DNA from: Asterochloris sp. CNOR1
Lineage: Eukaryota; Chlorophyta; Trebouxiophyceae; Trebouxiales; Trebouxiaceae
Reading direction: 5' to 3'
DNA: 64,000 nucleotides
Assembly: GCA_963969365.1 (NCBI GenBank)
Contig: OZ017747.1
Coordinates: 1,612,001-1,676,000, forward strand
A model generated the notes under the pieces. It had not been told where the DNA came from, ran no database searches, and saw only the letters and a list, made by a program, of their open reading frames with translations. A program made the translations under genes and the position numbers. Positions 1 through 64,000 of the stretch are shown piece by piece (the stretch's first letter is position 1; every line of letters starts with the position of its first letter).

Positions 1-133
1 CATGGTTAACATGTCGTCATTGTGAGCAGGCTACAGGCAACCATTCATCTGACTGTCATACACACATAAAGAGCTCGCAGCCTCAAAGTTCGCTCAGCAT
101 CGGGGGCAAATTCGCAGACAACATCCGATGGCA

Positions 134-633
134 TCACCAAAACTGGTGCTTTTTCTCAGGCTGCTCCTTGTCCTGATGCACATCGATGATATCAGCCACG
201 GCCTCAACATCTTTCATGGCTGCAGCGAGAAACTTGTGCTGTGGAGTGTAGCTTCCAGTGGCCCAGTCCTTCCTGTCACCGCTGTCCAGTGCTGCATTCA
301 GGCAGCCAGAGTCCATCCTGCTCCACCTGCAGGGATGCAGGCTGACCTGTCGAGTCAGGGGTGCCTCATGACAGTGCACTGCTTCAGGTTTCTGCGCAGC
401 ATCTGCTGTGGTGAAGCTCACCAGGACAGCGGAGTTCTGTGCTGCTCGCCAGCCTCTGTTGGGGAGATGGCTGCGTCCTCAGGAGCGGCTCCATCAAGGG
501 ATGGGCGTGCCAGGCCCTGCCTGCACACAGGTTCTGCTCAGCAAGCTGAGCGTCGGCAGCAGTGCACGGAAGGCCCTTCCTGTATCTCACCTGCTGGGCA
601 GCAAGCTTGACTTTACCAGCTCCTCCTCAAAGC
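134..633 (-). CDS. C-terminal part of an unidentified gene
   Basis: An open minus-strand frame runs from about 455 down to a TGA at 134-136 and ends in the residues KKHQFW. It can be joined in phase to an upstream mini-exon at about 591-633 (FEEELVKSS...), which has an ACAG acceptor and a GTGAGA donor. The joined protein tail is about 120 residues, charged, with no family I recognise. Upstream exons were not found: a possible AAGCTTGAG... exon near 715-770 does not join in phase. The gene would lie tail-first at the window edge, divergent from the biotin ligase gene. The C-terminal exon could be spurious, since it rests only on an open frame and splice signals. Confidence 0.35.
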
Positions 634-1158
634 CTGTGGTAAGAGAAGCAGCGCGTTTGGATAATTGCAGCCAGTCCCCTTCTATAATGAATCACCAAGC
701 TCACTCTGGTAGGGAATGCCAGACACACGGCGAAGTTCCTGCATGTCTCAAGCTTCTGCAGCAGATGGCACCGTCACCCCAATACTTCTCCAGAGCTGAT
801 GGACTTGTATGCATAGTGCTGCACAAGAGTCTCACCCGGAAACAGGGAATGTGCAGGCCACCCGGAAGACTCCGGGCGCGATTCGCTCTGAGACCAGACA
901 CTTCAGCAGATCACGGCACCTCAGTAGGCAGCCTGTACCGACTGCCCATTTGCTCTGGCAGCCGTCTCGTGCAGGATTCATACTGAGGCAGGCCTGCTGA
1001 GAGAACCCGCACAGCCTGTTGACCAGCCTTGCCGCTTCTCAGTCAGTGCCAATGGTGCAGCTTGCTGAGCGGTGTGCTGTTGAACCGGCTGCTGTTGGGG
1101 CAGACGAGACATTGCGCAGACAATTTGAAGTTATAAAACGTTTCTGTATTCCAGGTGC
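634..1158. other. Unassigned stretch upstream of the biotin ligase gene
   Basis: About 525 bp with no exon that I can support. It probably holds introns or upstream exons of the left minus-strand gene and the promoter of the biotin ligase gene. No repeat or RNA gene was recognised. Confidence 0.4.
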
Positions 1159-3129
1159 ATGCTGCGACTGCTGAGGCCTGTCAGGCTGCACGGCTGGCCT
1201 GCACAGCATTGCCATCGTTATCTCCGCATCATGAGCCAGGCCACCCAGTGGATCGTTGATGTGTACGCTGCCCTGCCGGAATGCAGGCAGCAGGAGCTGC
1301 AGGACCTGCAACAGGCATGGATGCTTGCATTGAGAAGTATTTGGCATGATACACCAGCATTTGCTGAGAGTTGCTGGTGCTGTTGCAGCACAAGATCACG
1401 GTGCAGACTGAGGAAGCTGTCCAGTTTCGCCCAGGCTCTGCTGGCGGAGCATTTAATGATCGCTTGTACTTTGGGCACCTGGGTGCCGCAACTGTGGGGC
1501 GGGTGCTGCTTCATGCAGAGCAGCTGCCATCCACGCAGACGCTGCTGCAGAGCAACTCCAGGCTGCTGACAGATGGCCTGGTCTGCGTAGCTGACGTGCA
1601 GAGGGCAGGCAAAGGTTTGCCCTGGCCTGTTGAGGGCAGCATGCTATTGCATGATGCGAGCTAAGATGCTTGTGGCAACAGTGCTCATGACAGAACCTTC
1701 TGCCTGCCTACAGGGCGGGGCAAGAACACTTGGGAGTCCCCAGCAGGCTGCCTCATGTTCTCAGTCTTTACCAAGCTGGCCATTAGTGGTGAGGCTGCCT
1801 TGGCTGCTCTGTTTGCTGCTGAGCTGTCACTTATGCTGTGCTGGTTGCCCTGCAGGCACCCTCCTGCCCTTTGTGCAATATGTCGTCAGCCTTGCCATTG
1901 TGCAGGCTGTGCAGCAACTCACACACCACCAGCTCCAGGTGCAGCCTGCCCCAGCTGCTGGGCATGGCTGATGTAGCTGACGCAGCCCTGCACGTCTGCA
2001 TGTGCGCTGCCGAAGCCGATTCTGCTTGCACAGCACAGCGGCATCTTTGGCCCCACTGCCAGACCAGATCTGGGGCAGTGTCCAGCATGTGTGATACAAA
2101 AGAGTAGCGCCTGCAACATGCCCAGCCTGACAAGCTTTGCCGTGCAGGGAGCCCCTTTGGACATCCGCATCAAGTGGCCAAATGACCTGCACTGCCTGGG
2201 CCAGAAGGTAGCGGGCATCTTGTGCCATTCCACCTTCCGGGATGGGCAGTTCCATGTGGTCACTGGAGTCGGCCTCAACCTGGACAACCGAACGCCCACC
2301 ACCTGCCTCAATGCAGTGTTGGCGGAGCAGCACAGGCAGCAGGGCACTGCACCCAGCTTCCAGCCCCTGCAGCGTGAGGTGAGGCCTGCCAAGTCTGGAC
2401 ACTAGACCACAACACCCAGGGGGGATGCCGTACGTCTGGTGACAGTCAAGTGCAATGGATTGCAGTCCTGTCACAAGGGGCACTGACCTGTGCTGAGGTG
2501 TGAGGCGTGATGTGTGCGTTACCTGTGATCGGTAGACTGATGTCCCGCACACAACTGCTGCTGCAGACCTTTTCCACAGGGTCTGTTCTGCTGCAGAATG
2601 GGCCGTGCATCTGCAGGCTGTCCTGGGCAAGACGCTGGCCTGCCTGCAGCCCCTCCTTCAGACACTATGCTCTGAGGGCTTTGGGCCCCTCCAGTCCGCA
2701 TACACAGATGCCTGGCTTCACACCAATCAGAAGGTGAGCGGTGGGCCCCCAGCTGCACCAACATGTCGCTATGCTTGCTTGCCATCAGTCTGCCCTCAGG
2801 GCTTGAGAGATGAGCAGGTGTGGTTGGCTCCCACTCTGTCGACATCAAGCTTCAGTGCAGGTGACCCTTGAAGAGGGGGGTAGCCCCCAGGCTGAGCTGG
2901 TAATCAAGGGGCTGGCCCCAAATGGTTTCCTGCTGGCGGAGGATGAGCAGGGGCGGCCTTGCGAGCTGCACCCTGATGGGAACAGGTGTGCGCGGCGGTG
3001 CGGTGCAGCATGTCTGAGATCTTTGGGGTGCCGTGCCTCAGGCGCTGCTTGACGCGTGGTGACATCTGCCTGCATTGCTGCAGCCTGGATTGGTTCAAGG
3101 GCCTTGTCCGTACGAAAAGCTCAGCCTAA
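1159..3129 (+). CDS. HCS1: Biotin-protein ligase (holocarboxylase synthetase)
   Basis: It attaches biotin to carboxylases via biotinyl-5'-AMP. The conserved part is spread over exons at 1389-1608, 1714-1788, 1856-1938, 2148-2378, 2617-2733, 2861-2985 and 3084-3129, all joining in phase (298 residues). Visible signatures are PSTQTLL near the start of the catalytic fold, the biotin/AMP loop GRGKNTWESP, the KWPNDL motif, GVGLNLDN, and the C-terminal ELHPDGN followed by LDWFKGLVR, all as in plant HCS1. The intron after 1608 starts with GC (GCAG|GCAAAG). The N-terminal exon is uncertain: the ATG at 1159 begins a basic, leader-like stretch (MLRLLRPVRLHGW) that could be a mitochondrial or plastid transit peptide, with a possible phase-0 exit at 1314. 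Only 222 bp separate the stop from the next gene. Confidence 0.9.
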
Positions 3130-3351
3130 GGCCGGCATAGGCAGAAGGGGGCCAAAGGGGAGCCAGCTCACCAGCTGGGGGCCAAGGCATCCAGCAGCCT
3201 GTGGGTACGTCCATGTGTGTGTATATATACCACTGGCATGGGCCTCTCTCTCCAAGGCCTTGAACTTTGACCAGCTCTGTGAACTTTGACCTGTAGTGCT
3301 GTTTTTAAGGCTGCCATCGCGCACCACCACCCGCACAAGTCGTCGCTTTCG

Positions 3352-5394
3352 ATGGCAGGCATGGAGAACTACCGTCGCGTGGAACAGCCTAAGCCTGAGC
3401 AAGCAGAGGTTGCAGACAATGAGGTGGGCCATGGTCTGATGTAACCCCATGCACATCAAGCATGCCATGCTTGCAGATCCTGTGCAATGGAAATCAGCCA
3501 GCTTCCAAGTGTGGCCTACAGGTGCTGGTCACCTCCTCTGGACGAATGCGCAGCTACATTGCATACGCCACCAAGCTGCTCACGGTGCGGTTGCAAGCCT
3601 ATATCCAAACTCATATTGCAGCAAGCCAGTGTCACTCAGGCCCATGACAGGCGCTGCTGATTCTGAGTCCCACCACTCCCAGCTCCTGCCTGGCATATAC
3701 AGGATGGAAAGGACATAGTTGTCGTGAAAGGTATGGGGAAGAGCGTGGCAAAGTGCGTGGTCGTGGGCGAGATTGTCAAGCGGCGCATTCTGCATCTGCA
3801 CCAGATTGCGGAGATCAGTTCCATCAGGTGGGCTCCCTGTCAGCCCTGCCTGCAAAGCTGCTCCGCTCCAGAGCTGCTTGGCATCCATAGGGAGCCATTG
3901 CTGCCTCGCGTTTTAGACTTAGTTTTTAATCACAGGACTTACTTCACCTCTCTAGGGCCGGGCTTCTGCCTTCTGGCACCAGTTATTCCGTCAAGAAGTG
4001 TCCGCTGCATGGCTCTCCTGTGGCCCTGACTGTACCTTTTCACTCTTGATGCTGGAGCAGGCTGCCGTCTCCCAGCATTCATCAGGTGGGGCCAAGCTGC
4101 TGCATAGCTCACCGGCAGCCCTGCCTATGCCTCTCAATCCTGGGGCAGGCTGCTGCATCACGGCCTCTGGTTTGTTCCTGAAATGGAGGAGGCCCCCTGC
4201 CCTCAGCATGGGCAATCGTCCTGCCAGCGCAGCTGGGCTGCTGTGCTGAAGCCAGATGTGTAGCTCTGCGTGGGCAGTGTGCTGTGTGCCTGGCATCACC
4301 TTTTGCAGGGGCAGGTCAACCTCCTGGGTTGGGGGCCACTTGAGTCTGCTCTGCCTGCAACCGCAGCAGCACTTTTGTTGAGATTCACTCAGCTAGCCTG
4401 GGCTCCGGACTCCCATCGCCTGTGGTGGCTTACTGACATTATTTTGTGCGCTGCAGGGTGACGGATGTGTGGGAGCCACTGGAAGACGGGCTGACAAGGC
4501 TGGAGACGACGCGGCATGTCTCAGTACTCACAATCAGCTTGTCAAGTCAGGAGGTCAGCCTGCCCCTGTGTGCATCTCCACCCAGCCCTGCATGCAGGCG
4601 CAGGCCATCGCTGGGAGTGTCCACAGGTGCCTCTTGAGACAAGTATGACCATTGACTGCTGCTTCGGACTGCTCGTATGGACCCCACGATGCTGTCTCTT
4701 TAAGGTTTCGCCCGTACTGACTGCCTTGCACCTCGTGCTGCAGATGGATTCAAGTGTTCCAGGCTACCAGGCGCCCCTGCCTGCTGACCAGGTCAAGCCC
4801 CTGCAGGAGGGTCCAGCCCCTTCAGCATCGCAAGGTGGCAACGGGGACGGCACTGGCCGTGGCAGGGGACCAGGCAGAGGCCGCCGCGGCAGGTGGGCAC
4901 TCCTGATTCAGCTTTTTCCGCTCATGCACCTTGTGGTGCTTGGGTGCTGCTGCCTCAGCCTTGCCCCATCTTATGTCTTTTCATGCGGGCAGGTTGAGCT
5001 GAGGAGCTCTGCAGCAGGGCCCCTCACTCTGCGCTCCTCAGCCCTGTGCATGTGGCGACCAGAGCATGTGGCGACCAGAGCCGACAGTGCGCTGTCCCCT
5101 GCGCAGCGCTGCGCCTGGGAAACAGGGACTACTCTGCTGCTGTGCTTTGTCCCCTGCACACTCGTGCACTTGAGGTGGGCCCTGCCGGGCTGCTGTGCTG
5201 TGAGAAGCGACTGGCAAGCTGGCTATGGTGATGTAAAGGGCAGTTGTGCTGCTGGGCTGCTGTGCTGCGAGGAGAAGCTGACAGGCTGCCTCACCTCGTG
5301 CAGGGGCCGTGGCAGAGGGCGTGGACGGGGCAGGCAGCCGGGTCAAGCCCCAGCCCCAGCTCCTGGGCCGGTAGCTGCAATGGCAGTAGCCTGA
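3352..5394 (+). CDS. Alba-domain nucleic-acid-binding protein with RGG tail
   Basis: Exons at 3352-3423, 3477-3584, 3703-3827, 4457-4553, 4744-4892 and 5304-5394 join in phase to 213 residues. The first half is an Alba domain: LQVLVTSSGRMRSYIAYATKLL is followed by DIVVVKGMGKSVAKCVVVGEIVK and the RVTDVWEPLEDGL segment typical of the Rpp25/Mdp2 branch. The last third is low-complexity RGG/RGR, interrupted by one intron, and ends PAPAPGPVAAMAVA. Plant and protist relatives with this layout bind RNA or RNA:DNA hybrids in RNase P/MRP, R-loop control or translation; which applies here cannot be told. An in-frame ATG at 3361 is an alternative start. Confidence 0.9.
5048..5079. repeat. 16-bp tandem duplication in last Alba intron
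   Basis: Two adjacent copies of GCATGTGGCGACCAGA (5048-5063 and 5064-5079) lie in the intron before the last Alba exon. Confidence 0.85.
5188..5292 (+). repeat. Diverged intronic duplication, Alba last intron
   Basis: GGGCTGCTGTGCTGTGAGAA (from about 5188) recurs as GGGCTGCTGTGCTGCGAGGA (from about 5256). Both are followed by related GCTGGC/GGCTGC sequence just upstream of the final acceptor. Confidence 0.7.
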
Positions 5395-5874
5395 TGGCGC
5401 ACACACACACTTGTCTGTTTGCATTGTGTACAGCAGCCAACCTCTAGGCCAGTCTCATTCATAGCTGGAGGAGGGGCTGTCTGAGCAGTCTCACTAGGTC
5501 TGTACGAGAAATTCATGCACTTCAGGCCCAATAACCAGGGCTCGCCAGTCGCCTAGCGTGACCAGCAACAGAGCTGGTCTGCACACCAGTGTACCCCACC
5601 TTTTTCATGCAGTGGCGCAGTTCCCTCATCTGATCTTCCTCAAGTGTGCCATAGAGTACCTTTACTTCCCTATGCTGATTGCTAGGCAACCCTCTGCCTA
5701 GCAAATGGCATGCTTGAGGCTTGAAATTTTGCTAACTGACTGGACAGCACTCTGCCCAAGACTGCAGTAAGTTGCATTGCGCTTTGCCATATTGTTGAGC
5801 AATTCATTTGAAGTGCTTCAGATGTACTTGCTCCTTTCACTTCGACAGCTGGGCAAGATATGATGTCTGTTGAG
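5395..5874. other. Convergent intergenic region
   Basis: About 480 bp between the Alba stop and the stop of the minus-strand CCAR1-like gene, so it holds two 3' UTRs. A short (CA)n run lies at about 5399-5411. No TGTAA poly(A) signal was found on either strand. Confidence 0.5.
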
Positions 5875-8800
5875 CTACTTCTCTGCCCTGCCCTCACTTC
5901 TGTCCTTGGTTGAATCTATGGTCTTGGTGGCTGCCTTAATGGCCTCCTGCAGCAAGTCAAGAGCTGGGGTTGTCAACCCATCAGACTTGCTGCCAAAGGT
6001 GCTGAGGAGGAGTGGCCGCTCCGCCGTCACCAAATGCTGTGCCAGCCTACATTGGTGTTGTCAAATCGACTTTCTACCCTAGTGGCAGCAGTGATTGTGG
6101 ACTTGGCGATCTACTCTGGCAGTGGTCCAGCCAACACAGCGCCCATGATGCAATCAAGCCTGGACATCGGCAGTCATTACCAACTCACATCAGCCTTGGC
6201 AGCCAGCTCCTTATCAGCCTTCTCCTTCTCAGCCTTCTCCTTTTCACGATGCTCTTTCTCCAAGTACTCCTTCTCTGCCTTCTCCTTGGCAGCTGCGTCG
6301 GCAGCCGCCTGCAGTGTAGAGGTGCCAGCCAACCGTCACGAGGATGCAATTGAGACCACGCACTGGCATGCAGCGTGCGAGCAGCATGCCTACCCAGCTG
6401 CTTGGGCCTCTGGCCTTGCTCAGGAGACAGCTGGGCGGCGGTAGGCAACAGCATCGTCCACCCTGTGCTGGCACACACCCCTGTCAGTGCCCCTGATCCC
6501 GGCCACAGGTCTGAGGAGGTGCCCGCCATGGCTGCAAACCTGCCGTCTCCTGCACGAGGTCCCCATGCAGCTGCCAGTGCCCATATCAATGTCAAGAGGG
6601 GCATGATTGCAATGCAAGCCTACTTTGTCCTGCTTGACATGCTCTGGCAGCAGCTGCCTGTAGTAGACTCGGTCAGCCTTGTGGCGGCTGCCGCTGCTGG
6701 TGGTGGAGGCAGCCAGGGCTTCAGCCACTGACGCCACCAGCTCCTTCACGCTACGGTAGGCCAGAGAGCGCCCCAGGTTGTGCACGATGCGGCGCAGGTC
6801 CTCGCACCTAATGTAGCCCGTGCCTGCAGGGGCCAGGGGGAGTTTGACAGCATCAGTGCGAGCCAGAGCAGCAACAGAGTCAGTCTGCCTGTCAGCGTCG
6901 GCGGGCAGGGGCATGTGGAGGAGGCAGGCAGAGCATGCCTGAGCTGGCACATCAACATGGCAACCACAATGCCCTGTCGTCAGGTGGCCATGTCAGGAGG
7001 CAGCACGCCAGAAGCTGTCTGCCCCAGTAGGCTCCCTGCAGCTTGAAGTGTACGCAGCAGACATGCAGGGGGAGGGGGGGCCCAGCAGGCTCTACAAGGC
7101 CGCCCCAAATCCCATGCGTCATCACAGCGACAGTGGGGGGGGGGCGCAAAAGGCTAAAAAATCAGTGTAGGAGCAATCCAGCAAACCAGCTTTCCGCACA
7201 CCCTGGCGGTAGGGACGCGCACTGCAGCTCGCAGGCGCTCACTGGCTGCCACCGCTGCAAGCTCACATGTCTTGTCAAAGTAGCGGAAGGCCAGCAAGAC
7301 CACTTTCTCTGCCTCCATGCGCTGTTCAGACGATAGGGACTCATGGTGGGCCAAAGCAGCAGTGGCAGTGGCCACAGCACTGACTTCTGGTGCCTCCTCC
7401 ATGGCCACATCCTGCAGCAGTGTAGACCGGGATCGTCAGCGTCTGGACTACCAACACAGCAGGCTGCTTGGGCCATGCAGCACTGTGCAATCTGCGCTTG
7501 CATATCAGCAGGACCACTTCCTGTAGCAAGCAGGAATCCACGGATAGTGGACCATCTACACAGTGTGGGCCGACTGAGCCAAACAGCTAAGACATTGGAG
7601 CACTGCATGAAACACCCCTGAGATCTCCGTCATGGCCATAGGTGCAGCAGGCCAGGCAGGGAGCTTGAGTGGGTGGACTGCCAGCGAGCAGGGGCTTTCG
7701 GCAGCCAGCAGAGAAGATACAGAGGAGCAGTACATGCAATCTGGACAGCCTATCAGCTGCAGCCAACCGCCAGGCAGGTTGGGGGACGGGTGCAATTAGT
7801 TGTGGGGGATGCACCGGGTGGCCCTACAACCCACCACATCATGCAGACAGAGCAGGGGCCAGGGTGCTGGGGCAGAAGGCAGGCAGGCCTGTGCGCTCGC
7901 CTTGTTGGCAGCTGCAACATCAGTGGAGGCCTCTGCGCCCGCCTTGGGGGTGGCAGGGTCCTCCTCCATGTCTTCTGTGTCCTCCTCCTTCACCTGCAGC
8001 CACCTCCTCAGCTGTTGAGCACTCCCCAGCCAGGATGCAGATCCAGTCTGAGCTCGTCAACACTCCACCGTCCAGACTATGGATAACTGTGGACATTTGT
8101 GGCATGGCCAATCTCCATGTGCAGAAAGATGAGCAGCTGTGGGCTGCTCCACAACCTGCTCTTATACCTCAACATGCAGATGAGGCAGCTACTTTGACGT
8201 GCCTGTGAGGCAGGAGCCATGAAGTCTTAATTTTGCAAAGCTTGCCCGCCCGCAGAGTGGTGGCATCAATTAGCCCACCTTCTTGCCGCGGCCCCTGCCG
8301 CGGCCCCTGCCCCTGCCACGCCCTTTGCCCCGCCCGCCAGAGATGGGCGTTGCCTTGCCCTTGCTGGCAGAGCGGGTGGACCGGGCCTTGCCCTTGGCAG
8401 TGGGCGTGTCCTCAGCGTCCTCGGGAGTGCCCTGCACACGATGGAAAGCAGCTGAGGAGCTCAAAGTTGTGCCAGCGCCCTTGAGGAGCGTCTTTGAGAG
8501 TGCCTTGGACAGCAGGACAAGGGTTGGCAAACCCACAGAAAAGCAGTCAGCAACCCTGGCACAGATACAGAAGAGGGGCTGGCGCACATACAGGCGCAGC
8601 ACTCGGCGATTTCTGCGCTGCATCGGTATGGAATCCATACATGCTAGCAAGGGAGCAAGCTCACAGGCCAGCTGCAGCTTGCCTGGCCAGCCACCCTGGG
8701 ATGGCTCCAACACGCTGGTCAGCCCTCACTGTGCGGCAGTGCAGCGTGCCAGCACCTCTCAGACATACAAGAGTGGTGAAGGTGCTTTCTAGCTGCTCAC

Positions 8801-11800
8801 CTCACGAGAGTTCTCAGCCCCATCAATGTGATCCTTGGCCTCAATAGGAGAATCTGCAGCCTTGTCTGCCTGCGGCGCCTCCTCCATCTTTACATCACCC
8901 TGCAGCAGACGCATGACCGAGTTGCGACCTGCTGGATAAGAGGCAGGAGAAGGGTCGGGAGAGCTGAAGGCTGTGCTGTCCTCAAGTTGTGCTCAGCGAT
9001 TGAGACGAGCAGGGCTGCCAACTGCTCAACTGCTGCCAGCACACATGCGCAGCAGGCTGACGTCCTGCTTGGGGGCTTTGCTCAAATCATTCAGGACCAC
9101 CATTGGGCCCCGCACTTTTATCTTGCCTCCAGCATGCACGGACAGCAGGCTGACCTCCTGCTTGACAGCATCCTCGGTCTTGGCCTTCTTGACTTCAACC
9201 TCCTCCTTGGCAGCCTCCTTGCTGTCCTTGTCCTCCTCAGCTGGCTTTGTGGCCTCCTCTTCTGCCCTCTTGCGCTTACGCTCCTCACGGCGGCGCTGCA
9301 GAACAACCCTGCATGGCAGAGCATAACCTTTTGTTTGTGACCCCAGCCGCAGGTTGATACAGAGGTCATGCAAATTTTGATGCAGAAGTCATACATCTCC
9401 TGCAGAAACATCAAGACAGCTGATCTGTGAGATTGTCCATCCGCCGACTGTCATGTGGTGTGAGTGGGCTGCATATGCAGGCTACTGACAATCATCTCAG
9501 CTTAAGGGTGCACCAGGTCCACTGCAATGGGTAACATCTGTTGTTCGGGTTTCCTGGTGCTCCTGTGATGCCAAAGCTGCAGCCTACGGCAGCTTTGCTG
9601 CAGCCAAGCCCACTTAAGGCTGACTGCCTTGCCTGTGATATGGTGACCTTCTCACAGGTGTCTGCTGCGAACATCTTGTGCTCCTGCAGCCCCTCTGCTG
9701 CCATGGCCCGAGAAAACCCACTTGGTTGCACGTGTATCCGAAGACCCTGCACCCAATCTGTCTTGCCTCCCTCATCAGAATGAGGCTCCTCCCCTGCTGC
9801 TGCTATGTCCTGACCCACCTCTGCTCCACTAGGGTGCGGAAAATGAGGTCTGCGTAGTCACGCTGCAGCATGTCTTGGAAGGCCTCTGCAAACAGGCTCA
9901 TCTCAAAGGTGACCTCCTCCTTGTCGGACTCGTCGTAGTCCAGCAGGCCGTCTAGGCTGATGGTGGTGTTCTTCCACTTGTCACCTGTGGGAGATGAGGG
10001 TCAAGTGAGGGGTGCAAGGACTGAGTGAGCATCTGCAGCAGTCAGTGTCACGGGCCTGCAAAATTGCAGCCACTAGTGGCAGCCAGGCAAGACAGGCCTT
10101 TGCTCCATGCAGCTGTGGGCAAGGTTTGGAACTGTGGTGCTGCATGGGGAGCTACCTCATCGGGCCACAGGGCAGACGTGTCATCCTTGCAGCATAGCAA
10201 CGCTGCAAGTGCTGTGCACCTGAGGGCATACAGGGACAGGCCTGATGGCCAAAGGCTGCCGCTAATGTTCCAGCACACAGCAGCACACCCAACACCGCAC
10301 CAGAAGGCAAGAGCTTGCCCCTCAGCTGGATGCTGCGCTGCTCAGGCACCGCTGGCTCGGGGGTTGGCTGTTTCTCCTTGGTGGCCTCCTCTTTGTTGGC
10401 CTCCTCCTTCTTGTCCCCCTCTACCTTGCCCTGCAGATGCAATGGGGACGGCCTTTTCAGTACCAGCTGCCCCTCTGCTGCACCAGCACCGCGATAGCAG
10501 CAAGCTGGCCACCTGCTGCTGCAAATGCAGCCTGAAAGCATGCACAAACACCAGCTTCTGAGCACTTGCAGCACAAGCAAGCTCGCCATGCTCACTTCTG
10601 GCTTGGCCTCGTCCTCAGCATCAACCTTGGGCTTTGCCTCAGCAATCTCATCTCCAGCCTGAAATACATCACCAGTCTCATGTCGAGCACTCTACAACAC
10701 TGCCCCTGAGGCGTTGCAGGCGGCAATGGAGCGCACAAGCATGCCTGTCTGGCTGCCCACGCAGCTTCAGCAAAGCAAAGGACGCGCATCAATTGCGCCA
10801 GTCGACCCTAAATAGTGCGCATGCAACATGCCAACATGATCCAAGTCACTCTCATGACAGGGGACAGAGGCAAGCCCACCTTCTTGTCGTCCTTCTTGTC
10901 CTCTGCAGCAGCCTTGGCCTCCTCAGCAGCCCTGCCTTCCTTGGAGGCAGCCTCCTGGGCCTTAGCAGCATCCTGCAGCCCCATTGCAACCCGTGAACAC
11001 ACATTGACTGCTGATGTGCTTGTGCCTGGACCTGACTGCTGGCACGCTGGCGCCTGCGAAAGGCTATGAGACCTGCAGGTGTTAGGACCCCAGATGCATG
11101 AGGCTGTTCCGTGGCAGACTTGCCTGGATGTGGATACATGGCCTAAGAATGCAGACTGTGTGCTGCACGGCCCAGCCATGCTGCGCGTCTAGGCTGCCCT
11201 TCCGACCATCCACCAAGGACGGTGGTGCATTGCACTAGCCACCTGTCGTCCCTGTGCAGACTCACCGCTGCTGCCTGGTGTGCGGCCTTGGCCTTGGCCC
11301 ACTTCTGTTGCTCAGCCCAGGTCTCAGGCCACGCCTCAGCAGTGGGCATGCACTTGTCAACATCCACCAAGAAGATGACCGTCGTCTGCAAAAGGAACCA
11401 CAGCCAGCGCTCCATCAGCACACGCCAGCGCCATGGCTCCAGTCGAGGATCACACACATCTGGCACAATACACTCAGAGCAAAGCGAAGGAATGGGTGGG
11501 GACGCTCCAGTCCAGCACTGCACACTCAGGAGGCAGCAGCGGGGCTTGGTGTCTGGCGAAGCGGATGGGTCTGCATGCTCCACAGGAGTTCAGGTTCAGG
11601 GCAATCAGTTGTGGTGGCTGGGGACATGGACCGGCGTCTGAGCACCTGCAGGGGCTTATGTGTTGAACTCTTGCCCTCACCTCGCGACCCTCCTCCATGT
11701 TTGTGCTGCTGCTGCTGGGGGCCCTGGTATAGTGCACTTCAGCAAAGCGCAGCCAGCTTGTGCACGCTGAGAGGTCCAGGCCCAGCTGGTCCTTGGCGTG

Positions 11801-14800
11801 GCGGATTGCTGTGGCGATGAGCGGCTTGCTTCCCCTGTGTGGTCGCGGACAGCGGTGGATGTCGAGTACTGTTGCTAGCTATGGAGGCTCACCAGGCGCA
11901 GGCACCAGCCTTCCACCAGAGGCAGAATGAACAGCAGCCCCAATGATTGTGAGGCTGGCAGCCATGGAGCTGGCAACTCCTGCAGGTGCCTGCTGTAGGA
12001 CACAGACAATCTGTCGCCTCCACGGCTGCACCAAAGCAGTCCTGGCTGACGGGACGGGAGTGGAAGGTGTCTGCTTGGAGCTGCCACAAACCTGGCTAGC
12101 GTGTGCCCAGCCAGGTGCCCTCTAAATGTGCACCCGCATGCACAACTGCGCTCCAATGACTGCAAGAGGACTGCGGATGCACATGCGCTGCTGCCAGCCA
12201 TGCACACCTGGCCCACCTGCCGTTGTACTCCCCGTCCAGCGCAGGGTCATGGGCACCCCCCACCAGGGCGATGCCCCCGCGGTCCTGCTCCTTCACCGGC
12301 CGCACAGTCAGAAAGCGCAGCAGCTTGTTCAGGTGCACCGTACTGTCCTTGTTCTCAGGGTCTGCCAGCATCTTCTGCAGGCCAGCTTCGGTCACGCCAG
12401 ACATCAGAGCCACCTGAAAGGTAGCAGCATGCAGCGGGGCGAGTAAGAGCAGCTCAGGGGATGCGGATCTGAGCCAACTATTGCACACAAGCTCGGTGAC
12501 GTTCAGCATCCGTGCGAGGTGGAAGCATCAAGTGCAGAATATTGAGAGAAGCAACACACTGGTGAGCAAGGTGAAAGCACTTTGCCATTTGCACAAAGAG
12601 TTCCCTGGCCAGCACAACCCCAGCCAGTCCAGACAGCATGGCAGGCATTGACAGGAGCTGCTGGGCGCGGCAGCTCATATGAAGCTCTCAGCAGGACTTC
12701 CCTGCTACTAACTGCGGGCACAATATGCTTGTGCTCTGCATTCAATCTCGACGTGTAGACTTGCCTGGGACCCTTGCAGTGTGCTCATGGTGGGGCTCAG
12801 ACTAGCAATGTACCTATGCTGGGCACTCAACCTGGCAGCGTGCTTGTGCTTGAGACCCGCCATGGAAGTGTACAGATGCCTTGGGCTCACCCTGGCAGTG
12901 TACTTGTGCTTGGCGCCTGTGGCGGGCTCAGGGAAGGTCTCGGAGCTTTCAAAGTCCACGTCGTGCTCATAGCTCACAGGGTTGTCCAGGGGCCAAAGCT
13001 GGCAGCCCAGGGTGCCCTTGCCACTGGAGGAGGCCTGCGCACCAGGCAGGTGTCGACTGGGTAAAGAAGCAAGATTCCTGGACCAAGCTACACACAGGTT
13101 GAGCAAGCAAGAGCTTGCAGCGGATGTGCTGCCAAAGCAACACTACCAGAACATGTACAGCACTCTACAGACAAAGACTGGGCCAGGCACACACCTGGGG
13201 CCAGCAGCATACAAACTTGGCGAAGTCAGGCACGATGTATAGCCTGCTGTGTCGGCGGGCAATCTCCATATAGTCCCTCTGCTCTGTCACAAAGTGGTGG
13301 CTGGGCACAGCCACATCGTATCGAGGCTCATACCTGCAGGCCATAAGTCGTTTTGGTACCTGAGCTGGTGAAGGCGGTCCACGGACGATGGGAACCATGA
13401 TGGGTCTCCATCTCAGTCTGTGGACAACCCAAGCAGATGCAGGGGCCCCCTTTGAGACACCCTAGAAGGTACAGCCATGCAGCTGCAGAGCAGCAAGCTG
13501 CTTGCACCGCACACAGCATAATGCAGCCCCCGCAAACAGGTGGCTACGGCACAGCTGGGGACAAGCACGCGAGCATTCGGCACAGATGATGAAGTGTTGC
13601 TGGCAGGCCTTACTTGCGAGGAGGGGGGTCAGGCCTGCGCACAGGCGACTTGCGGGGCGAGCGTCTCCTTTGAGGTTCTGCCCTGCAGCCACCAGAACAG
13701 CAGCTGTCAGTGAGGTGTCAAGTGGCTTGGTGCCAACCCCGCCAGGTGCAATCATTGCAGGGTCCCAAGTTCATGGTCAATGCCCATCAAGGCCCTGCCA
13801 CAGAGCAGCCACAACAGAGGGGCAAGCCAGGTCAGCAGGCATGGTCAATACACCAGAGCAGTCAGCAGAAGCGTTTGCGGTCAGGCCGGCCAGGACAGGC
13901 ACCAGGCAGGCCAGTGGCCCTTGCTACCAAGAAGCCCTGAATCACCAGTTGTGGACCCTGGTGCATGTGCCCATCCCCCAAATATACCCCAGGAAGGCAA
14001 ACCCTGTGGCCCCCACCTGACAGGGCGAGGCTCGCGCCTGGCACCCCTGTCCCGCCCGCCACTCTCACGCTCCGCGGCCACTCTAACGGCAGGGGCTGAC
14101 GGGTCAATGCCTGCCTCTCTCATGCGCTTCTCCTCCCGTTCACGCTCCATCTGACGGATGGCCTCCTTGGCGCCAGCCGCCGACACACCAAAGGACGGGG
14201 TCGCCGCACCAGCTGCAGAAGACAGATATGCAGCAGATCTTGGGCCAGCCACGTCACAGCAACCAGGGCACCCTTGGCACTGGCCATGAGAACACCACAG
14301 GAAGGGGTTTATGCACCTGCTGCAGCCCACCAGAAGCAGGTCTTGGCAGGCAGCCAGTGTGCTGGGGTTTCCAGACACCAACGACCTGAAGGCGTGAAGG
14401 TCAGGCCAGAAGCCGAGCAGGCATACATGTACAACAACCCCTTTGTGAAGCTGAGGCAAAGACTCTGCTGGAGCTGGCCTTGACTCTCCCAACTCCGCAG
14501 CTAACTGCATCCGCTGCGAGCAGGTGGGCTGAGGTCGATGGATCTGCACCCACCTCCACGACCCATGCCTCCTGCAGGCGCTCCGAACCTGCTGGGCGCA
14601 CCAGTGCCCCTGCTGGCCAAGGGTGCGGGGGCACCTGCAGCCAACAAGGGAAGGTTGAGTGCCAGTGCACACCAAGCAGCGAGCTTGACAGCAGGACTTC
14701 GGCCTGCCTGTTGTGTCGAGCAAGGTGCTTCTGATGAGCAACACGCAGCAAGCGGCTGTGTGGCCATTCCAGCTGGCCAAGCAGGGCCTGCTCTAGATGC

Positions 14801-17116
14801 ATACCTCTTGCTGACTGGGCCAAGCACAGGAGAAGGCAGCACTCCTCAGCGAATTGCGCACAAGTCAGCAAGTGGAAGTAAGAACTGCAGCAATGGCACA
14901 TCTCCCACAGTGCCACTGAGCCGTCTATAGGCGCTTCACTGGGATGGACACAAAGCAGAGGTGCTCAGAGCGTAGGACACATGCCATTCTGAAGGCTGGC
15001 AAAAATTTGCACTCAATTCCCTTGCCGGTTTTGAGCTATTGAACTGATTGCAGAGGGCTCCCAGCATGGGTCGTCAACTCAATCAGCTGGACTGGCACCC
15101 CAGGTGGTCAAGCAATGCACACAAGCAGCAAGCGCAGACACGCACCTCTCCCCAGCCCGGCTGAGCCACCCATGGGCGCCCCCACGGGCGCCGCCATGCG
15201 CCCAGGCTGGATGCTGGTGGGCCGCGTCACCTTGGTGGCTGCAGAGGGTGCTGCTACAGCCCCTCGGCCAGTTCCACCATACATGCTGGAGCCGCCATAG
15301 GCAGCAGCCTGCAGGGTCATAGCACGCTGCCTCTGTGCAGTGCTGTCTAAATGCAGTGCAGTGCTTGCATGCTGCCTCAGTGCAGTGCTCGACGTGACAC
15401 TGGCTTGTCTGAACAGCAACACCCTGCAATGTCCTGCTGCCTCACAACCAAATTCTTTTACAGAGCTGTTCGGTGCTCCAAGCACATCTGCAGGGCTCTG
15501 CCAAAGCTCACCCCAGGGGCACTGTATCCGCCTGGGCTCTGAGAAGCGCTGCCGTAGGAACCCTGCCCATACTGGCTGTTGGGTTGTGCGCCATAGCGAG
15601 AGCTTGGGGTAGCACCAGCTGCAGCAGCTCCTGGAGCCTGGTACCCGGCACCAGCCACGGTGCCATACTGCAGAGGTGTAGCCCAGGTCAGCAGGTACAG
15701 CTAGCAGACCAGGGGGACCCCCTGTCTCACACAAATGCAAGAAACCCAGCAAGCAGCTCTGACACGTGTGTGGCCACAAGCTCTCACTTGGCTCTGAGCC
15801 CCTGCATTGTACCCCGTCTGGGCTGGCTGCGTGTAGCTGGGCGAGGTCTGGGCAGCAGGGTAGGTGGTCTTGGCACCAGTGCCGTAGCTCGGCTGCGGCG
15901 CACCATACCCTGTGCTCCCTCCATACCCCCCTGCTGCAGCCCCGGCAGTCGGTCTCTGTGTGCCCTGTCCTGCCGTGTGCTGCCCCCCAGCACTGGGGGC
16001 TGCAGCGTAGGGCGAAGCAGTGCTGCCGGCACCATAGCTGCTGGGGGCTGTGTACCCTGTGCTGTTGTACTGGCTCCCGTAGGTAGGTGTGGTTCCAGCA
16101 GCTGGCGTAGCAGCAGCAATCTGTTGAGCACCGTACTGGGCCCCGTAGCTGCTCTGGCCAGCAGCTGGCGCTGCGCTGGTGCCGCCGTAGCTTTGCTGCG
16201 GCACAGAGGTCACAGGCGCGGTGCTACCATAGCCAGTGGCGTAGGCCCCGCTGGCAGCTGGCGTACTGGCAGCGCCATAGGCGCTGGTCTGGCTGCTGAA
16301 CCCAGCATTGTAGCCGGTGGTCGCAGCAGGCTGGGCAGTGTAGCCCTGCTGCTGTGTGCCTACAATCCAGAGATCATGCGCTTCTCAGGGGACAGGAAGC
16401 AGCACAAACATGCTGCATGAAGAGAGGAGCCCAGAGCAACCAAGCAATGTGTTCAGCTCAGCTGGCATGACGTGCTGATATGCATATTAGCTCAAAACCC
16501 ATATGAGCAGCTGTTGCTGGAGACTTGCCTGTGACTGCAGCTCCACTGTAGCTGGATTGGCTGCCACCATAAGCAGTCTGGCTGCCATTCTGGTAGCTCC
16601 CATCAGCCGTGGGGACCTGCTGGCCATAGCCGTTTGTCTGTGTCTGCGGTGCTCCATACTGGTAAGAACCTCCAGCTGCAGCTGTGCCAGTCTGCACAGC
16701 ACCCTGGAAACATGAGAGGGGGAGGTGGATGAGACTTGAGCTTTCTCACGATGCATTACGCCCCCCTTCAGCAAGGCAATGCTGGCCTGCAGCTGCCTTG
16801 CCTGAGATCCCCCATATCCTTGCTGCGGGCTCTGGTAGCCCTGCTGGGAGCTATAACCCTGCTGGCCGCCCTGCTGCTGCTGGCCTTGCTGCGAGTAGTT
16901 ATAGGTTGTCTGCAGGCAAGGAGTGCTGGCGTTGTCCAATTCCAAGGCAATACGTGCACAGAGAGCAGGGATCATCAGTCCTGACACGATCAGCAGGTCA
17001 GTGGGCTTCATTGAGGGGGACACACTCACCTGGCCCTGAGATGGAGTGCTGCTGTACTGGGCAGAGCCCCCCTGCTGGTAGGAACCCTGGCCATAGCCTC
17101 CCCAATTCCCGGACAT
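5875..17116 (-). CDS. CCAR1/DBC1-family protein, EMB1579/RSA1-like
   Basis: A nuclear regulator related to animal CCAR1/DBC1 and Arabidopsis EMB1579 (RSA1), which acts in transcription and pre-mRNA processing. About 27 exons over 11.2 kb. From the N-terminus: a Tyr/Gly/Gln/Ser/Ala-rich prion-like region (17116 to about 14554); an E/R-rich helix and SR-like RRRSPRKSPVRR (14212-13614); the conserved exon with FVTEQRDYMEIARRHSRLYI (13417-13195); NPVSYEHDVDF (13034-12901); the inactive nudix-like DBC1 domain (about 12413-11266, with MSGVTEAGLQKML, HAKDQLGLDL and CMPTAEAWPETW); acidic/Lys linkers; LDGLLDYDESDKEE (9984-9819); an RG-rich stretch (8431-8279); a degenerate EF-hand, FDKTCTGYIRCEDLRRI (7411-6639); a K/E coiled coil (6308-6189); and a short last exon (5946-5875, TAG). 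The start MSGNWGGYGQ faces CCT5 head-to-head. The exon between 12900 and 12413, if any, is unresolved. Confidence 0.85.
12764..12924 (-). repeat. Echo of exon end and donor in CCAR1-like intron
   Basis: On the plus strand, CACCCTGGCAGTGTACTTGT (exon end plus donor, from 12898) recurs as CAACCTGGCAGCGTGCTTGT (from about 12829), with a weaker third copy near 12764-12815. In the gene's sense the copies lie downstream of the real donor. Confidence 0.8.
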
Positions 17117-17391
17117 GCTGGATGACTTGGTGCTGTTGTGCGCGCTGCCTGCTGCAAGCTCTGACGAGCGCTGTAGCAGTCGAGCAACAGGAAAGAGAGC
17201 CGGAAGAAAACAGCTAGAGCAGTGGGGCCTGACGAACGACGATAACCAAAATTAAGCCTGGCGCCAAGGCAGCTTTGTTTTTCAGCTGATCCAGCCAGCC
17301 ACGGGGCAGATCTGCCTATCCTTGCCTCAGGGCAAAAGCTCGACCTTAGGCCTGCCCATTGGGCCCAGATCACTTGGCTGCAGGACCCATC
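17117..17391. promoter_or_regulatory. Divergent promoter region, CCAR1-like / CCT5
   Basis: 275 bp separate the two start codons, so the two genes must share or abut promoters. No TATA box or other named element was recognised. Confidence 0.5.
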
Positions 17392-20300
17392 ATGAGCCTT
17401 GTCTTTGATGAGTATGGCAGGCCCTTTGTCATCATCAGGGTGAGAGCAGGCCATTCTGCACTTGCTGAGCTGCACAAGTACAGCCATGTGCTGCTTCAGC
17501 CTCAAGCGGCATTGCACAGTGCTAGCTCCTTGCCACTAGTGCCAGCAGTGATCAGGCTGTGCACCTGGCGGCGCAATTCCCGAACAGCCGCATTCTCTCC
17601 CTGCAGGAGCAAGAGAAGATGCAGCGCCTGAGGGGCATCGATGCTCAGAAGGCCAACATACAGGCGGCCAAGGCAGTGGCGCGCATCCTGCGCTCCTCGC
17701 TTGGCCCCAAGGGCATGGACAAGATGCTGCAGAGCGGCGATGGGGACGTCTGTATTAGTGAGCTACCACCAATTGTGTCCAGCAGCAGCAGGCTTGAGGC
17801 AGCGGCTCTGATACCCCTGCATCATGGCCTCTATGTGCATCTGTACAAGTCGGCAGCCGTGCTCACTGCATTGGGAAAGTCAGCGGCATCCAGAGTGTTG
17901 AACATCCAAGTTAGCACGACATGAAGTTTTTGCAGCCCGTGGGGTGTCCTGCTCATCAGTCTGCCTATCCCCTGTGCTATGGCGCCGTACCTTGTCCCTG
18001 CACATGCAATCAGAGGGCCATGCCAAGCACCCCATCACAACCTTGCGGCTATTGAGCTGGCACGCTGTACTGGCCTGCAGCATGTCTGCTCCCTGCTGCT
18101 TTTGCTTAGCAGGCCTGCTGAGAACAACAACTCTGTTTCAAAATCTGATTGCCCTGATTGAGGTGCGCACGTGGCTGCATTGTGCATGTCTCTGCAGTAT
18201 GCAGGCCACCTGAGCACTATAATTCTGGTTGCAACCCCGACTGAGCATGACTGCTGTGCCTGCCTGCAGCCAACGATGGAGCCACCATTTTGGAGCAGAT
18301 GGAGGTTGACAATGAGATTGGCAAGCTGATGGTGCAGCTGTCCAAGTCGCAGGACCATGAGATTGGGGACGGCACCACCGGTGTGGTTGTGATGGCAGGT
18401 GGGTGTGGGGCTTCCTGCCTGATGCACCTCCGCCTGAGCCTGCTCTGCTTGCCTGGTGCTCGCGCAGGGGTGAGCCTGCATGCGCAGCAGCAGCACTGGC
18501 ATGGTGGGGATGGCAGGGAGTCGCTGCGGCTGTACCTGCTGTAGATTTTGGTCGAAAGCCCAGGACCGAGACTGCCCCTGTCCCAGCTCTGTGAAGTCTC
18601 ACGAAAAGCAGACTGCAGCCACTTTCAGGTATGCAAGCGTCTTCCTGAAGCAGGTGTCCCTGTTGCTGCGCCTGGGGTAACCTCTGTGCAATGTTTCTCA
18701 AGCAGAGTAATGCCTGGCGGGTCAGGTGGCTTTCAGTGTGAGCCTTACAAGCATTCTGACGTCGCTGCACCCTGCTGTGCATGCCTTACTGGGGCAGGCA
18801 GCTGTCAATAAATGCACTTTGGCGCTCGAGGGAGCAGTGTTGAGCCTGCCATTGCGTAGACGCCCTTCCCTGGTGCAGGCAGCGGTCAATGTTTGTTTGA
18901 AACAGGCACCCCAATGGAGCACGCAGCTGTGGAACCCAGCTTCTGGCTGAACCCAAGGAGCATTGCTGAGCTCAAGGAGCATTGCTGAGCCTGTCTCTGC
19001 TGTGCAGGTGCCCTGCTGGAGTTCAGGTTCTGTGGGAGCCAGGAGTGTGGTTGCTGTGCAGGCGTCTTGCTGAGGCAGCAGCCAAGGGTATGAGCTTCTG
19101 GCCAACTGGGAACAAGGTTCTTAAGCCTGTCATTGCTGTGCAGGGTCCCCAATGGAGCGGGCAGAGGTCACCGATATTATTCCAAGGGAGCAGTGCTAAG
19201 CCTACTGTTGCTGTGCAGGTATCTTGCTGAAGCAGGCAGGCGTATCGCCATGCTTCTGGCTGAACCTGTCATTGCTGTGCAGGCGCCCTGCTGGAGCAGG
19301 CGGAGGGGCTGCTGGATCGAGGCATCCACCCCCTGCGCATTGCAGAGGGGTACGAGATGGCTTGCAAGGTGGCTACTCAGAAGCTGGACGGCATTGCCAC
19401 GACCTTCCAGTTGGATGCCAACAACCTGGAGCCCCTCATTGCGCCCTGCATGACCACGCTCAGCTCCAAGATGTAAGAGAGCCTGTAGGCGACAATTGCT
19501 GTCTGAGCACGTTGGGCAATTGCTTGCTGTTCCAACATGCCACGCTGACCTGCATGAAGCAAGCGCCCCTGCACAAGTAGTGTCACATTCCATACATGAA
19601 CAAGTGAGCCCCTGCTGCCCTCTGTGCATAAGCAGGTGCCCTTGCTGTGCCCTTGTGGTGACCATGGTCAGCATGAATATTGGCAGCAGAAGCCAGCCCT
19701 GCCGTCCGGGCTGCCTTGGGTGCAATGCAGCCAGCTCTGCATTTCAGGTCAACTTTGAGGGGGGTGCTCGGCCGCTGCTCGCCTTGTACACCACCCGACA
19801 CGCTGCCCCTGATGCTGATGCAGTGTGGGGCGGCACAAGCGCCAGATGGCAGAGATCTGTGTGAAGGCTGTTCTGGCAGTGGCTGACCTGGATAGAAGGG
19901 ATGTCAATCTGGACCTGATCAAGGTGTGCACCCAGCAGTGCAATCTTGAGGGCTGTCGATCCCTTGTGGACGTCATGCTGCCAGTGAGGGTGGCAGCAGA
20001 GATTGCCGAACATGCATACAAGGCTGCTTGCTGTTGCTCAGGTGGGTGGCGCAGTGGGGTGTACAGGTAGAGGTTCTGCCAGCTGTCTGGCCGCTGGCAC
20101 TTGCCACGCGTGGACAGGCTGTGTGCGTCTCCTCCAGGGGCTTGCTGTGGAGTGTGGCAGGCTGCCAAGCATTCACCACAGCTGCCTGCCTGCCTGCCCA
20201 CAGCTGGATGACGCAGCTGGGTGACTTTATACAGGCTTGCCAATAGTGCCGGACCTCCTACTGCAGTCAGGCCTGCTGTGTACGCCAAGCCTGATGAACA

Positions 20301-23213
20301 CACAGCCATCCTGGGATGGCAGCCTGTGTGCAAACATCACCACTGCGCATGAGTGTCGCCCCAGCCTGCTGCCATGTCCAGAGTGTTGCTCTGCTTGTAC
20401 CCGTATGGCAAACGTTGGATTGCAGCAAACCAGGCACTGCCACATACGTCAACAGGCCGCTTGCTTGCCTGCAGGTGGATGGAAAGGTGGGTGGCAAGCT
20501 GGAGGATGCTAAGCTTGTCAATGGCATTGTGGTGGACAAGGACATGAGCCACCCACAAATGCCCAAGCACCTGAAGGATGTGAAAATAGCCATCCTGACC
20601 TGCCCCTTTGAGCCACCAAAGCCCAAGACCAAGCACAAGGTAGGTTCTGGCAGCTAGCTGACGATGTGTCAAGCATGTGCCTTTGATGTCAGACTGGTAG
20701 AGATGTCATGAGCCATGAGACCTGCTGCGTGCTTTGAGTGGTCTGCCACTTGCCATGGCAGGCGTGGTTCTGCAGGATGTCGCATGTGGTCCAGGCACGC
20801 ATCCACATGCTGTTTTCAGTGGCCTGAGAGTCAATGGGGTGCACTTTTGACGCCTCCCCTGATGCATGGCAACGGTTAGCATGTGGGCCGACATGCTGAG
20901 CAGCTGGCCTGCCCGGGGCTGTAACAATGTGGAGAAGGTCTCCGCACTCAGGAGCAAGCTGATGCCAGGCCTCATGTCACATGTCACATGTCGTGTCTTG
21001 GCTGCTGCCTGCAGAAGGCCATGCCTTTGGAGGCAGTACTCTTTGGCCAGCTTGAGACACACTGCACACTCGTCCTGAGCAGCAGCCTGCCCTTGGCGCA
21101 GGTGGATATTGACACAGTGGAGAAGTTCAACAGCCTGCGCGAGACAGAGAAGCAGTACTTCTTGGACATGGTCAAGCGCTGCAAGGATGCAGGAGCCACC
21201 CTCGTCATTTGCCAGTGGGGCTTTGACGACGAGGCCAACCACCTGCTGATGGCCAACGACCTGCCGGCTGTGCGCTGGGTGGGCGGCGTGGAGATTGAGC
21301 TGATCGCCATGGCCACAGGGGCTCGCATTGTACCCAGGTGGGGACAAGAGCATCAGCCAAGCTGGCGTGTGCATGATTGACATGGGGTGCATTGGCAGGG
21401 CTTGGCAATCAGGCGGGCACGGCTGGCTGCTATGGTTGTGGGGTATGACTTCATGCTCAGGTGATCGTGAGGGCTCTGCCAGATTTAATGGGTGCTGGCA
21501 TGGAGAGCTCGTTGCTACAGCCACAGGGGCGCACATTGTGTCCAGGTGCATTCTCGGCCAGAGCTGCAGCTCTTATGGATGGCAGCTGCAGCATGACAGC
21601 AGACTTCTTGTTATGTGCAACGCTTGGCAGGCTAGCTCAAGTCTGTGTGGTCAAGGCAAGTGGCATACATCATTTTGAGGTGGCTTTCTGGCGCCGCCTG
21701 AGGTGACTAAAACCGAGGTTGGAGCTTGCAATGATCACTTGGCGGTTGCTGTCTTGCAGGGTGAGCTGCATGGAATGGCTGCAACACATTACTCATGCAT
21801 TGTGTAGCGTGATGTGTGATCTGTCAGGCTTTGTAGAGCTGGTGCTGAATTGATGCCAAGGGTGTCAGCATTGCTCCCAGGGGGAGGCTCAGGGGCACCA
21901 CCAGGCTGGCCTGGCTGTGCCACTCTGCGCAGCCTTATTTTCCTGCCTTACAGCAATGGCCACCAGGTAAGCAGGATGCCTTGAGCGCTGCCACACCTGC
22001 ACAGAAGGTCCAGCAGCAAGCCGTGAAGCCTGCTGCTGTGCAGGTTTGAGGAGCTCAAGCCTGAGAAGCTGGGCTCAGCAGGCACAGTGCGGGAGCTGTC
22101 CTTCGGGACCACCAAGGACCACATGCTGGTCATTGAGGACTGCCCCAACTCAAAGTGAGTCCTGACAATGCCCAGCCTGATGTGGCTAGGGGTGTCTCTG
22201 GCCGTCTCAGAAGACAGCAGGAGGTGCCTGATTGAGCTGCGGATGCTCTGATGATGCATTGCCTGCCATGCCCTTGCTTCACTGGTGAGCAGGACTAGGT
22301 GCGGAAATTTTGTCTGCCTGCCTCACGACTTCAGACAGCAGGCTGCATGCCTTGCATCCTGCCTGATTTTCAAGCCCTTTTGTGACTGCTTGCCCCACCT
22401 GCAGGGCAGTGACGATCTTTGTGCGTGGGGGCAACAAGATGATTTTGGACGAGATCAAGCGCAGCCTGCACGATGCACTGTGTGTGGCCCGTAACCTAGT
22501 GCGGGACAACTCCATCGTGTATGGCGGCGGCTCAGCAGAGATTGCTAGCTCCCTGGCAGTGGAGGCTGCTGCAGATGAGGTGGTGGGCGTGGAGCAGTAC
22601 GCCATGCGCGCCTTTGCAGGTGGGCTGGGGCCAGACCGGGCAGCTGTTTGAGATGATACAGCAGGTCTGGACCTCACGCTTAGCACCACTGCATGGCGCA
22701 GGCTTGCTGTGGGCAGGTCGCTGCAGATGAGGTAGTGTACATGGCGCAGTGCGCCTTGCGGTTGAGCGTGATACAGGCTTTGCGTGGAGACAGCGACAGC
22801 TCAAGCCCCGCTGGACCTTGGAACGTGCTACGCATCAGCCCTGTGTGTGGCATTTGCAGGCTTTGCTTCGGCAGAGAGTCATGTCCTCTATTGTGGGAAG
22901 GATTTACGTGTCCTGACAGCAGCTCAGGTCATGTTTGCTGCCTGCAGATGCACTGGATAGCGTCCCTCTAGCCCTGGCTGAGAACTCTGGCCTGGAGCCC
23001 ATCCAGAGCTTGACCGAGGTCAAGGCGCGGCAGCTCAAGGAGGGCAACCCCCACCTGGGCATAGACTGCAATGATGTGGGCACCAATGACATGAAAGAGC
23101 AAAACGTTTTCGAGACACTCAGCAGCAAGAAGCAGCAGATGTTCCTGGCAACGCAAGTGTGCAAAATGATCTTGAAAGTGGACGACATCATCCAGCCCTC
23201 CCAATATGACTGA
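17392..23213 (+). CDS. CCT5: T-complex protein 1 subunit epsilon (chaperonin CCT5)
   Basis: One of eight subunits of the cytosolic ATP-driven chaperonin that folds actin, tubulin and other proteins. Ten exons (17392-17439, 17607-17757, 18270-18398, 19283-19472, 19824-19923, 20475-20639, 21102-21337, 22044-22154, 22405-22619, 22948-23213) join in phase to 536 residues, close to the usual 535-541. Visible are the start [16 protein letters not shown], the [10 protein letters not shown] motif, [10 protein letters not shown], the ATPase [12 protein letters not shown], the epsilon-typical [10 protein letters not shown] and [37 protein letters not shown], and [19 protein letters not shown] near the end. 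Introns 3, 7 and 9 contain copies of neighbouring exon ends. Confidence 0.97.
18985..19304 (+). repeat. Ladder of decoy acceptor/exon-start copies, CCT5 intron 3
   Basis: Just before the real exon 4 acceptor (GCTGTGCAG|GCGCCCTGC at 19274-19291) come four degraded copies of the same block: about 18985-19021, 19048-19081, 19114-19164 and 19191-19242. Each has a CTGTGCAG-like site followed by sequence like CCTGCTGGAG. Spacing is roughly 45-80 bp. Confidence 0.85.
21506..21552 (+). repeat. Echo of CCT5 exon 7 end with donor
   Basis: GCCACAGGGGCGCACATTGT followed by GTCCAGGTGC repeats the end of exon 7 (GCCACAGGGGCTCGCATTGT plus ACCCAG|GTGG at 21310-21340). It lies about 210 bp downstream, inside the intron. 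Confidence 0.85.
22719..22768 (+). repeat. Echo of CCT5 exon 9 end
   Basis: The intron sequence would encode [15 protein letters not shown]. It mirrors [15 protein letters not shown] at the end of exon 9 (22564-22619). Confidence 0.85.
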
Positions 23214-23728
23214 CCCTGCGCTGCAGACCAACACATGTGGACGTGCACAGCTTTGAATGGGACTGCATCTTGCAGCTTGTCTACTGAACCAAGATCAGCG
23301 TCTCTCCACTTGGAATGAAAGGCACTGCATGAGCAGGTCCTGGACGGGCTCAATGGCGCCAGTTCACAAGTTGCGCTCACTGCTGCTCTATGATGAAAGT
23401 ACACAAATTGCCAGCTCAGTTCACGGGGCTGGCACCACCTCAGTCAGGCAGTTCGCGCAGTACTGCAGCTGCTCATCGCTGCTTCCAATTCAGTGCAGTA
23501 GCAGCAAGCCCTGCAGGCAGAGTGGCCTCTGGGCAGAGTCAGCTGTTTGCAAAATTTGGTCAAGCTGCAGTGAGGCTTAACCTGCCAGGCAGCAGCTCCT
23601 CAGCGCTGCAGTGAGGGCCAGGAGCAGCTTAGCCGTGGAGATCTGCTGCAGCGAAAGTATCCTGACCTGATCTTGACCACAACTTGGTGCGTGCCAGGCT
23701 GATGTCTTCCTGACTGCCAAAACGAAGG
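23214..23728. other. CCT5 to CAO intergenic region
   Basis: 515 bp holding the CCT5 3' end and the CAO promoter and 5' UTR. No exon, repeat or poly(A) signal was recognised. Confidence 0.5.
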
Positions 23729-26700
23729 ATGGGCCTCGCGCAGGCAACATCGCCACAGCTGGGTGGGCCGCATCCCGTTGGGGCTGCTCCCTGCACCCGA
23801 GGCCACAGGCAGCGTTGCAGGAGCGTTCCTGGCACAAAGGACACAACACAATCTCCACAGGAGCTAGCTGATCCACAGGCCAAATTTAGGCAGTATGGCA
23901 TTCACTTCGGCGGCAGGTATGCAACAGCAGTCTCCTTTGGCATTGTCTGCAGGCAATGTTTTTGAGCAACGTCCACCAGGGTGGCAATGTAAGCCACTTA
24001 TTGGGCATGTGAGCATGCATGCACAAGCTCATCTTGCGTAACATGCAGGCACTCAATGGATCTTGGGGAGCTCATGGGTGCTGCCCCGCGTATCAGGATG
24101 CGCAGCGTGGATGAGCGCCAACGGGGACAGCTGGCGGAGCTGGCAGTGCTCAATGAGCGCCTGGCAGGGCGCCAGAGCTGGCAGATCAGGCAGAAGCTGG
24201 AGCACCTGAAGAGCAGGCGCAGGATCTGGGAGCTCATCTATGAGTATTTGACCAAGCGAGATGCCATAGCCTCCCTAGAGATGATCGAGGAGGCCAACAA
24301 TAAGGTGAGCAATCTGCACATACCAAGCGCATTCCGCACAGCCTGGCGCTGCACCACCTGGGCGCAACGGACATGTGCAGTAGCCTGGCTGCTGGACCCA
24401 GTCCCAGCAAGCCAATACCTTTCCCACTTGTTCTGAGCAGCAACCAGCAGGTAGATGGTCGCCACCAGCTGATTATTGGGACTCCAGCAGGGCCACCCCC
24501 CGTTGGCAGCCTGCTGATGTCCACGAGCATAATGGCAGACAGCAGCACCCTTTGTGCAGAGGATGGCCCTTGCAAGGGGCTGGGGGGCCCAGTCATGCCC
24601 CTTGCAAGCTCTGCAGTGCACCTTGCAGCTCTGCTGACAGTTGCATGATCTGCAAGCACTTGTCTACCTGCTCAACAAGGGGCATTGGGTCCATACACAC
24701 CAGTGTGGGCACACCACTGACACTTCAGCATTCGCTGACATTGTTGTGCCCCTGCAGGTGACCCACCTCCTCAGCGAGGAGAGCCGGGAGCACGCCAGCG
24801 TGGCTGCGCTGACCAGCCAGCTGGTGGAGTTGCAGGCCGAAGTGCAGACTGCGCACGAGCGCCTGCACCAGACGCAGGCCCGGGTCGAGCACAACCTTGA
24901 GCGCGTTTCGGCGCTCAAAGCCGAGGCGGCGTCTCTCGAGAAGATGCGCCAGCGGAGCGCTGCAGAGGGCAGCAGCAGCCAGGGAGTGGCCCGCAGGCCC
25001 CTAGCGGCGGCCGCAGACCTTTCTGCTGCAGCTTTGGAGAGCCAGCAGGTGACTCGCACTTGCTTATGAAGGGGTCAGCATGTCCTGCCTGTCAGGAGCC
25101 AGGACGTAGGATGAAGCTGCTCACACAGGGTGGCGGCCTTGACGACCGCCTGGTTTGCATCAGACGCTCATGCGGAAGACGTGCTTCAGCAACTGTTGCC
25201 AGTCCGGAACAAGGGTCCCTTGACAGAGGTCATGGTACGCGCTGCTTGTCGACCTTTCTGCTGTGGCATTGCAGGGTCAATGCTTGCCCTGCAATCAGGT
25301 ACAATTTGCACAGCTGAGCCAATGAGGCAATCTTACTGGTCTGGCTGGTCAATGAATTGCGACCAACATTTGCAGGCGCAGGCAGCTGAGGCTCTGCCAT
25401 CCACCTCCCACATGACTGGGGCTGGCAGCCGCACAGCAGTGCTGGAGCCACACCTCAAGTCGGCTGGAGCGGAGGGGGACATGCCACTGGCTGCCCCCCT
25501 GCAACGGCAGCTGGAGCAGGCAGAGATCCAGCGCCAGCAGCGTCGGGGCCTGCACTCCAGCCTGCACCTAGAGCAGGGCCTGCGCAACCACTGGTATCCT
25601 GTCGCCTTCTCCAGCAAAGTGCCGGGGGACATGCTGGTGCCCTTCAACCTGTTTGGGCAGGCCTGGGTGCTGTTTCGGGACGCCCGGGGCGTCGCGGCCT
25701 GCGTGCGGGACCAGTGCGCGCACAGGGCCTGCCCCCTCTCGCTGGGAAGAGTTGTGGACGGCAAGGTCCAGGTCAGGCTGGCAGTCGCTTCTGCCACCGG
25801 CACACTCATCTGTGTTGGTGCACAAGAAGAAAGCAGCCCCTAAAGCTGACGCAAAATAAGATTGCCCTTCTGCTTCTCCAGCAGTCCTCTGCTCATGTCT
25901 CAGCAAGTCCCAACAGCACTTTCCAGTAGGACTCTGCCAATTGTGTCCCTGCTGCAGTGATGCATGTTCTGGCCTGAAGGCGGTCTTTGCTGCTTGATGG
26001 GCCCTGAATGGCCTCTCTGCTCTGATTTTGCTGCAGTGCCCCTACCATGGGTGGGAGTACACAGGCTCTGGCCACTGTGTGGCCATGCCCAGCACTACAC
26101 CCTGCCCCGGCGTGAGAGTGGACAGCCTGGCCTGCAGCGAGCAGGACGGCTTTGTCTGGGTGTTCCCTGGAGACGAGGCAGCCATGCCTGCAGAGCTGCC
26201 AGCCCTGGCTCAGCCCCCTCCGGGCTATGTCATCCATGCAGAGATTGAGGTGCGCCTGGGCCACCCAACTTGCTGTCTTCACCAACACCTGGCTATCTGT
26301 ACCCCTAAGCTGGCCTCATCGCCACCACCTGGCTGCGTCTCAATGTGTGCCAGGGGACGATGTGATCTGCAGCGGCTGGAGAATCCCTGCCCCAGCGGCC
26401 TTGCCGCAGAGCTTGCCTGCTGGCTGAGAGCTCTCCATGCTGGAAGCTCACGCTTGTCTGCCCAATTTTAAAGTTGCAGCTCAGCGCAGCTTGCCTACAC
26501 ACCTCTTGCCACAAGTGCTTATCCTTTTGTGTTTGTCGGCCGAGGTGCCACGGGAGCATGGTCTGGTGCTTGCCCAGAGACTTCCCGTCACAAACCCTTC
26601 CCTCTTGTGCTCTGTGCAGGTTGAGGTGCCAGTGGAGCATGGTTTGCTGCTGGAGAACCTGTTGGACCTGGCACACGCCCCCTTCACCCACACCAGTACC

Positions 26701-27740
26701 TTTGCCAAGGGCTGGCCCGTCCCTGACTTTGTGAGGTTCAACGCGGGCAAGCTGCTGGGTGGCAACTGGGAGCCCTACCCCATCGACATGTCCTTTGAGC
26801 CTCCTTGCTGCGTGCTGTCCACAATCGGCTTGGTGAGGCAGCCTGCGATGATCCATGTGTGCCGTGCTACACTGGTGTCATGCTTTGACCAACCTGTGTC
26901 CTGGTCTCCATGCACCACCCAGCATTGCAACACTGGTCTCTGATCAGTGACCTTGTGGACGCACCTGAACAATGGTGTCTGCAATTGGCTTGATGCCTGG
27001 CCGGCAAGCTTCAGCAGCCCTTTGCCTGAGCGCCACTCCTGCTGCTGTGCAGGCGCAGCCTGGCAAGATTCAGCGGGGCCAGCGGGCTCAGAACTGCCAA
27101 AACCACCTGCACCAGTTGCATGCATGCCTGCCCAGCCGACCTGGGCATACGCGGCTGCTGTACCGCATGTCCATGGACTTCATGGGCTGGGCGCGCATGG
27201 TGCCAGGCATCCAGCGCTTCTGGCAGCACATTGCCGGCCAAGTGAGCTGAGCCCTCTGCCTGATGTATATGCACGAAACATACACTTTTGGCAGTGCGTC
27301 ACCAGCTGGGTTAACACAGCTCTGGGCTGTACTGCTGCACAGGCTCAGAAGAACACCTCATGCGCAAGGTGGCAGCACGCCTGGACACCAGCTGAGCTCA
27401 TGCAGCTGGGGCGCCGGCCATCTGTGCTTGGTACTGCTTGGCTCACCTTCTGGGAGGGACTGGCTCAGGTCGAGCTGCTGTGCAGGTGCTGGGGGAGGAC
27501 CTTGTGCTTGTGAAGGGGCAGCAGGAGCGCATGTGCCAGGGTGCTGACACCTGGGCGCGCCCGGTCTCCTACGACAAGCTGGCTGTGCGATACCGACGAT
27601 GGCGCAACAGCCTGGACAAGGGCAAGGCAGAGCAAGAGGCTGCAGAAGCCTCCTTGGCAGCTATGAGTGCAGGGGAGGTGTTCAGCATTGATGACAACGA
27701 CATGGACAGCTGCAATGAGCAGGATGGCTGCCCCACATGA
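23729..27740 (+). CDS. CAO: Chlorophyllide a oxygenase (chlorophyll b synthesis)
   Basis: Converts chlorophyllide a to b in the plastid by two oxygenations of the C7 methyl group. Exons 23729-23916, 24049-24304, 24758-25048, 25376-25771, 26037-26249, 26620-26832, 27053-27241 and 27486-27740 join in phase to 666 residues, similar to other green-algal CAOs. Order: a Ser/Arg-rich transit-like start ([13 protein letters not shown]); a helical regulatory A domain ([17 protein letters not shown]); a coiled linker; the Rieske [2Fe-2S] ligands in QCAHRAC and CPYHGW (CxH...CxxH); the mononuclear-iron site [16 protein letters not shown]; and the late motifs [20 protein letters not shown] and [13 protein letters not shown]. 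The tail is acidic (IDDNDMDSC). A short extra exon between 25049 and 25375 cannot be excluded. The start is inferred from the transit-like sequence. Confidence 0.96.
26541..26577 (+). repeat. Echo of CAO exon 6 start
   Basis: Intron sequence coding [10 protein letters not shown] in frame precedes the true exon [10 protein letters not shown] (from 26623) by about 80 bp. The nucleotide match is GAGGTGCCACGGGAGCATGG against GAGGTGCCAGTGGAGCATGG. Confidence 0.9.
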
Positions 27741-27913
27741 CAAACTAAGCATCTTAACACAGGGGAGTAAAAACCCATGTTCATGGGGCCCTGTACTGAT
27801 TTAATGGCAGCAGATCTTTCCATACTCAAGGCATGTCAGCATCTTTACTGCCTCAGTCATTCTTTGGCCCACATCTCAGAAGTGAGCAGACATCAGCGTG
27901 GTATTTAATAACA

Positions 27914-27918
27914 TGTAA
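27914..27918 (+). terminator. Putative poly(A) signal TGTAA (CAO)
   Basis: TGTAA, the usual green-algal polyadenylation signal, lies 174 bp after the CAO stop. The convergent BRCT gene ends just beyond it. Confidence 0.4.
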
Positions 27919-27962
27919 CAAGCTACACTAGTGATGGCAGCTGAAGGCTGAGCTGGCAGGTT

Positions 27963-30900
27963 CTAATGCTGCAAAAACTTTGATGCTGGAGCATCTGTCA
28001 GCAGCTGAAGGTTTTCACAATCAAAGATTGTGCGCCAGAAGTACATGGCGCCTAGCTTGCCCTTGCTGATGAAGCCCAGCTGCTTGCTCCGCTTTGCTGT
28101 GGTGTTCCCTGCAGCATGTGGGTTTCCGCTCAGCAAAATGCCCTCCCTCAGCAATGAGCTCACCAGCACTTCCCTTTGCCTTGTCCATCACTTTGTGCAG
28201 GCGTGCCAAGCTGCAACCCAACACATGACAGCCCAACAAGACCCTTGTGTGCAGGTGGCCGATACATGGCCTCAGGTTGCACAGACCTGCTACACAAGAA
28301 AGCCTGCAATGCTCCCTCACAACTCCCTGGAACAGCTCCTGAGCAATGTCTGTGCCCAGGGGCAGCCAGCGCCCGCCCCCCTGATGGCCTTGCCTCATGG
28401 CCTCCTGCACCTCTGTGGCCCGCCACATTCGGCAGTACTCCAACCACCACTCCCCTGCACCAACGGGCTGTCCTGGTGTGTGCAGCCACAGATACAGCAG
28501 GCTAGCCTTCCTGTCGATGACTTCAGGTGGTGCGCTGGGGTGTGAATGCTATGCATCAGCAGTCCCATGCAGTCTCAAATGGTGGGCATCAATCACTACT
28601 CCCCTGCAGCAGGGGCCTCCCTGAACTTATGCATGGTTGGCACGCATTGATACAGCAAAAGTGCCAGCTGATGGGTACCTATTTGACAGGCAGCATGCAG
28701 CCCAGCAGGGCAGGGAGGTGTGCTGGCAGTCACCTGAGGGCAGCTTGTAGAATGCCTGGGGCTCTGCGATGATCTGAGATGCCTGGCTGCTATCCTCCTG
28801 ATCATCTGCAGGCTCCAGATGGAGCAAAGCGCATGTCTTCTTGTCACGTACGAGCTTAGGTCCATCAGGGACCTACACCAGACACTGTTGTGCAATCAAC
28901 AGTGCAGGAGGCGGGCAGCGGTGGCCGTGAACAGACTCAGGCCCTGCCCGTCATGGCATGATGCCATGCAGCGCGCACAAGTCACAGCCAGTTGACTCCG
29001 TGCCTCCTCAGTAACAGCAGGCGCTCTTCCCTCTGCAAGATGCCAGGCAGTGCTGCCAGACATGGTCAACAAGCGTGCCCTGCAGCTCCCTGTGAAGGTA
29101 CCTGGAGCTCTGCCAGGCAGGCCTGCTCACCTGCACCTCCTCAGCAAACAGGACACCCCTCCAGCTGGGCAGGCCGTGCCACTGCCTGGCAGTGGTGCCC
29201 CGCGGCTGCCGTGCCATCAGCTTGAGCCCCACCCCGTCTGCACTGCGCTTGGGCGATCTGCCAGCAGCAGCAGCAGCCCTCCCACTAGACTGGTGCTGAG
29301 GTTCCGCACTGCATGGCTGACACCAGGGCAGCTGGAAGTCATCATCACTATGCAGGGGAGCTGCAACCAGCATCGACAAAGGTTCACAGCAGAGCAGTCG
29401 AACACCAAGACGGCGGCACTCCTCAGCATTGCGGAAAGGAGCAGGCCCTGCCAACAGCCTTGGCAGGCAACAAAGCAACAACAAAGCTGCTGACACCACC
29501 AATGTCGTAGCCAGGAAGCTGAAGCAGCATCCTGCGTGCTGGCATACGCAATCACTGCCTTCCGGTGGCACTGAGAACCAGCAGTTGCAATTGCTTCAAG
29601 GAGTTTGCACCCAAGATCTGCAGGCATCAGAGCTGTCGCTTCCAGGTGACATGGTTGCAAGAGCAATGTTGCTGCCTGCCTCAGTGTTCCCCCAAGAGAC
29701 CCTCTTGGCACCACTCAGTCTGCACTCCACGTGAGCGCAGTGTGCCAACTCCTCACCCCCAAGGCACAGCTGCAACTCATGGCTGCAGGTATCTGCACAG
29801 GAGCCGTACTGACCTGAATCAGGGATGATGAGGTTTTCCAGCATCTCGGCTGCTGGCAACTGATACCTGGCCGCCACATTGGGCCCGTGGCACGAGCTGC
29901 TGCTGCATTGTGACCACGCTGTGCAGCCTTGCAGGGTACCAGAGCCTGTGCTGCCCAGATTGTGCCTGGACAGCAGCGGCGTCAAGGGCCCTGCTGAGGT
30001 TTTGCTGGCGCCCAAAGCGCCGCAGCCCTGCCTCTCCCGCTTCATGGCATGGTGCCAGGTGGAAGAGTCAGCAAGGGCTCTGCCTGATGATTTCCCGGCA
30101 TCAGCAACTTCCGCCACCGAGCCAGCAGTGCTAGCAGAGCTGGGAGACGTGTCTTGCTGGGCGCCTGACCTGGCTACCTGCCCTGCATCAGAGTGATGAT
30201 CAGGGCCTCGCAGCTGTGCGGGTGGCGCCATCTTGCTGAGGTCTGCCACCTCGTCAGCAGGCAGGCCCTGCTCCTCCAGCTTGGAGAGGCCTGCTGTGTT
30301 CGCTTCCAACTCATCATCAAGCAGACCAGGGTAGCCTGCTGTGCCTTGTGCCAGCTTAGCAGCGTGCAAGCCAGGGGGCCCTGCAGTGCCCAAGGGCATG
30401 CTGGCCGGCTCCAAGGCATTGCTTGGCACGCTGCAGGCCGCTGTGACTTCTCGCTCAGTGCTGCAGCATGCTGACTCTGCCTGGTGAGGGCCTCCTACAT
30501 TGCCTTCCGTAGGCACCTGCTCTACTGCAGGCCGTGAGGCTCGCAGGGTACCACCGGCAGCATCTGACAGGCTGGCTGGAGAGAGCTCTCGAATTTCAGC
30601 TGGCTGTCTGCCGCTGCTGCTGCTGCATGAACCACTCTCTAGACATCCAGCACCCTCACACTTGCTTCCTGCAGCCCTGTCGTCGCAACAGCACCGCTGC
30701 TCGGTCTCAAAAGCCTGCTTGTGGCCATGCTCAAGCCGCTGCTGCAGCCAGCTGTAGTCCCTGATCACCAGGCCCCACTGCTGGGCATGTAGCAGTTTGT
30801 TTGACGCCTGAGAGGCCTGGCTGTCCCTGCAGATGAGGTGTGTGCTACGGCCAAGCACGAGGTCCCCTGCAGGAGCAGTACTCCCCTCTGTGAGTCTGAA

Positions 30901-31239
30901 TGAGAATGAGGGTGAGCCTCTTGCTGTCTGCTGGTTTCGCAAAACCCTTCATCCCGCAGACTTGATGTGCACCTGATGAAGCCACAGATGCTGACCTGAA
31001 TACTCTGCGCCAGCCGCAAGCACTTCCTGCTTGATTTGAGCACGCTCAGCTCCATAGAAGCCTGCAACCATGGGTGATCTGCGTGAATGCTCTGAGGCTG
31101 GAATGCCATGCTGCATGGTCACCACAGCTTGGTCACCTGTGCCTGTAATGACCCAGTGATGCTCTAAACATGGATTGCTGCCATTCCTTGGAGTCATGGC
31201 AGATGCTGTGAAGTCAACCCTCGAAGGGTGCCAGGTCAC
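27963..31239 (-). CDS. BRCT-domain protein, otherwise unidentified
   Basis: The N-terminal exon (30996-31239) ends GFYGAERAQIKQEVLAAGAE and YSG. It splices in phase at 30866 to GDLVLGRSTHLICRD...NKLLHAQQWGLVIRDYSWLQQRL. Together these match a BRCT fold: the F-x-G start, GAxYSG, THLI, and the Trp near the end. BRCT modules bind phosphopeptides in DNA-damage signalling and replication. A single exon of about 1 kb follows (to about 29814), Ser/Ala/Gly/Gln-rich and probably disordered. Further candidate exons carry AKRVSWGNTEAG (about 29604-29725), LKLMARQPRGTTARQWHGLP (near 29132-29230), VPDGPKLVRDKKTCALLHLE (near 28740-28870), EYCRMWRATEVQEAMRQGH (near 28360-28440), and a last exon ending ASKFLQH with TAG at 27963-27965. 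The exon joins in this C-terminal half are not phase-verified, and its function is unknown. Met at 31197 is an alternative start. Confidence 0.6.
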
Positions 31240-31260
31240 CCTTGGAGGCGATCTGCAAAT
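31240..31260. promoter_or_regulatory. Very short divergent interval, BRCT gene / LACS
   Basis: If both first ATGs are right, only 21 bp separate the divergent start codons. The 5' UTRs and promoters must then overlap the opposite gene. A later BRCT start at 31197 would widen this to about 63 bp. Confidence 0.45.
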
Positions 31261-34200
31261 ATGATGCAGGACGCCCAGGCGCAGCGCAGGCTGGCTGTGG
31301 TTTCAGCTCATCTACAGCAGAGCGAACTGCAAGATGCCGGAAGTCAGCTGCAGAGGGAGCCGACAGCTGCAGGGCAACGCATTACAGAAGAAGAAACTGG
31401 CCTGCAGTACACAGTCACTCTACCTGAAAGGCTTTCTGACGAGGGACCATGGGCTGTGCGCAGGTGAGGTACATGAACCAGGATGCAAACATGCGCTATC
31501 TATGCTGGAAACCCCAGAAGCGCAGCAACATTGAGGACGGAGCCCATTGCTGCAAGACTCTTCATGCTGTTGCTGAGCTCCCTCCTTCTTGCTTGGTGCT
31601 GCAGGGTGGCTGACTTCAGCCAGGGCCTGGTGTCCCGGCTGCCTCCTCCTCATGAGAATGTTCTGACGCTGTATGACAATTTGGAGTCCTCTGCAGCGCA
31701 GTTCGCAGACGTGAGTTGTCACTGCCTGCTCCCATATACAGATCCTTCTGCCATTTACAGAGCAGAATCTAAGACGGGGCCAACATAGGCAGGGCACCCA
31801 TTGGCTTCCTTCAATGATGCCTGCCTCCACCTGATTGCAGAATCCCTTTCTGGGCCAGCGTCATGTTAACAAGAAAGGGAACCCAGGGCCCTACCAGTGG
31901 ATAACGTATGCCCAGGCAAGCAGAGGAGTGGGCTGTCCTGTATGGTGCCTTAGCTGCTGATGCCCAGGCCTTTCCTGAGGCTGAGTCAGACCTGCACCCT
32001 GCGGTCACAGTCCTGTCCACCAGTGCTGAGCTGGCTTGCAGGCGCTGCAACCCTGCATGCTGCCTGCCTGCAGGCGGCCGAGCATCGAACTGCAATGGGG
32101 TCTGGACTGATGCAGCTGGGTCTGGCGCCAGGAGCCACAGTGGGGCTGTACTCTGTAAATCACAGAGGTGACTGCCTACCGCATTGCTCGTGTAGCTGAC
32201 ATCCTGGCCTGGTGGCAGGCTCCTGGTGACTGGGCAAGTGCTAAGGCGTGGGCAGTGACAATGGCCTAAGCAGTCTGCAGCTAACCCTGTTGAAGTGTGC
32301 TGGCTGCCCATCTTGACAGCCCAGGCAGAATTGGCAGCATTACATCCCAGTCAAAACGCAAAGCTTTGCAGCTGTCCAGGCTGCTGCCTGTGGTCCATCC
32401 CCTCACAGCGCAAGGCTTCAGAAACGGCTACTGCGCTGACTGTAGAGTTGTGATCAGCTTCACTGTCCACGCCTACCCCATGACCAGTCTGCTGGCAAGT
32501 GTCTGTCTAATTTGCTGATGGCCCTATACGGCTTACCGGCAGCAGTCCATGCCCAGTCAACTGCGCCGCTTCTGAGCAAGGTACTGTGCCTGGCTGCAGA
32601 CTGGTTCCTGATTGACTGCGCTGTGCACGCGTACTCCATGATCAGCGTGCCACTGTACGATACTCTGGGCCCGGACGCTGTCAAGTACATCTGCCACCAC
32701 GCAGAGCTGGCGGCTGTGACATGCAGCATTGACATGCTGCCTACACTGCTCAAGTGCCTCCCGGAGTGCCCAGGCGTCAAGCTGGTGGTGGGTGGGGGTT
32801 CCTGCAGCTTGTATTGGAGGCAGCAACAATGCTCATGGCTGCCTGCACGTCAGCTGCTGCTGTGAGATGGGCCATCGCATCTGCAGCAACAATGCTCATG
32901 GCTGCCTGCACGTCAGCTGCTGCTGTGAGATGGGCCATCGCACCTGCAGCAGATGCGTCAAGGCAGCCATGGGGCGGTGGCTCTTGCACAAAGGCTCATA
33001 ACTGCTTCACGCGTCAAGGCAGCCATGGGGCGGTGGCTCTTGCACAAAGGCTCATAACTGCTTCACGCCTGCTGCAAATGGGGCTGGAGTCTGCCGCAGT
33101 GCCTGCACCTTGCGGGGTCGTGTCTGCACTGGTGTCTGACCTGTGCCTGAGTTTGCTACCCGATATGGGCCCGAGCCTGCTGTTGTGCTCGCAGCCTGCA
33201 GCTTAGCATCAGCTCCCCAGCTGGTGTTGTGCCTGCACCCTGCAGGTGGTCTTTGCCCTGGGGCCTGAGCAGCGTCTGCCAGCCATCCCTGCCAAGATCC
33301 AGGCCAGAGTGGTCACGCTGGACGAGGTTCGCAGGCTGGGGGAGAATCAGCCCAAGCCCCACATTCCCCCCTCTCCCCAGGATGTGGCCTGCCTGTATTA
33401 CACCAGTGGTGAGTTCTTTGATTTTGGCATTTCAGTGGCACCCTGCCAGCCTGTTGTCAAGCGACTATGCAGGATGGAGAGCACAACCGCTTAAGGTTGG
33501 TTGCTGCAGCGCAGTTGTTGTTGAGATTCACCTGAGGCACAGTGGCTGCTGCTGTATCGCCCCAGCTGCTGCTGGATGCCCTGCCGGCCTGTCAGCCTTG
33601 CACTCTTGCTGCAGGCACGACAGGAACACCCAAGGGAGTGGTGCTCACCCATGGGAACCTCATTGCAGACGTGGCAGGCTACCAGGGCATCTTTGACACA
33701 CAACCAGGTGGGCTGCAACTCATTGTGGTAGGATGCACAGATCATAGTCAGTGCCTTGCGGCACGCAACCAACCGCATTGCGCAAGACCAGGGGCCTCCA
33801 TGTCAGGCAGTGGCCAATCTTGTGGATGCCGCTGTGCTCTGCAGGTGACAGACATATCTCTTACCTGCCGCTGGCCCACATCTATGAGAGGGTCAACGTT
33901 GTGCTGAACACCCACCAGGGCATGGCCATCGGCTTTTACAGGTAGGCGTCCATCTCTGTGGCTGCCTGAGTGCAGCAGCCCTTTGACTGACTGCCCTTCA
34001 GAAAACCATTCTGATAGGGCTGCCAGAATGAGCTGGCCTGTAGCTTCAGCATGTTCAGCGATCAGATCGAGTAGAGGCCCATCAATGCATTGCCACCCGC
34101 CCTGTTGGCATGGCAGCAATGAATTTGGTAGTGCTGACCTCTTGTCTCCTGCATTGAAGCTCATCCTGCCTGCCCAGCAAGCAGCTGTGTAGTCAATGCA

Positions 34201-37200
34201 ACACTGTCACCTGGCACAATAAGCCCTGTGAAGCTGCCTTACAGGGGCAATGTGGAGGGTCTGCTGGACGACATCTTGGAGCTGAAGCCCCAAGTGTTCT
34301 GCTCTGTGCCGCGCCTCTGGAACCGCATCTATGACAGGGTCATTGGCACCATCAGAGAAAGTGAGACCAGCCGTACTGGAAGTCGGCTGCCACTGCTTCA
34401 GGCAACAGCCTGCAGAGGCATGCGCCCTCCCCTGGGCTCACAACTGCAGGCTAGGCAGTTTGAAAGGATAGTGCAGCTGCTGCTGTACACCTCGACCGCT
34501 GCATGCACATGCTCTCGCATCACTCCTCACCATGGCCTAAGGTGAGGTGCCCGCACTGCTGCGTGCCTGCTGTGCTTGCTGGCCGGTGTGGCAGGAACAG
34601 GGGCTGAGCTGAGATGTGCTCCACCTGGCGCCTGCAGGCAACCCCATCAGCCGCAAGCTGTTTGCAATGGCCTACGCTTCCAAAAAGGCTGCCTGGGATC
34701 GGGGCGACGTGACCGGGGGCAGGATGGCAGGCTTCTGGGACAGGCTAGTCTTTTCAAAGATCAAGGCTCGCCTGGGAGGTGGGTGGCCTGCATGGGCTGA
34801 CCTCATTGATGCCAACAACTGCCAGGCTGCTCAAAAGATTGAGTCTGGGAGGCACATGAGGGCGGAGCACTCAGTCTGCCCGTCGCCCTGTTGACCTCCA
34901 CAGCCAGTGGCCGCCGTTCAGCCCTGCCAATGCGTAGCCCTTGCCCGGAAGCCCCAGGGGGCCAGACAAGGTAGCACAGTCCACTATGACCGCCTCAACC
35001 ATGGTCTGGGCCATCATGGTCTGGGCCATGCATGAGCTGACTTTGCAGCTGCCAAACTCTGTGTTGGGCAGCAGCGGCCCAGCAGCGGACAGGGCTGGGC
35101 TGCAGCCTGCAATGGGGGCCATGCTGGCGCTTCTTGCCCCTGCAGCGCAGTTCTGTTCGTGAGCTCCACCCAACATGCATGCAAGACAAAGTAGCACACT
35201 CCTGCAGCCTGTGTTATGACCGGTGTCTCAAGCAGCCAACCTCAGCTTGAGCTGCCCTGTTGCTCTGGAAGGCAGCTGCCTGGCCAGGGCTGCCACCCAG
35301 TATAGAAGCCTGCCGTCCTGTACAGCTGCCTCAGCCTGTCCTCACATGTGGGGTGAGTTGTCTCCCCAGCAGGCAAGCAGCCCTCACAGGCCGTCAGGTC
35401 ATCTGTAGCGATTGCGTGCTCCCACACCTGCTGCCTGCTTGGTCGAGTGGATGATTGGAGGAGCTCCCAGCACACTTTGTCTGCAAGGCAGTGCAGGCGT
35501 GGTGCGCTACCTGACCAGCAGGGCAGCAGCATTGCAGCAGCTCGGGGTTGCTCTCACAGCAGCTGCCTGCCAGGTCAGGTGGCTGACCAGCAGGAAATCC
35601 CATCAGCATTGACTTCACCTACAAACTCCTTTTCAACTGCATGCATGACCTGCCTGCCCTGGCCTGCAGGCGAGGTCCGCTACCTGACCAGCGGGGCGTC
35701 CCCCATCTCCCCTGAGGTCTTTGAGTTCCTGCGCATCTGCTTCAGCGCGACCGTCATTGAGGGGTACGGCATGACCGAGACCTCATGCACGATCGCGCTG
35801 ACGAGGCCGGGGGATCCCACCATGGGGCATGTGGGGCCCCCGCTGCCCTGCGTCGAGGTCAAGCTGGAAGACATCCCTGAGATGGGGTACACCAACAAGG
35901 ATCAGCCCTACCCGCGGGGGGAGGTAAGGGCGCCTGCATGCAGCCTGCTCTGCATGTGTCATTCATATCTTTATTCCAGGGTTGCAGATGTAAGTATGGG
36001 AATAGTATCAAGGATCAGCCCAGAGAGGCTGGAATGACATCATGCGGGCCACCGTGCAGCAGCTGCCATAGCAGCTTGTCGGCATTGAAGAGTCCCAAAA
36101 TGCTGTCAACAGCTCCAGAGCCAGCCTTGCCCACAAGGGGAGATTGTGAGGCCACCGTCATGGGGCTGTGGCCTGCAGTGCTGCTATCGCTCATCTGTCA
36201 GCACCAGCCAGCATGCCCCTGTCTCAGGATGTGAGCGGGGCGGCATCTTTGCACCATGGCTGCTGGTGGCCTGCAGGATGGTGGTGCAGACTGGCAGCTT
36301 TGTTGGCATGCAACCATCACACGTCCTATTTCAGCAAATGTTGATGGCAGGCATGTGCATGCAGACTGCAGCCAGCAACAGCTCAAACCTGGTGCTGCAG
36401 CCGCGCATGCTGGTTTATGCATGTCTCATGTGTGCAGGACTGCATGTATGGCCCCAGGAACATCGTCCTAGAGCATTGCCTTCTTCTGGCGGCCAAACAA
36501 TGGCGCACACTGGCCTGCAGGCCTTGATGCAGGACCCCATCATCCTATAGCCTGCTGGTTTGCGTTGGCTGCTGAATTCTGCCATGCATTGCACTTCTAT
36601 GCGGGTCTGTGTCTGTGTGTGCGGCCTGAGGTCATGCTGCCTCACTGCTGGTGGGTGCAGTTCTGTCTGCAGGGCCCCACCACCTTCAGGGTCATGCTGC
36701 CATCTGTGGGCTGCTGAAGGCAGCAATACATTGCTGCTGTGTGCAGGTCTGCATGCGCAGCTCAAGGTCATGCTGCCTTCTGTACGCTGCTGGAGGTAGC
36801 AAGTCACTGGTGCTGGCTACAGGTGTGCGTGCGGGGCCCTACCATCTTCAAGGGCTACTACAAGGACGAGAAGCAGACACGAGAGACCATTGACGAGCAT
36901 GGGTGGCTGCATACCGGGGACGTGGGCACCTGGCTGCCAGGGGAGCGCCTCAAGATCATTGACCGCAAGAAAAATATCTTTAAGCTAGCGCAGGTGGGGC
37001 TGTGGCAACAGCTGCTCGCTTGTTGCCTCCAACTTGAGAGCCAGGGCTGGCTTGCAGCTGCTGTAGCAAGGTGCAGTGCGCAGGGGGTGCCTTGTGTTGC
37101 GGTGCAGACGCCTGCCCCCATGAGCACATCTGGCCTGAGCTACGATCAGACAACCTCATTGCGGCCCTGCTGAGCCTGCATCTGCACGTTTGCCGCATGT

Positions 37201-38121
37201 GTGCAGCTGAACGCTGAGTAGCCCAATGCTGCAGGGCGAGTACATTGCGCCAGAGAAGATCGAGAATGTCTACCAGCGCAGCATGCTGGTGGCTCAGGCC
37301 TTTGTGCATGGGGACAGCTTGAAGCCTCAGCTGGTGGCAGTGGTGGTTCCGGACCCGGACACATTGTTGCCGTGGGCGGCCAGCAGGAGTCTGTCTAAGG
37401 ACCTGGCAGCGCTGTGCAAGGATGCCGGCGTGACAGCAGCAGTCCACAAGAGCATGCTCGAAGAGGGGCGGGCTGCTGGTCTGAAAGGTTTTGAGCAGGT
37501 GGGACTGGAGCCTGTGGGACTGCATTGCTGTTGCCTTCATGCTGCATATGAAGGAGGGAGCTGCTGGCCTGAAGGCCATGAGCAAGTGGGCCCAGGAGCC
37601 TGTGGGGATGTTTTCCCTGCTGTGTGCTTTGAGCCTGCCTGCTTGCAGAGCAGCAAGCGGTCTGGAAAGCTTTGGCCACCTGGTGCTGACAGCCTTGCGT
37701 TGCTTTGTGCATTGCATTGCAATGTGCATAGTTGTCTGCATTTTGGTAGACCCCTTACCTCAAGGAGATATGATGCTCTGCCATGCAGGTGGCAGCCATC
37801 CACTTGACACCAGAGCCCTTCTCAGTGGAGAACAACATGCTGACGCCCACCTTCAAGTGAGATGTTGTCTGCTTTGCTGAAGTAGCACACTCACTCTGCT
37901 CTGTGGTGGGGGAGCTGCAAGCCCTTTTGCCTCCCCCACGCAATCTTGCATGTGCTGAATGTGGCCAGAGCTGCATGCCGATGCCTCCTTGTCGCCCTCT
38001 CCACAAGTGATCTGTGGTGGGAGCTGCAAGCCTGCTGCTTGCCTGCAGACTGAAGCGACCACAAGCCAAGACAGCTTTCCAAAAAGCAATAGACGACATG
38101 TACACAAAGCTGGCTTCATAG
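31261..38121 (+). CDS. LACS: Peroxisomal long-chain acyl-CoA synthetase (LACS6/7-like)
   Basis: Activates long-chain fatty acids with ATP and CoA, here probably for peroxisomal beta-oxidation. Fifteen exons (31261-31463, 31605-31710, 31841-31915, 32074-32167, 32600-32787, 33246-33408, 33615-33707, 33845-33941, 34245-34360, 34638-34778, 35670-35923, 36823-36993, 37235-37498, 37789-37856, 38049-38121) join in phase to 701 residues, the length of Arabidopsis LACS6. Residues 10-18 are RLAVVSAHL, a perfect PTS2 peroxisomal signal (R-L-x5-H-L). Other motifs are VPLYDTLGPDAVKYI, the AMP-binding P-loop YTSGTTGTPKGVVLTH, YLPLAHIYER, SGASPISPEV, GYGMTETSC, GWLHTGDVG, IDRKKNIFKLAQGEYIAPEK and LTPTFKLKRPQAK. 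The C-terminus KLAS is not a PTS1. Intron 3 has a GC donor (CCCAG|GCAAGC at 31916). Introns 10 and 11 contain copies of the following exons. Confidence 0.97.
32821..32946 (+). repeat. 63-bp tandem duplication, LACS intron 5
   Basis: Two adjacent 63-bp copies (32821-32883 and 32884-32946), starting CAGCAACAATGCTCATGG, differ at one base. Confidence 0.97.
32955..33066 (+). repeat. 56-bp perfect tandem duplication, LACS intron 5
   Basis: Two identical 56-bp copies (32955-33010 and 33011-33066), starting GCGTCAAGGCAGCCATGG, lie directly after the 63-bp duplication. Confidence 0.97.
35491..35530 (+). repeat. Echo of LACS exon 11 acceptor and start
   Basis: GTGCAGGCGTGGTGCGCTAC then CTGACCAGCAGGGC mirrors the real junction TGCAG|GCGAGGTCCGCTAC then CTGACCAGCGGGGC at 35665-35696. 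A weaker copy (GTCAGGTGGCTGACCAGCAG) lies at about 35573-35592. Confidence 0.9.
36629..36815 (+). repeat. Ladder of copies before LACS exon 12
   Basis: GGTCATGCTGCC occurs three times (about 36630, 36690 and 36768). Copies are preceded by pieces resembling the exon 12 start, e.g. GGGCCCCACCACCTTCAGGG against GGGCCCTACCATCTTCAAGG, and GTCTGCATGCG against GTGTGCGTGCG. Confidence 0.75.
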
Positions 38122-38590
38122 CCTTACTGCCAATCATTTCTCCCCTCCCTTTGCTTTCCTGACATGTGAATGTCTGTTGTCACTGCCTGTAGTGTGACAT
38201 GCTGGCTCTCCAAAACGCTTTAGATCAGTCTTTGCCTGGCTTGTTTTCCCATCATCATGCTTGATGCCGATCCACAATCACAGATCTCCATCCCAATCTC
38301 AGCTCCTCACAGTTTAGGCTGAGGAGCTTACTATACAAACCCAGAAGGACAAGAAAATCTGCATGACTTGTAATCAGCGGTGAAATGGCCTGCAAGTGCG
38401 AACCCGACAGTAGCTATGCCGCAGATTTGAGACCCATATTGCCCATGCATATGGCATGATTTACTGAGAGGCTTTCGGGGTCCATGAGGCAGAAGAAACT
38501 GCTTCTCTCCCTGGCCAGGGGTGGTGCCTGGCGCACTGGCCATTACAGGCAAGCATCAGACACCATTGCAGTCACATCGAACCGCTCCTG
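38122..38590. other. LACS to ABC1 kinase intergenic region
   Basis: About 470 bp. It holds the LACS 3' region with one TGTAA signal, then the promoter of the kinase gene. No other feature was recognised. Confidence 0.5.
38369..38373 (+). terminator. Putative poly(A) signal TGTAA (LACS)
   Basis: TGTAA lies about 250 bp after the LACS stop and before the next gene. Confidence 0.4.
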
Positions 38591-41500
38591 ATGCATACTG
38601 CAGCCCTGATACGGATGCAGAGCCCTCTCAGTTTAATCTGCAGAGTGCAGCGCCACGGCGTCACCCCGTGGAGAGCAGGGGACGGTGCCTCCACCTCAGC
38701 CCCGTACAGTACATGTGCCAGGGGCGGCCCCGCCAGCACCAGCGGGCAGGCAGCCAACAGCTGGTCTCAGTCAGTGGCCGCTCAGAGCTACGAGGCTGCA
38801 TGTGCTCGCACCAGGACAGCGCTGCAGTGGAAGGCATTAGTGTTCTCCAACTCCCTACTCTGCAGCACGCTTGGTCAGGTGAGCCTGCTGGACACTTGTC
38901 TGCCGCTTGCCCCAACAAGCAACAGGACCTGGACCGACACAGAGCGCAAGCCATCCTGAATCCCAGTTCACTTGCCCTGCACTGCTGCAGAGGCTGTGCA
39001 CAGCCTGCCAACAATTCTGCAGGCTCCAGCGCTCTTGCACAGGCTGGGCGTGGGCTGTCATCGATGTCCCTGTCCCACATGGATGCAGTGCACAGGCTGA
39101 GCGTCATTGGCCAGCAGTCACGCCTGCCCCACATCCATGCAGTGCACAGGCTGAGCATGGTCAGTCAGTGATAAGAAACTGCCACACAACCATGCAGAGG
39201 TCCTGCATGGCAGCATGGTCGCCATTGGCGCTGCTAATGCCCACTGCTCATGCCCATCAGCAGTCCCGGCAGCTTCCCAGCGAGGCAGCTGCCTGCAGCA
39301 CAGCAACGGAGGAGGCCCCAGCCGCCCCAGAGGTCTCCTTCTTTGCGGCAGCCAAGGAAGAGTTCTGGACCTGCGTGAGGTGTGGAGTCTTGTAGCAACT
39401 GTGTTTGGGGTTGGGCTCCCTGCATCTGAAACGCGTTACGAATCTGTGAGAGGTGCCACACACTGCAATGTTGCTGGCTTGTCTAAAGTGGCTCGAAGGT
39501 TGTGGTCACATCCTGATAGCAGCCCTCTCTGGGCGCTGGCAAATGGTCCCTGCACTGGGGCCATGCTAGTCCTTCATCGGCTGAACTGGCTGTGCACAGA
39601 AGCCCAACACACAGCTGAACTCACACTGCAGCCTTGTTCACCTCCTCTGCCAGGCACCATGTAGTTTGGGATGCTCACTGCCACCCTCACTGCCACCTGC
39701 ATTGGCCATGACCGTGCAGGGCTGGCTACCTTTTCCTGCTGTTCACGCCTGCTGTCGTGACAGCCCCCTTCAGCATTGGGTTTGGCCTCTTCCGTGCACA
39801 ATGGATGGACCTGGTGGTTTGGACACTGGAGCGCGCAGGTCCCGCCTTCATCAAGTGGGGCCAGTGGGCGGCGACACGGCCTGACCTGTTCCCCCCGGAC
39901 CTGTGCCGAGCGCTCTCGCGGCTGCAGACTGCCGCACCACGCCACAGCTTTGCACAGACGCGGCGGATTGTGGAGGCGGCCTTCAACAGGTGGGAGCAAG
40001 GGGGCCAAGCCTGCCAGGAAGGCCTCCATTCATGCCAACATCACAAGCAAGCAACCAGGCTCCAAGATGTGCTATGACCAGATGTGCTTCAGCAAACCTG
40101 CGGGGCGTTGGTTGCGCTGTGCTGGCCAGCAAGGAGAGTGTAATCACTGTCCAGCATGGCGTCCCAGGCAGCGTGTGGCTGCTTTGCCCTGTGCCTGAAC
40201 AGATGTGCAGGTAGCATGTCACTGCCACTGTGGCTGCCATACAAAGGCAGTCAGGCCAGCTCTTCCCGGTGTCTCTTTCAGAGCGGCTTCGGGGAGGGAT
40301 GCATGCATGCCACTCTGCAGACCCCACCACACAGAGCATGCCGCTTGGTCACTGCAGAGTCGCATCCAGTTACTCTGCACATGATTGCCAGACCCTTGCA
40401 GGCCACTGCACCCGGAGGATACAGGCCTCACAGCATGAAGTGCTGCCCTGCAGGCCCCTGGAGGAGATCTATGCGGACTTTGAGGAGCAGCCTGTGGCAT
40501 CTGGCAGCATTGCACAGATCCACAAGGCCAAGCTGACAGTGGCAGGGGCGGCTGGCGGGGCCTTTGAGCCGGGCAAGGTGGTGGCCGTCAAGGTGGGGCA
40601 CCGCTGGGAGAGCCTGCCAGTCGACCCAGCAGCTCCTGCCTGGGAAGCCATCATGCAGGCCGCCGCTGTGTTGTTCCAAGTCATGCCAGCTGTTACTTCT
40701 GGTGGCGACTGGCCCACTCATCGTAAGGCCAGTGGATGGGCCCATGAGGGGCTAGGACCATCAGCGGCTGGGCCCTGGGAGCGTGAGTCCTGGGGCGGCT
40801 GTAGGCATGTCGTTTGGCCGTGACGATGCTGATGCATGCGCTCCCTCGCCATGAAGCATGGGGCTGCTGCACATGCCCACCGACTGTGAGGCTTCGGGCT
40901 GCTGCAGGCAGCCACTAGCTGTGAGAGTTGGAGCTGCTGCAGGTGCGCCACCCGGGCGTGACGGTGCTGATGCAGCGGGACTTCACGCTCATGCAGCGGG
41001 CGGCACGCCTGTCCACGATGATGCCCTTCCTGTCCGACCTGCACCTGGATGAAAGCATCCGCCAGTTTGGAGCGCCCCTCAAAGTGGGCCATCACCACCT
41101 TTCATCCGCTCTGTTCCCCATGCCTGCCGCTCCTCTCCCCAGCAACAGTGCCCAGTCCTGAGCACCTCTGGCGGGGCCTGCTCTGGTGCAGATAGCTCGG
41201 CAGCTGCTTCAGAGACTGATGCCAGCAAGCCGGTGGGCCTCTCAGCTGTGCTGCCCCTGTGCACAGCACTGCTGTCTGCACAGCTGTACCATGTTGAATT
41301 GTACTTGTTGAGAATGCCTGGAGACCTGACACAGCCTGCTGGCAATCCCTGCAGGAGCAGCTTGACCTGGCAGTGGAGGCCACCCACTTGGCGCGCTTCA
41401 ACAAAAACTTCAAGACCTGGCGCAATTTGAGTTTCCCTGCGCCAGTGTACCCCCTCGTCACAGAGAACGTCCTGGTGAGCAATGCCCAGGTGTTGCAATG

Positions 41501-43210
41501 GACAAGGTCAGCCTCAGACCAACTGCAGTTTTCATTGTCCTCATGGTGTTCAAAGTGCTGCTACCCTGCTACCTACACGGTGTGTGCAGTGGCCCTGACT
41601 TAGCACGGCGTGCTTGAGGGACTGAACAGAGCTGTGGCCCGAGCATCTGCCCTCGACGCCAGCAGCAAAGCTGACTATAGCGTCTGCTGGGCGGCGGCCT
41701 GTCCCGCCCAGTCAGCTGCCAGATGACACCAGCCAGTGCTGCGCATGCATGGGCCCATTGCTGCTGCAGAGCTGTGGGAGAGGCCCCTGAAGCAGTGCCG
41801 ACCAGCTGGAGACATGCAGATGGGGGAATGGCGGAGATGGCGCCTGTTGCTGGCGCCACCTCCATCACTTCTTTCCCCAGCTGCTGCAGGAATGCAGCTG
41901 ACCTGACCCTGCTGGTGCAGACCGAGACCTTTGAGGAGGGCCGCTTGATATCTAGCTATGTGGACAAGCCCACCAACAAGTACAGTATCACGCTTGCCAA
42001 CATTGGCCTCAGCGGGTACCTCCAGATGCTGCTCAAGGACAACTTTGTGCACGCCGACCTGCACCCAGGCAACATTTTGGTGCGGCTGGTGGACCCCAAC
42101 ACGCTGTGGGGGCGCATCGCCACGTTCCTCAAGGTGGGACATGCCGGAGGCCAGCACGTTGACAGGCAGCGGGGCTTGCTGCTGCGACATAGTCAATCCT
42201 GCAGCTCCTGCTGGAGAACTGCTGAGAGTGGCATATGTGCTCTTCCTCCCTTGGGCAGGCTGCCACTACTGTCTGCCATCTCTGCCCAACACCTGCTGGG
42301 TGCAGATAGAGCTTGGTGGTAGGTGGTTGTGTGTTTGCCTGCCTGCAGGTGAACACATCGCCCCACCTGGTTTTGCTGGATGTGGGCATGGTGGCCGAGC
42401 TGGACCCTGGAGACCAGCAGAACCTTGTGGGCTTCTTCAAGGCAAGGGGGTGCACCACGCACTCAGTGTTTAGCCGCCTGCTGCGTCATGAGGCGTCCTC
42501 TGCCAAGCCTGGTCAACGCAGAGTTGCATCATGCAGCAGCAGGGTTGGCTGGGGTGCATTGCTGCCCCTCTGCCCTTTGCTTGAAGAGCTCAAGACTTCA
42601 CATGCAGGTCTTTTGGTGCAGGCATTGACGTCACAGGATGGCGAGGCCCTGGGACACAATATTCTGGACTTCTCAGACAACCAGACATGTCCCGTGGGTC
42701 ATGGTCCCCCTTGCCCTCAGCTGTTGTCGTGTGCTGCTGTTGAATCGATGCTGGACCCCCGCCTGCAGCACCTTGCATGCGATGTGTGCTGGTGCAGGCA
42801 GGACCCTGATGCAGCTTGCTATCAGCAAACGCCAAATGCAGCAACATGGATTGTTTGTCATTTGTAGCATGCGGGCAGCTGATGCCGTGTGCTGGTGCTT
42901 GCAGGACCCTGACGCATTCATCCGCTCAATGAGCACGCTATTTGATGGGCTGGATCTGGAGTCTATCAGTGAGAGGACGAGCGAGATCATTGCCGAGATG
43001 ATGGAGATGATTCGTCAGCACCAGGTCAATCTGAAGGGGGTGGTCAGCACAGTTGTAGTGACCACTCTGGTGCTGGAGGGCTGGAGCACCAAGCTGAACC
43101 CTGACATCAAAATCATGGATGCCCTGAAGGACATCCTGCCCATGAGCTTCAACGAGCGCATCACCAGAACTGTAGACAAATTGATGCTGTCAGACCTCAT
43201 GATAGCTTAA
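38591..43210 (+). CDS. ABC1/UbiB-family atypical kinase (plant ABC1K, ADCK2-like)
   Basis: Members of this family support coenzyme Q and prenyl-lipid metabolism in mitochondria or plastids. Exons 38591-38878, 39264-39379, 39720-39989, 40454-40592, 40943-41083, 41355-41474, 41921-42133, 42349-42441, 42622-42693 and 42905-43210 join in phase to about 585 residues. The N-terminus is Arg/Ser-rich and transit-like (MHTAALIRMQSPLSL), followed by a hydrophobic segment YLFLLFTPAVVTAPF. Family marks are the KxGQ motif in FIKWGQWAATRPDLFP, the modified nucleotide loop PVASGSIAQIHKA, VRHPGV, the catalytic HADLHPGN, and DVG in place of DFG, then VVVTTLVLEGW. The intron after 42441 has a GC donor (AAG|GCAAGG). 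Exon 2 is the least certain. It converges with SARNP, with 208 bp between stops. Confidence 0.92.
39074..39160 (+). repeat. Imperfect tandem duplication, ABC1 kinase intron 1
   Basis: ATGCAGTGCACAGGCTGAGC occurs at about 39083 and again at about 39137, each preceded by CCCACAT. The unit is about 54 bp. Confidence 0.85.
42783..42814 (+). repeat. Echo of ABC1 kinase last acceptor and exon start
   Basis: TGTGCTGGTGCAGGCAGGAC then CCTGATGCA mirrors TGTGCTGGTGCTTGCAG|GAC then CCTGACGCA at 42888-42916, the true last junction. The copy lies 104 bp upstream. Confidence 0.9.
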
Positions 43211-43418
43211 ACATCTCACCTGCCCAATAGTGTCCAGCTTCATTCCGTATTGATGGGCAGCAGTTGCATTGAGCACTGTGATGCATTTAATGATTGCAGC
43301 TGAATACTGGATGTCAATGGCATGAATTGAAGCGGCCTTCAGGGAGGGACTGAAGGCAGGATGGCTTTCAAAGGTCGCTCTACCTCTCATGGCGCACTAT
43401 TGACTTCTGCGGCGATCA

Positions 43419-46019
43419 TCATGCGGGCTTGAATCGATCCTTGCGGGCCTGCAGCAAGCGACTGAGCATCCAGGTTTCCGTATTGCTGTTGTAGAAGAAG
43501 GACAATGCTTGGGGCCATGACTGCCTTGCAAGCTGAATGTGCATGCAGCACTTGGCAATAGCCTCACGTTTAGCTTGGCTTGCCACTCAGGGTCCTTGGA
43601 GCCCAGGTTTGCTACTGCGTCCTCCACCCTCTGTTTCTTGTTAGTACTGTCTGGTGAAGTACCATCTGCAGCCACAGGAGAGAAGCCATGCTGCCAGGGC
43701 GCAAGCCTAGATGCCTGTACATGAGCTTGGCTAACCGATACACGACAGCCAGGCCTGACAGCTATCATCAGGTACTTACTGGTCACCAGACTACCTTGGA
43801 ATAATGAGCCCTGAACATCCCCTCTGAGCATGCAGTAGCAACTCAGCATTCTGCCTGCCACCCACATGGCTTGCAGTTCCCCGCATGCATCTGGCAGCAT
43901 GCGGCATTGCAACCTTGCAACGTTGGATGCAGCAAGAGTCACTTGCAAAGTCACAGGCAACAGCCTGCCTCACCCTGCTTAAAGCGTTCTGCCCTCTGCT
44001 TGCGCTTCTCCTCCATGGCCCGCTCGGGCGCGCTACCAGTCCCGAAGCGCTCCTCCCGTGACTTGAGGCGTTCGCTGGCTTGTTGGGCCGCCTGCACACA
44101 CCCAAAAGTAGCACTTCTGCGGCCACGCAGCCCGGCCAACCAGACATGCATGGATGTCATTGGCAGATTGTGACTTTGCCTGCTGGGCGGCCCGCAGATA
44201 AGAACCTCTGCCCACAAACTCGGCCATGACAAGGCGCAGCTGTCACTCTGGCTGAAAGCCAATTTCCAGGTGGCCCGCTGCGGTCTGCGCACATCCTGCA
44301 CACGATGGCAGACGGCAAACCCGCAGCCAGCTGGACTGAAGAGACAGAAATGCTGTGGTGCCCTGCTCCTGCTGGCAGCCTGCCTCCATGCCAGGCCGCT
44401 CTCAGCAAGCCAGGACAGTGTGCAGCAGTCTGGAATGCGGATCTACCTGGCTTGACAGGCCCCATCAGCAGTACCTCTGCCCGGCCACAGCCAGTCAGTC
44501 TGCACATCAAGGCGCCCAACATGCTACTCAATCACCTCTCATGCACTTCTAAAGGTTGTTGCCTCTCATAGAAGACAGCTTCTGCGTTCTCACCTCAGCC
44601 TTGGCCTGGCCAGGCGTGGGCCCAAAGCGATCCCGCCTGGCCTTCATCTTCTCTGGGTCCTGCAGCAGCGGCAGCCAGCATTGGAGGGGCAGTGTTGAGG
44701 CAGGCAACAGCTTAGGAGACTGCTGCAGCATGACATCAGCATGGCTCCACACCAGCTTCCAGGGGACTGCCTCACTCAGGTGCATGGTGCAGCTGATCAG
44801 CAATCATCAAAGCGTAACTGCCTGCCAAGCGTCCCCCCACTTGGCAAAGCTGCTACACGCTCCTGCCTGTGCCCAGCTGCTCTGCCCACATTGCCAGATG
44901 CTGCTGTCCAGTATACAATCAGAAAGTGACAGGGCAAGCTGTGCCCCCCTTGCTCCACATGCAGCGTATGCTGTAATACGCTGGCACAGCGGACAGCTGG
45001 TGAACTGACCTCGTCCACTCGCAGTGTGGCTTTGGGCCCATCTGCCTTCTTGCCAACCAGGTTGTCCAAGCCCTGCAGCAAATGGCAACCTGTGGAGAGG
45101 TTGGTACAGCGCACTAGAGCATCATGCAAAGTCCAGCAGTCATGAATCCACAAGGCAGAGCCTGCCACCCACCTGGTGCTGCGCTCCTGTGCCGAACCTA
45201 CATTGCAGTTGCAGCAAGCTGTTGGAGGCTGCCTCTCGTTGTGGGCACAAACTGTCATGTGAACCATAGCAAGCCCCTGCAACAGTCCATCTCTGCAACT
45301 GCTGCTCCCCAAGCATGCTGCCTGGCACCCTGATACCGGCAGTAGAGCTTGCAGAGGTACACAGCCGGCAGTGTAGCTTTTGGGCGCCTGGGGTTGCACC
45401 TCTTGGCTCTGGCAGCCATGGCCTCATCAGCTGTGCCAGAGGCCCTAGGCTTGGCCTCCTCCTCCTTATCTGGCTTGGCGCCATTCTCTGCAGCCTCATC
45501 AGCCGGTGCTGCTGCTGCTGCCACAGGCGCCTCATCAGCAACTGGCTTGTGTGGGGCGTTCCAGACGATCTGCCTGGCGTTAACAACCTGCACAGCCCAG
45601 CAAGTGAAGTTTGCCATCTGGTGAGCGCCAGGGGCACGGCCGTGCATGTTGTACGCATGACCCTGGAGCTCCGGTGCTGGTGCTCGAAGCAGGTGCTGGC
45701 ATCCTTGCCACGCCTCTGCAAGTGTAAGTGCAGGCTCCCGGTGAGGACGTTGCAGGCAGCGTCATACATTGGGGTCATGGCACCACCCAAGCTCGGGTAG
45801 ACCCTGGCCCACCTTTGGCAATGCAGGTCCTGAATGTGCAGGCGCCTCCGCTGCAGCTTCCTCCGCTGCAGCATCTGCTGCGTCCGTGGGCCCAGCAGCA
45901 GGCTTGCCTGGCGCTGCGCTCTCCTCCGTCTCGCTTGCATACAGGCGCTCCACCAGGTCAGCCTTCTTGCCGTCTGTGGGCAGGCCCAGGTTCTCCAGCT
46001 CCTCCTTGAGCTCCTGCAT
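43419..46019 (-). CDS. SARNP/MOS11/Tho1-like mRNA-export factor
   Basis: SAP-domain partner of the TREX/UAP56 mRNA-export machinery. Exons (minus strand) 46019-45813, 45587-45400, 45197-45173, 45072-45010, 44659-44594, 44091-43974, 43665-43568 and 43448-43419 join in phase to about 264 residues. The N-terminus is a SAP domain (MQELKEELENLGLPTDGKKADLVERL), then an Ala/Glu-rich linker. Next comes the hallmark series of short R-x-x-RF repeats: AKRFG, RRDRFGPT, REERFGTG, QRAERFKQG and a final ARKDRFKPA. A 25-nt micro-exon (45197-45173) supplies the RFG of the first repeat, split over the splice. An in-frame ATG at 46052 would add 11 residues; 46019 has the better -3 A. Confidence 0.88.
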
Positions 46020-46434
46020 TGTGCCAGCACTTGAAAGAGGCCAGGCAGGCATTCAAGGGGTCAGCTTCCCACCAGCAGGCTGCGCACCATCCCCCCTCAG
46101 CGCTGGAACACCTCTTCCTCACTCCCTCTCAAGGGTGCCTGTGTGTGCCGCTATTACAGGCAGCCAAACTGAAGCTCTCGTGGCCTCAGCAAAGCATTTC
46201 CATGTCTGAGCATGTCACACACCTGAACCTTCAACTTTGTGATTTCCGTCTTCGTCCTGGCTACCATGCTGCCTCAGGCAGATTACACAGGGCAAAAGGC
46301 ACAGCTGGGAGCCAAAAAACTGTATCTTCTGCCCCTGATATCGCCCTTTGGTCCCGCCTCACTCACTCAGCTGGCTCAAAAGGGCTGGTCGGCAAACACA
46401 TCAGTGGCCAAACTATCCGGTCAACAATATCAGT
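46020..46434. promoter_or_regulatory. Divergent region, SARNP-like / CCD8-like
   Basis: About 415 bp between the proposed starts of two divergent genes, so it must contain both promoters. No specific element was recognised. Confidence 0.4.
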
Positions 46435-49400
46435 ATGTTGACCGCATGCAACTATAGCATGTACACCGACAGCCTTCTGCATTGCTCCTGGCCATCCTCC
46501 CGTCATCACAGAGATCTCAGATCTCCTGGTCTCCCTTGTTGCAGATCATCCATCCAGGTGTGTCCATCTTGGACCGCTTACAATGCCTTGGATACTCACG
46601 CTGAGCTCATGAGTGGTCTCCACGTTCTCGCAACTTCGCTCTGTGGAGTAGTGCTTACTCTGGCGTTGTGTCCTCTTCTGCAGCAAGCACCATCCCTGAA
46701 GCCGGCAACACACCACAAGATGATGGAGCCCTCCAGGCTCCCCAGCCAGGCAGCTACTGCTGCACTGTTCACTGAGGACATCGCACCTGATGAGGCGCGG
46801 CTTTGACAGAGCTTGTGACGGGCTTCTGCTGTCTTGTGCTCAAGTAGCTGCTGCCCCCGTTGCAGTGCTGAGGCATGCCACAACAGATTGCTGAGCAAGC
46901 GCCAGGTCAGGCAATGTGTTCCTACTGGCTGCCACACACCTGCAGGTGGAGCCCGTAGACCTCAAGATCAGGGGGCAGCTGCCTGAGTGGCTCGATGGGG
47001 ACTACATTCGTAATGGGCCAGGTCAGCTGGCCTGTGCCTGATCTGTGAAAGCAAGCATGTCCCTTTTTACCCGGTTCGTTGTCCACTGGTCGGCTGCACT
47101 GCAGCAAGTCTGCACGCCCTCATCTTGGCTGTGCCACCATGTGGTGCAAATGCTCTGCATCTGTGCTGACTACCGGTGCTTGCTGCAGGCACCTACAAGG
47201 GGATGAAGCACATGTTTGATGGCAAGCCTGTCTGCAGACTTGCTTGGCTCGGTGGGTCTTCAGCACACACAACATGCTCCATGCTGTTCCTGCAGGCTAT
47301 GGCATGCTGGTCAAGTTTGGCTTCCGGAATGGCAAGGCCTTCATTCAGAAGAGGTGCACGCTTGACCTGGCCGCCTGTCAGCCCTGGTCCAACACTGCAT
47401 CTCCCCATGGATTCTGGCACTGAGAACTTGAACCAGCACCTGTTTGCCGTGTGCTACGCTGACCTCTCCTGCCTCGCCTGCAGATTTGTGCAGAGCGAGG
47501 CGTTCAAGTATTTTCAGCAGCACGGCCGTGTGAAGTACAGCGAATTTGCCACTGGCCCGCCCACTCTGCAGTCCCTTGCTACAGTCTTGGGCGGCATGCT
47601 TGGTGAGCAGCCTGGCTTGTCCAAGGCTAATGTGTTCAAGGAATCGATGGCTTCTCTGCTGGCCCTGCTGCACCCAAGAGCAGATTCTACCAAGGCTTTT
47701 GCCCTGTGCAATTGACAGCTGCATTGTGCTTGGGCATCAGGCACCTCTCTGGTATGGCATCAGTGGTTGATGCAGCCACTTTGGTGATATTTACTTACCT
47801 TGCCCTGCGCTGATCCACAGGCCTTGGGCAGGGCTTCACAGACAACGCCAGCGTGAACGTATTCGCCAGCAATGAGGAGGGCAGTGAGTTGCTTGCCATA
47901 TCAGAGCCTGTGCTGGCGAGTTACCGCATCGACCGGGACACTCTGGCCAGCAAGGCCAGGGAACATTTTCAGGACAAGGTGTGAGCCCTGGTAGCTGTGG
48001 GGATGTCTGCTGCCCACTGTGCAAGGGTGGTGTTGCTGAGTTGTCTGCTCATGGGCAATCAGTGTGTGCCCAGGCTGACTTCTGCTGCTGCTGCATGGTG
48101 GTGGATTCGATGCCCACTCATGCTGCTCATGCATGTTGACGGTTGCATCTTCAGCGAGTCCTGCTGCTGTTGCTCCAGGTCAAAGGTGACTTGTCCTCTC
48201 CTCACCCCACGATGCTGCCGAATGGCGATCTCATCAACATCGTGTACGCGGTACGAGTGCTTGCACAGGCAAAGGGCTTGCAGCATGCCTTGTCAGGCTC
48301 TGCGTGGCAAGTCCCTCCATCCCATTGGGTGCTCGTCCTGTAGAAAGTTGCGCTTCCTCATACACAGTACCTGCAGTCCTGCAGCCACTCCGCATGGCTG
48401 CGTGGACACTATAAGACCGCACACTGTGTGGATCAGAACAGCAACTGCCTGCATACCTGCGGCATCTTGTGCTGCCAGCAAGTGACTCAGCCCTGCATGC
48501 GCAGCCACTAGCTGCTCAGCATGCTGGTGCAGCCATTTGCTGACCAATCTGCTATATGAACAGCTTTGTGGTCTGATGTGCAGTTTGGTGGCGGTGCAAC
48601 TGTGGTGCGGTGGCCCAGGGAGAGCCATGTGCGCCAGAAAGTTGCTGAAGTCAAGTCTGTCCACTTCCCTTCCTTCTCCTGGGTGCACGACTTCCCTGCC
48701 ACACAGAATTGGGCAGTTGTCCCCCAGACGCCTTGCGTCTGGAGCATGGGGGTGAGCCAACTGTCTGCTGTGCAACTTGCTTTCCAATTTACTCTGGCTC
48801 TGCAGAAGGCATACTCGAACAGGTCCTCATCCAGTGCTGCTGCAGGCAACTCTGGGCTTCAGCAAGGCACAATTTGCCATGTTTGACTGGCGCCCTGAGC
48901 TGGGATCCACTCTGGATTTGGTCTCTCTGGACGGCGATGTCAGCAAGAACCGCCGCTTTAAGGCTCCTGCCTTCATGGCAGTGCACTACATCAACAGTAG
49001 GCATGCATGATGGACAGCAGGCATGGCTCAGAGCGGCATGCAAATTCATCTGTGCACCATCTGCTTCCCATAGGTGTATAGCTGCAGCAGAGCAGGCATG
49101 GGCATGTACTCAGGACTTTGTTGGTGCTGCAGGTTTTGAGACCTCAGACGGCAAGCAGCTTTGCTTTGACTTCGCAGGCTTCCCCGATCCCAGGTGGGCT
49201 GCAGCCACAGGACCTTATCCCTTCCTCAGCTTTGTTCTTGTCTTGCTCTCCTCAGGCAGATGCACATGGCAGTGTCTGCTGCAGGCCAGTCAAAGGCTGG
49301 TTCCTGGACAACCTGAGGAGCAACAAGGAGCCAGTTGCCAGCAGTCCCCTTGTGTGAGTTGGCAGTGGCGTGGCCCCAGCGTTTTCCAGATGCAAGGCTC

Positions 49401-50211
49401 GCTTCACCTTGTGCTATGCGCTATTGTGCCGCTGACCCAAGCCTCTACTGCTATCCTCCTGCACAAATCATGCTGCGCTTGGCTGGGCTGGGTGCTGATG
49501 AGTTGCACAGCTGCACAAATGGCCAAGTACCTGCTGCCTCACTGCTGCAGGCGCATCACGCTGCCCCTGGATGGACAGGCTGCTGATGAAGAGATCAAGC
49601 TGGAGCACCTGATGAAGGACGACAGTGTGTATTTCTACTCTGAGCTTCCCAGAGTCAATCCACGCTTCAAGGTAAGTTGCATCCCTTTGGCACCTCCGTT
49701 GTGACCAAGACCAGCAGCAGGTCTTGGTCTGTGTACTCTGCCCCACCGTGCTTATCAGCTGGCATTTCATTGTGAGCCACCCAGCAGCAGTGTCTGACGG
49801 CTTATCTCAGCAGTAGAACTTGCTGTGCAGCCCTTCAACAGCTGGCCGTGCTCTCATGCTTCCAGCTCAGCATGCTGGTTGTGGCTGCAGGGCATGCCTT
49901 ACCGCTATGCCTACAGTGTGGCGGGCAGGCCACCCTGCTCTATTGGCAATGCGCTGGCCAAGTTCGATGTGGCCCAGGGGGCGGCTCAGCTGTGGCACGA
50001 GCCGGGCACAGTGCCTGCTGAGCCAGTCATGGTCCCTAGGCCGGGCAGCACTGCAGAGGATGATGGAGTGGTGCTCAGCATTGTGATGGGCAATGAGGGA
50101 CAGTCCTTTTTGTTAGTCCTGGATGCTGCCTCGTGGCAGGAGGTTGCTCGCGTCAACGTGCCGTTTGGTGTTCCATTTGGCTTCCATGGCAATTTCCTGC
50201 CCCGCAAGTGA
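46435..50211 (+). CDS. CCD8-like: Carotenoid cleavage dioxygenase, CCD8-like
   Basis: Iron-dependent enzyme cutting carotenoids or apocarotenoids. The recognised core starts at 46946 (VEPVDLKIRGQLPEWLDGDY, then IRNGPG). It continues with HMFDGYGMLVKFGF (over a GC-donor intron at 47222), FVQSEAFKYF, GFTDNASVNVF, SPHPTMLPNGDLINIVY (first His), FSWVHDFPATQNWAVVPQ (second), FMAVHYINSFE (third), ELPRVNPRFKGMPYRY, and the last His in FGFHGNFLPRK with TGA at 50209. The fit is best to the CCD8 branch: FDGYxxLV, WVHxFPxTxNWxVVP and HYIN. Whether it makes carlactone cannot be judged. The N-terminal exons are inferred: the ATG at 46435 starts a transit-like stretch, and ...FTEDIAPDE can join VEPVDL in phase through a GC donor near 46793. 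The exon between about 48810 and 48850 is also uncertain. Confidence 0.85.
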
Positions 50212-50391
50212 TTTCATTTTGCTTGGCTTCAAGTCCCCCCTCCCTGTGTCGCAAGGTTCTTGTATCCTTGCTTATCATGCCCAATGCTGTGGCCCTCTTC
50301 ATTTGGTGAAAGCACTGCCAGCTGTGTACAATGTTGACATCTATCTTATGCTTTTGAAGGCTGTTGCTCCCTCTGTTGTTTGACTGCGCTA

Positions 50392-50396
50392 TGTAA
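50392..50396 (+). terminator. Putative poly(A) signal TGTAA (CCD8-like)
   Basis: TGTAA lies about 180 bp after the CCD stop and 50 bp before the VPS36 start. Confidence 0.45.
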
Positions 50397-50445
50397 ACGG
50401 TTGGCACTCGAGTACAGTCGTTCATGTAGGCTTTCAACAGGACTC

Positions 50446-53400
50446 ATGCACCTTGATCTAGCTCAGCTGACAGATGCTGGTGAGCCAGTGCTGCTAGCTG
50501 GAGAGTTGCAGCAATTCCTGCTGGTGAAGGTAAGTTGCTGCGCATGTTGAGCCCTTGACCAGGACCTGCAAAGCTAAAGCCTCGGCTGCAGACCTCTCTC
50601 GAATTCGAAGGGGCAGGAGGCATCTGGCCTGCTGTAGACACTCAACAGAGCAAGCATGAGGTGGGCCTTCCACCTCCAGATGAGGCAGCAAATCCCTGGC
50701 AGGTCGATGCCTGCCACGACTTGATTGCCATGCAAACTGGTTGTTATACATCTTTGTTGTAGAAGGCCTGGGTTGGTGCCATGCTGCAGGGAGGCAATGC
50801 TGTGCTGACCACACACAGGGTCCTGTGGCTGGACTCAGCAGCAGCTCCTGACTCAGGAGCATCATGCATGATCCCACTGAGTGCCGTGCACAAAATAGAG
50901 CTGCGCAGCTCGATGGTCCTGAAATCGCCCAAGATCAGGATCTATGTCTATGTGGGCCAGCATGGCCGCCCTGCACCAGGCATGTCTCAACCTCCATGTA
51001 ATGACGCCTTGCAATTCAGTTGCTTTCTGCCTGCTCAGGGCGTCTGCCATCTCTGCGTGCACGCTGTCAGTCGCCAAGCCTGCACATGCTACCGTGGCTT
51101 AAGCTATGAGGTGATGTACCCAGTCCTGTCTGTCTGCTACTGACGGGGGACCAGTAGCTATTGACTGTCCCAAATGACCTCTGCAGACAAGCAGGACTCG
51201 GTGCGCATCGATCAGGTCAAGCTGTCAGCCCGCAGCAACATGCAGGCCTTCGTGGACGCCTGCCAGCAGGCAGTGCAGCAGCGGGCCTGGGCTCGTCCAG
51301 CAACGCAGGCACACCAGCCCCAGCCCTGGGCTGCCTCTCTCCATGCTCAGCCACTAGCTGAACCCCCTCAGGCGGATGCTGGCAGCTGGGGCGCCGCTAT
51401 TGCCCTGCCAGGGCAGCCTCCGCAGCAGCAGCAGCAAGGGCAGGCTGCAGCGGTTGTGGACCCCCAGGTCGTTGCCCAGCTACAGGTTATGGGCTTCAGC
51501 TTCAACAGCGCTTTGAGGGCAGCCATGAACACTGGCAACACAGGTATGTCACATGGGGATCCCGCTGTGTTAAGGAAAATGTTCCTTCAGTGTGCTTGCC
51601 TTACCTTTCAGGCTGTGGGTTGTGGACTGGTGGTCTCTGCCAACCTGCTCTTGCCCCGTCGCATACTTTGAATGCTGACCTCATACTCCATTCTCCCTGC
51701 AGGGCCAGACCAGGCAGTGCACTGGCTGCTGCAGCAGGAAGCTGACCCACAGCTGCAGGATCCCCTGCCTGGGGTGCAGGCCTCACCTGCCCCATCAGCA
51801 GCCCCGACGATGCACTTTGCGCCCTCAGCAGCTGGGGTGGCCGGCATCCTGCGCCGGGAGCAGGAGATGGCAGCCCAGTCTGATGCGTGAGTGCCATGCC
51901 TGCTTCTGCCTTGCAGAATTGGGGAGGTGTGTCTGATGCCACAGAAGGCAAAGCAGCTTGGATGCAGTCTCCAGGCCCTGGTGGTTCTTTGGTAACTGGA
52001 AAGCCTGCTTCTTGGTTGGGTTAAGCTTGTCAGCTATACTGTGCTGCCACCAAGACTCCTGCTTGACGTACCTTGTTGGGGCTCTGCAGCAGTAGCTGCA
52101 AGGCTCTCATGCCGCTGAAGGTCGCCTGGCACATGTTCAAGCATCTGCGCGTCCCCTGATAGACAAGACAGGCACTTTCTAGGCAGTGGCAACATGTGAT
52201 GTTGTGCTGCAGGTCCCTGGTGCTGCTCTGTCTGGAGCCACAAAGACTGCAAGTCCCACAAGCATGATTTTGAGGATCTGCCGGCCCTGATGGCCAGGGC
52301 AGCTGCCCTGCAACAGTCGTCTGATGGCCTATGCTGCTGCAGGTCCCTCGAGCACGCCTTCAAGGACCTGCGTGGCCTGATGGCCAAGGCAGCCGAGATG
52401 GTGCAGCTGGCCGAGCGCTTTCGTGGACGCATTGCGGAGCAGAGCAGCACTGATGATGCAGACGTGCAGGAGTTCCAAGAGAGCGGGTTGGAGGCCGAGC
52501 TCATCCAGATGGGCATTGCCAGCCCCGTCACCAAGGAGACTGCTGGTGTCATGTACCACCAGGAGCTGGCCCGCCAGGTGGGCGAAGTGCAAGTTGCCTG
52601 AACTGCACAGCTGCCGCTCGAAGCCTGCCATCCTTGTGTTCATGGCCTTTTGCCCCATTTGTTCATGAGGAGCTGGCCCCCACCAGGTGGGCTGTGTGTG
52701 GCAGCACTGGAGCTGCAAGCTGGGAGCTCAGGCACCGTCTGTCACTGCACAGCTGTAAATTGATGCTCTGTAGCAGAGCCCAAGCGCAGCAGCCGTGGCT
52801 GTGTTGAGGATCCAAGTTGTTTTCCTCCTGCTGGTGTGTATCCTCTGCACAGTATCCAGCAGGCTTTGTGATTTTGCACTGCTCAAGTCTGCACATGTAT
52901 TTGCCAGTTTGGCACCATCAGTAACAACAGCTTAAAGCTTGCTGGGCCCCTGCTGGCCCCTGCCTTCCAGGACCTGCAGGCAGGCAGACATTGACATGCA
53001 AAAAGCCATGCTGCAGCTGTCCATCTTCCTGACCACACCCCTTGACAAGGCTGGCGGCCTTCTGGCCTTGACAGACGTGTACTGCATCTTCAATAGAGCA
53101 CGCGGCACAGAGCTGGTGTCCCCAGACGACCTCCTGGCAGCAGGCAAGCTCTTCCCACAGCTGGGCGCCTCCATGCAGCTCAAACGTTTCACCAGCGGCG
53201 TCCTGGTGGTGCAGTCCAACAGCCACAGCACAGAGCAGGCAAGCTTGGCAGTTCTGGCATGCACACTGAGCAGCTGTGCCCAGCTGCAGCCGTTCCTGGC
53301 AGAGCAGGTGCTGTGCATGTCTGAGTGGTGCTTTTCCCCTGTCTGCAGGTCTGCACAAGGATTGGTGAGATGGTGGCCACTCCTCGCGGTCTTGGCCCTG

Positions 53401-53564
53401 CTTTGACAGCCAATGATGTGGCAGCTGCCTTGGTTGTCCCACTTGCCATTGCCAGCGAGCACATCCTCACTGCAGAAGCCAGGGGCGTGCTGTGTCGCGA
53501 TGATGGGCAGGACGGCCTGCGCTGGTATCGAAACTTTTTTATGAATACTGCTCTGGCAACGTGA
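50446..53564 (+). CDS. VPS36: ESCRT-II subunit VPS36 with an inserted UBA domain
   Basis: Sorts ubiquitinated membrane proteins into multivesicular bodies. Exons 50446-50529, 50763-50979, 51187-51543, 51703-51886, 52343-52577, 52984-53238 and 53349-53564 join in phase to 515 residues, longer than plant VPS36 (about 440). The N-terminal GLUE (PH-like) domain shows AVLTTHRVLWLDS and IPLSAVHKIELRSS. Residues about 195-240 form a UBA-like domain (VVAQLQVMGFSFNSALRAA, NTG, QAVHWLLQQEADPQL). EAP30 follows: VAGILRREQE, MGIASPVTKETAGVMYHQEL, TTPLDKAGGLLALTDVYCIF, NRARGTELVSPDDL and AEARGVLCRDDGQDGLRWYRN. The exon 6 donor is GC (CAG|GCAAGC at 53239). The exon 2 donor is possibly GC too (CAG|GCATGT at 50980), which is less sure. 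Confidence 0.95.
52206..52312 (+). repeat. Echo of VPS36 exon 5 start
   Basis: The intron contains GCTGCAGGTCCCTGGTGC (52206) and then sequence coding HDFEDLPALMARAAALQ (about 52263-52312). It mirrors the real junction GCTGCAG|GTCCCTCGAGC and HAFKDLRGLMAKAAEMVQ (52343-52405). Confidence 0.9.
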
Positions 53565-54167
53565 CGGCATCCTCACATTCTTGACGCAAAGCCCAGACTG
53601 CTATGTGTTGACCCTCTTTCAGTTGTGCATGGCAGGCCTCTGGGGCAGAGCTCTGGTGCTTTGCATCAACCAGAAAGACGCCCTCGAGCTGTTGCACCCT
53701 CTCGCATATCTGATGATGTTCCAGACATTGCTGTGTCGGCTGTTTTGGAGACCAAGTCTTGACATTGACTTGACCAAGTCTTGCCATCATCAACCGCCCA
53801 GAGTCGGTATTAGCAGGGCCCACGGCCTGCCCAGGGTGGTCAGCATCGCACTGTGTAGGCAGAGCCAGCCAAGGTCACGATCTGATTGTCAAGGTGACAG
53901 CTTGAGATCGGTCGCCTCATTCAGCGGTCACTCGGCACAGCTGCGACCTTATCTGTAATGCAGACTTGCATGTGTTGTTGTGGTTGCTCAAGCCCTACCT
54001 CCCAAATCCCCTGTCCCCCTGATGCTGCCACAACAGCCTGCCCATAAGGTCTGCCAGATGCACGGCTGCCGGCACAAGCACACTGCATGCAGTGAAGATC
54101 GGAATGTAAGCTGCTGCTCCTGTTTGATTCAGGTGTGAGCAGGGGCCTGTGCCCCTGAAACGGCCCA
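53565..54167. other. VPS36 to coiled-coil gene intergenic region
   Basis: About 600 bp, mostly VPS36 3' region, with one TGTAA signal. No exon or RNA gene was recognised. Confidence 0.5.
53954..53958 (+). terminator. Putative poly(A) signal TGTAA (VPS36)
   Basis: TGTAA lies about 390 bp after the VPS36 stop, which is far, so the assignment is weak. Confidence 0.3.
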
Positions 54168-57100
54168 ATGGCTGGCATACCAGCTCAGTTCCTGAACAAG
54201 TCTGTTGAGCGGGGCAATGATGACTTCCCCAAGGTGCCACTCATCATCAGGAAGGGCCCTCCTCCAATGCTAGGAGGATCCTCTTCTGCGGCACCTTCCA
54301 CCCCTCTGCAACCTCGCCAGTACAGGCTGTCACCTCATTCCAGCTTGCCATCTGTAGCTTCCACGTCCAGCACCTCAACATTGGAGAGCGACATTGAAAT
54401 CCTGAGCCTGCGTTCTCAGCTGCAGAAGCTGCGTAACGATCAATTTGCCGCCCAGCAAGAGGTGAGCAGGATCTGGCTGAACCTTGATCAAGGACTCAGA
54501 GACAACCTTGTACTATAATGTTGCATGCCTGCTCTGCAAGCCAGCACTGGAAGTCTGGCAGCACGCTTCAAGTTGCATTGGCAACAATGGCCTGGAACCT
54601 TGCCATGTGTGTGGCAGCAGTGACCTGACACAGCCCTCGTGGGCTGTCATTTCATGCTCAGCTGTGTCTTGACCGGCTGTAAGGCTTGCAAGCCAGAGAA
54701 ACCCCTTCTGGCATGCAGGTTGCTCAGATGCGCAAAGAGCGCGCTGAGGAGCAGGCAGAGGTCAAGGCGCTGGCCGCCAGCTATGAAAGCGCTGTGGAGC
54801 AGGCCCAGGCACAGCATGCTGCCGCCCTGCGGGCCGTACAGCAGCGCCAACAGGTGCAGCTGACTGCCCTGCAGGAGCAGCTCAAGGCACAGGTACGGGC
54901 TTGGGTTGCCTTTGCGCCTCCTGTGGGGTATTATGGCCAAGGCTGCGTTGGCTGTCAAGGTCTGCGCCTGTGGAGGACATGCAAGCAGCAGAAGGCAAGG
55001 GAGGCAGCTGCAACTACTGGCCCACCAGCTCTGTTTCTGTGTGCATTGTGCAGCGCAACTGTGGCATTGAGGTACAGGCGACTGTGGTGTTTGGTTTGTG
55101 TCCCTTCCTTGCCAGAAAGCATCGAGCTATGTGCCTGTTGTGAACAAGCCGTCTCAGCAGCAGCCGAGATGGGCCACCAAGGGCAGCTGCAGCTGTCAGG
55201 TCTGCACCCAGGCTGTCTCCTTGTGCAATGCGCAGCATAGCCAGAGCAGCAAGCACGCTGCTGAGCCCATCAAGCACCTCAGCGCCTCATGCTGCTGACT
55301 ACAGGCCCAGGCCAACAGAATGGAGCTGCAGTGCCATGAGGCAGCCCTGGAGGCCCAGGCTGACGCACACAATGCCAAGCTGCTGCTGACCAAGGCTGGG
55401 CATGCCAAGGAGGTGGATGCCATGCAGCAGGAGGTGGCTGCAAAGGAGCAGCAGGCCATCAGGTTGCAGGAGACTATTGATGCCATGGCAAAGGTGTGAT
55501 TTTGCTATTCCTCATGAGCCTCTCATTGCTGCCAACTGGAGGCCTGGCATTGCATAGGATGATCTTGCTGTATATGCCAGCACAGCCACACAGGATTGCA
55601 AGCAACTCGGCATTTGTCTTGCTGTTTGCACAGGGCCTGCCTGGTTCCATCAGCTCTGTAGTCAGCCTTGACTGAGGTTGTGAACTGAGTCTGGTCTGCC
55701 TGGCTGCAGGCCGACGAGGAAAATGCAACACTGAAGGAGCAGCTCTCTATGCTGCGTCAGAGCCACAACTTGTCCATGAAGCGGCTGCAGGTGAGGCAGA
55801 CCGCCCCAAGTGGCTCAGCTGAGGGGCCATGCCCAATGCTGCTGCTTGACATGCCTATGCATGGCCTATGCATTGGGGAGCATTGCTGAGGGGCATCCAG
55901 GCTGCTGGTCACGTGCGGTTTACCCTGCATTGCATGGCGCATGGCTTCCTACTGAAAGCTGACTCCTGTGCGTGCACTTGAGGGCAGGGCTACGGGCTGA
56001 GCTGCCCTGCTTGCCGCAGCGCATTGTGCCAGGGCCTGCTACAAGGAGAATGACTGCTGTGCTGCCTGCCCTGCAGCTGCACTTCTCCCAGCAGAATGAA
56101 GACATGCACAGCTTGCAGACTCAGCGAACTGAGCTGGCTGAGCAGCTGGCCGCAATGAAGAAGGCCATGGAAGCCAGGCAGGCGGAGGTGAGCAGCCCAG
56201 CAAGACTGGTTGCACACTGTGGGCTGTGTTCTGTGGTAGAGGTTCTCACATCTTGTGGTCTGCGACAGGGAACTTGTGAAGAACCCTGTGTCAGATCTCC
56301 GTCTACTTCAGCCTCTGCCCCTCCAAGCAGAAGCAACTCCCAAGCAGTAGCATTGTCCTGGGTCAAAGGTTAACAGGCCACCGTAAGCTGTTCAGATCAG
56401 CCCAAGCATTCACAGCTTGTGTGCCCACGCAGCTGCGCAGCCCATACCACCTGTGCAGCTGGGCCGGCCACCTCATACCAGGCCACAAAGGTGCCTGGTA
56501 TGTGTATATGCAGGTGGAGGAGGTGACTCAGGAGGCTGCAGCCTTGAGCCAGGAGGTCAAATCGCTGCACACCCGCCTGGAACTGCAGGAGGGGCACCAT
56601 AGTGACCAGCTGCAGCAGATCAGTGATCACCACGCAGGTGGGGGCACCTGGCGTGCTAGATCTTTCTCATGATGTCAGGCAGGGTGCTGCGCCACAATGC
56701 CAAGCAGGCAGGACGACTTGGCAGTATGGGAAGCACCTGTTGCCCGACCTCTTGTCCCTGTCATCTGAAACCAGCTGACCTCTGGGCCAGTCTATGACGG
56801 CTGCTGGGTGCTGGGTCGCCTGCTAGGCTGTAGGCCAGTGATGCAGCGGCGCTCCTCATATTTGGTGCAAGCCCTAGCTGCACACCCATAGTCTGACATC
56901 TCCCCCTGTGTCCTTTGCAGCTGAGCTGCGTGAACTGAAGCAGAGTACCCTGGCAGACAAGGGCAAGGCGTCCTCTTCCTCCAGCAGCAACAGCATTGCA
57001 GAGAAGACAACAGAGCTGGCTGCTGAGCTGACCGAAGTGGTCCTGCAGCTGCAGCAGTACAAGGCCAGGAATGCTGACGTGAGTGGGGCATGCCTGGTGT

Positions 57101-57839
57101 TCCTGCCTTTGGAATCTAAAGGTTGTCTGCCCTGCAGCCGCAGCGGTACAAGGCGAAGAACGCTGTTGTGAGTGGGGGCTGGCTGTGTTGGGGTCTGTCT
57201 GCAGGCTGAATGCCCTTCTCTGTCCTCAGGCTGGGCAGACCAGGACGCGGCCAGGCCAGGATTGGCGCCATTTGCCGTCTTCCATCATGCTTGATGTTGT
57301 TCCAGGGGGAAGCTGTCAGTCTGGAACTAGCCGAGCGCCAGCATTGCGCTGAGGCAATCAGCCCTGGACCCAATCTCTTTCTGCGGCCTCAACCCAGTAC
57401 ATCTTTGCACCCCTGACCCGACCTGTCTTTGCCTGCAGCTGAAGCATGAGAGGGACAAGCTGCGCGGCATGGTTGAGCTGTTCAAAAAGACCATCAGCAA
57501 GGAGATGCTATTCCAGATGCAGAGGCGCCAGGTGAGGGCCCCGAAAATCCCTCTCTGCCGCCAGATGGATGTGTATCCCTGGTTGTGGGGCAATGCCTCC
57601 CAGGCCCAGGCTACCAGCCTTGCGCGGGGCATGGTGCGCCTGAGCCCTTGCAGCCAGCATCAGTGCTTGCCCTTGTGTCTGCTCTGCAGGAGTTGGGCAC
57701 CAGCAGCCCCCCTGACCGCAGCAGCAGCAGGCCGCACCGCACCACCAGCAAGCTCACGGCTGAGGCCCTGGCCCAGCAGCAGCAGCAACAGCAGCAGCGT
57801 AGGTCTAAGCTGAAGGGCCAGCAGTCTGGTCCTTGGTGA
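54168..57839 (+). CDS. Coiled-coil protein of unknown function
   Basis: Nine exons (54168-54461, 54719-54892, 55305-55493, 55710-55790, 56077-56187, 56514-56637, 56921-57078, 57439-57531, 57690-57839) join in phase to 457 residues. The first 85 residues are Pro/Ser-rich (SSSAAPSTPLQPRQYRLSPH). From IEILSLRSQLQKLRNDQ onward it is almost continuous heptad coiled coil (MRKERAEEQAEVKALAAS, AKEQQAIRLQETIDAMAK, QTQRTELAEQLAAMKKAME). A short conserved-looking block LKHERDKLRGMVELFKKTIS is followed by a Ser/Arg tail with a poly-Gln run (QQQQQQQQ near 57773-57799). It has no signal peptide or membrane segment. It could be a Golgi, centrosomal or basal-body scaffold, but nothing allows a choice. Confidence 0.85.
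57128..57176 (+). repeat. Echo of coiled-coil gene exon 7 end and donor
   Basis: CAGCGGTACAAGGCGAAGAA then CGCTGTTGTGAGTGGGG mirrors CAGCAGTACAAGGCCAGGAA then TGCTGAC|GTGAGTGGGG at 57053-57088. The copy sits about 90 bp downstream in the intron. Confidence 0.9.
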
Positions 57840-58613
57840 TGGCCAGGATAGCAGCCAAGACATGGCCTTGGCTGCCTCAGTGGCTTGCCGCTGCAGGCAG
57901 CCCAACCCCGAGACACTACCTCTGCAGACTGCGTGCGAAGCAGCTGCAGGCACATATTAGAACTCCTTCACTATTGAGTCACCCTCCCCTTACCCTGCTG
58001 TCTGTCCACAGCGCTCAAAAAGGATCTTGGCTGTGCCATGACAGGAGCGATAATGAACTGAATGCACACTTACAAAGGGTGTTCACCCTTTCAACCCCTT
58101 TCTTATTCAAAGTGAGGCCCCAGCATCAGCCGTATCTGGTGCGGCTGCGCTTGATTGTGCTGCAGCAATGCTTCCCGCTCCCACATAGCCTGCAAATTCT
58201 ACGGCTTCGTTTTGTCCCATGGTGCTTGTCCCATGGTGCTTGCCTTTGGCAGCATCCCTCCTCTGTATGTGTCCCATGAGCTTGTGTGCAGAGCCTTTTA
58301 AGTATTTTCCAGCATATCTTTGACCAAGCCTGGCTGCTTTCGCGCTGCCGTCAGAAGCCCAGGCGTCCACGCAAGCATCCAGGACCTCGCTGTCTTAATC
58401 GAAAGCGTTACAAGCCACTTGACTGCATGCTGAGCTGCTCATGTAGATCACCCGGTCAGTGCTCGGCACAAAGCACTTTGCAGAACGGCCTGAAATGCCA
58501 GGTGCGGACAACTGGCACCGCTTCAGCTGGGTGCTGCATAGGAAAGAGAGAGAGAAACTGCAGCTGGGTGCTGCATAGGGAGCGCCCACATGAGCTGATC
58601 ATGGTGCCTGCAG
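57840..58613. other. Unassigned region before the MinC exons
   Basis: About 770 bp. It should contain the N-terminal exons of the MinC gene, if they exist (transit peptide and FtsZ-binding domain), but none could be recognised. A short duplication, CAGCTGGGTGCTGCATAGG, occurs at about 58526 and again at about 58561. Confidence 0.4.
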
Positions 58614-59824
58614 GCGCGCAGCAACTTTGGCCCCTTTGACAGCTCCGTGCCGCCCACGCGTGGGCCCCAGCACGCCTGGTACATCCAGCGCAACCTGCGG
58701 GCTGGGATGGTGGAAGAGCATCCCGCTCACACAATTGTGGTGGCTGGAGATGTGAAGCAGGGCGCCAGCGTCATTGCTGGTGGAAACATACTCGTCTTTG
58801 GCAAGTCAGCTTGCACCGCAGACAATCAGCCTGCCTCTCCAGCGTTAGGCCCTGGTTGCTCCCTACTTGCCCCGTCATGCCCAGCGTCGCTCTGCAGGTT
58901 GCAGGGGGAGGCACATGCCGGCTGCAAGGGCGACCGCAATGCCACGATCACAGCCCTTGAGATGAGCCCCATGCAGCTACGCATTGCAGATGTAGCCAGC
59001 TATGCCCCGCGCAACGCTGCGGCTGCTGCCTACCCTGAAGTGGCCTCTGTGGACAACAGCAGGTGTGAGTGCTTCCTGCACCGCACAAGCAAGTGGCCCG
59101 CAGTTTGTGCTTGCGGCTCACAGAAGTTTGCACGCGGTGATCTAGGGGGCCTGCTTTTGTCGCGCTGCTGCTCACATTTATGGTGAATATCCAACCTTGA
59201 GCTGTGCTGATGACCACCTGCAGGTTGCACATACAACTCACGCCTCTGGAGGTACCTGAAATTGAACGAGCGCCCAGGTCTGCCAGGTTGAAGGCACCTG
59301 CACTCGGCGACAAGCTGGCACCTGCCAATGCTGCCATTTTTACTGGCATCTACATCCTCTGTGTTGGGCTGGCCCTGATGCTGGCACCACAGACCGTCTT
59401 TGGGCTGCTGTTCGACATCAGGTGGGGCATCTGCAAATTGCCAAATGGCTGCCTTCTCTCTTGAATGGTTCATGCAGCACAAGCTGGTGTGATGTGCAGG
59501 GCCGTGACAGCAGGATGGATCAGGGTTGGAGGCATTCTCGCCGCTTTGTTTGGCTTCTACTACCTTGGCGTTGGTTGGGCTGAGAGGCAGGAAATGCACA
59601 ACCGCAGCTCTATCTCCCCTGCTGTTGGCTTTTACGTCAGCACAATCCTCGGGCGGGCATTCCTGTGCGCAGCGTTTTGTGTGCTAGTGCTCTCGGGGCA
59701 GGTGGGAAGAACGCTGTTGCTGCCTGCTGCCGTGAATCTGCTGAGTGCCCTGAACATGTATGTTGCGCTCCAGCGGCGGCAAAGCGCAGACTTGGTGACC
59801 AATGGACATCAGCTGTGGTCGTGA
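58614..59824 (+). CDS. minC-like: MinC C-terminal domain spliced to a membrane domain (N-terminus not found)
   Basis: Exons 58614-58804 and 58898-59062 encode a septum-site MinC beta-helix domain: QRNLRAGMVEEHPAHTIVVA, GDVKQGASVIAGGNILVFG, the junction KLQGEAHAGCKGD, PMQLRIADVASYAP and PEVASVDNSR. In bacteria this domain dimerises and binds MinD to block FtsZ rings; in algae it would act in plastid division. The intron after AACAGCAG joins in phase to exons 59224-59421 and 59500-59824. These encode a polytopic segment with about four membrane spans (FTGIYILCVGLALML, VGGILAALFGFYYLGVG, AFLCAAFCVLVLSG) and end LVTNGHQLWS. The two halves could instead be separate genes, since an ATG at 59210 could start the membrane protein. 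The 5' exons and any transit peptide are missing from this model. Confidence 0.65.
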
Positions 59825-59909
59825 CATGAAGCGTTTCATTGCAGAAACACAGGCAGTAAGAACTCATTGAATGCTGAGAGTAAAAGCGGGCCTGATTGTC
59901 TCCCAGCGC

Positions 59910-62900
59910 TCACTGTGCAGCCTGTCTGAGTCGCCGGCCCTGCACCAGGTTGGTGCCTCCTGCTGAGGGTGGCCTGGAGCCTTTGCTGCCCCGAATTGCG
60001 TGCATGATGTGCGCCTGAGGTTGTGCTGTCTGAGCAGATGCCGGGCGCCTGAAGCCCGGCCGCTGCGTGAGCACCTCGGCCGCCGCCTGGGCGGCCACCA
60101 TCCTGGGCTGCAACACAGCCGGTGGGGTGCTCCTGCAAGGCGTGACAGTGCAGCACAGTCGGCCCTGACTGGTCATTGTGCATGTTGAATGGGTGCGCCT
60201 TGTCAGCACTGAGGAAGCATTGCCAGCATCAACACAGCCAGGCGCCCTTCCCAGATGATGGGCTGCCTCGCAATGATCTTCAACAGTGGGGGTCACTTTC
60301 CCACATCAATATTTGCTGGACGTGCAAGACATGCTGCTGGCAGCTGCCCGCCTGCCTGTGTCACCTGCTGGTGGACCCCAAGCTCTCATCTGCTGCGCGG
60401 ATGGATGTCCTCCCGACAGAGAGTGCCCTGTCCAGCCTGGACGAGCTGCGCACCCGTGGCGAGGACACTGGCGACTGCTCCTGGCTGTGTGCCGAGGGCT
60501 CCCCACCCTCACTGGCCTCCTCATCAGTCTCCAGCACTGTCTGCTCAGCAGCGAGGGAAGTCTCACTTGAGCAGCACTGTGTTCGCGTCAACAAGGGCCT
60601 CAAGGAAGCTTGCTGACACCACAGGATCCTCCCAACTCCTGCTGCAGGGCTCTACTGCATTTGATAGGCTTGACTGGTGTAAGGAAGGTCGTGAGCTGGG
60701 CCGATAACACAATGCATTGAGCATTGCAGACCAGCAGATTAGCTCACTGCCAGCTGGCCCATCTGCTCCCACTGCATGTGCCACAGCTTAGCCTGTATCA
60801 AGGGTTAAACCCGCAGGAGTGCAGGCCAGCAGGCGGGCCTGCTCAAAGGCCCTGTCCACTGGCAGTCGAGGCCAGTCAGCTGTCTGGTGGCCCACCTGCT
60901 CCTGGAGCGCATGCCGCAGCTCCTGGATCTCGTGCTGCTGCATCTGCACCATGTCGCTATTGGCTGCCAGGGCCCCCATCAGCTCAATCATGCGCTCTCG
61001 CTCCCCGCAGACCAGCTCGTTCAGGGCCCTCGCAGGGCTGCCGCGCACCACAGCGCCGTGTCTGCAGCCAGGGTATCTTGAGGCATCATGCATTGCGCCT
61101 GCACGGGATTAAGGGTGCCAATCCGCCTTCTGCAGGGCATGTGCACTTGCGATATGCTTGAGCACACAGGTGTAGCAGGCATGCCAGTGGCCTTGAGGCT
61201 ATCAACCCGCCTAATGGCTTGCCTGCTTGCCCCAGCCGTCTGAGGCCTTGTGCCTGCCCTGGAGGCTGAAAGAGGCCGTCCAGGGAGCTGCGTTGCAGTT
61301 CCTGGGCGGGTCTGCAGCGCGCTGAGCGGGCCCAGGGTGGAAGCCCCAGCAATGGCCCTGTCGCCTGTGGCAGTCTCAGGCGGGCTCGGCCTGCTGCTCA
61401 GGTACGTGCTGTGTGGAACTGGCTGCCCTTCACCGGCCTGCAGCGCAGCAGGACTGGCTGAGGGCTGTGCCAGAGCAGGCTGAGAGGGCTGCTCTGCTGA
61501 CCCACATTCTGTGTGACAGCGCCCCTATCAGACAGCAGCGCTGCATGCAGTGAACGCACGCGCTGCTATCTGTGGCTGGGGCCCTTGCTGTGGCCTGTGG
61601 CACTGAAGCAAGTCGGCTGCCGCCCCTCAGGCATGCCCAAGCAGGCGCAGCTTCTCCTGCTGTGGCCTGGACCTGTTCCATGTAATGCAATTGGCACACA
61701 CTCTTCCAAGGGGCAGGCCATGCACCCTACATGCTGCCCTGATGCATGGCCGGAGGCTGACTTGTGCACCATACTTGAAGCCCAGGCATCTCACCTGGCG
61801 CTTGTACTCATCAAAGGCAAACTCCAGCTGGCGCAGCTCCTGCTGCTTGTGCCCCAGCTCGTGGCGCAGGCCCTTCTGCTCGCGCCGCAGGTCGGCCACC
61901 TCCCGCAGCAGGCCCGCATTCTCCGTCACCTTGTCCCGCCTGGCCTGCAGGCAGTTAAGCAGGTCCCACCTGCAGCCATGCTGGCAGTGCAGGCTGCCAG
62001 GATGGCACAAACAGCTTGGGAGTTCACTCCCAGCTGGCACCAGTCAGCTCCATACGACAGACATCTTCAGCTGCGGTAGTGGTGCAGCACAGCTGCCAGT
62101 GGGAGCTGCCTGCTGCTGAAGCATCTCCAAAGGGCTCACTTCCTAGCCTGCAGCCTGGTGCTTGCCTCTGAAGTGTCAACAGACATGCCTGATGGTGACT
62201 TGAGCGCCTCAGACCAGCACAGCACCTGTGCAGTATCCAGGCTGCATGCCATCACCCCTGCACAGGGCACCCCAGACAGCCAGCCATGACCATGGCAGGC
62301 CGCAGCTGTGGATCAGGGACATGTCCCATGTCCCACATGCCCCCCCAACGCTGACCTGCTCGGTCGCCTTGCTGGCCTCCCTCACGCGATGCTTCAGCAG
62401 AGTGTTTTTGATCTCCACCACATCACGCTGCCGTGTGAGCTCCTTCTCCACTGCCGCGTCCAGCTGGCTTGAGTGGGTGTCGCAGTACCGTGCAATCAGC
62501 TGCTCCAGGGCCTGCAGACAAAGTAAGACCACAGGACTCATCACCAGTTTCGCACGAACCCCTCCAGCTGCGTTCAGCCGGCTGGGATGGCTTGCGCAGT
62601 ACCGCGCAATCACCTGCTGCACGGAGGACATACACCTTGTCATTCTGCATGAAGCAGTGCCTGCATGAGGCCAGACAGGGCTGGGTTGTTTGGGCTGAGC
62701 TGATCAAATTTGCAGTCAAAGCTGCTCAGCACAGCAGGGATGCATGCACACAGGCGTGGCCTCTGCTGGCTTGGGCAGGTTGCATGGTGTCAAGGGATCA
62801 GCCGATCCAGCACCTGCAGGGGAGGCATCCATACAGCCAGAGTAAATTCTAGATTGCTGTCTTTGATGCCCCAGCAGCAGCTGCCTCTTGCATGTCAGCC

Positions 62901-64000
62901 CTGGCACGGCCTGCACAGCACATACACATGCCACAGCCCCACTGGGTGGTGCACAGGATCGATCTGCCATTACATCCCAGCCAGTCCGCTATAGTAACAA
63001 GGGTGTCGTACTCAAGGAGCACACCGAGGACGCAGCCCACCTGCTGCCGCTGCCCCTTAGCGTCAGGGACCTGCAGCAGGGTCCCCAAGTCGTGCTGCAG
63101 GTTGCCCCAGATGGCAGCCTGCCTGGCCAGATGCTTCCGCAGCTTCTCACTCTCGATGTGCGACCCCCTCACACGCATGTCCCTCTCCTCCACTGCCCTG
63201 TGCAAAACCTGCAGGGCAGTGACTGTAAGGCAGAAACAGGTTATCCAGATGCAGCAGGGCCAATGATCCATTATAGTCTTCCCTAATCATGGTCTGGTGT
63301 CAGCTGTCACTTCAGCCATTGATGCTTTCGTTGAGAACCCGCACCATAGCAAAGTCCCCCGTTGCAGAACCATGGAATCTGGCTCCAGGCAGCCAGCAAG
63401 GCCGGGCTCTGTGAGAAGGTTACGTCACAGTGACTTGCAGCATGGCAGACACTCTGGTGTATGTGAGAAGCGTCAATGCAGGGCGCATCGTCAAAGGCCA
63501 GGTCAAGCTGGGCACCTGTAGGTAGTGGCAGGCCTTGGCAGCCACACAAAGGGAGGCCTCTGGGGTTGGGGCCACTTCAACCCAGTGGGGCTGTCGCCAC
63601 TTCAGACCACTAATTGCTGCATGGCTGACATGTGTGGTGAGGTTTGCATGAGTAGGCAGCCAGGCCAGCACAGGGCTGCCAGGCACAATCTCAGATGTGC
63701 TGCAGATACAGCATTATTTTCACACTGCAAGACTGAGTCCGGTTGCGGCACAGCTGGCCCTTTGCTGTACAGCCCAGCCACAAGCAACTCTTGAGGCATT
63801 GCTGCCACGTACGCTGGAGCGCTTGAGCTCTTCCACCAGCTCTGCATCCTGCTCAGCCAGCTGGTCCCCCAGCAAGCGCAGCTCTGCATCCTTGGGCTCC
63901 AACTCCTGCTCCAGCTCCTGTGCACAGAGGGAGGCAGTGTGCCTGACAGCTCCCATGCCATCGTGCCGACAGCAGCTTCTGCCAGCCGACATGCAGATTT
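59910..64000 (-). CDS. CFAP57-like: C-terminal half of CFAP57-like axonemal coiled-coil protein (partial)
   Basis: CFAP57 (FAP57) is a WD40 plus coiled-coil protein that helps attach inner-arm dyneins in cilia. The WD40 half would lie beyond the right edge. Exons in this window (minus strand): 63917-63813 (ELEQELEPKDAELRLLGDQL...), 63208-63041 (VLHRAVEERDMRVRGSHIES..., IWGNLQHDLGTLLQVPDAKG), 62511-62356 (VEKELTRQRDVVEIKNTLLK), 61944-61795 (RDKVTENAGLLREVADLRRE). Then come less certain Ser/Pro/Arg-rich and helical exons near 61410-61130, 61065-60800 (LVCGERERMIELMGALAANS) and 60580-60360, and a last exon ending at TGA 59910-59912. The order EPKDAEL, then an LHxDL-like segment, then RQRDxxE, then ENxxLLxEVxDLRRE matches the family. 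The tail is long and low-complexity and may include mis-joined parts. Confidence 0.7.
62555..62615 (-). repeat. Echo pseudo-exon in CFAP57-like intron
   Basis: On the minus strand the intron encodes QVIARYCASHPSRLNAAGG, open and in the same frame as the real exon QLIARYCDTHSSQLDAAVE (62504-62448). The copy lies about 105 bp upstream in gene sense. Confidence 0.92.

What the first reader, a model, noticed from the sequence alone, without database searches (positions are those of the whole stretch)
5188..62615. Introns carry degraded copies ('echoes') of neighbouring exon ends, with splice sites, in at least nine genes
Reading across introns, I repeatedly see a second, diverged copy of the adjacent exon edge. 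Some lie upstream of an acceptor and copy the acceptor plus exon start: CAO exon 6, VPS36 exon 5, ABC1 kinase last exon, LACS exons 11 and 12, CCT5 exon 4, CFAP57-like. Others lie downstream of a donor and copy the exon end plus donor: CCT5 exons 7 and 9, CCAR1-like, coiled-coil gene exon 7. Offsets are about 50-210 bp, single or in ladders, and a weaker intronic duplication occurs in Alba. The pattern suggests ongoing small tandem duplications across exon-intron borders. Such duplications could create or lengthen introns (the tandem-duplication model of intron gain), shift exon edges, or supply decoy splice sites. I know of no description of it as a genome-wide habit in a green alga.
Basis: partly seen in the sequence, partly recalled or inferred. 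Interest (0 to 1): 0.85.

Follow-up and report, generated by a model that had tools for sequence, protein, structure and literature searches.

The report
Old local duplications lengthen algal introns
Introns of this green alga hold worn copies of the neighbouring exon's edge, most likely left by small side-by-side DNA duplications long ago, which shows a concrete way in which introns can grow longer without changing the protein.

Summary
In 264 kb (window plus four 50-kb blocks), 63 of 429 introns carry a diverged direct copy of their own exon edge; introns of similar length from elsewhere predict about 2, and inverted matches number 2.

Best explanation: ordinary tandem duplications (offset median 140, range 39-419) that happened to span a splice site. 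Splicing kept the outermost site, so the mRNA stayed the same, the intron grew, and the trapped copy decayed neutrally. Evidence: direct orientation; co-duplicated intron sequence in some cases; no codon signature and 21 of 52 copies out of frame; border and internal events as expected from random placement (55:38, expected 51:42). Introns with echoes are twice as long (465 v 237).

RNA and related algae could not be examined.

The parts
26250..26651 (+). CAO: intron 26250-26619 with acceptor echo; echo core 26542-26570 copies exon edge 26623-26651 (offset 78-81), alignment 52 nt intron + 32 nt exon
   Evidence: Rieske/PaO Pfam
52247..52393 (+). VPS36: echo 52247-52303 of exon start 52337-52393 (offset 90, 77%); echo acceptor AG reads AA
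   Evidence: Vps36/EAP30 Pfam
42784..42916 (+).
   Evidence: gene models; ABC1 Pfam
35417..35697 (+). LACS acceptor ladder in intron 34779-35669: copies at 35417, 35492, 35549/35563 and the exon edge 35665-35697
   Evidence: AMP-binding Pfam
36553..36853 (+). LACS next acceptor ladder: 36553-36609, 36642-36691, 36686-36757, 36762-36853 (predicted exon from 36823)
18976..19296 (+). CCT5 exon 4 acceptor ladder (18976, 19046, 19112, 19187, exon edge 19251-19296)
21297..21548 (+). CCT5 exon 7 end + donor 21297-21340 and echo 21505-21548 (offset 208, 77%)
   Evidence: the exon copy is the one closer to a CCT epsilon chain
22563..22760 (+). CCT5 exon 9: 22563-22608 near the exon end (predicted at 22619) and echo 22715-22760 (offset 152, 80%)
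12793..12914 (-). CCAR1-like donor ladder, offsets 30/60/90, intron 12375-12890
57042..57185 (+). coiled-coil gene: exon end + donor 57042-57096 and echo 57131-57185 (offset 89, 82%)
62453..62624 (-). CFAP57-like acceptor: exon edge 62453-62510 and echo 62567-62624 (offset 114, 78%)
4004..4164 (+). Alba gene: local duplications 4004-4037/4099-4132 and 4043-4076/4131-4164; one copy overlaps a predicted 25-nt exon (4061-4085) that may be false
5182..5291 (+). Alba gene: duplication 5182-5224/5249-5291 inside predicted intron 4893-5303 (offset 67, 79%)
32451..32650 (+). further acceptor echo (LACS, intron 32168-32599), offset 153-158; alignment 55 nt intron + 51 nt exon
37464..37606 (+). further donor echo (LACS gene, intron 37499-37788), offset 88
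40783..40974 (+). further acceptor echo (ABC1 gene, predicted intron 40728-40942), offset 138, plus 35-nt ladder
49467..49589 (+). further acceptor echo (intron 49354-49550), offset 86-88
32820..32951 (+). young tandem duplication inside LACS intron 32788-33245: 63-nt unit, 98%; 6-nt repeated end
32955..33068 (+). second young tandem duplication in the same intron: 56-nt unit, 100%; 2-nt repeated end

Best explanation
Short tandem duplications (about 40-400 nt) arose throughout the genes without regard to borders (inferred from placement). A unit that spans a donor or acceptor yields exon edge + splice site + intron, twice in a row. If the spliceosome keeps the outermost site, the mRNA is unchanged and the inner exon copy is trapped in the intron, which is longer by one unit. 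The trapped copy then decays neutrally while the true exon copy is held by selection, so the pair stays recognisable at the exon edge after the intron parts have drifted apart. Duplications inside exons are mostly removed unless in frame. Most events date from a past period; few are recent. Shown: local direct copies, their placement, neutral-looking decay, link with intron length, lack of young copies. Inferred: use of the outer splice sites (from coding models and homologues, no RNA) and the break-repair or slippage step that makes the duplications.
For: Excess over controls and over inverted copies (183 merged direct events v 10 inverted). Copy rate peaks at the exon edge and falls to or near background from 80 nt inside the exon (introns >=150 nt; donor 29/340 centred at -20, 19/347 at 0, 6/347 at +20, 1/258 at -80; acceptor 21/347 at 0, 2/262 at +80). 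Well-kept cases align over half to all of the offset and run 50-115 nt into the intron (C3 26429, C3 39852, C3 44430, C5 612, C8 38401, window 26250 and 32168), which rules out copying from spliced mRNA for them. Intron part co-duplicated at p<=0.05 in 16/62. Border:internal 55:38, expected 51:42. Differences by codon position 0.253/0.218/0.283; of 52 echoes, 21 have a net frame shift and 5 an in-frame stop. 37/43 exon-exon pairs have offsets divisible by 3. Intron length 465 v 237; share of introns with an echo rises from 2/82 (70-150 nt) to 17/30 (>=600 nt). Forward simulation: duplications aged 0.25-0.45 substitutions per site with 0.1 indels per substitution reproduce exon identity (0.76 v 0.77 observed) and intron extension (>=20 nt: 0.42 v 0.47; >=40: 0.19 v 0.18); copies of the exon edge alone do not (0.08-0.10; 0.02-0.03). 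Neutral-like spectrum, ts:tv 0.99, CpG decay.
Against: Only about a quarter of echoes show the intron side of the unit; a first power calculation predicted 47-88%. Agreement came only after modelling the detection threshold and an old age, and that fit is imperfect (median exon part 36 observed v 51; length/offset 0.41 v 0.62; intron side at p<=0.05 0.21 in that run v 0.32). With 0.2 indels per substitution, or ages 0.35-0.6, intron extension is too low (>=20 nt: 0.26 and 0.11). After detection by exon alone, intron-side identity is only slightly raised (0.416 v 0.362, p=0.01, n=32), and the reciprocal test was not significant (n=9, p=0.15). Ladder spacings are uneven. Exon-versus-intron pairs without the border inside the match also occur (22, 36 expected at random). 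Gene models are my own HMM, without RNA. The age gap rests on five blocks; a few internal pairs of intermediate age exist. Ten inverted pairs exist, five of them in C3 and four of those within 22.6-23.0 kb.
Confidence: 0.85

Rival explanations
1. Repair-mediated capture: break repair copies nearby DNA, exon edges included, into introns, not strictly in tandem.
For: Known in primates, with closely linked duplicates that include partial exon/intron segments (PMC2671141, passages); uneven ladder spacing; intron side often not alignable.
Against: Capture has no obvious reason to prefer direct over inverted copies (inference), but inverted matches are few (2 edges v 66; 10 pairs v 183). Insertion of edges alone does not reproduce the intron extension.
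Confidence: 0.08
2. Echoes are functional: alternative (mutually exclusive) exons or decoy splice sites kept by selection.
For: AG kept in 21 of 30 acceptor echoes and GT in 13 of 36 donor echoes; 23/30 acceptor and 16/36 donor echoes score above background; some frames stay open (CCT5 exon 7).
Against: No clear codon-position signal, 21/52 net frame shifts, 5/52 with an in-frame stop; donor echoes weaker than the real site in 33/36, acceptors in 22/30; the alignment seed itself favours kept splice sites.
Confidence: 0.04
3. Artefact of composition or of gene models: TGC/CAG-rich sequence and splice consensus match by chance, or the 'introns' contain missed repeat exons.
For: TGC-rich sequence; my gene finder appears to take echo sequence as exon in places (ABC1, coiled-coil gene).
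Against: Other introns of similar length give 0.17-0.26% at the same score; far-offset controls are near zero; identity runs well past the splice motif in the best cases; neutral-looking decay in echoes.
Confidence: 0.02
4. Intron gain by tandem duplication of exonic AGGT: the echo marks the birth of the intron.
For: An accepted route elsewhere (PMC3443670, PMC4974935, passages); a slight excess at score >=12 (3/405 v 0.17% of controls).
Against: It requires offset = intron length and likeness of the two splice regions: 0/405 at >=14, control 0. The echo offsets are well below the intron length in nearly every case listed.
Confidence: 0.01

Closest known systems
Border-spanning tandem duplication in potato RdRp (Ma et al. 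2016, PMC4974935; passages seen)
   Same: A tandem copy that includes an upstream intron-exon structure with its splice signals; the paper also notes an 83-bp tandem duplication wholly inside an intron
   Different: There the copy made a new intron and exon and is recent; here the copies stay inside existing introns, are old, and occur in about 15% of sampled introns
Tandem genomic duplication model of intron gain (Rogers; reviewed in PMC3443670; passages seen)
   Same: Same mutation type
   Different: Its signature (offset = intron length) was not found at score >=14; here introns are lengthened rather than created
Repair-mediated duplication by capture of proximal DNA (PMC2671141; passages seen, part of the abstract among them)
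   Same: Local duplicates that can include partial exons and splice sites; the abstract reports decreasing intensity during primate evolution
   Different: [quoted passage not shown] here copies are overwhelmingly direct
Small tandem duplications at staggered breaks, CST-Pol alpha or Pol theta (PMC8355091; passages seen)
   Same: Plausible molecular source of short tandem duplications, some with terminal microhomology
   Different: Shown in human and mouse cells at induced breaks; not tested in this alga

Membership tests
Short tandem duplication | Second copy in direct orientation close by | tested here: met
Short tandem duplication | Copies abut: aligned length reaches the offset | tested here: inconclusive
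   Met for the two young units and several well-kept border cases; over all 66, length/offset has quartiles 0.23-0.72, which I ascribe to decay
Short tandem duplication | Border units carry intron as well as exon sequence | tested here: met
   For a part: 16/62 at p<=0.05; simulation approaches the data only if intron is co-duplicated
Tandem-duplication intron gain (Rogers model) | 5' and 3' splice regions alike at offset equal to intron length | tested here: not met
   0/405 at >=14, control 0; 3/405 v 0.17% at >=12
Mutually exclusive or duplicated functional exons | Frame and codon-position constraint in the second copy | tested here: not met
Mutually exclusive or duplicated functional exons | Spliced into mRNA | not testable with these tools
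   no RNA data held
Introner or transposon insertion | Many copies elsewhere in the genome | tested here: inconclusive
   One echo-bearing region (57000-57600) matched only itself in the 56.4-Mb genome; other echoes were not searched genome-wide
Repair-mediated capture | Copies in both orientations, not strictly adjacent | tested here: not met
   Inverted edges 2 v direct 66; 10 inverted pairs v 183 direct events in 264 kb. Both orientations as a defining feature is my reading

The most novel reading that the evidence does not exclude
A past burst of small tandem duplications, fixed at random over the genes, built a large share of today's intron length in this algal lineage: after correcting for decay, roughly 150-290 border-spanning events per 429 introns (my arithmetic: 63 introns divided by a detection rate of 0.22-0.41 for ages 0.25-0.45), plus internal ones, with little since.
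Probability: 0.4. Interest if true: 0.7.

Novelty: new variant of a known kind. Interest (0 to 1): 0.5.

Why it matters
How introns lengthen without obvious transposon insertions is seldom visible. Here the exon edge acts as a conserved ruler: one copy is held by selection, so very old tandem duplications that would be invisible inside an intron can still be counted, oriented and roughly dated. This gives a general test that can be run on any annotated genome (own-edge versus other-intron matches by intron length), and a route to ask whether intron growth came in bursts. It also warns annotators: fresh echoes can look like exons to gene finders.

Tried and rejected
Intron-gain signature: none at >=14, a slight excess at >=12. 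Repeat-induced mutation as a reason for the lack of young copies: rejected, since C->T (0.124) does not exceed T->C (0.137) and ts:tv is 0.99, with CpG decay only. Exon-edge-only insertion: rejected by simulation. Constant birth rate: rejected in three settings, with the caution that the model leaves out gene-model errors; one setting (indel/sub 0.2) gave an unstable total (1590), which I do not use. A simple power calculation spoke against the duplication reading before thresholds and age were modelled. One search was a faulty alignment print (edge overlapping its own target) and is ignored; one search was read in a frame other than the exon's and is not used; one search failed on a file name. 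Co-occurrence of internal and border events in one intron (10 of 63 v 12 of 366; p=0.0004) loses significance among introns >=300 nt (p=0.19). No eukaryotic comparison genome is held: the assembly has no relatives here and the 14 control genomes are prokaryotes. The nine paper searches listed nothing whose title or abstract describes this pattern in a green alga; the library lacks most subscription papers.

Rows dropped before counts: introns with a flanking exon <24 nt (446 kept), then introns <70 nt (429 left); genes under 100 aa; introns <150 nt (intron-gain test: introns <45 nt or exons <40 nt). The splice-site counts include echoes with no or only one aligned letter at the site (acceptors 2 and 2 of 30; donors 8 and 5 of 36). 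Recent tandem copies are a clustered list, so close neighbours are hidden (32820 is one).
Full report
Setting. The window is contig C2:1612001-1676000 of a 56.38-Mb, 21-contig assembly. GC is 58.6% (from the base counts). Size, GC and intron-rich genes agree with what is printed for Asterochloris glomerata (56 Mb, 56-62% GC over 98% of the genome, nine introns per gene; PMC6652019, passages), but I did not prove the species. Gene models come from a hidden Markov gene finder that I wrote and self-trained: 78 genes of at least 100 aa and 446 introns with both flanking exons of at least 24 nt. Pfam recognises the window protein pieces that I tested (8 of 8), and a 241-aa CCT5 piece aligns over its whole length with solved CCT epsilon chains.

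Is it there? Yes. Without any annotation, the window holds 45 self-matches of score >=18 at offsets 30-300; four equally wide far-offset controls gave 1, 0, 0 and 0. The other blocks hold them too, unevenly: C1 is poor and C3 rich (echo-bearing introns 4/84 v 22/63; heterogeneity p=4e-6). Exon edges match their own intron at score >=16 in 30/429 acceptors and 36/429 donors, against 1.1 and 0.7 expected from other introns; reverse complements gave 1 and 1. Ten loci around chaperonin exons found by a Pfam search, outside the window, gave 3 of 16 introns at >=16, one of them in a neighbouring gene; no null was run for that small set.

What is copied? A profile of 40-nt probes in introns of at least 150 nt shows the rate highest at the exon edge (donor 29/340, acceptor 21/347), lower in the intron (6-12 of 317-347 for probes centred 20-60 nt away) and near background 80 nt or more inside the exon. 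The best-kept pairs run through the border for 50-115 nt of intron, so DNA, not spliced RNA, was the template there. For the 62 echoes with a long enough unit, the intron part resembles its predicted partner at p<=0.05 in 16. A naive power calculation expected more (47-88%). When the whole history was simulated, detection included, full-unit tandem duplications of age 0.25-0.45 substitutions per site came closest to the observed mix of exon identity and intron extension. Insertion of exon edges alone did not, and neither did a constant supply from age 0 to 0.6. The fit is approximate and depends on the indel rate: with 0.2 indels per substitution the intron extension is too low.

Why at borders? 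They do not seem to be targeted. Dropping the same 183 pairs at random in their blocks gives 25.9 pairs with one copy across a border and the other in the intron (43 seen), 36 pure exon-intron pairs (22 seen), 50 intron-intron pairs (44 seen), 19 exon-exon pairs (43 seen) and 16.5 intergenic pairs (8 seen). Given each event's offset and host intron, random placement of tandem units predicts 51.4 border events of 93; 55 were seen. Border events are visible for longer because the exon copy is held by selection: ungapped identity at the echo offset is 0.575 over 30 nt on the exon side and 0.420 on the intron side (the detection window favours the exon side, so this contrast is partly built in). 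Duplications inside exons survive mainly in frame (37/43 offsets divisible by three), and border sequence copied into the exon, which would lengthen it, is rare (5/728, null 10/6637).

Are the echoes used? In 52 echoes with at least 27 exon nucleotides, differences fall nearly evenly over codon positions (0.253, 0.218, 0.283), 21 have a net frame shift and 5 an in-frame stop. In CCT5 exon 7 the exon copy agrees with CCT epsilon chain 4b2t_E at 12 of 14 residues and the echo at 9 (my count). Many echo acceptors still look like splice sites (23/30 above background), donors less so (16/36); mostly they are weaker than the real site. Occasional decoy use cannot be excluded without RNA.

What did it do? 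Introns with an echo have a median of 465 nt, others 237; the share with an echo is 2/82 at 70-150 nt, 8/135 at 200-300, 19/47 at 400-600 and 17/30 at 600 or more. Subtracting the offset leaves a median of 302. Lengthening is therefore the visible effect. Creation of introns is not: the required signature is absent in 405 introns at score >=14, though 3 reach 12 (0.7% against 0.17% of controls).

When? None of 66 exon parts is at least 95% identical and two are at least 90%. A constant birth rate in the same simulation predicts 19-25 of 66 below divergence 0.1, where the fit places 0-0.8; by hand from its detection rates, about 9 of 66 should reach 95%. Because young echoes might be taken as exons by my models, I also scanned without models: near-identical tandem pairs with units of at least 30 nt number three loci in the clustered list, plus the 63-nt unit next to one of them. 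Two of the four lie side by side in one LACS intron, and none spans a predicted border. So the supply fell, or fixation was easier in the past. The spectrum of changes is ordinary, with CpG decay, so rapid targeted mutation of duplicates is not the reason. Among nine internal pairs aligned over at least 0.8 of the unit, two are >=95% identical, four 80-85% and three 65-75%, so I call it a marked decline rather than a full stop.

Mechanism of origin. The two young units end in 6-nt and 2-nt repeats, compatible with end joining or slippage; two cases prove nothing. Tandem duplication at staggered breaks is established in mammalian cells (PMC8355091, passages). The assignment to any pathway in this alga is inference.

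Place among known things. The mutation is known, a border-spanning case is described in potato (PMC4974935, passages), and local repair duplications are known in primates (PMC2671141, passages). New here, as far as my nine searches go, is the density (about 15% of sampled introns, over half of those of 600 nt or more), the placement test, and the old age profile. Whether other algae look the same is open, and this limits the score.

Noticed in passing
window 32820-33068: Two near-identical tandem duplications (63 nt, 98%; 56 nt, 100%) lie 3 nt apart in one LACS intron; no other near-identical tandem pair with a unit over 30 nt appeared in the clustered scan of 264 kb.
   Followed up: partly
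blocks C1:1000001-1050000 (L002-L006), C3:1000001-1050000 (L007-L011), C8:500001-550000 (L017-L021): Echo density and intron length differ between blocks (C1 4/84 echoes, median 218.5 nt; C3 22/63, 303 nt; C8 13/78, 321.5 nt).
   Followed up: partly
264 kb sample: CpG is depleted in introns (observed/expected 0.31) and exons (0.47), and C->T/G->A change at CpG is 0.244 v 0.087 elsewhere between exon and echo, which may mean methylated gene bodies.
   Followed up: no
264 kb sample: About one in ten predicted donors is GC rather than GT in the self-trained model; may be partly a gene-finder effect.
   Followed up: no
window 42784-42916 and 57042-57185: The gene finder seems to have taken echo sequence or a shifted border as exon, a likely trap for automatic annotation of this genome.
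   Followed up: no
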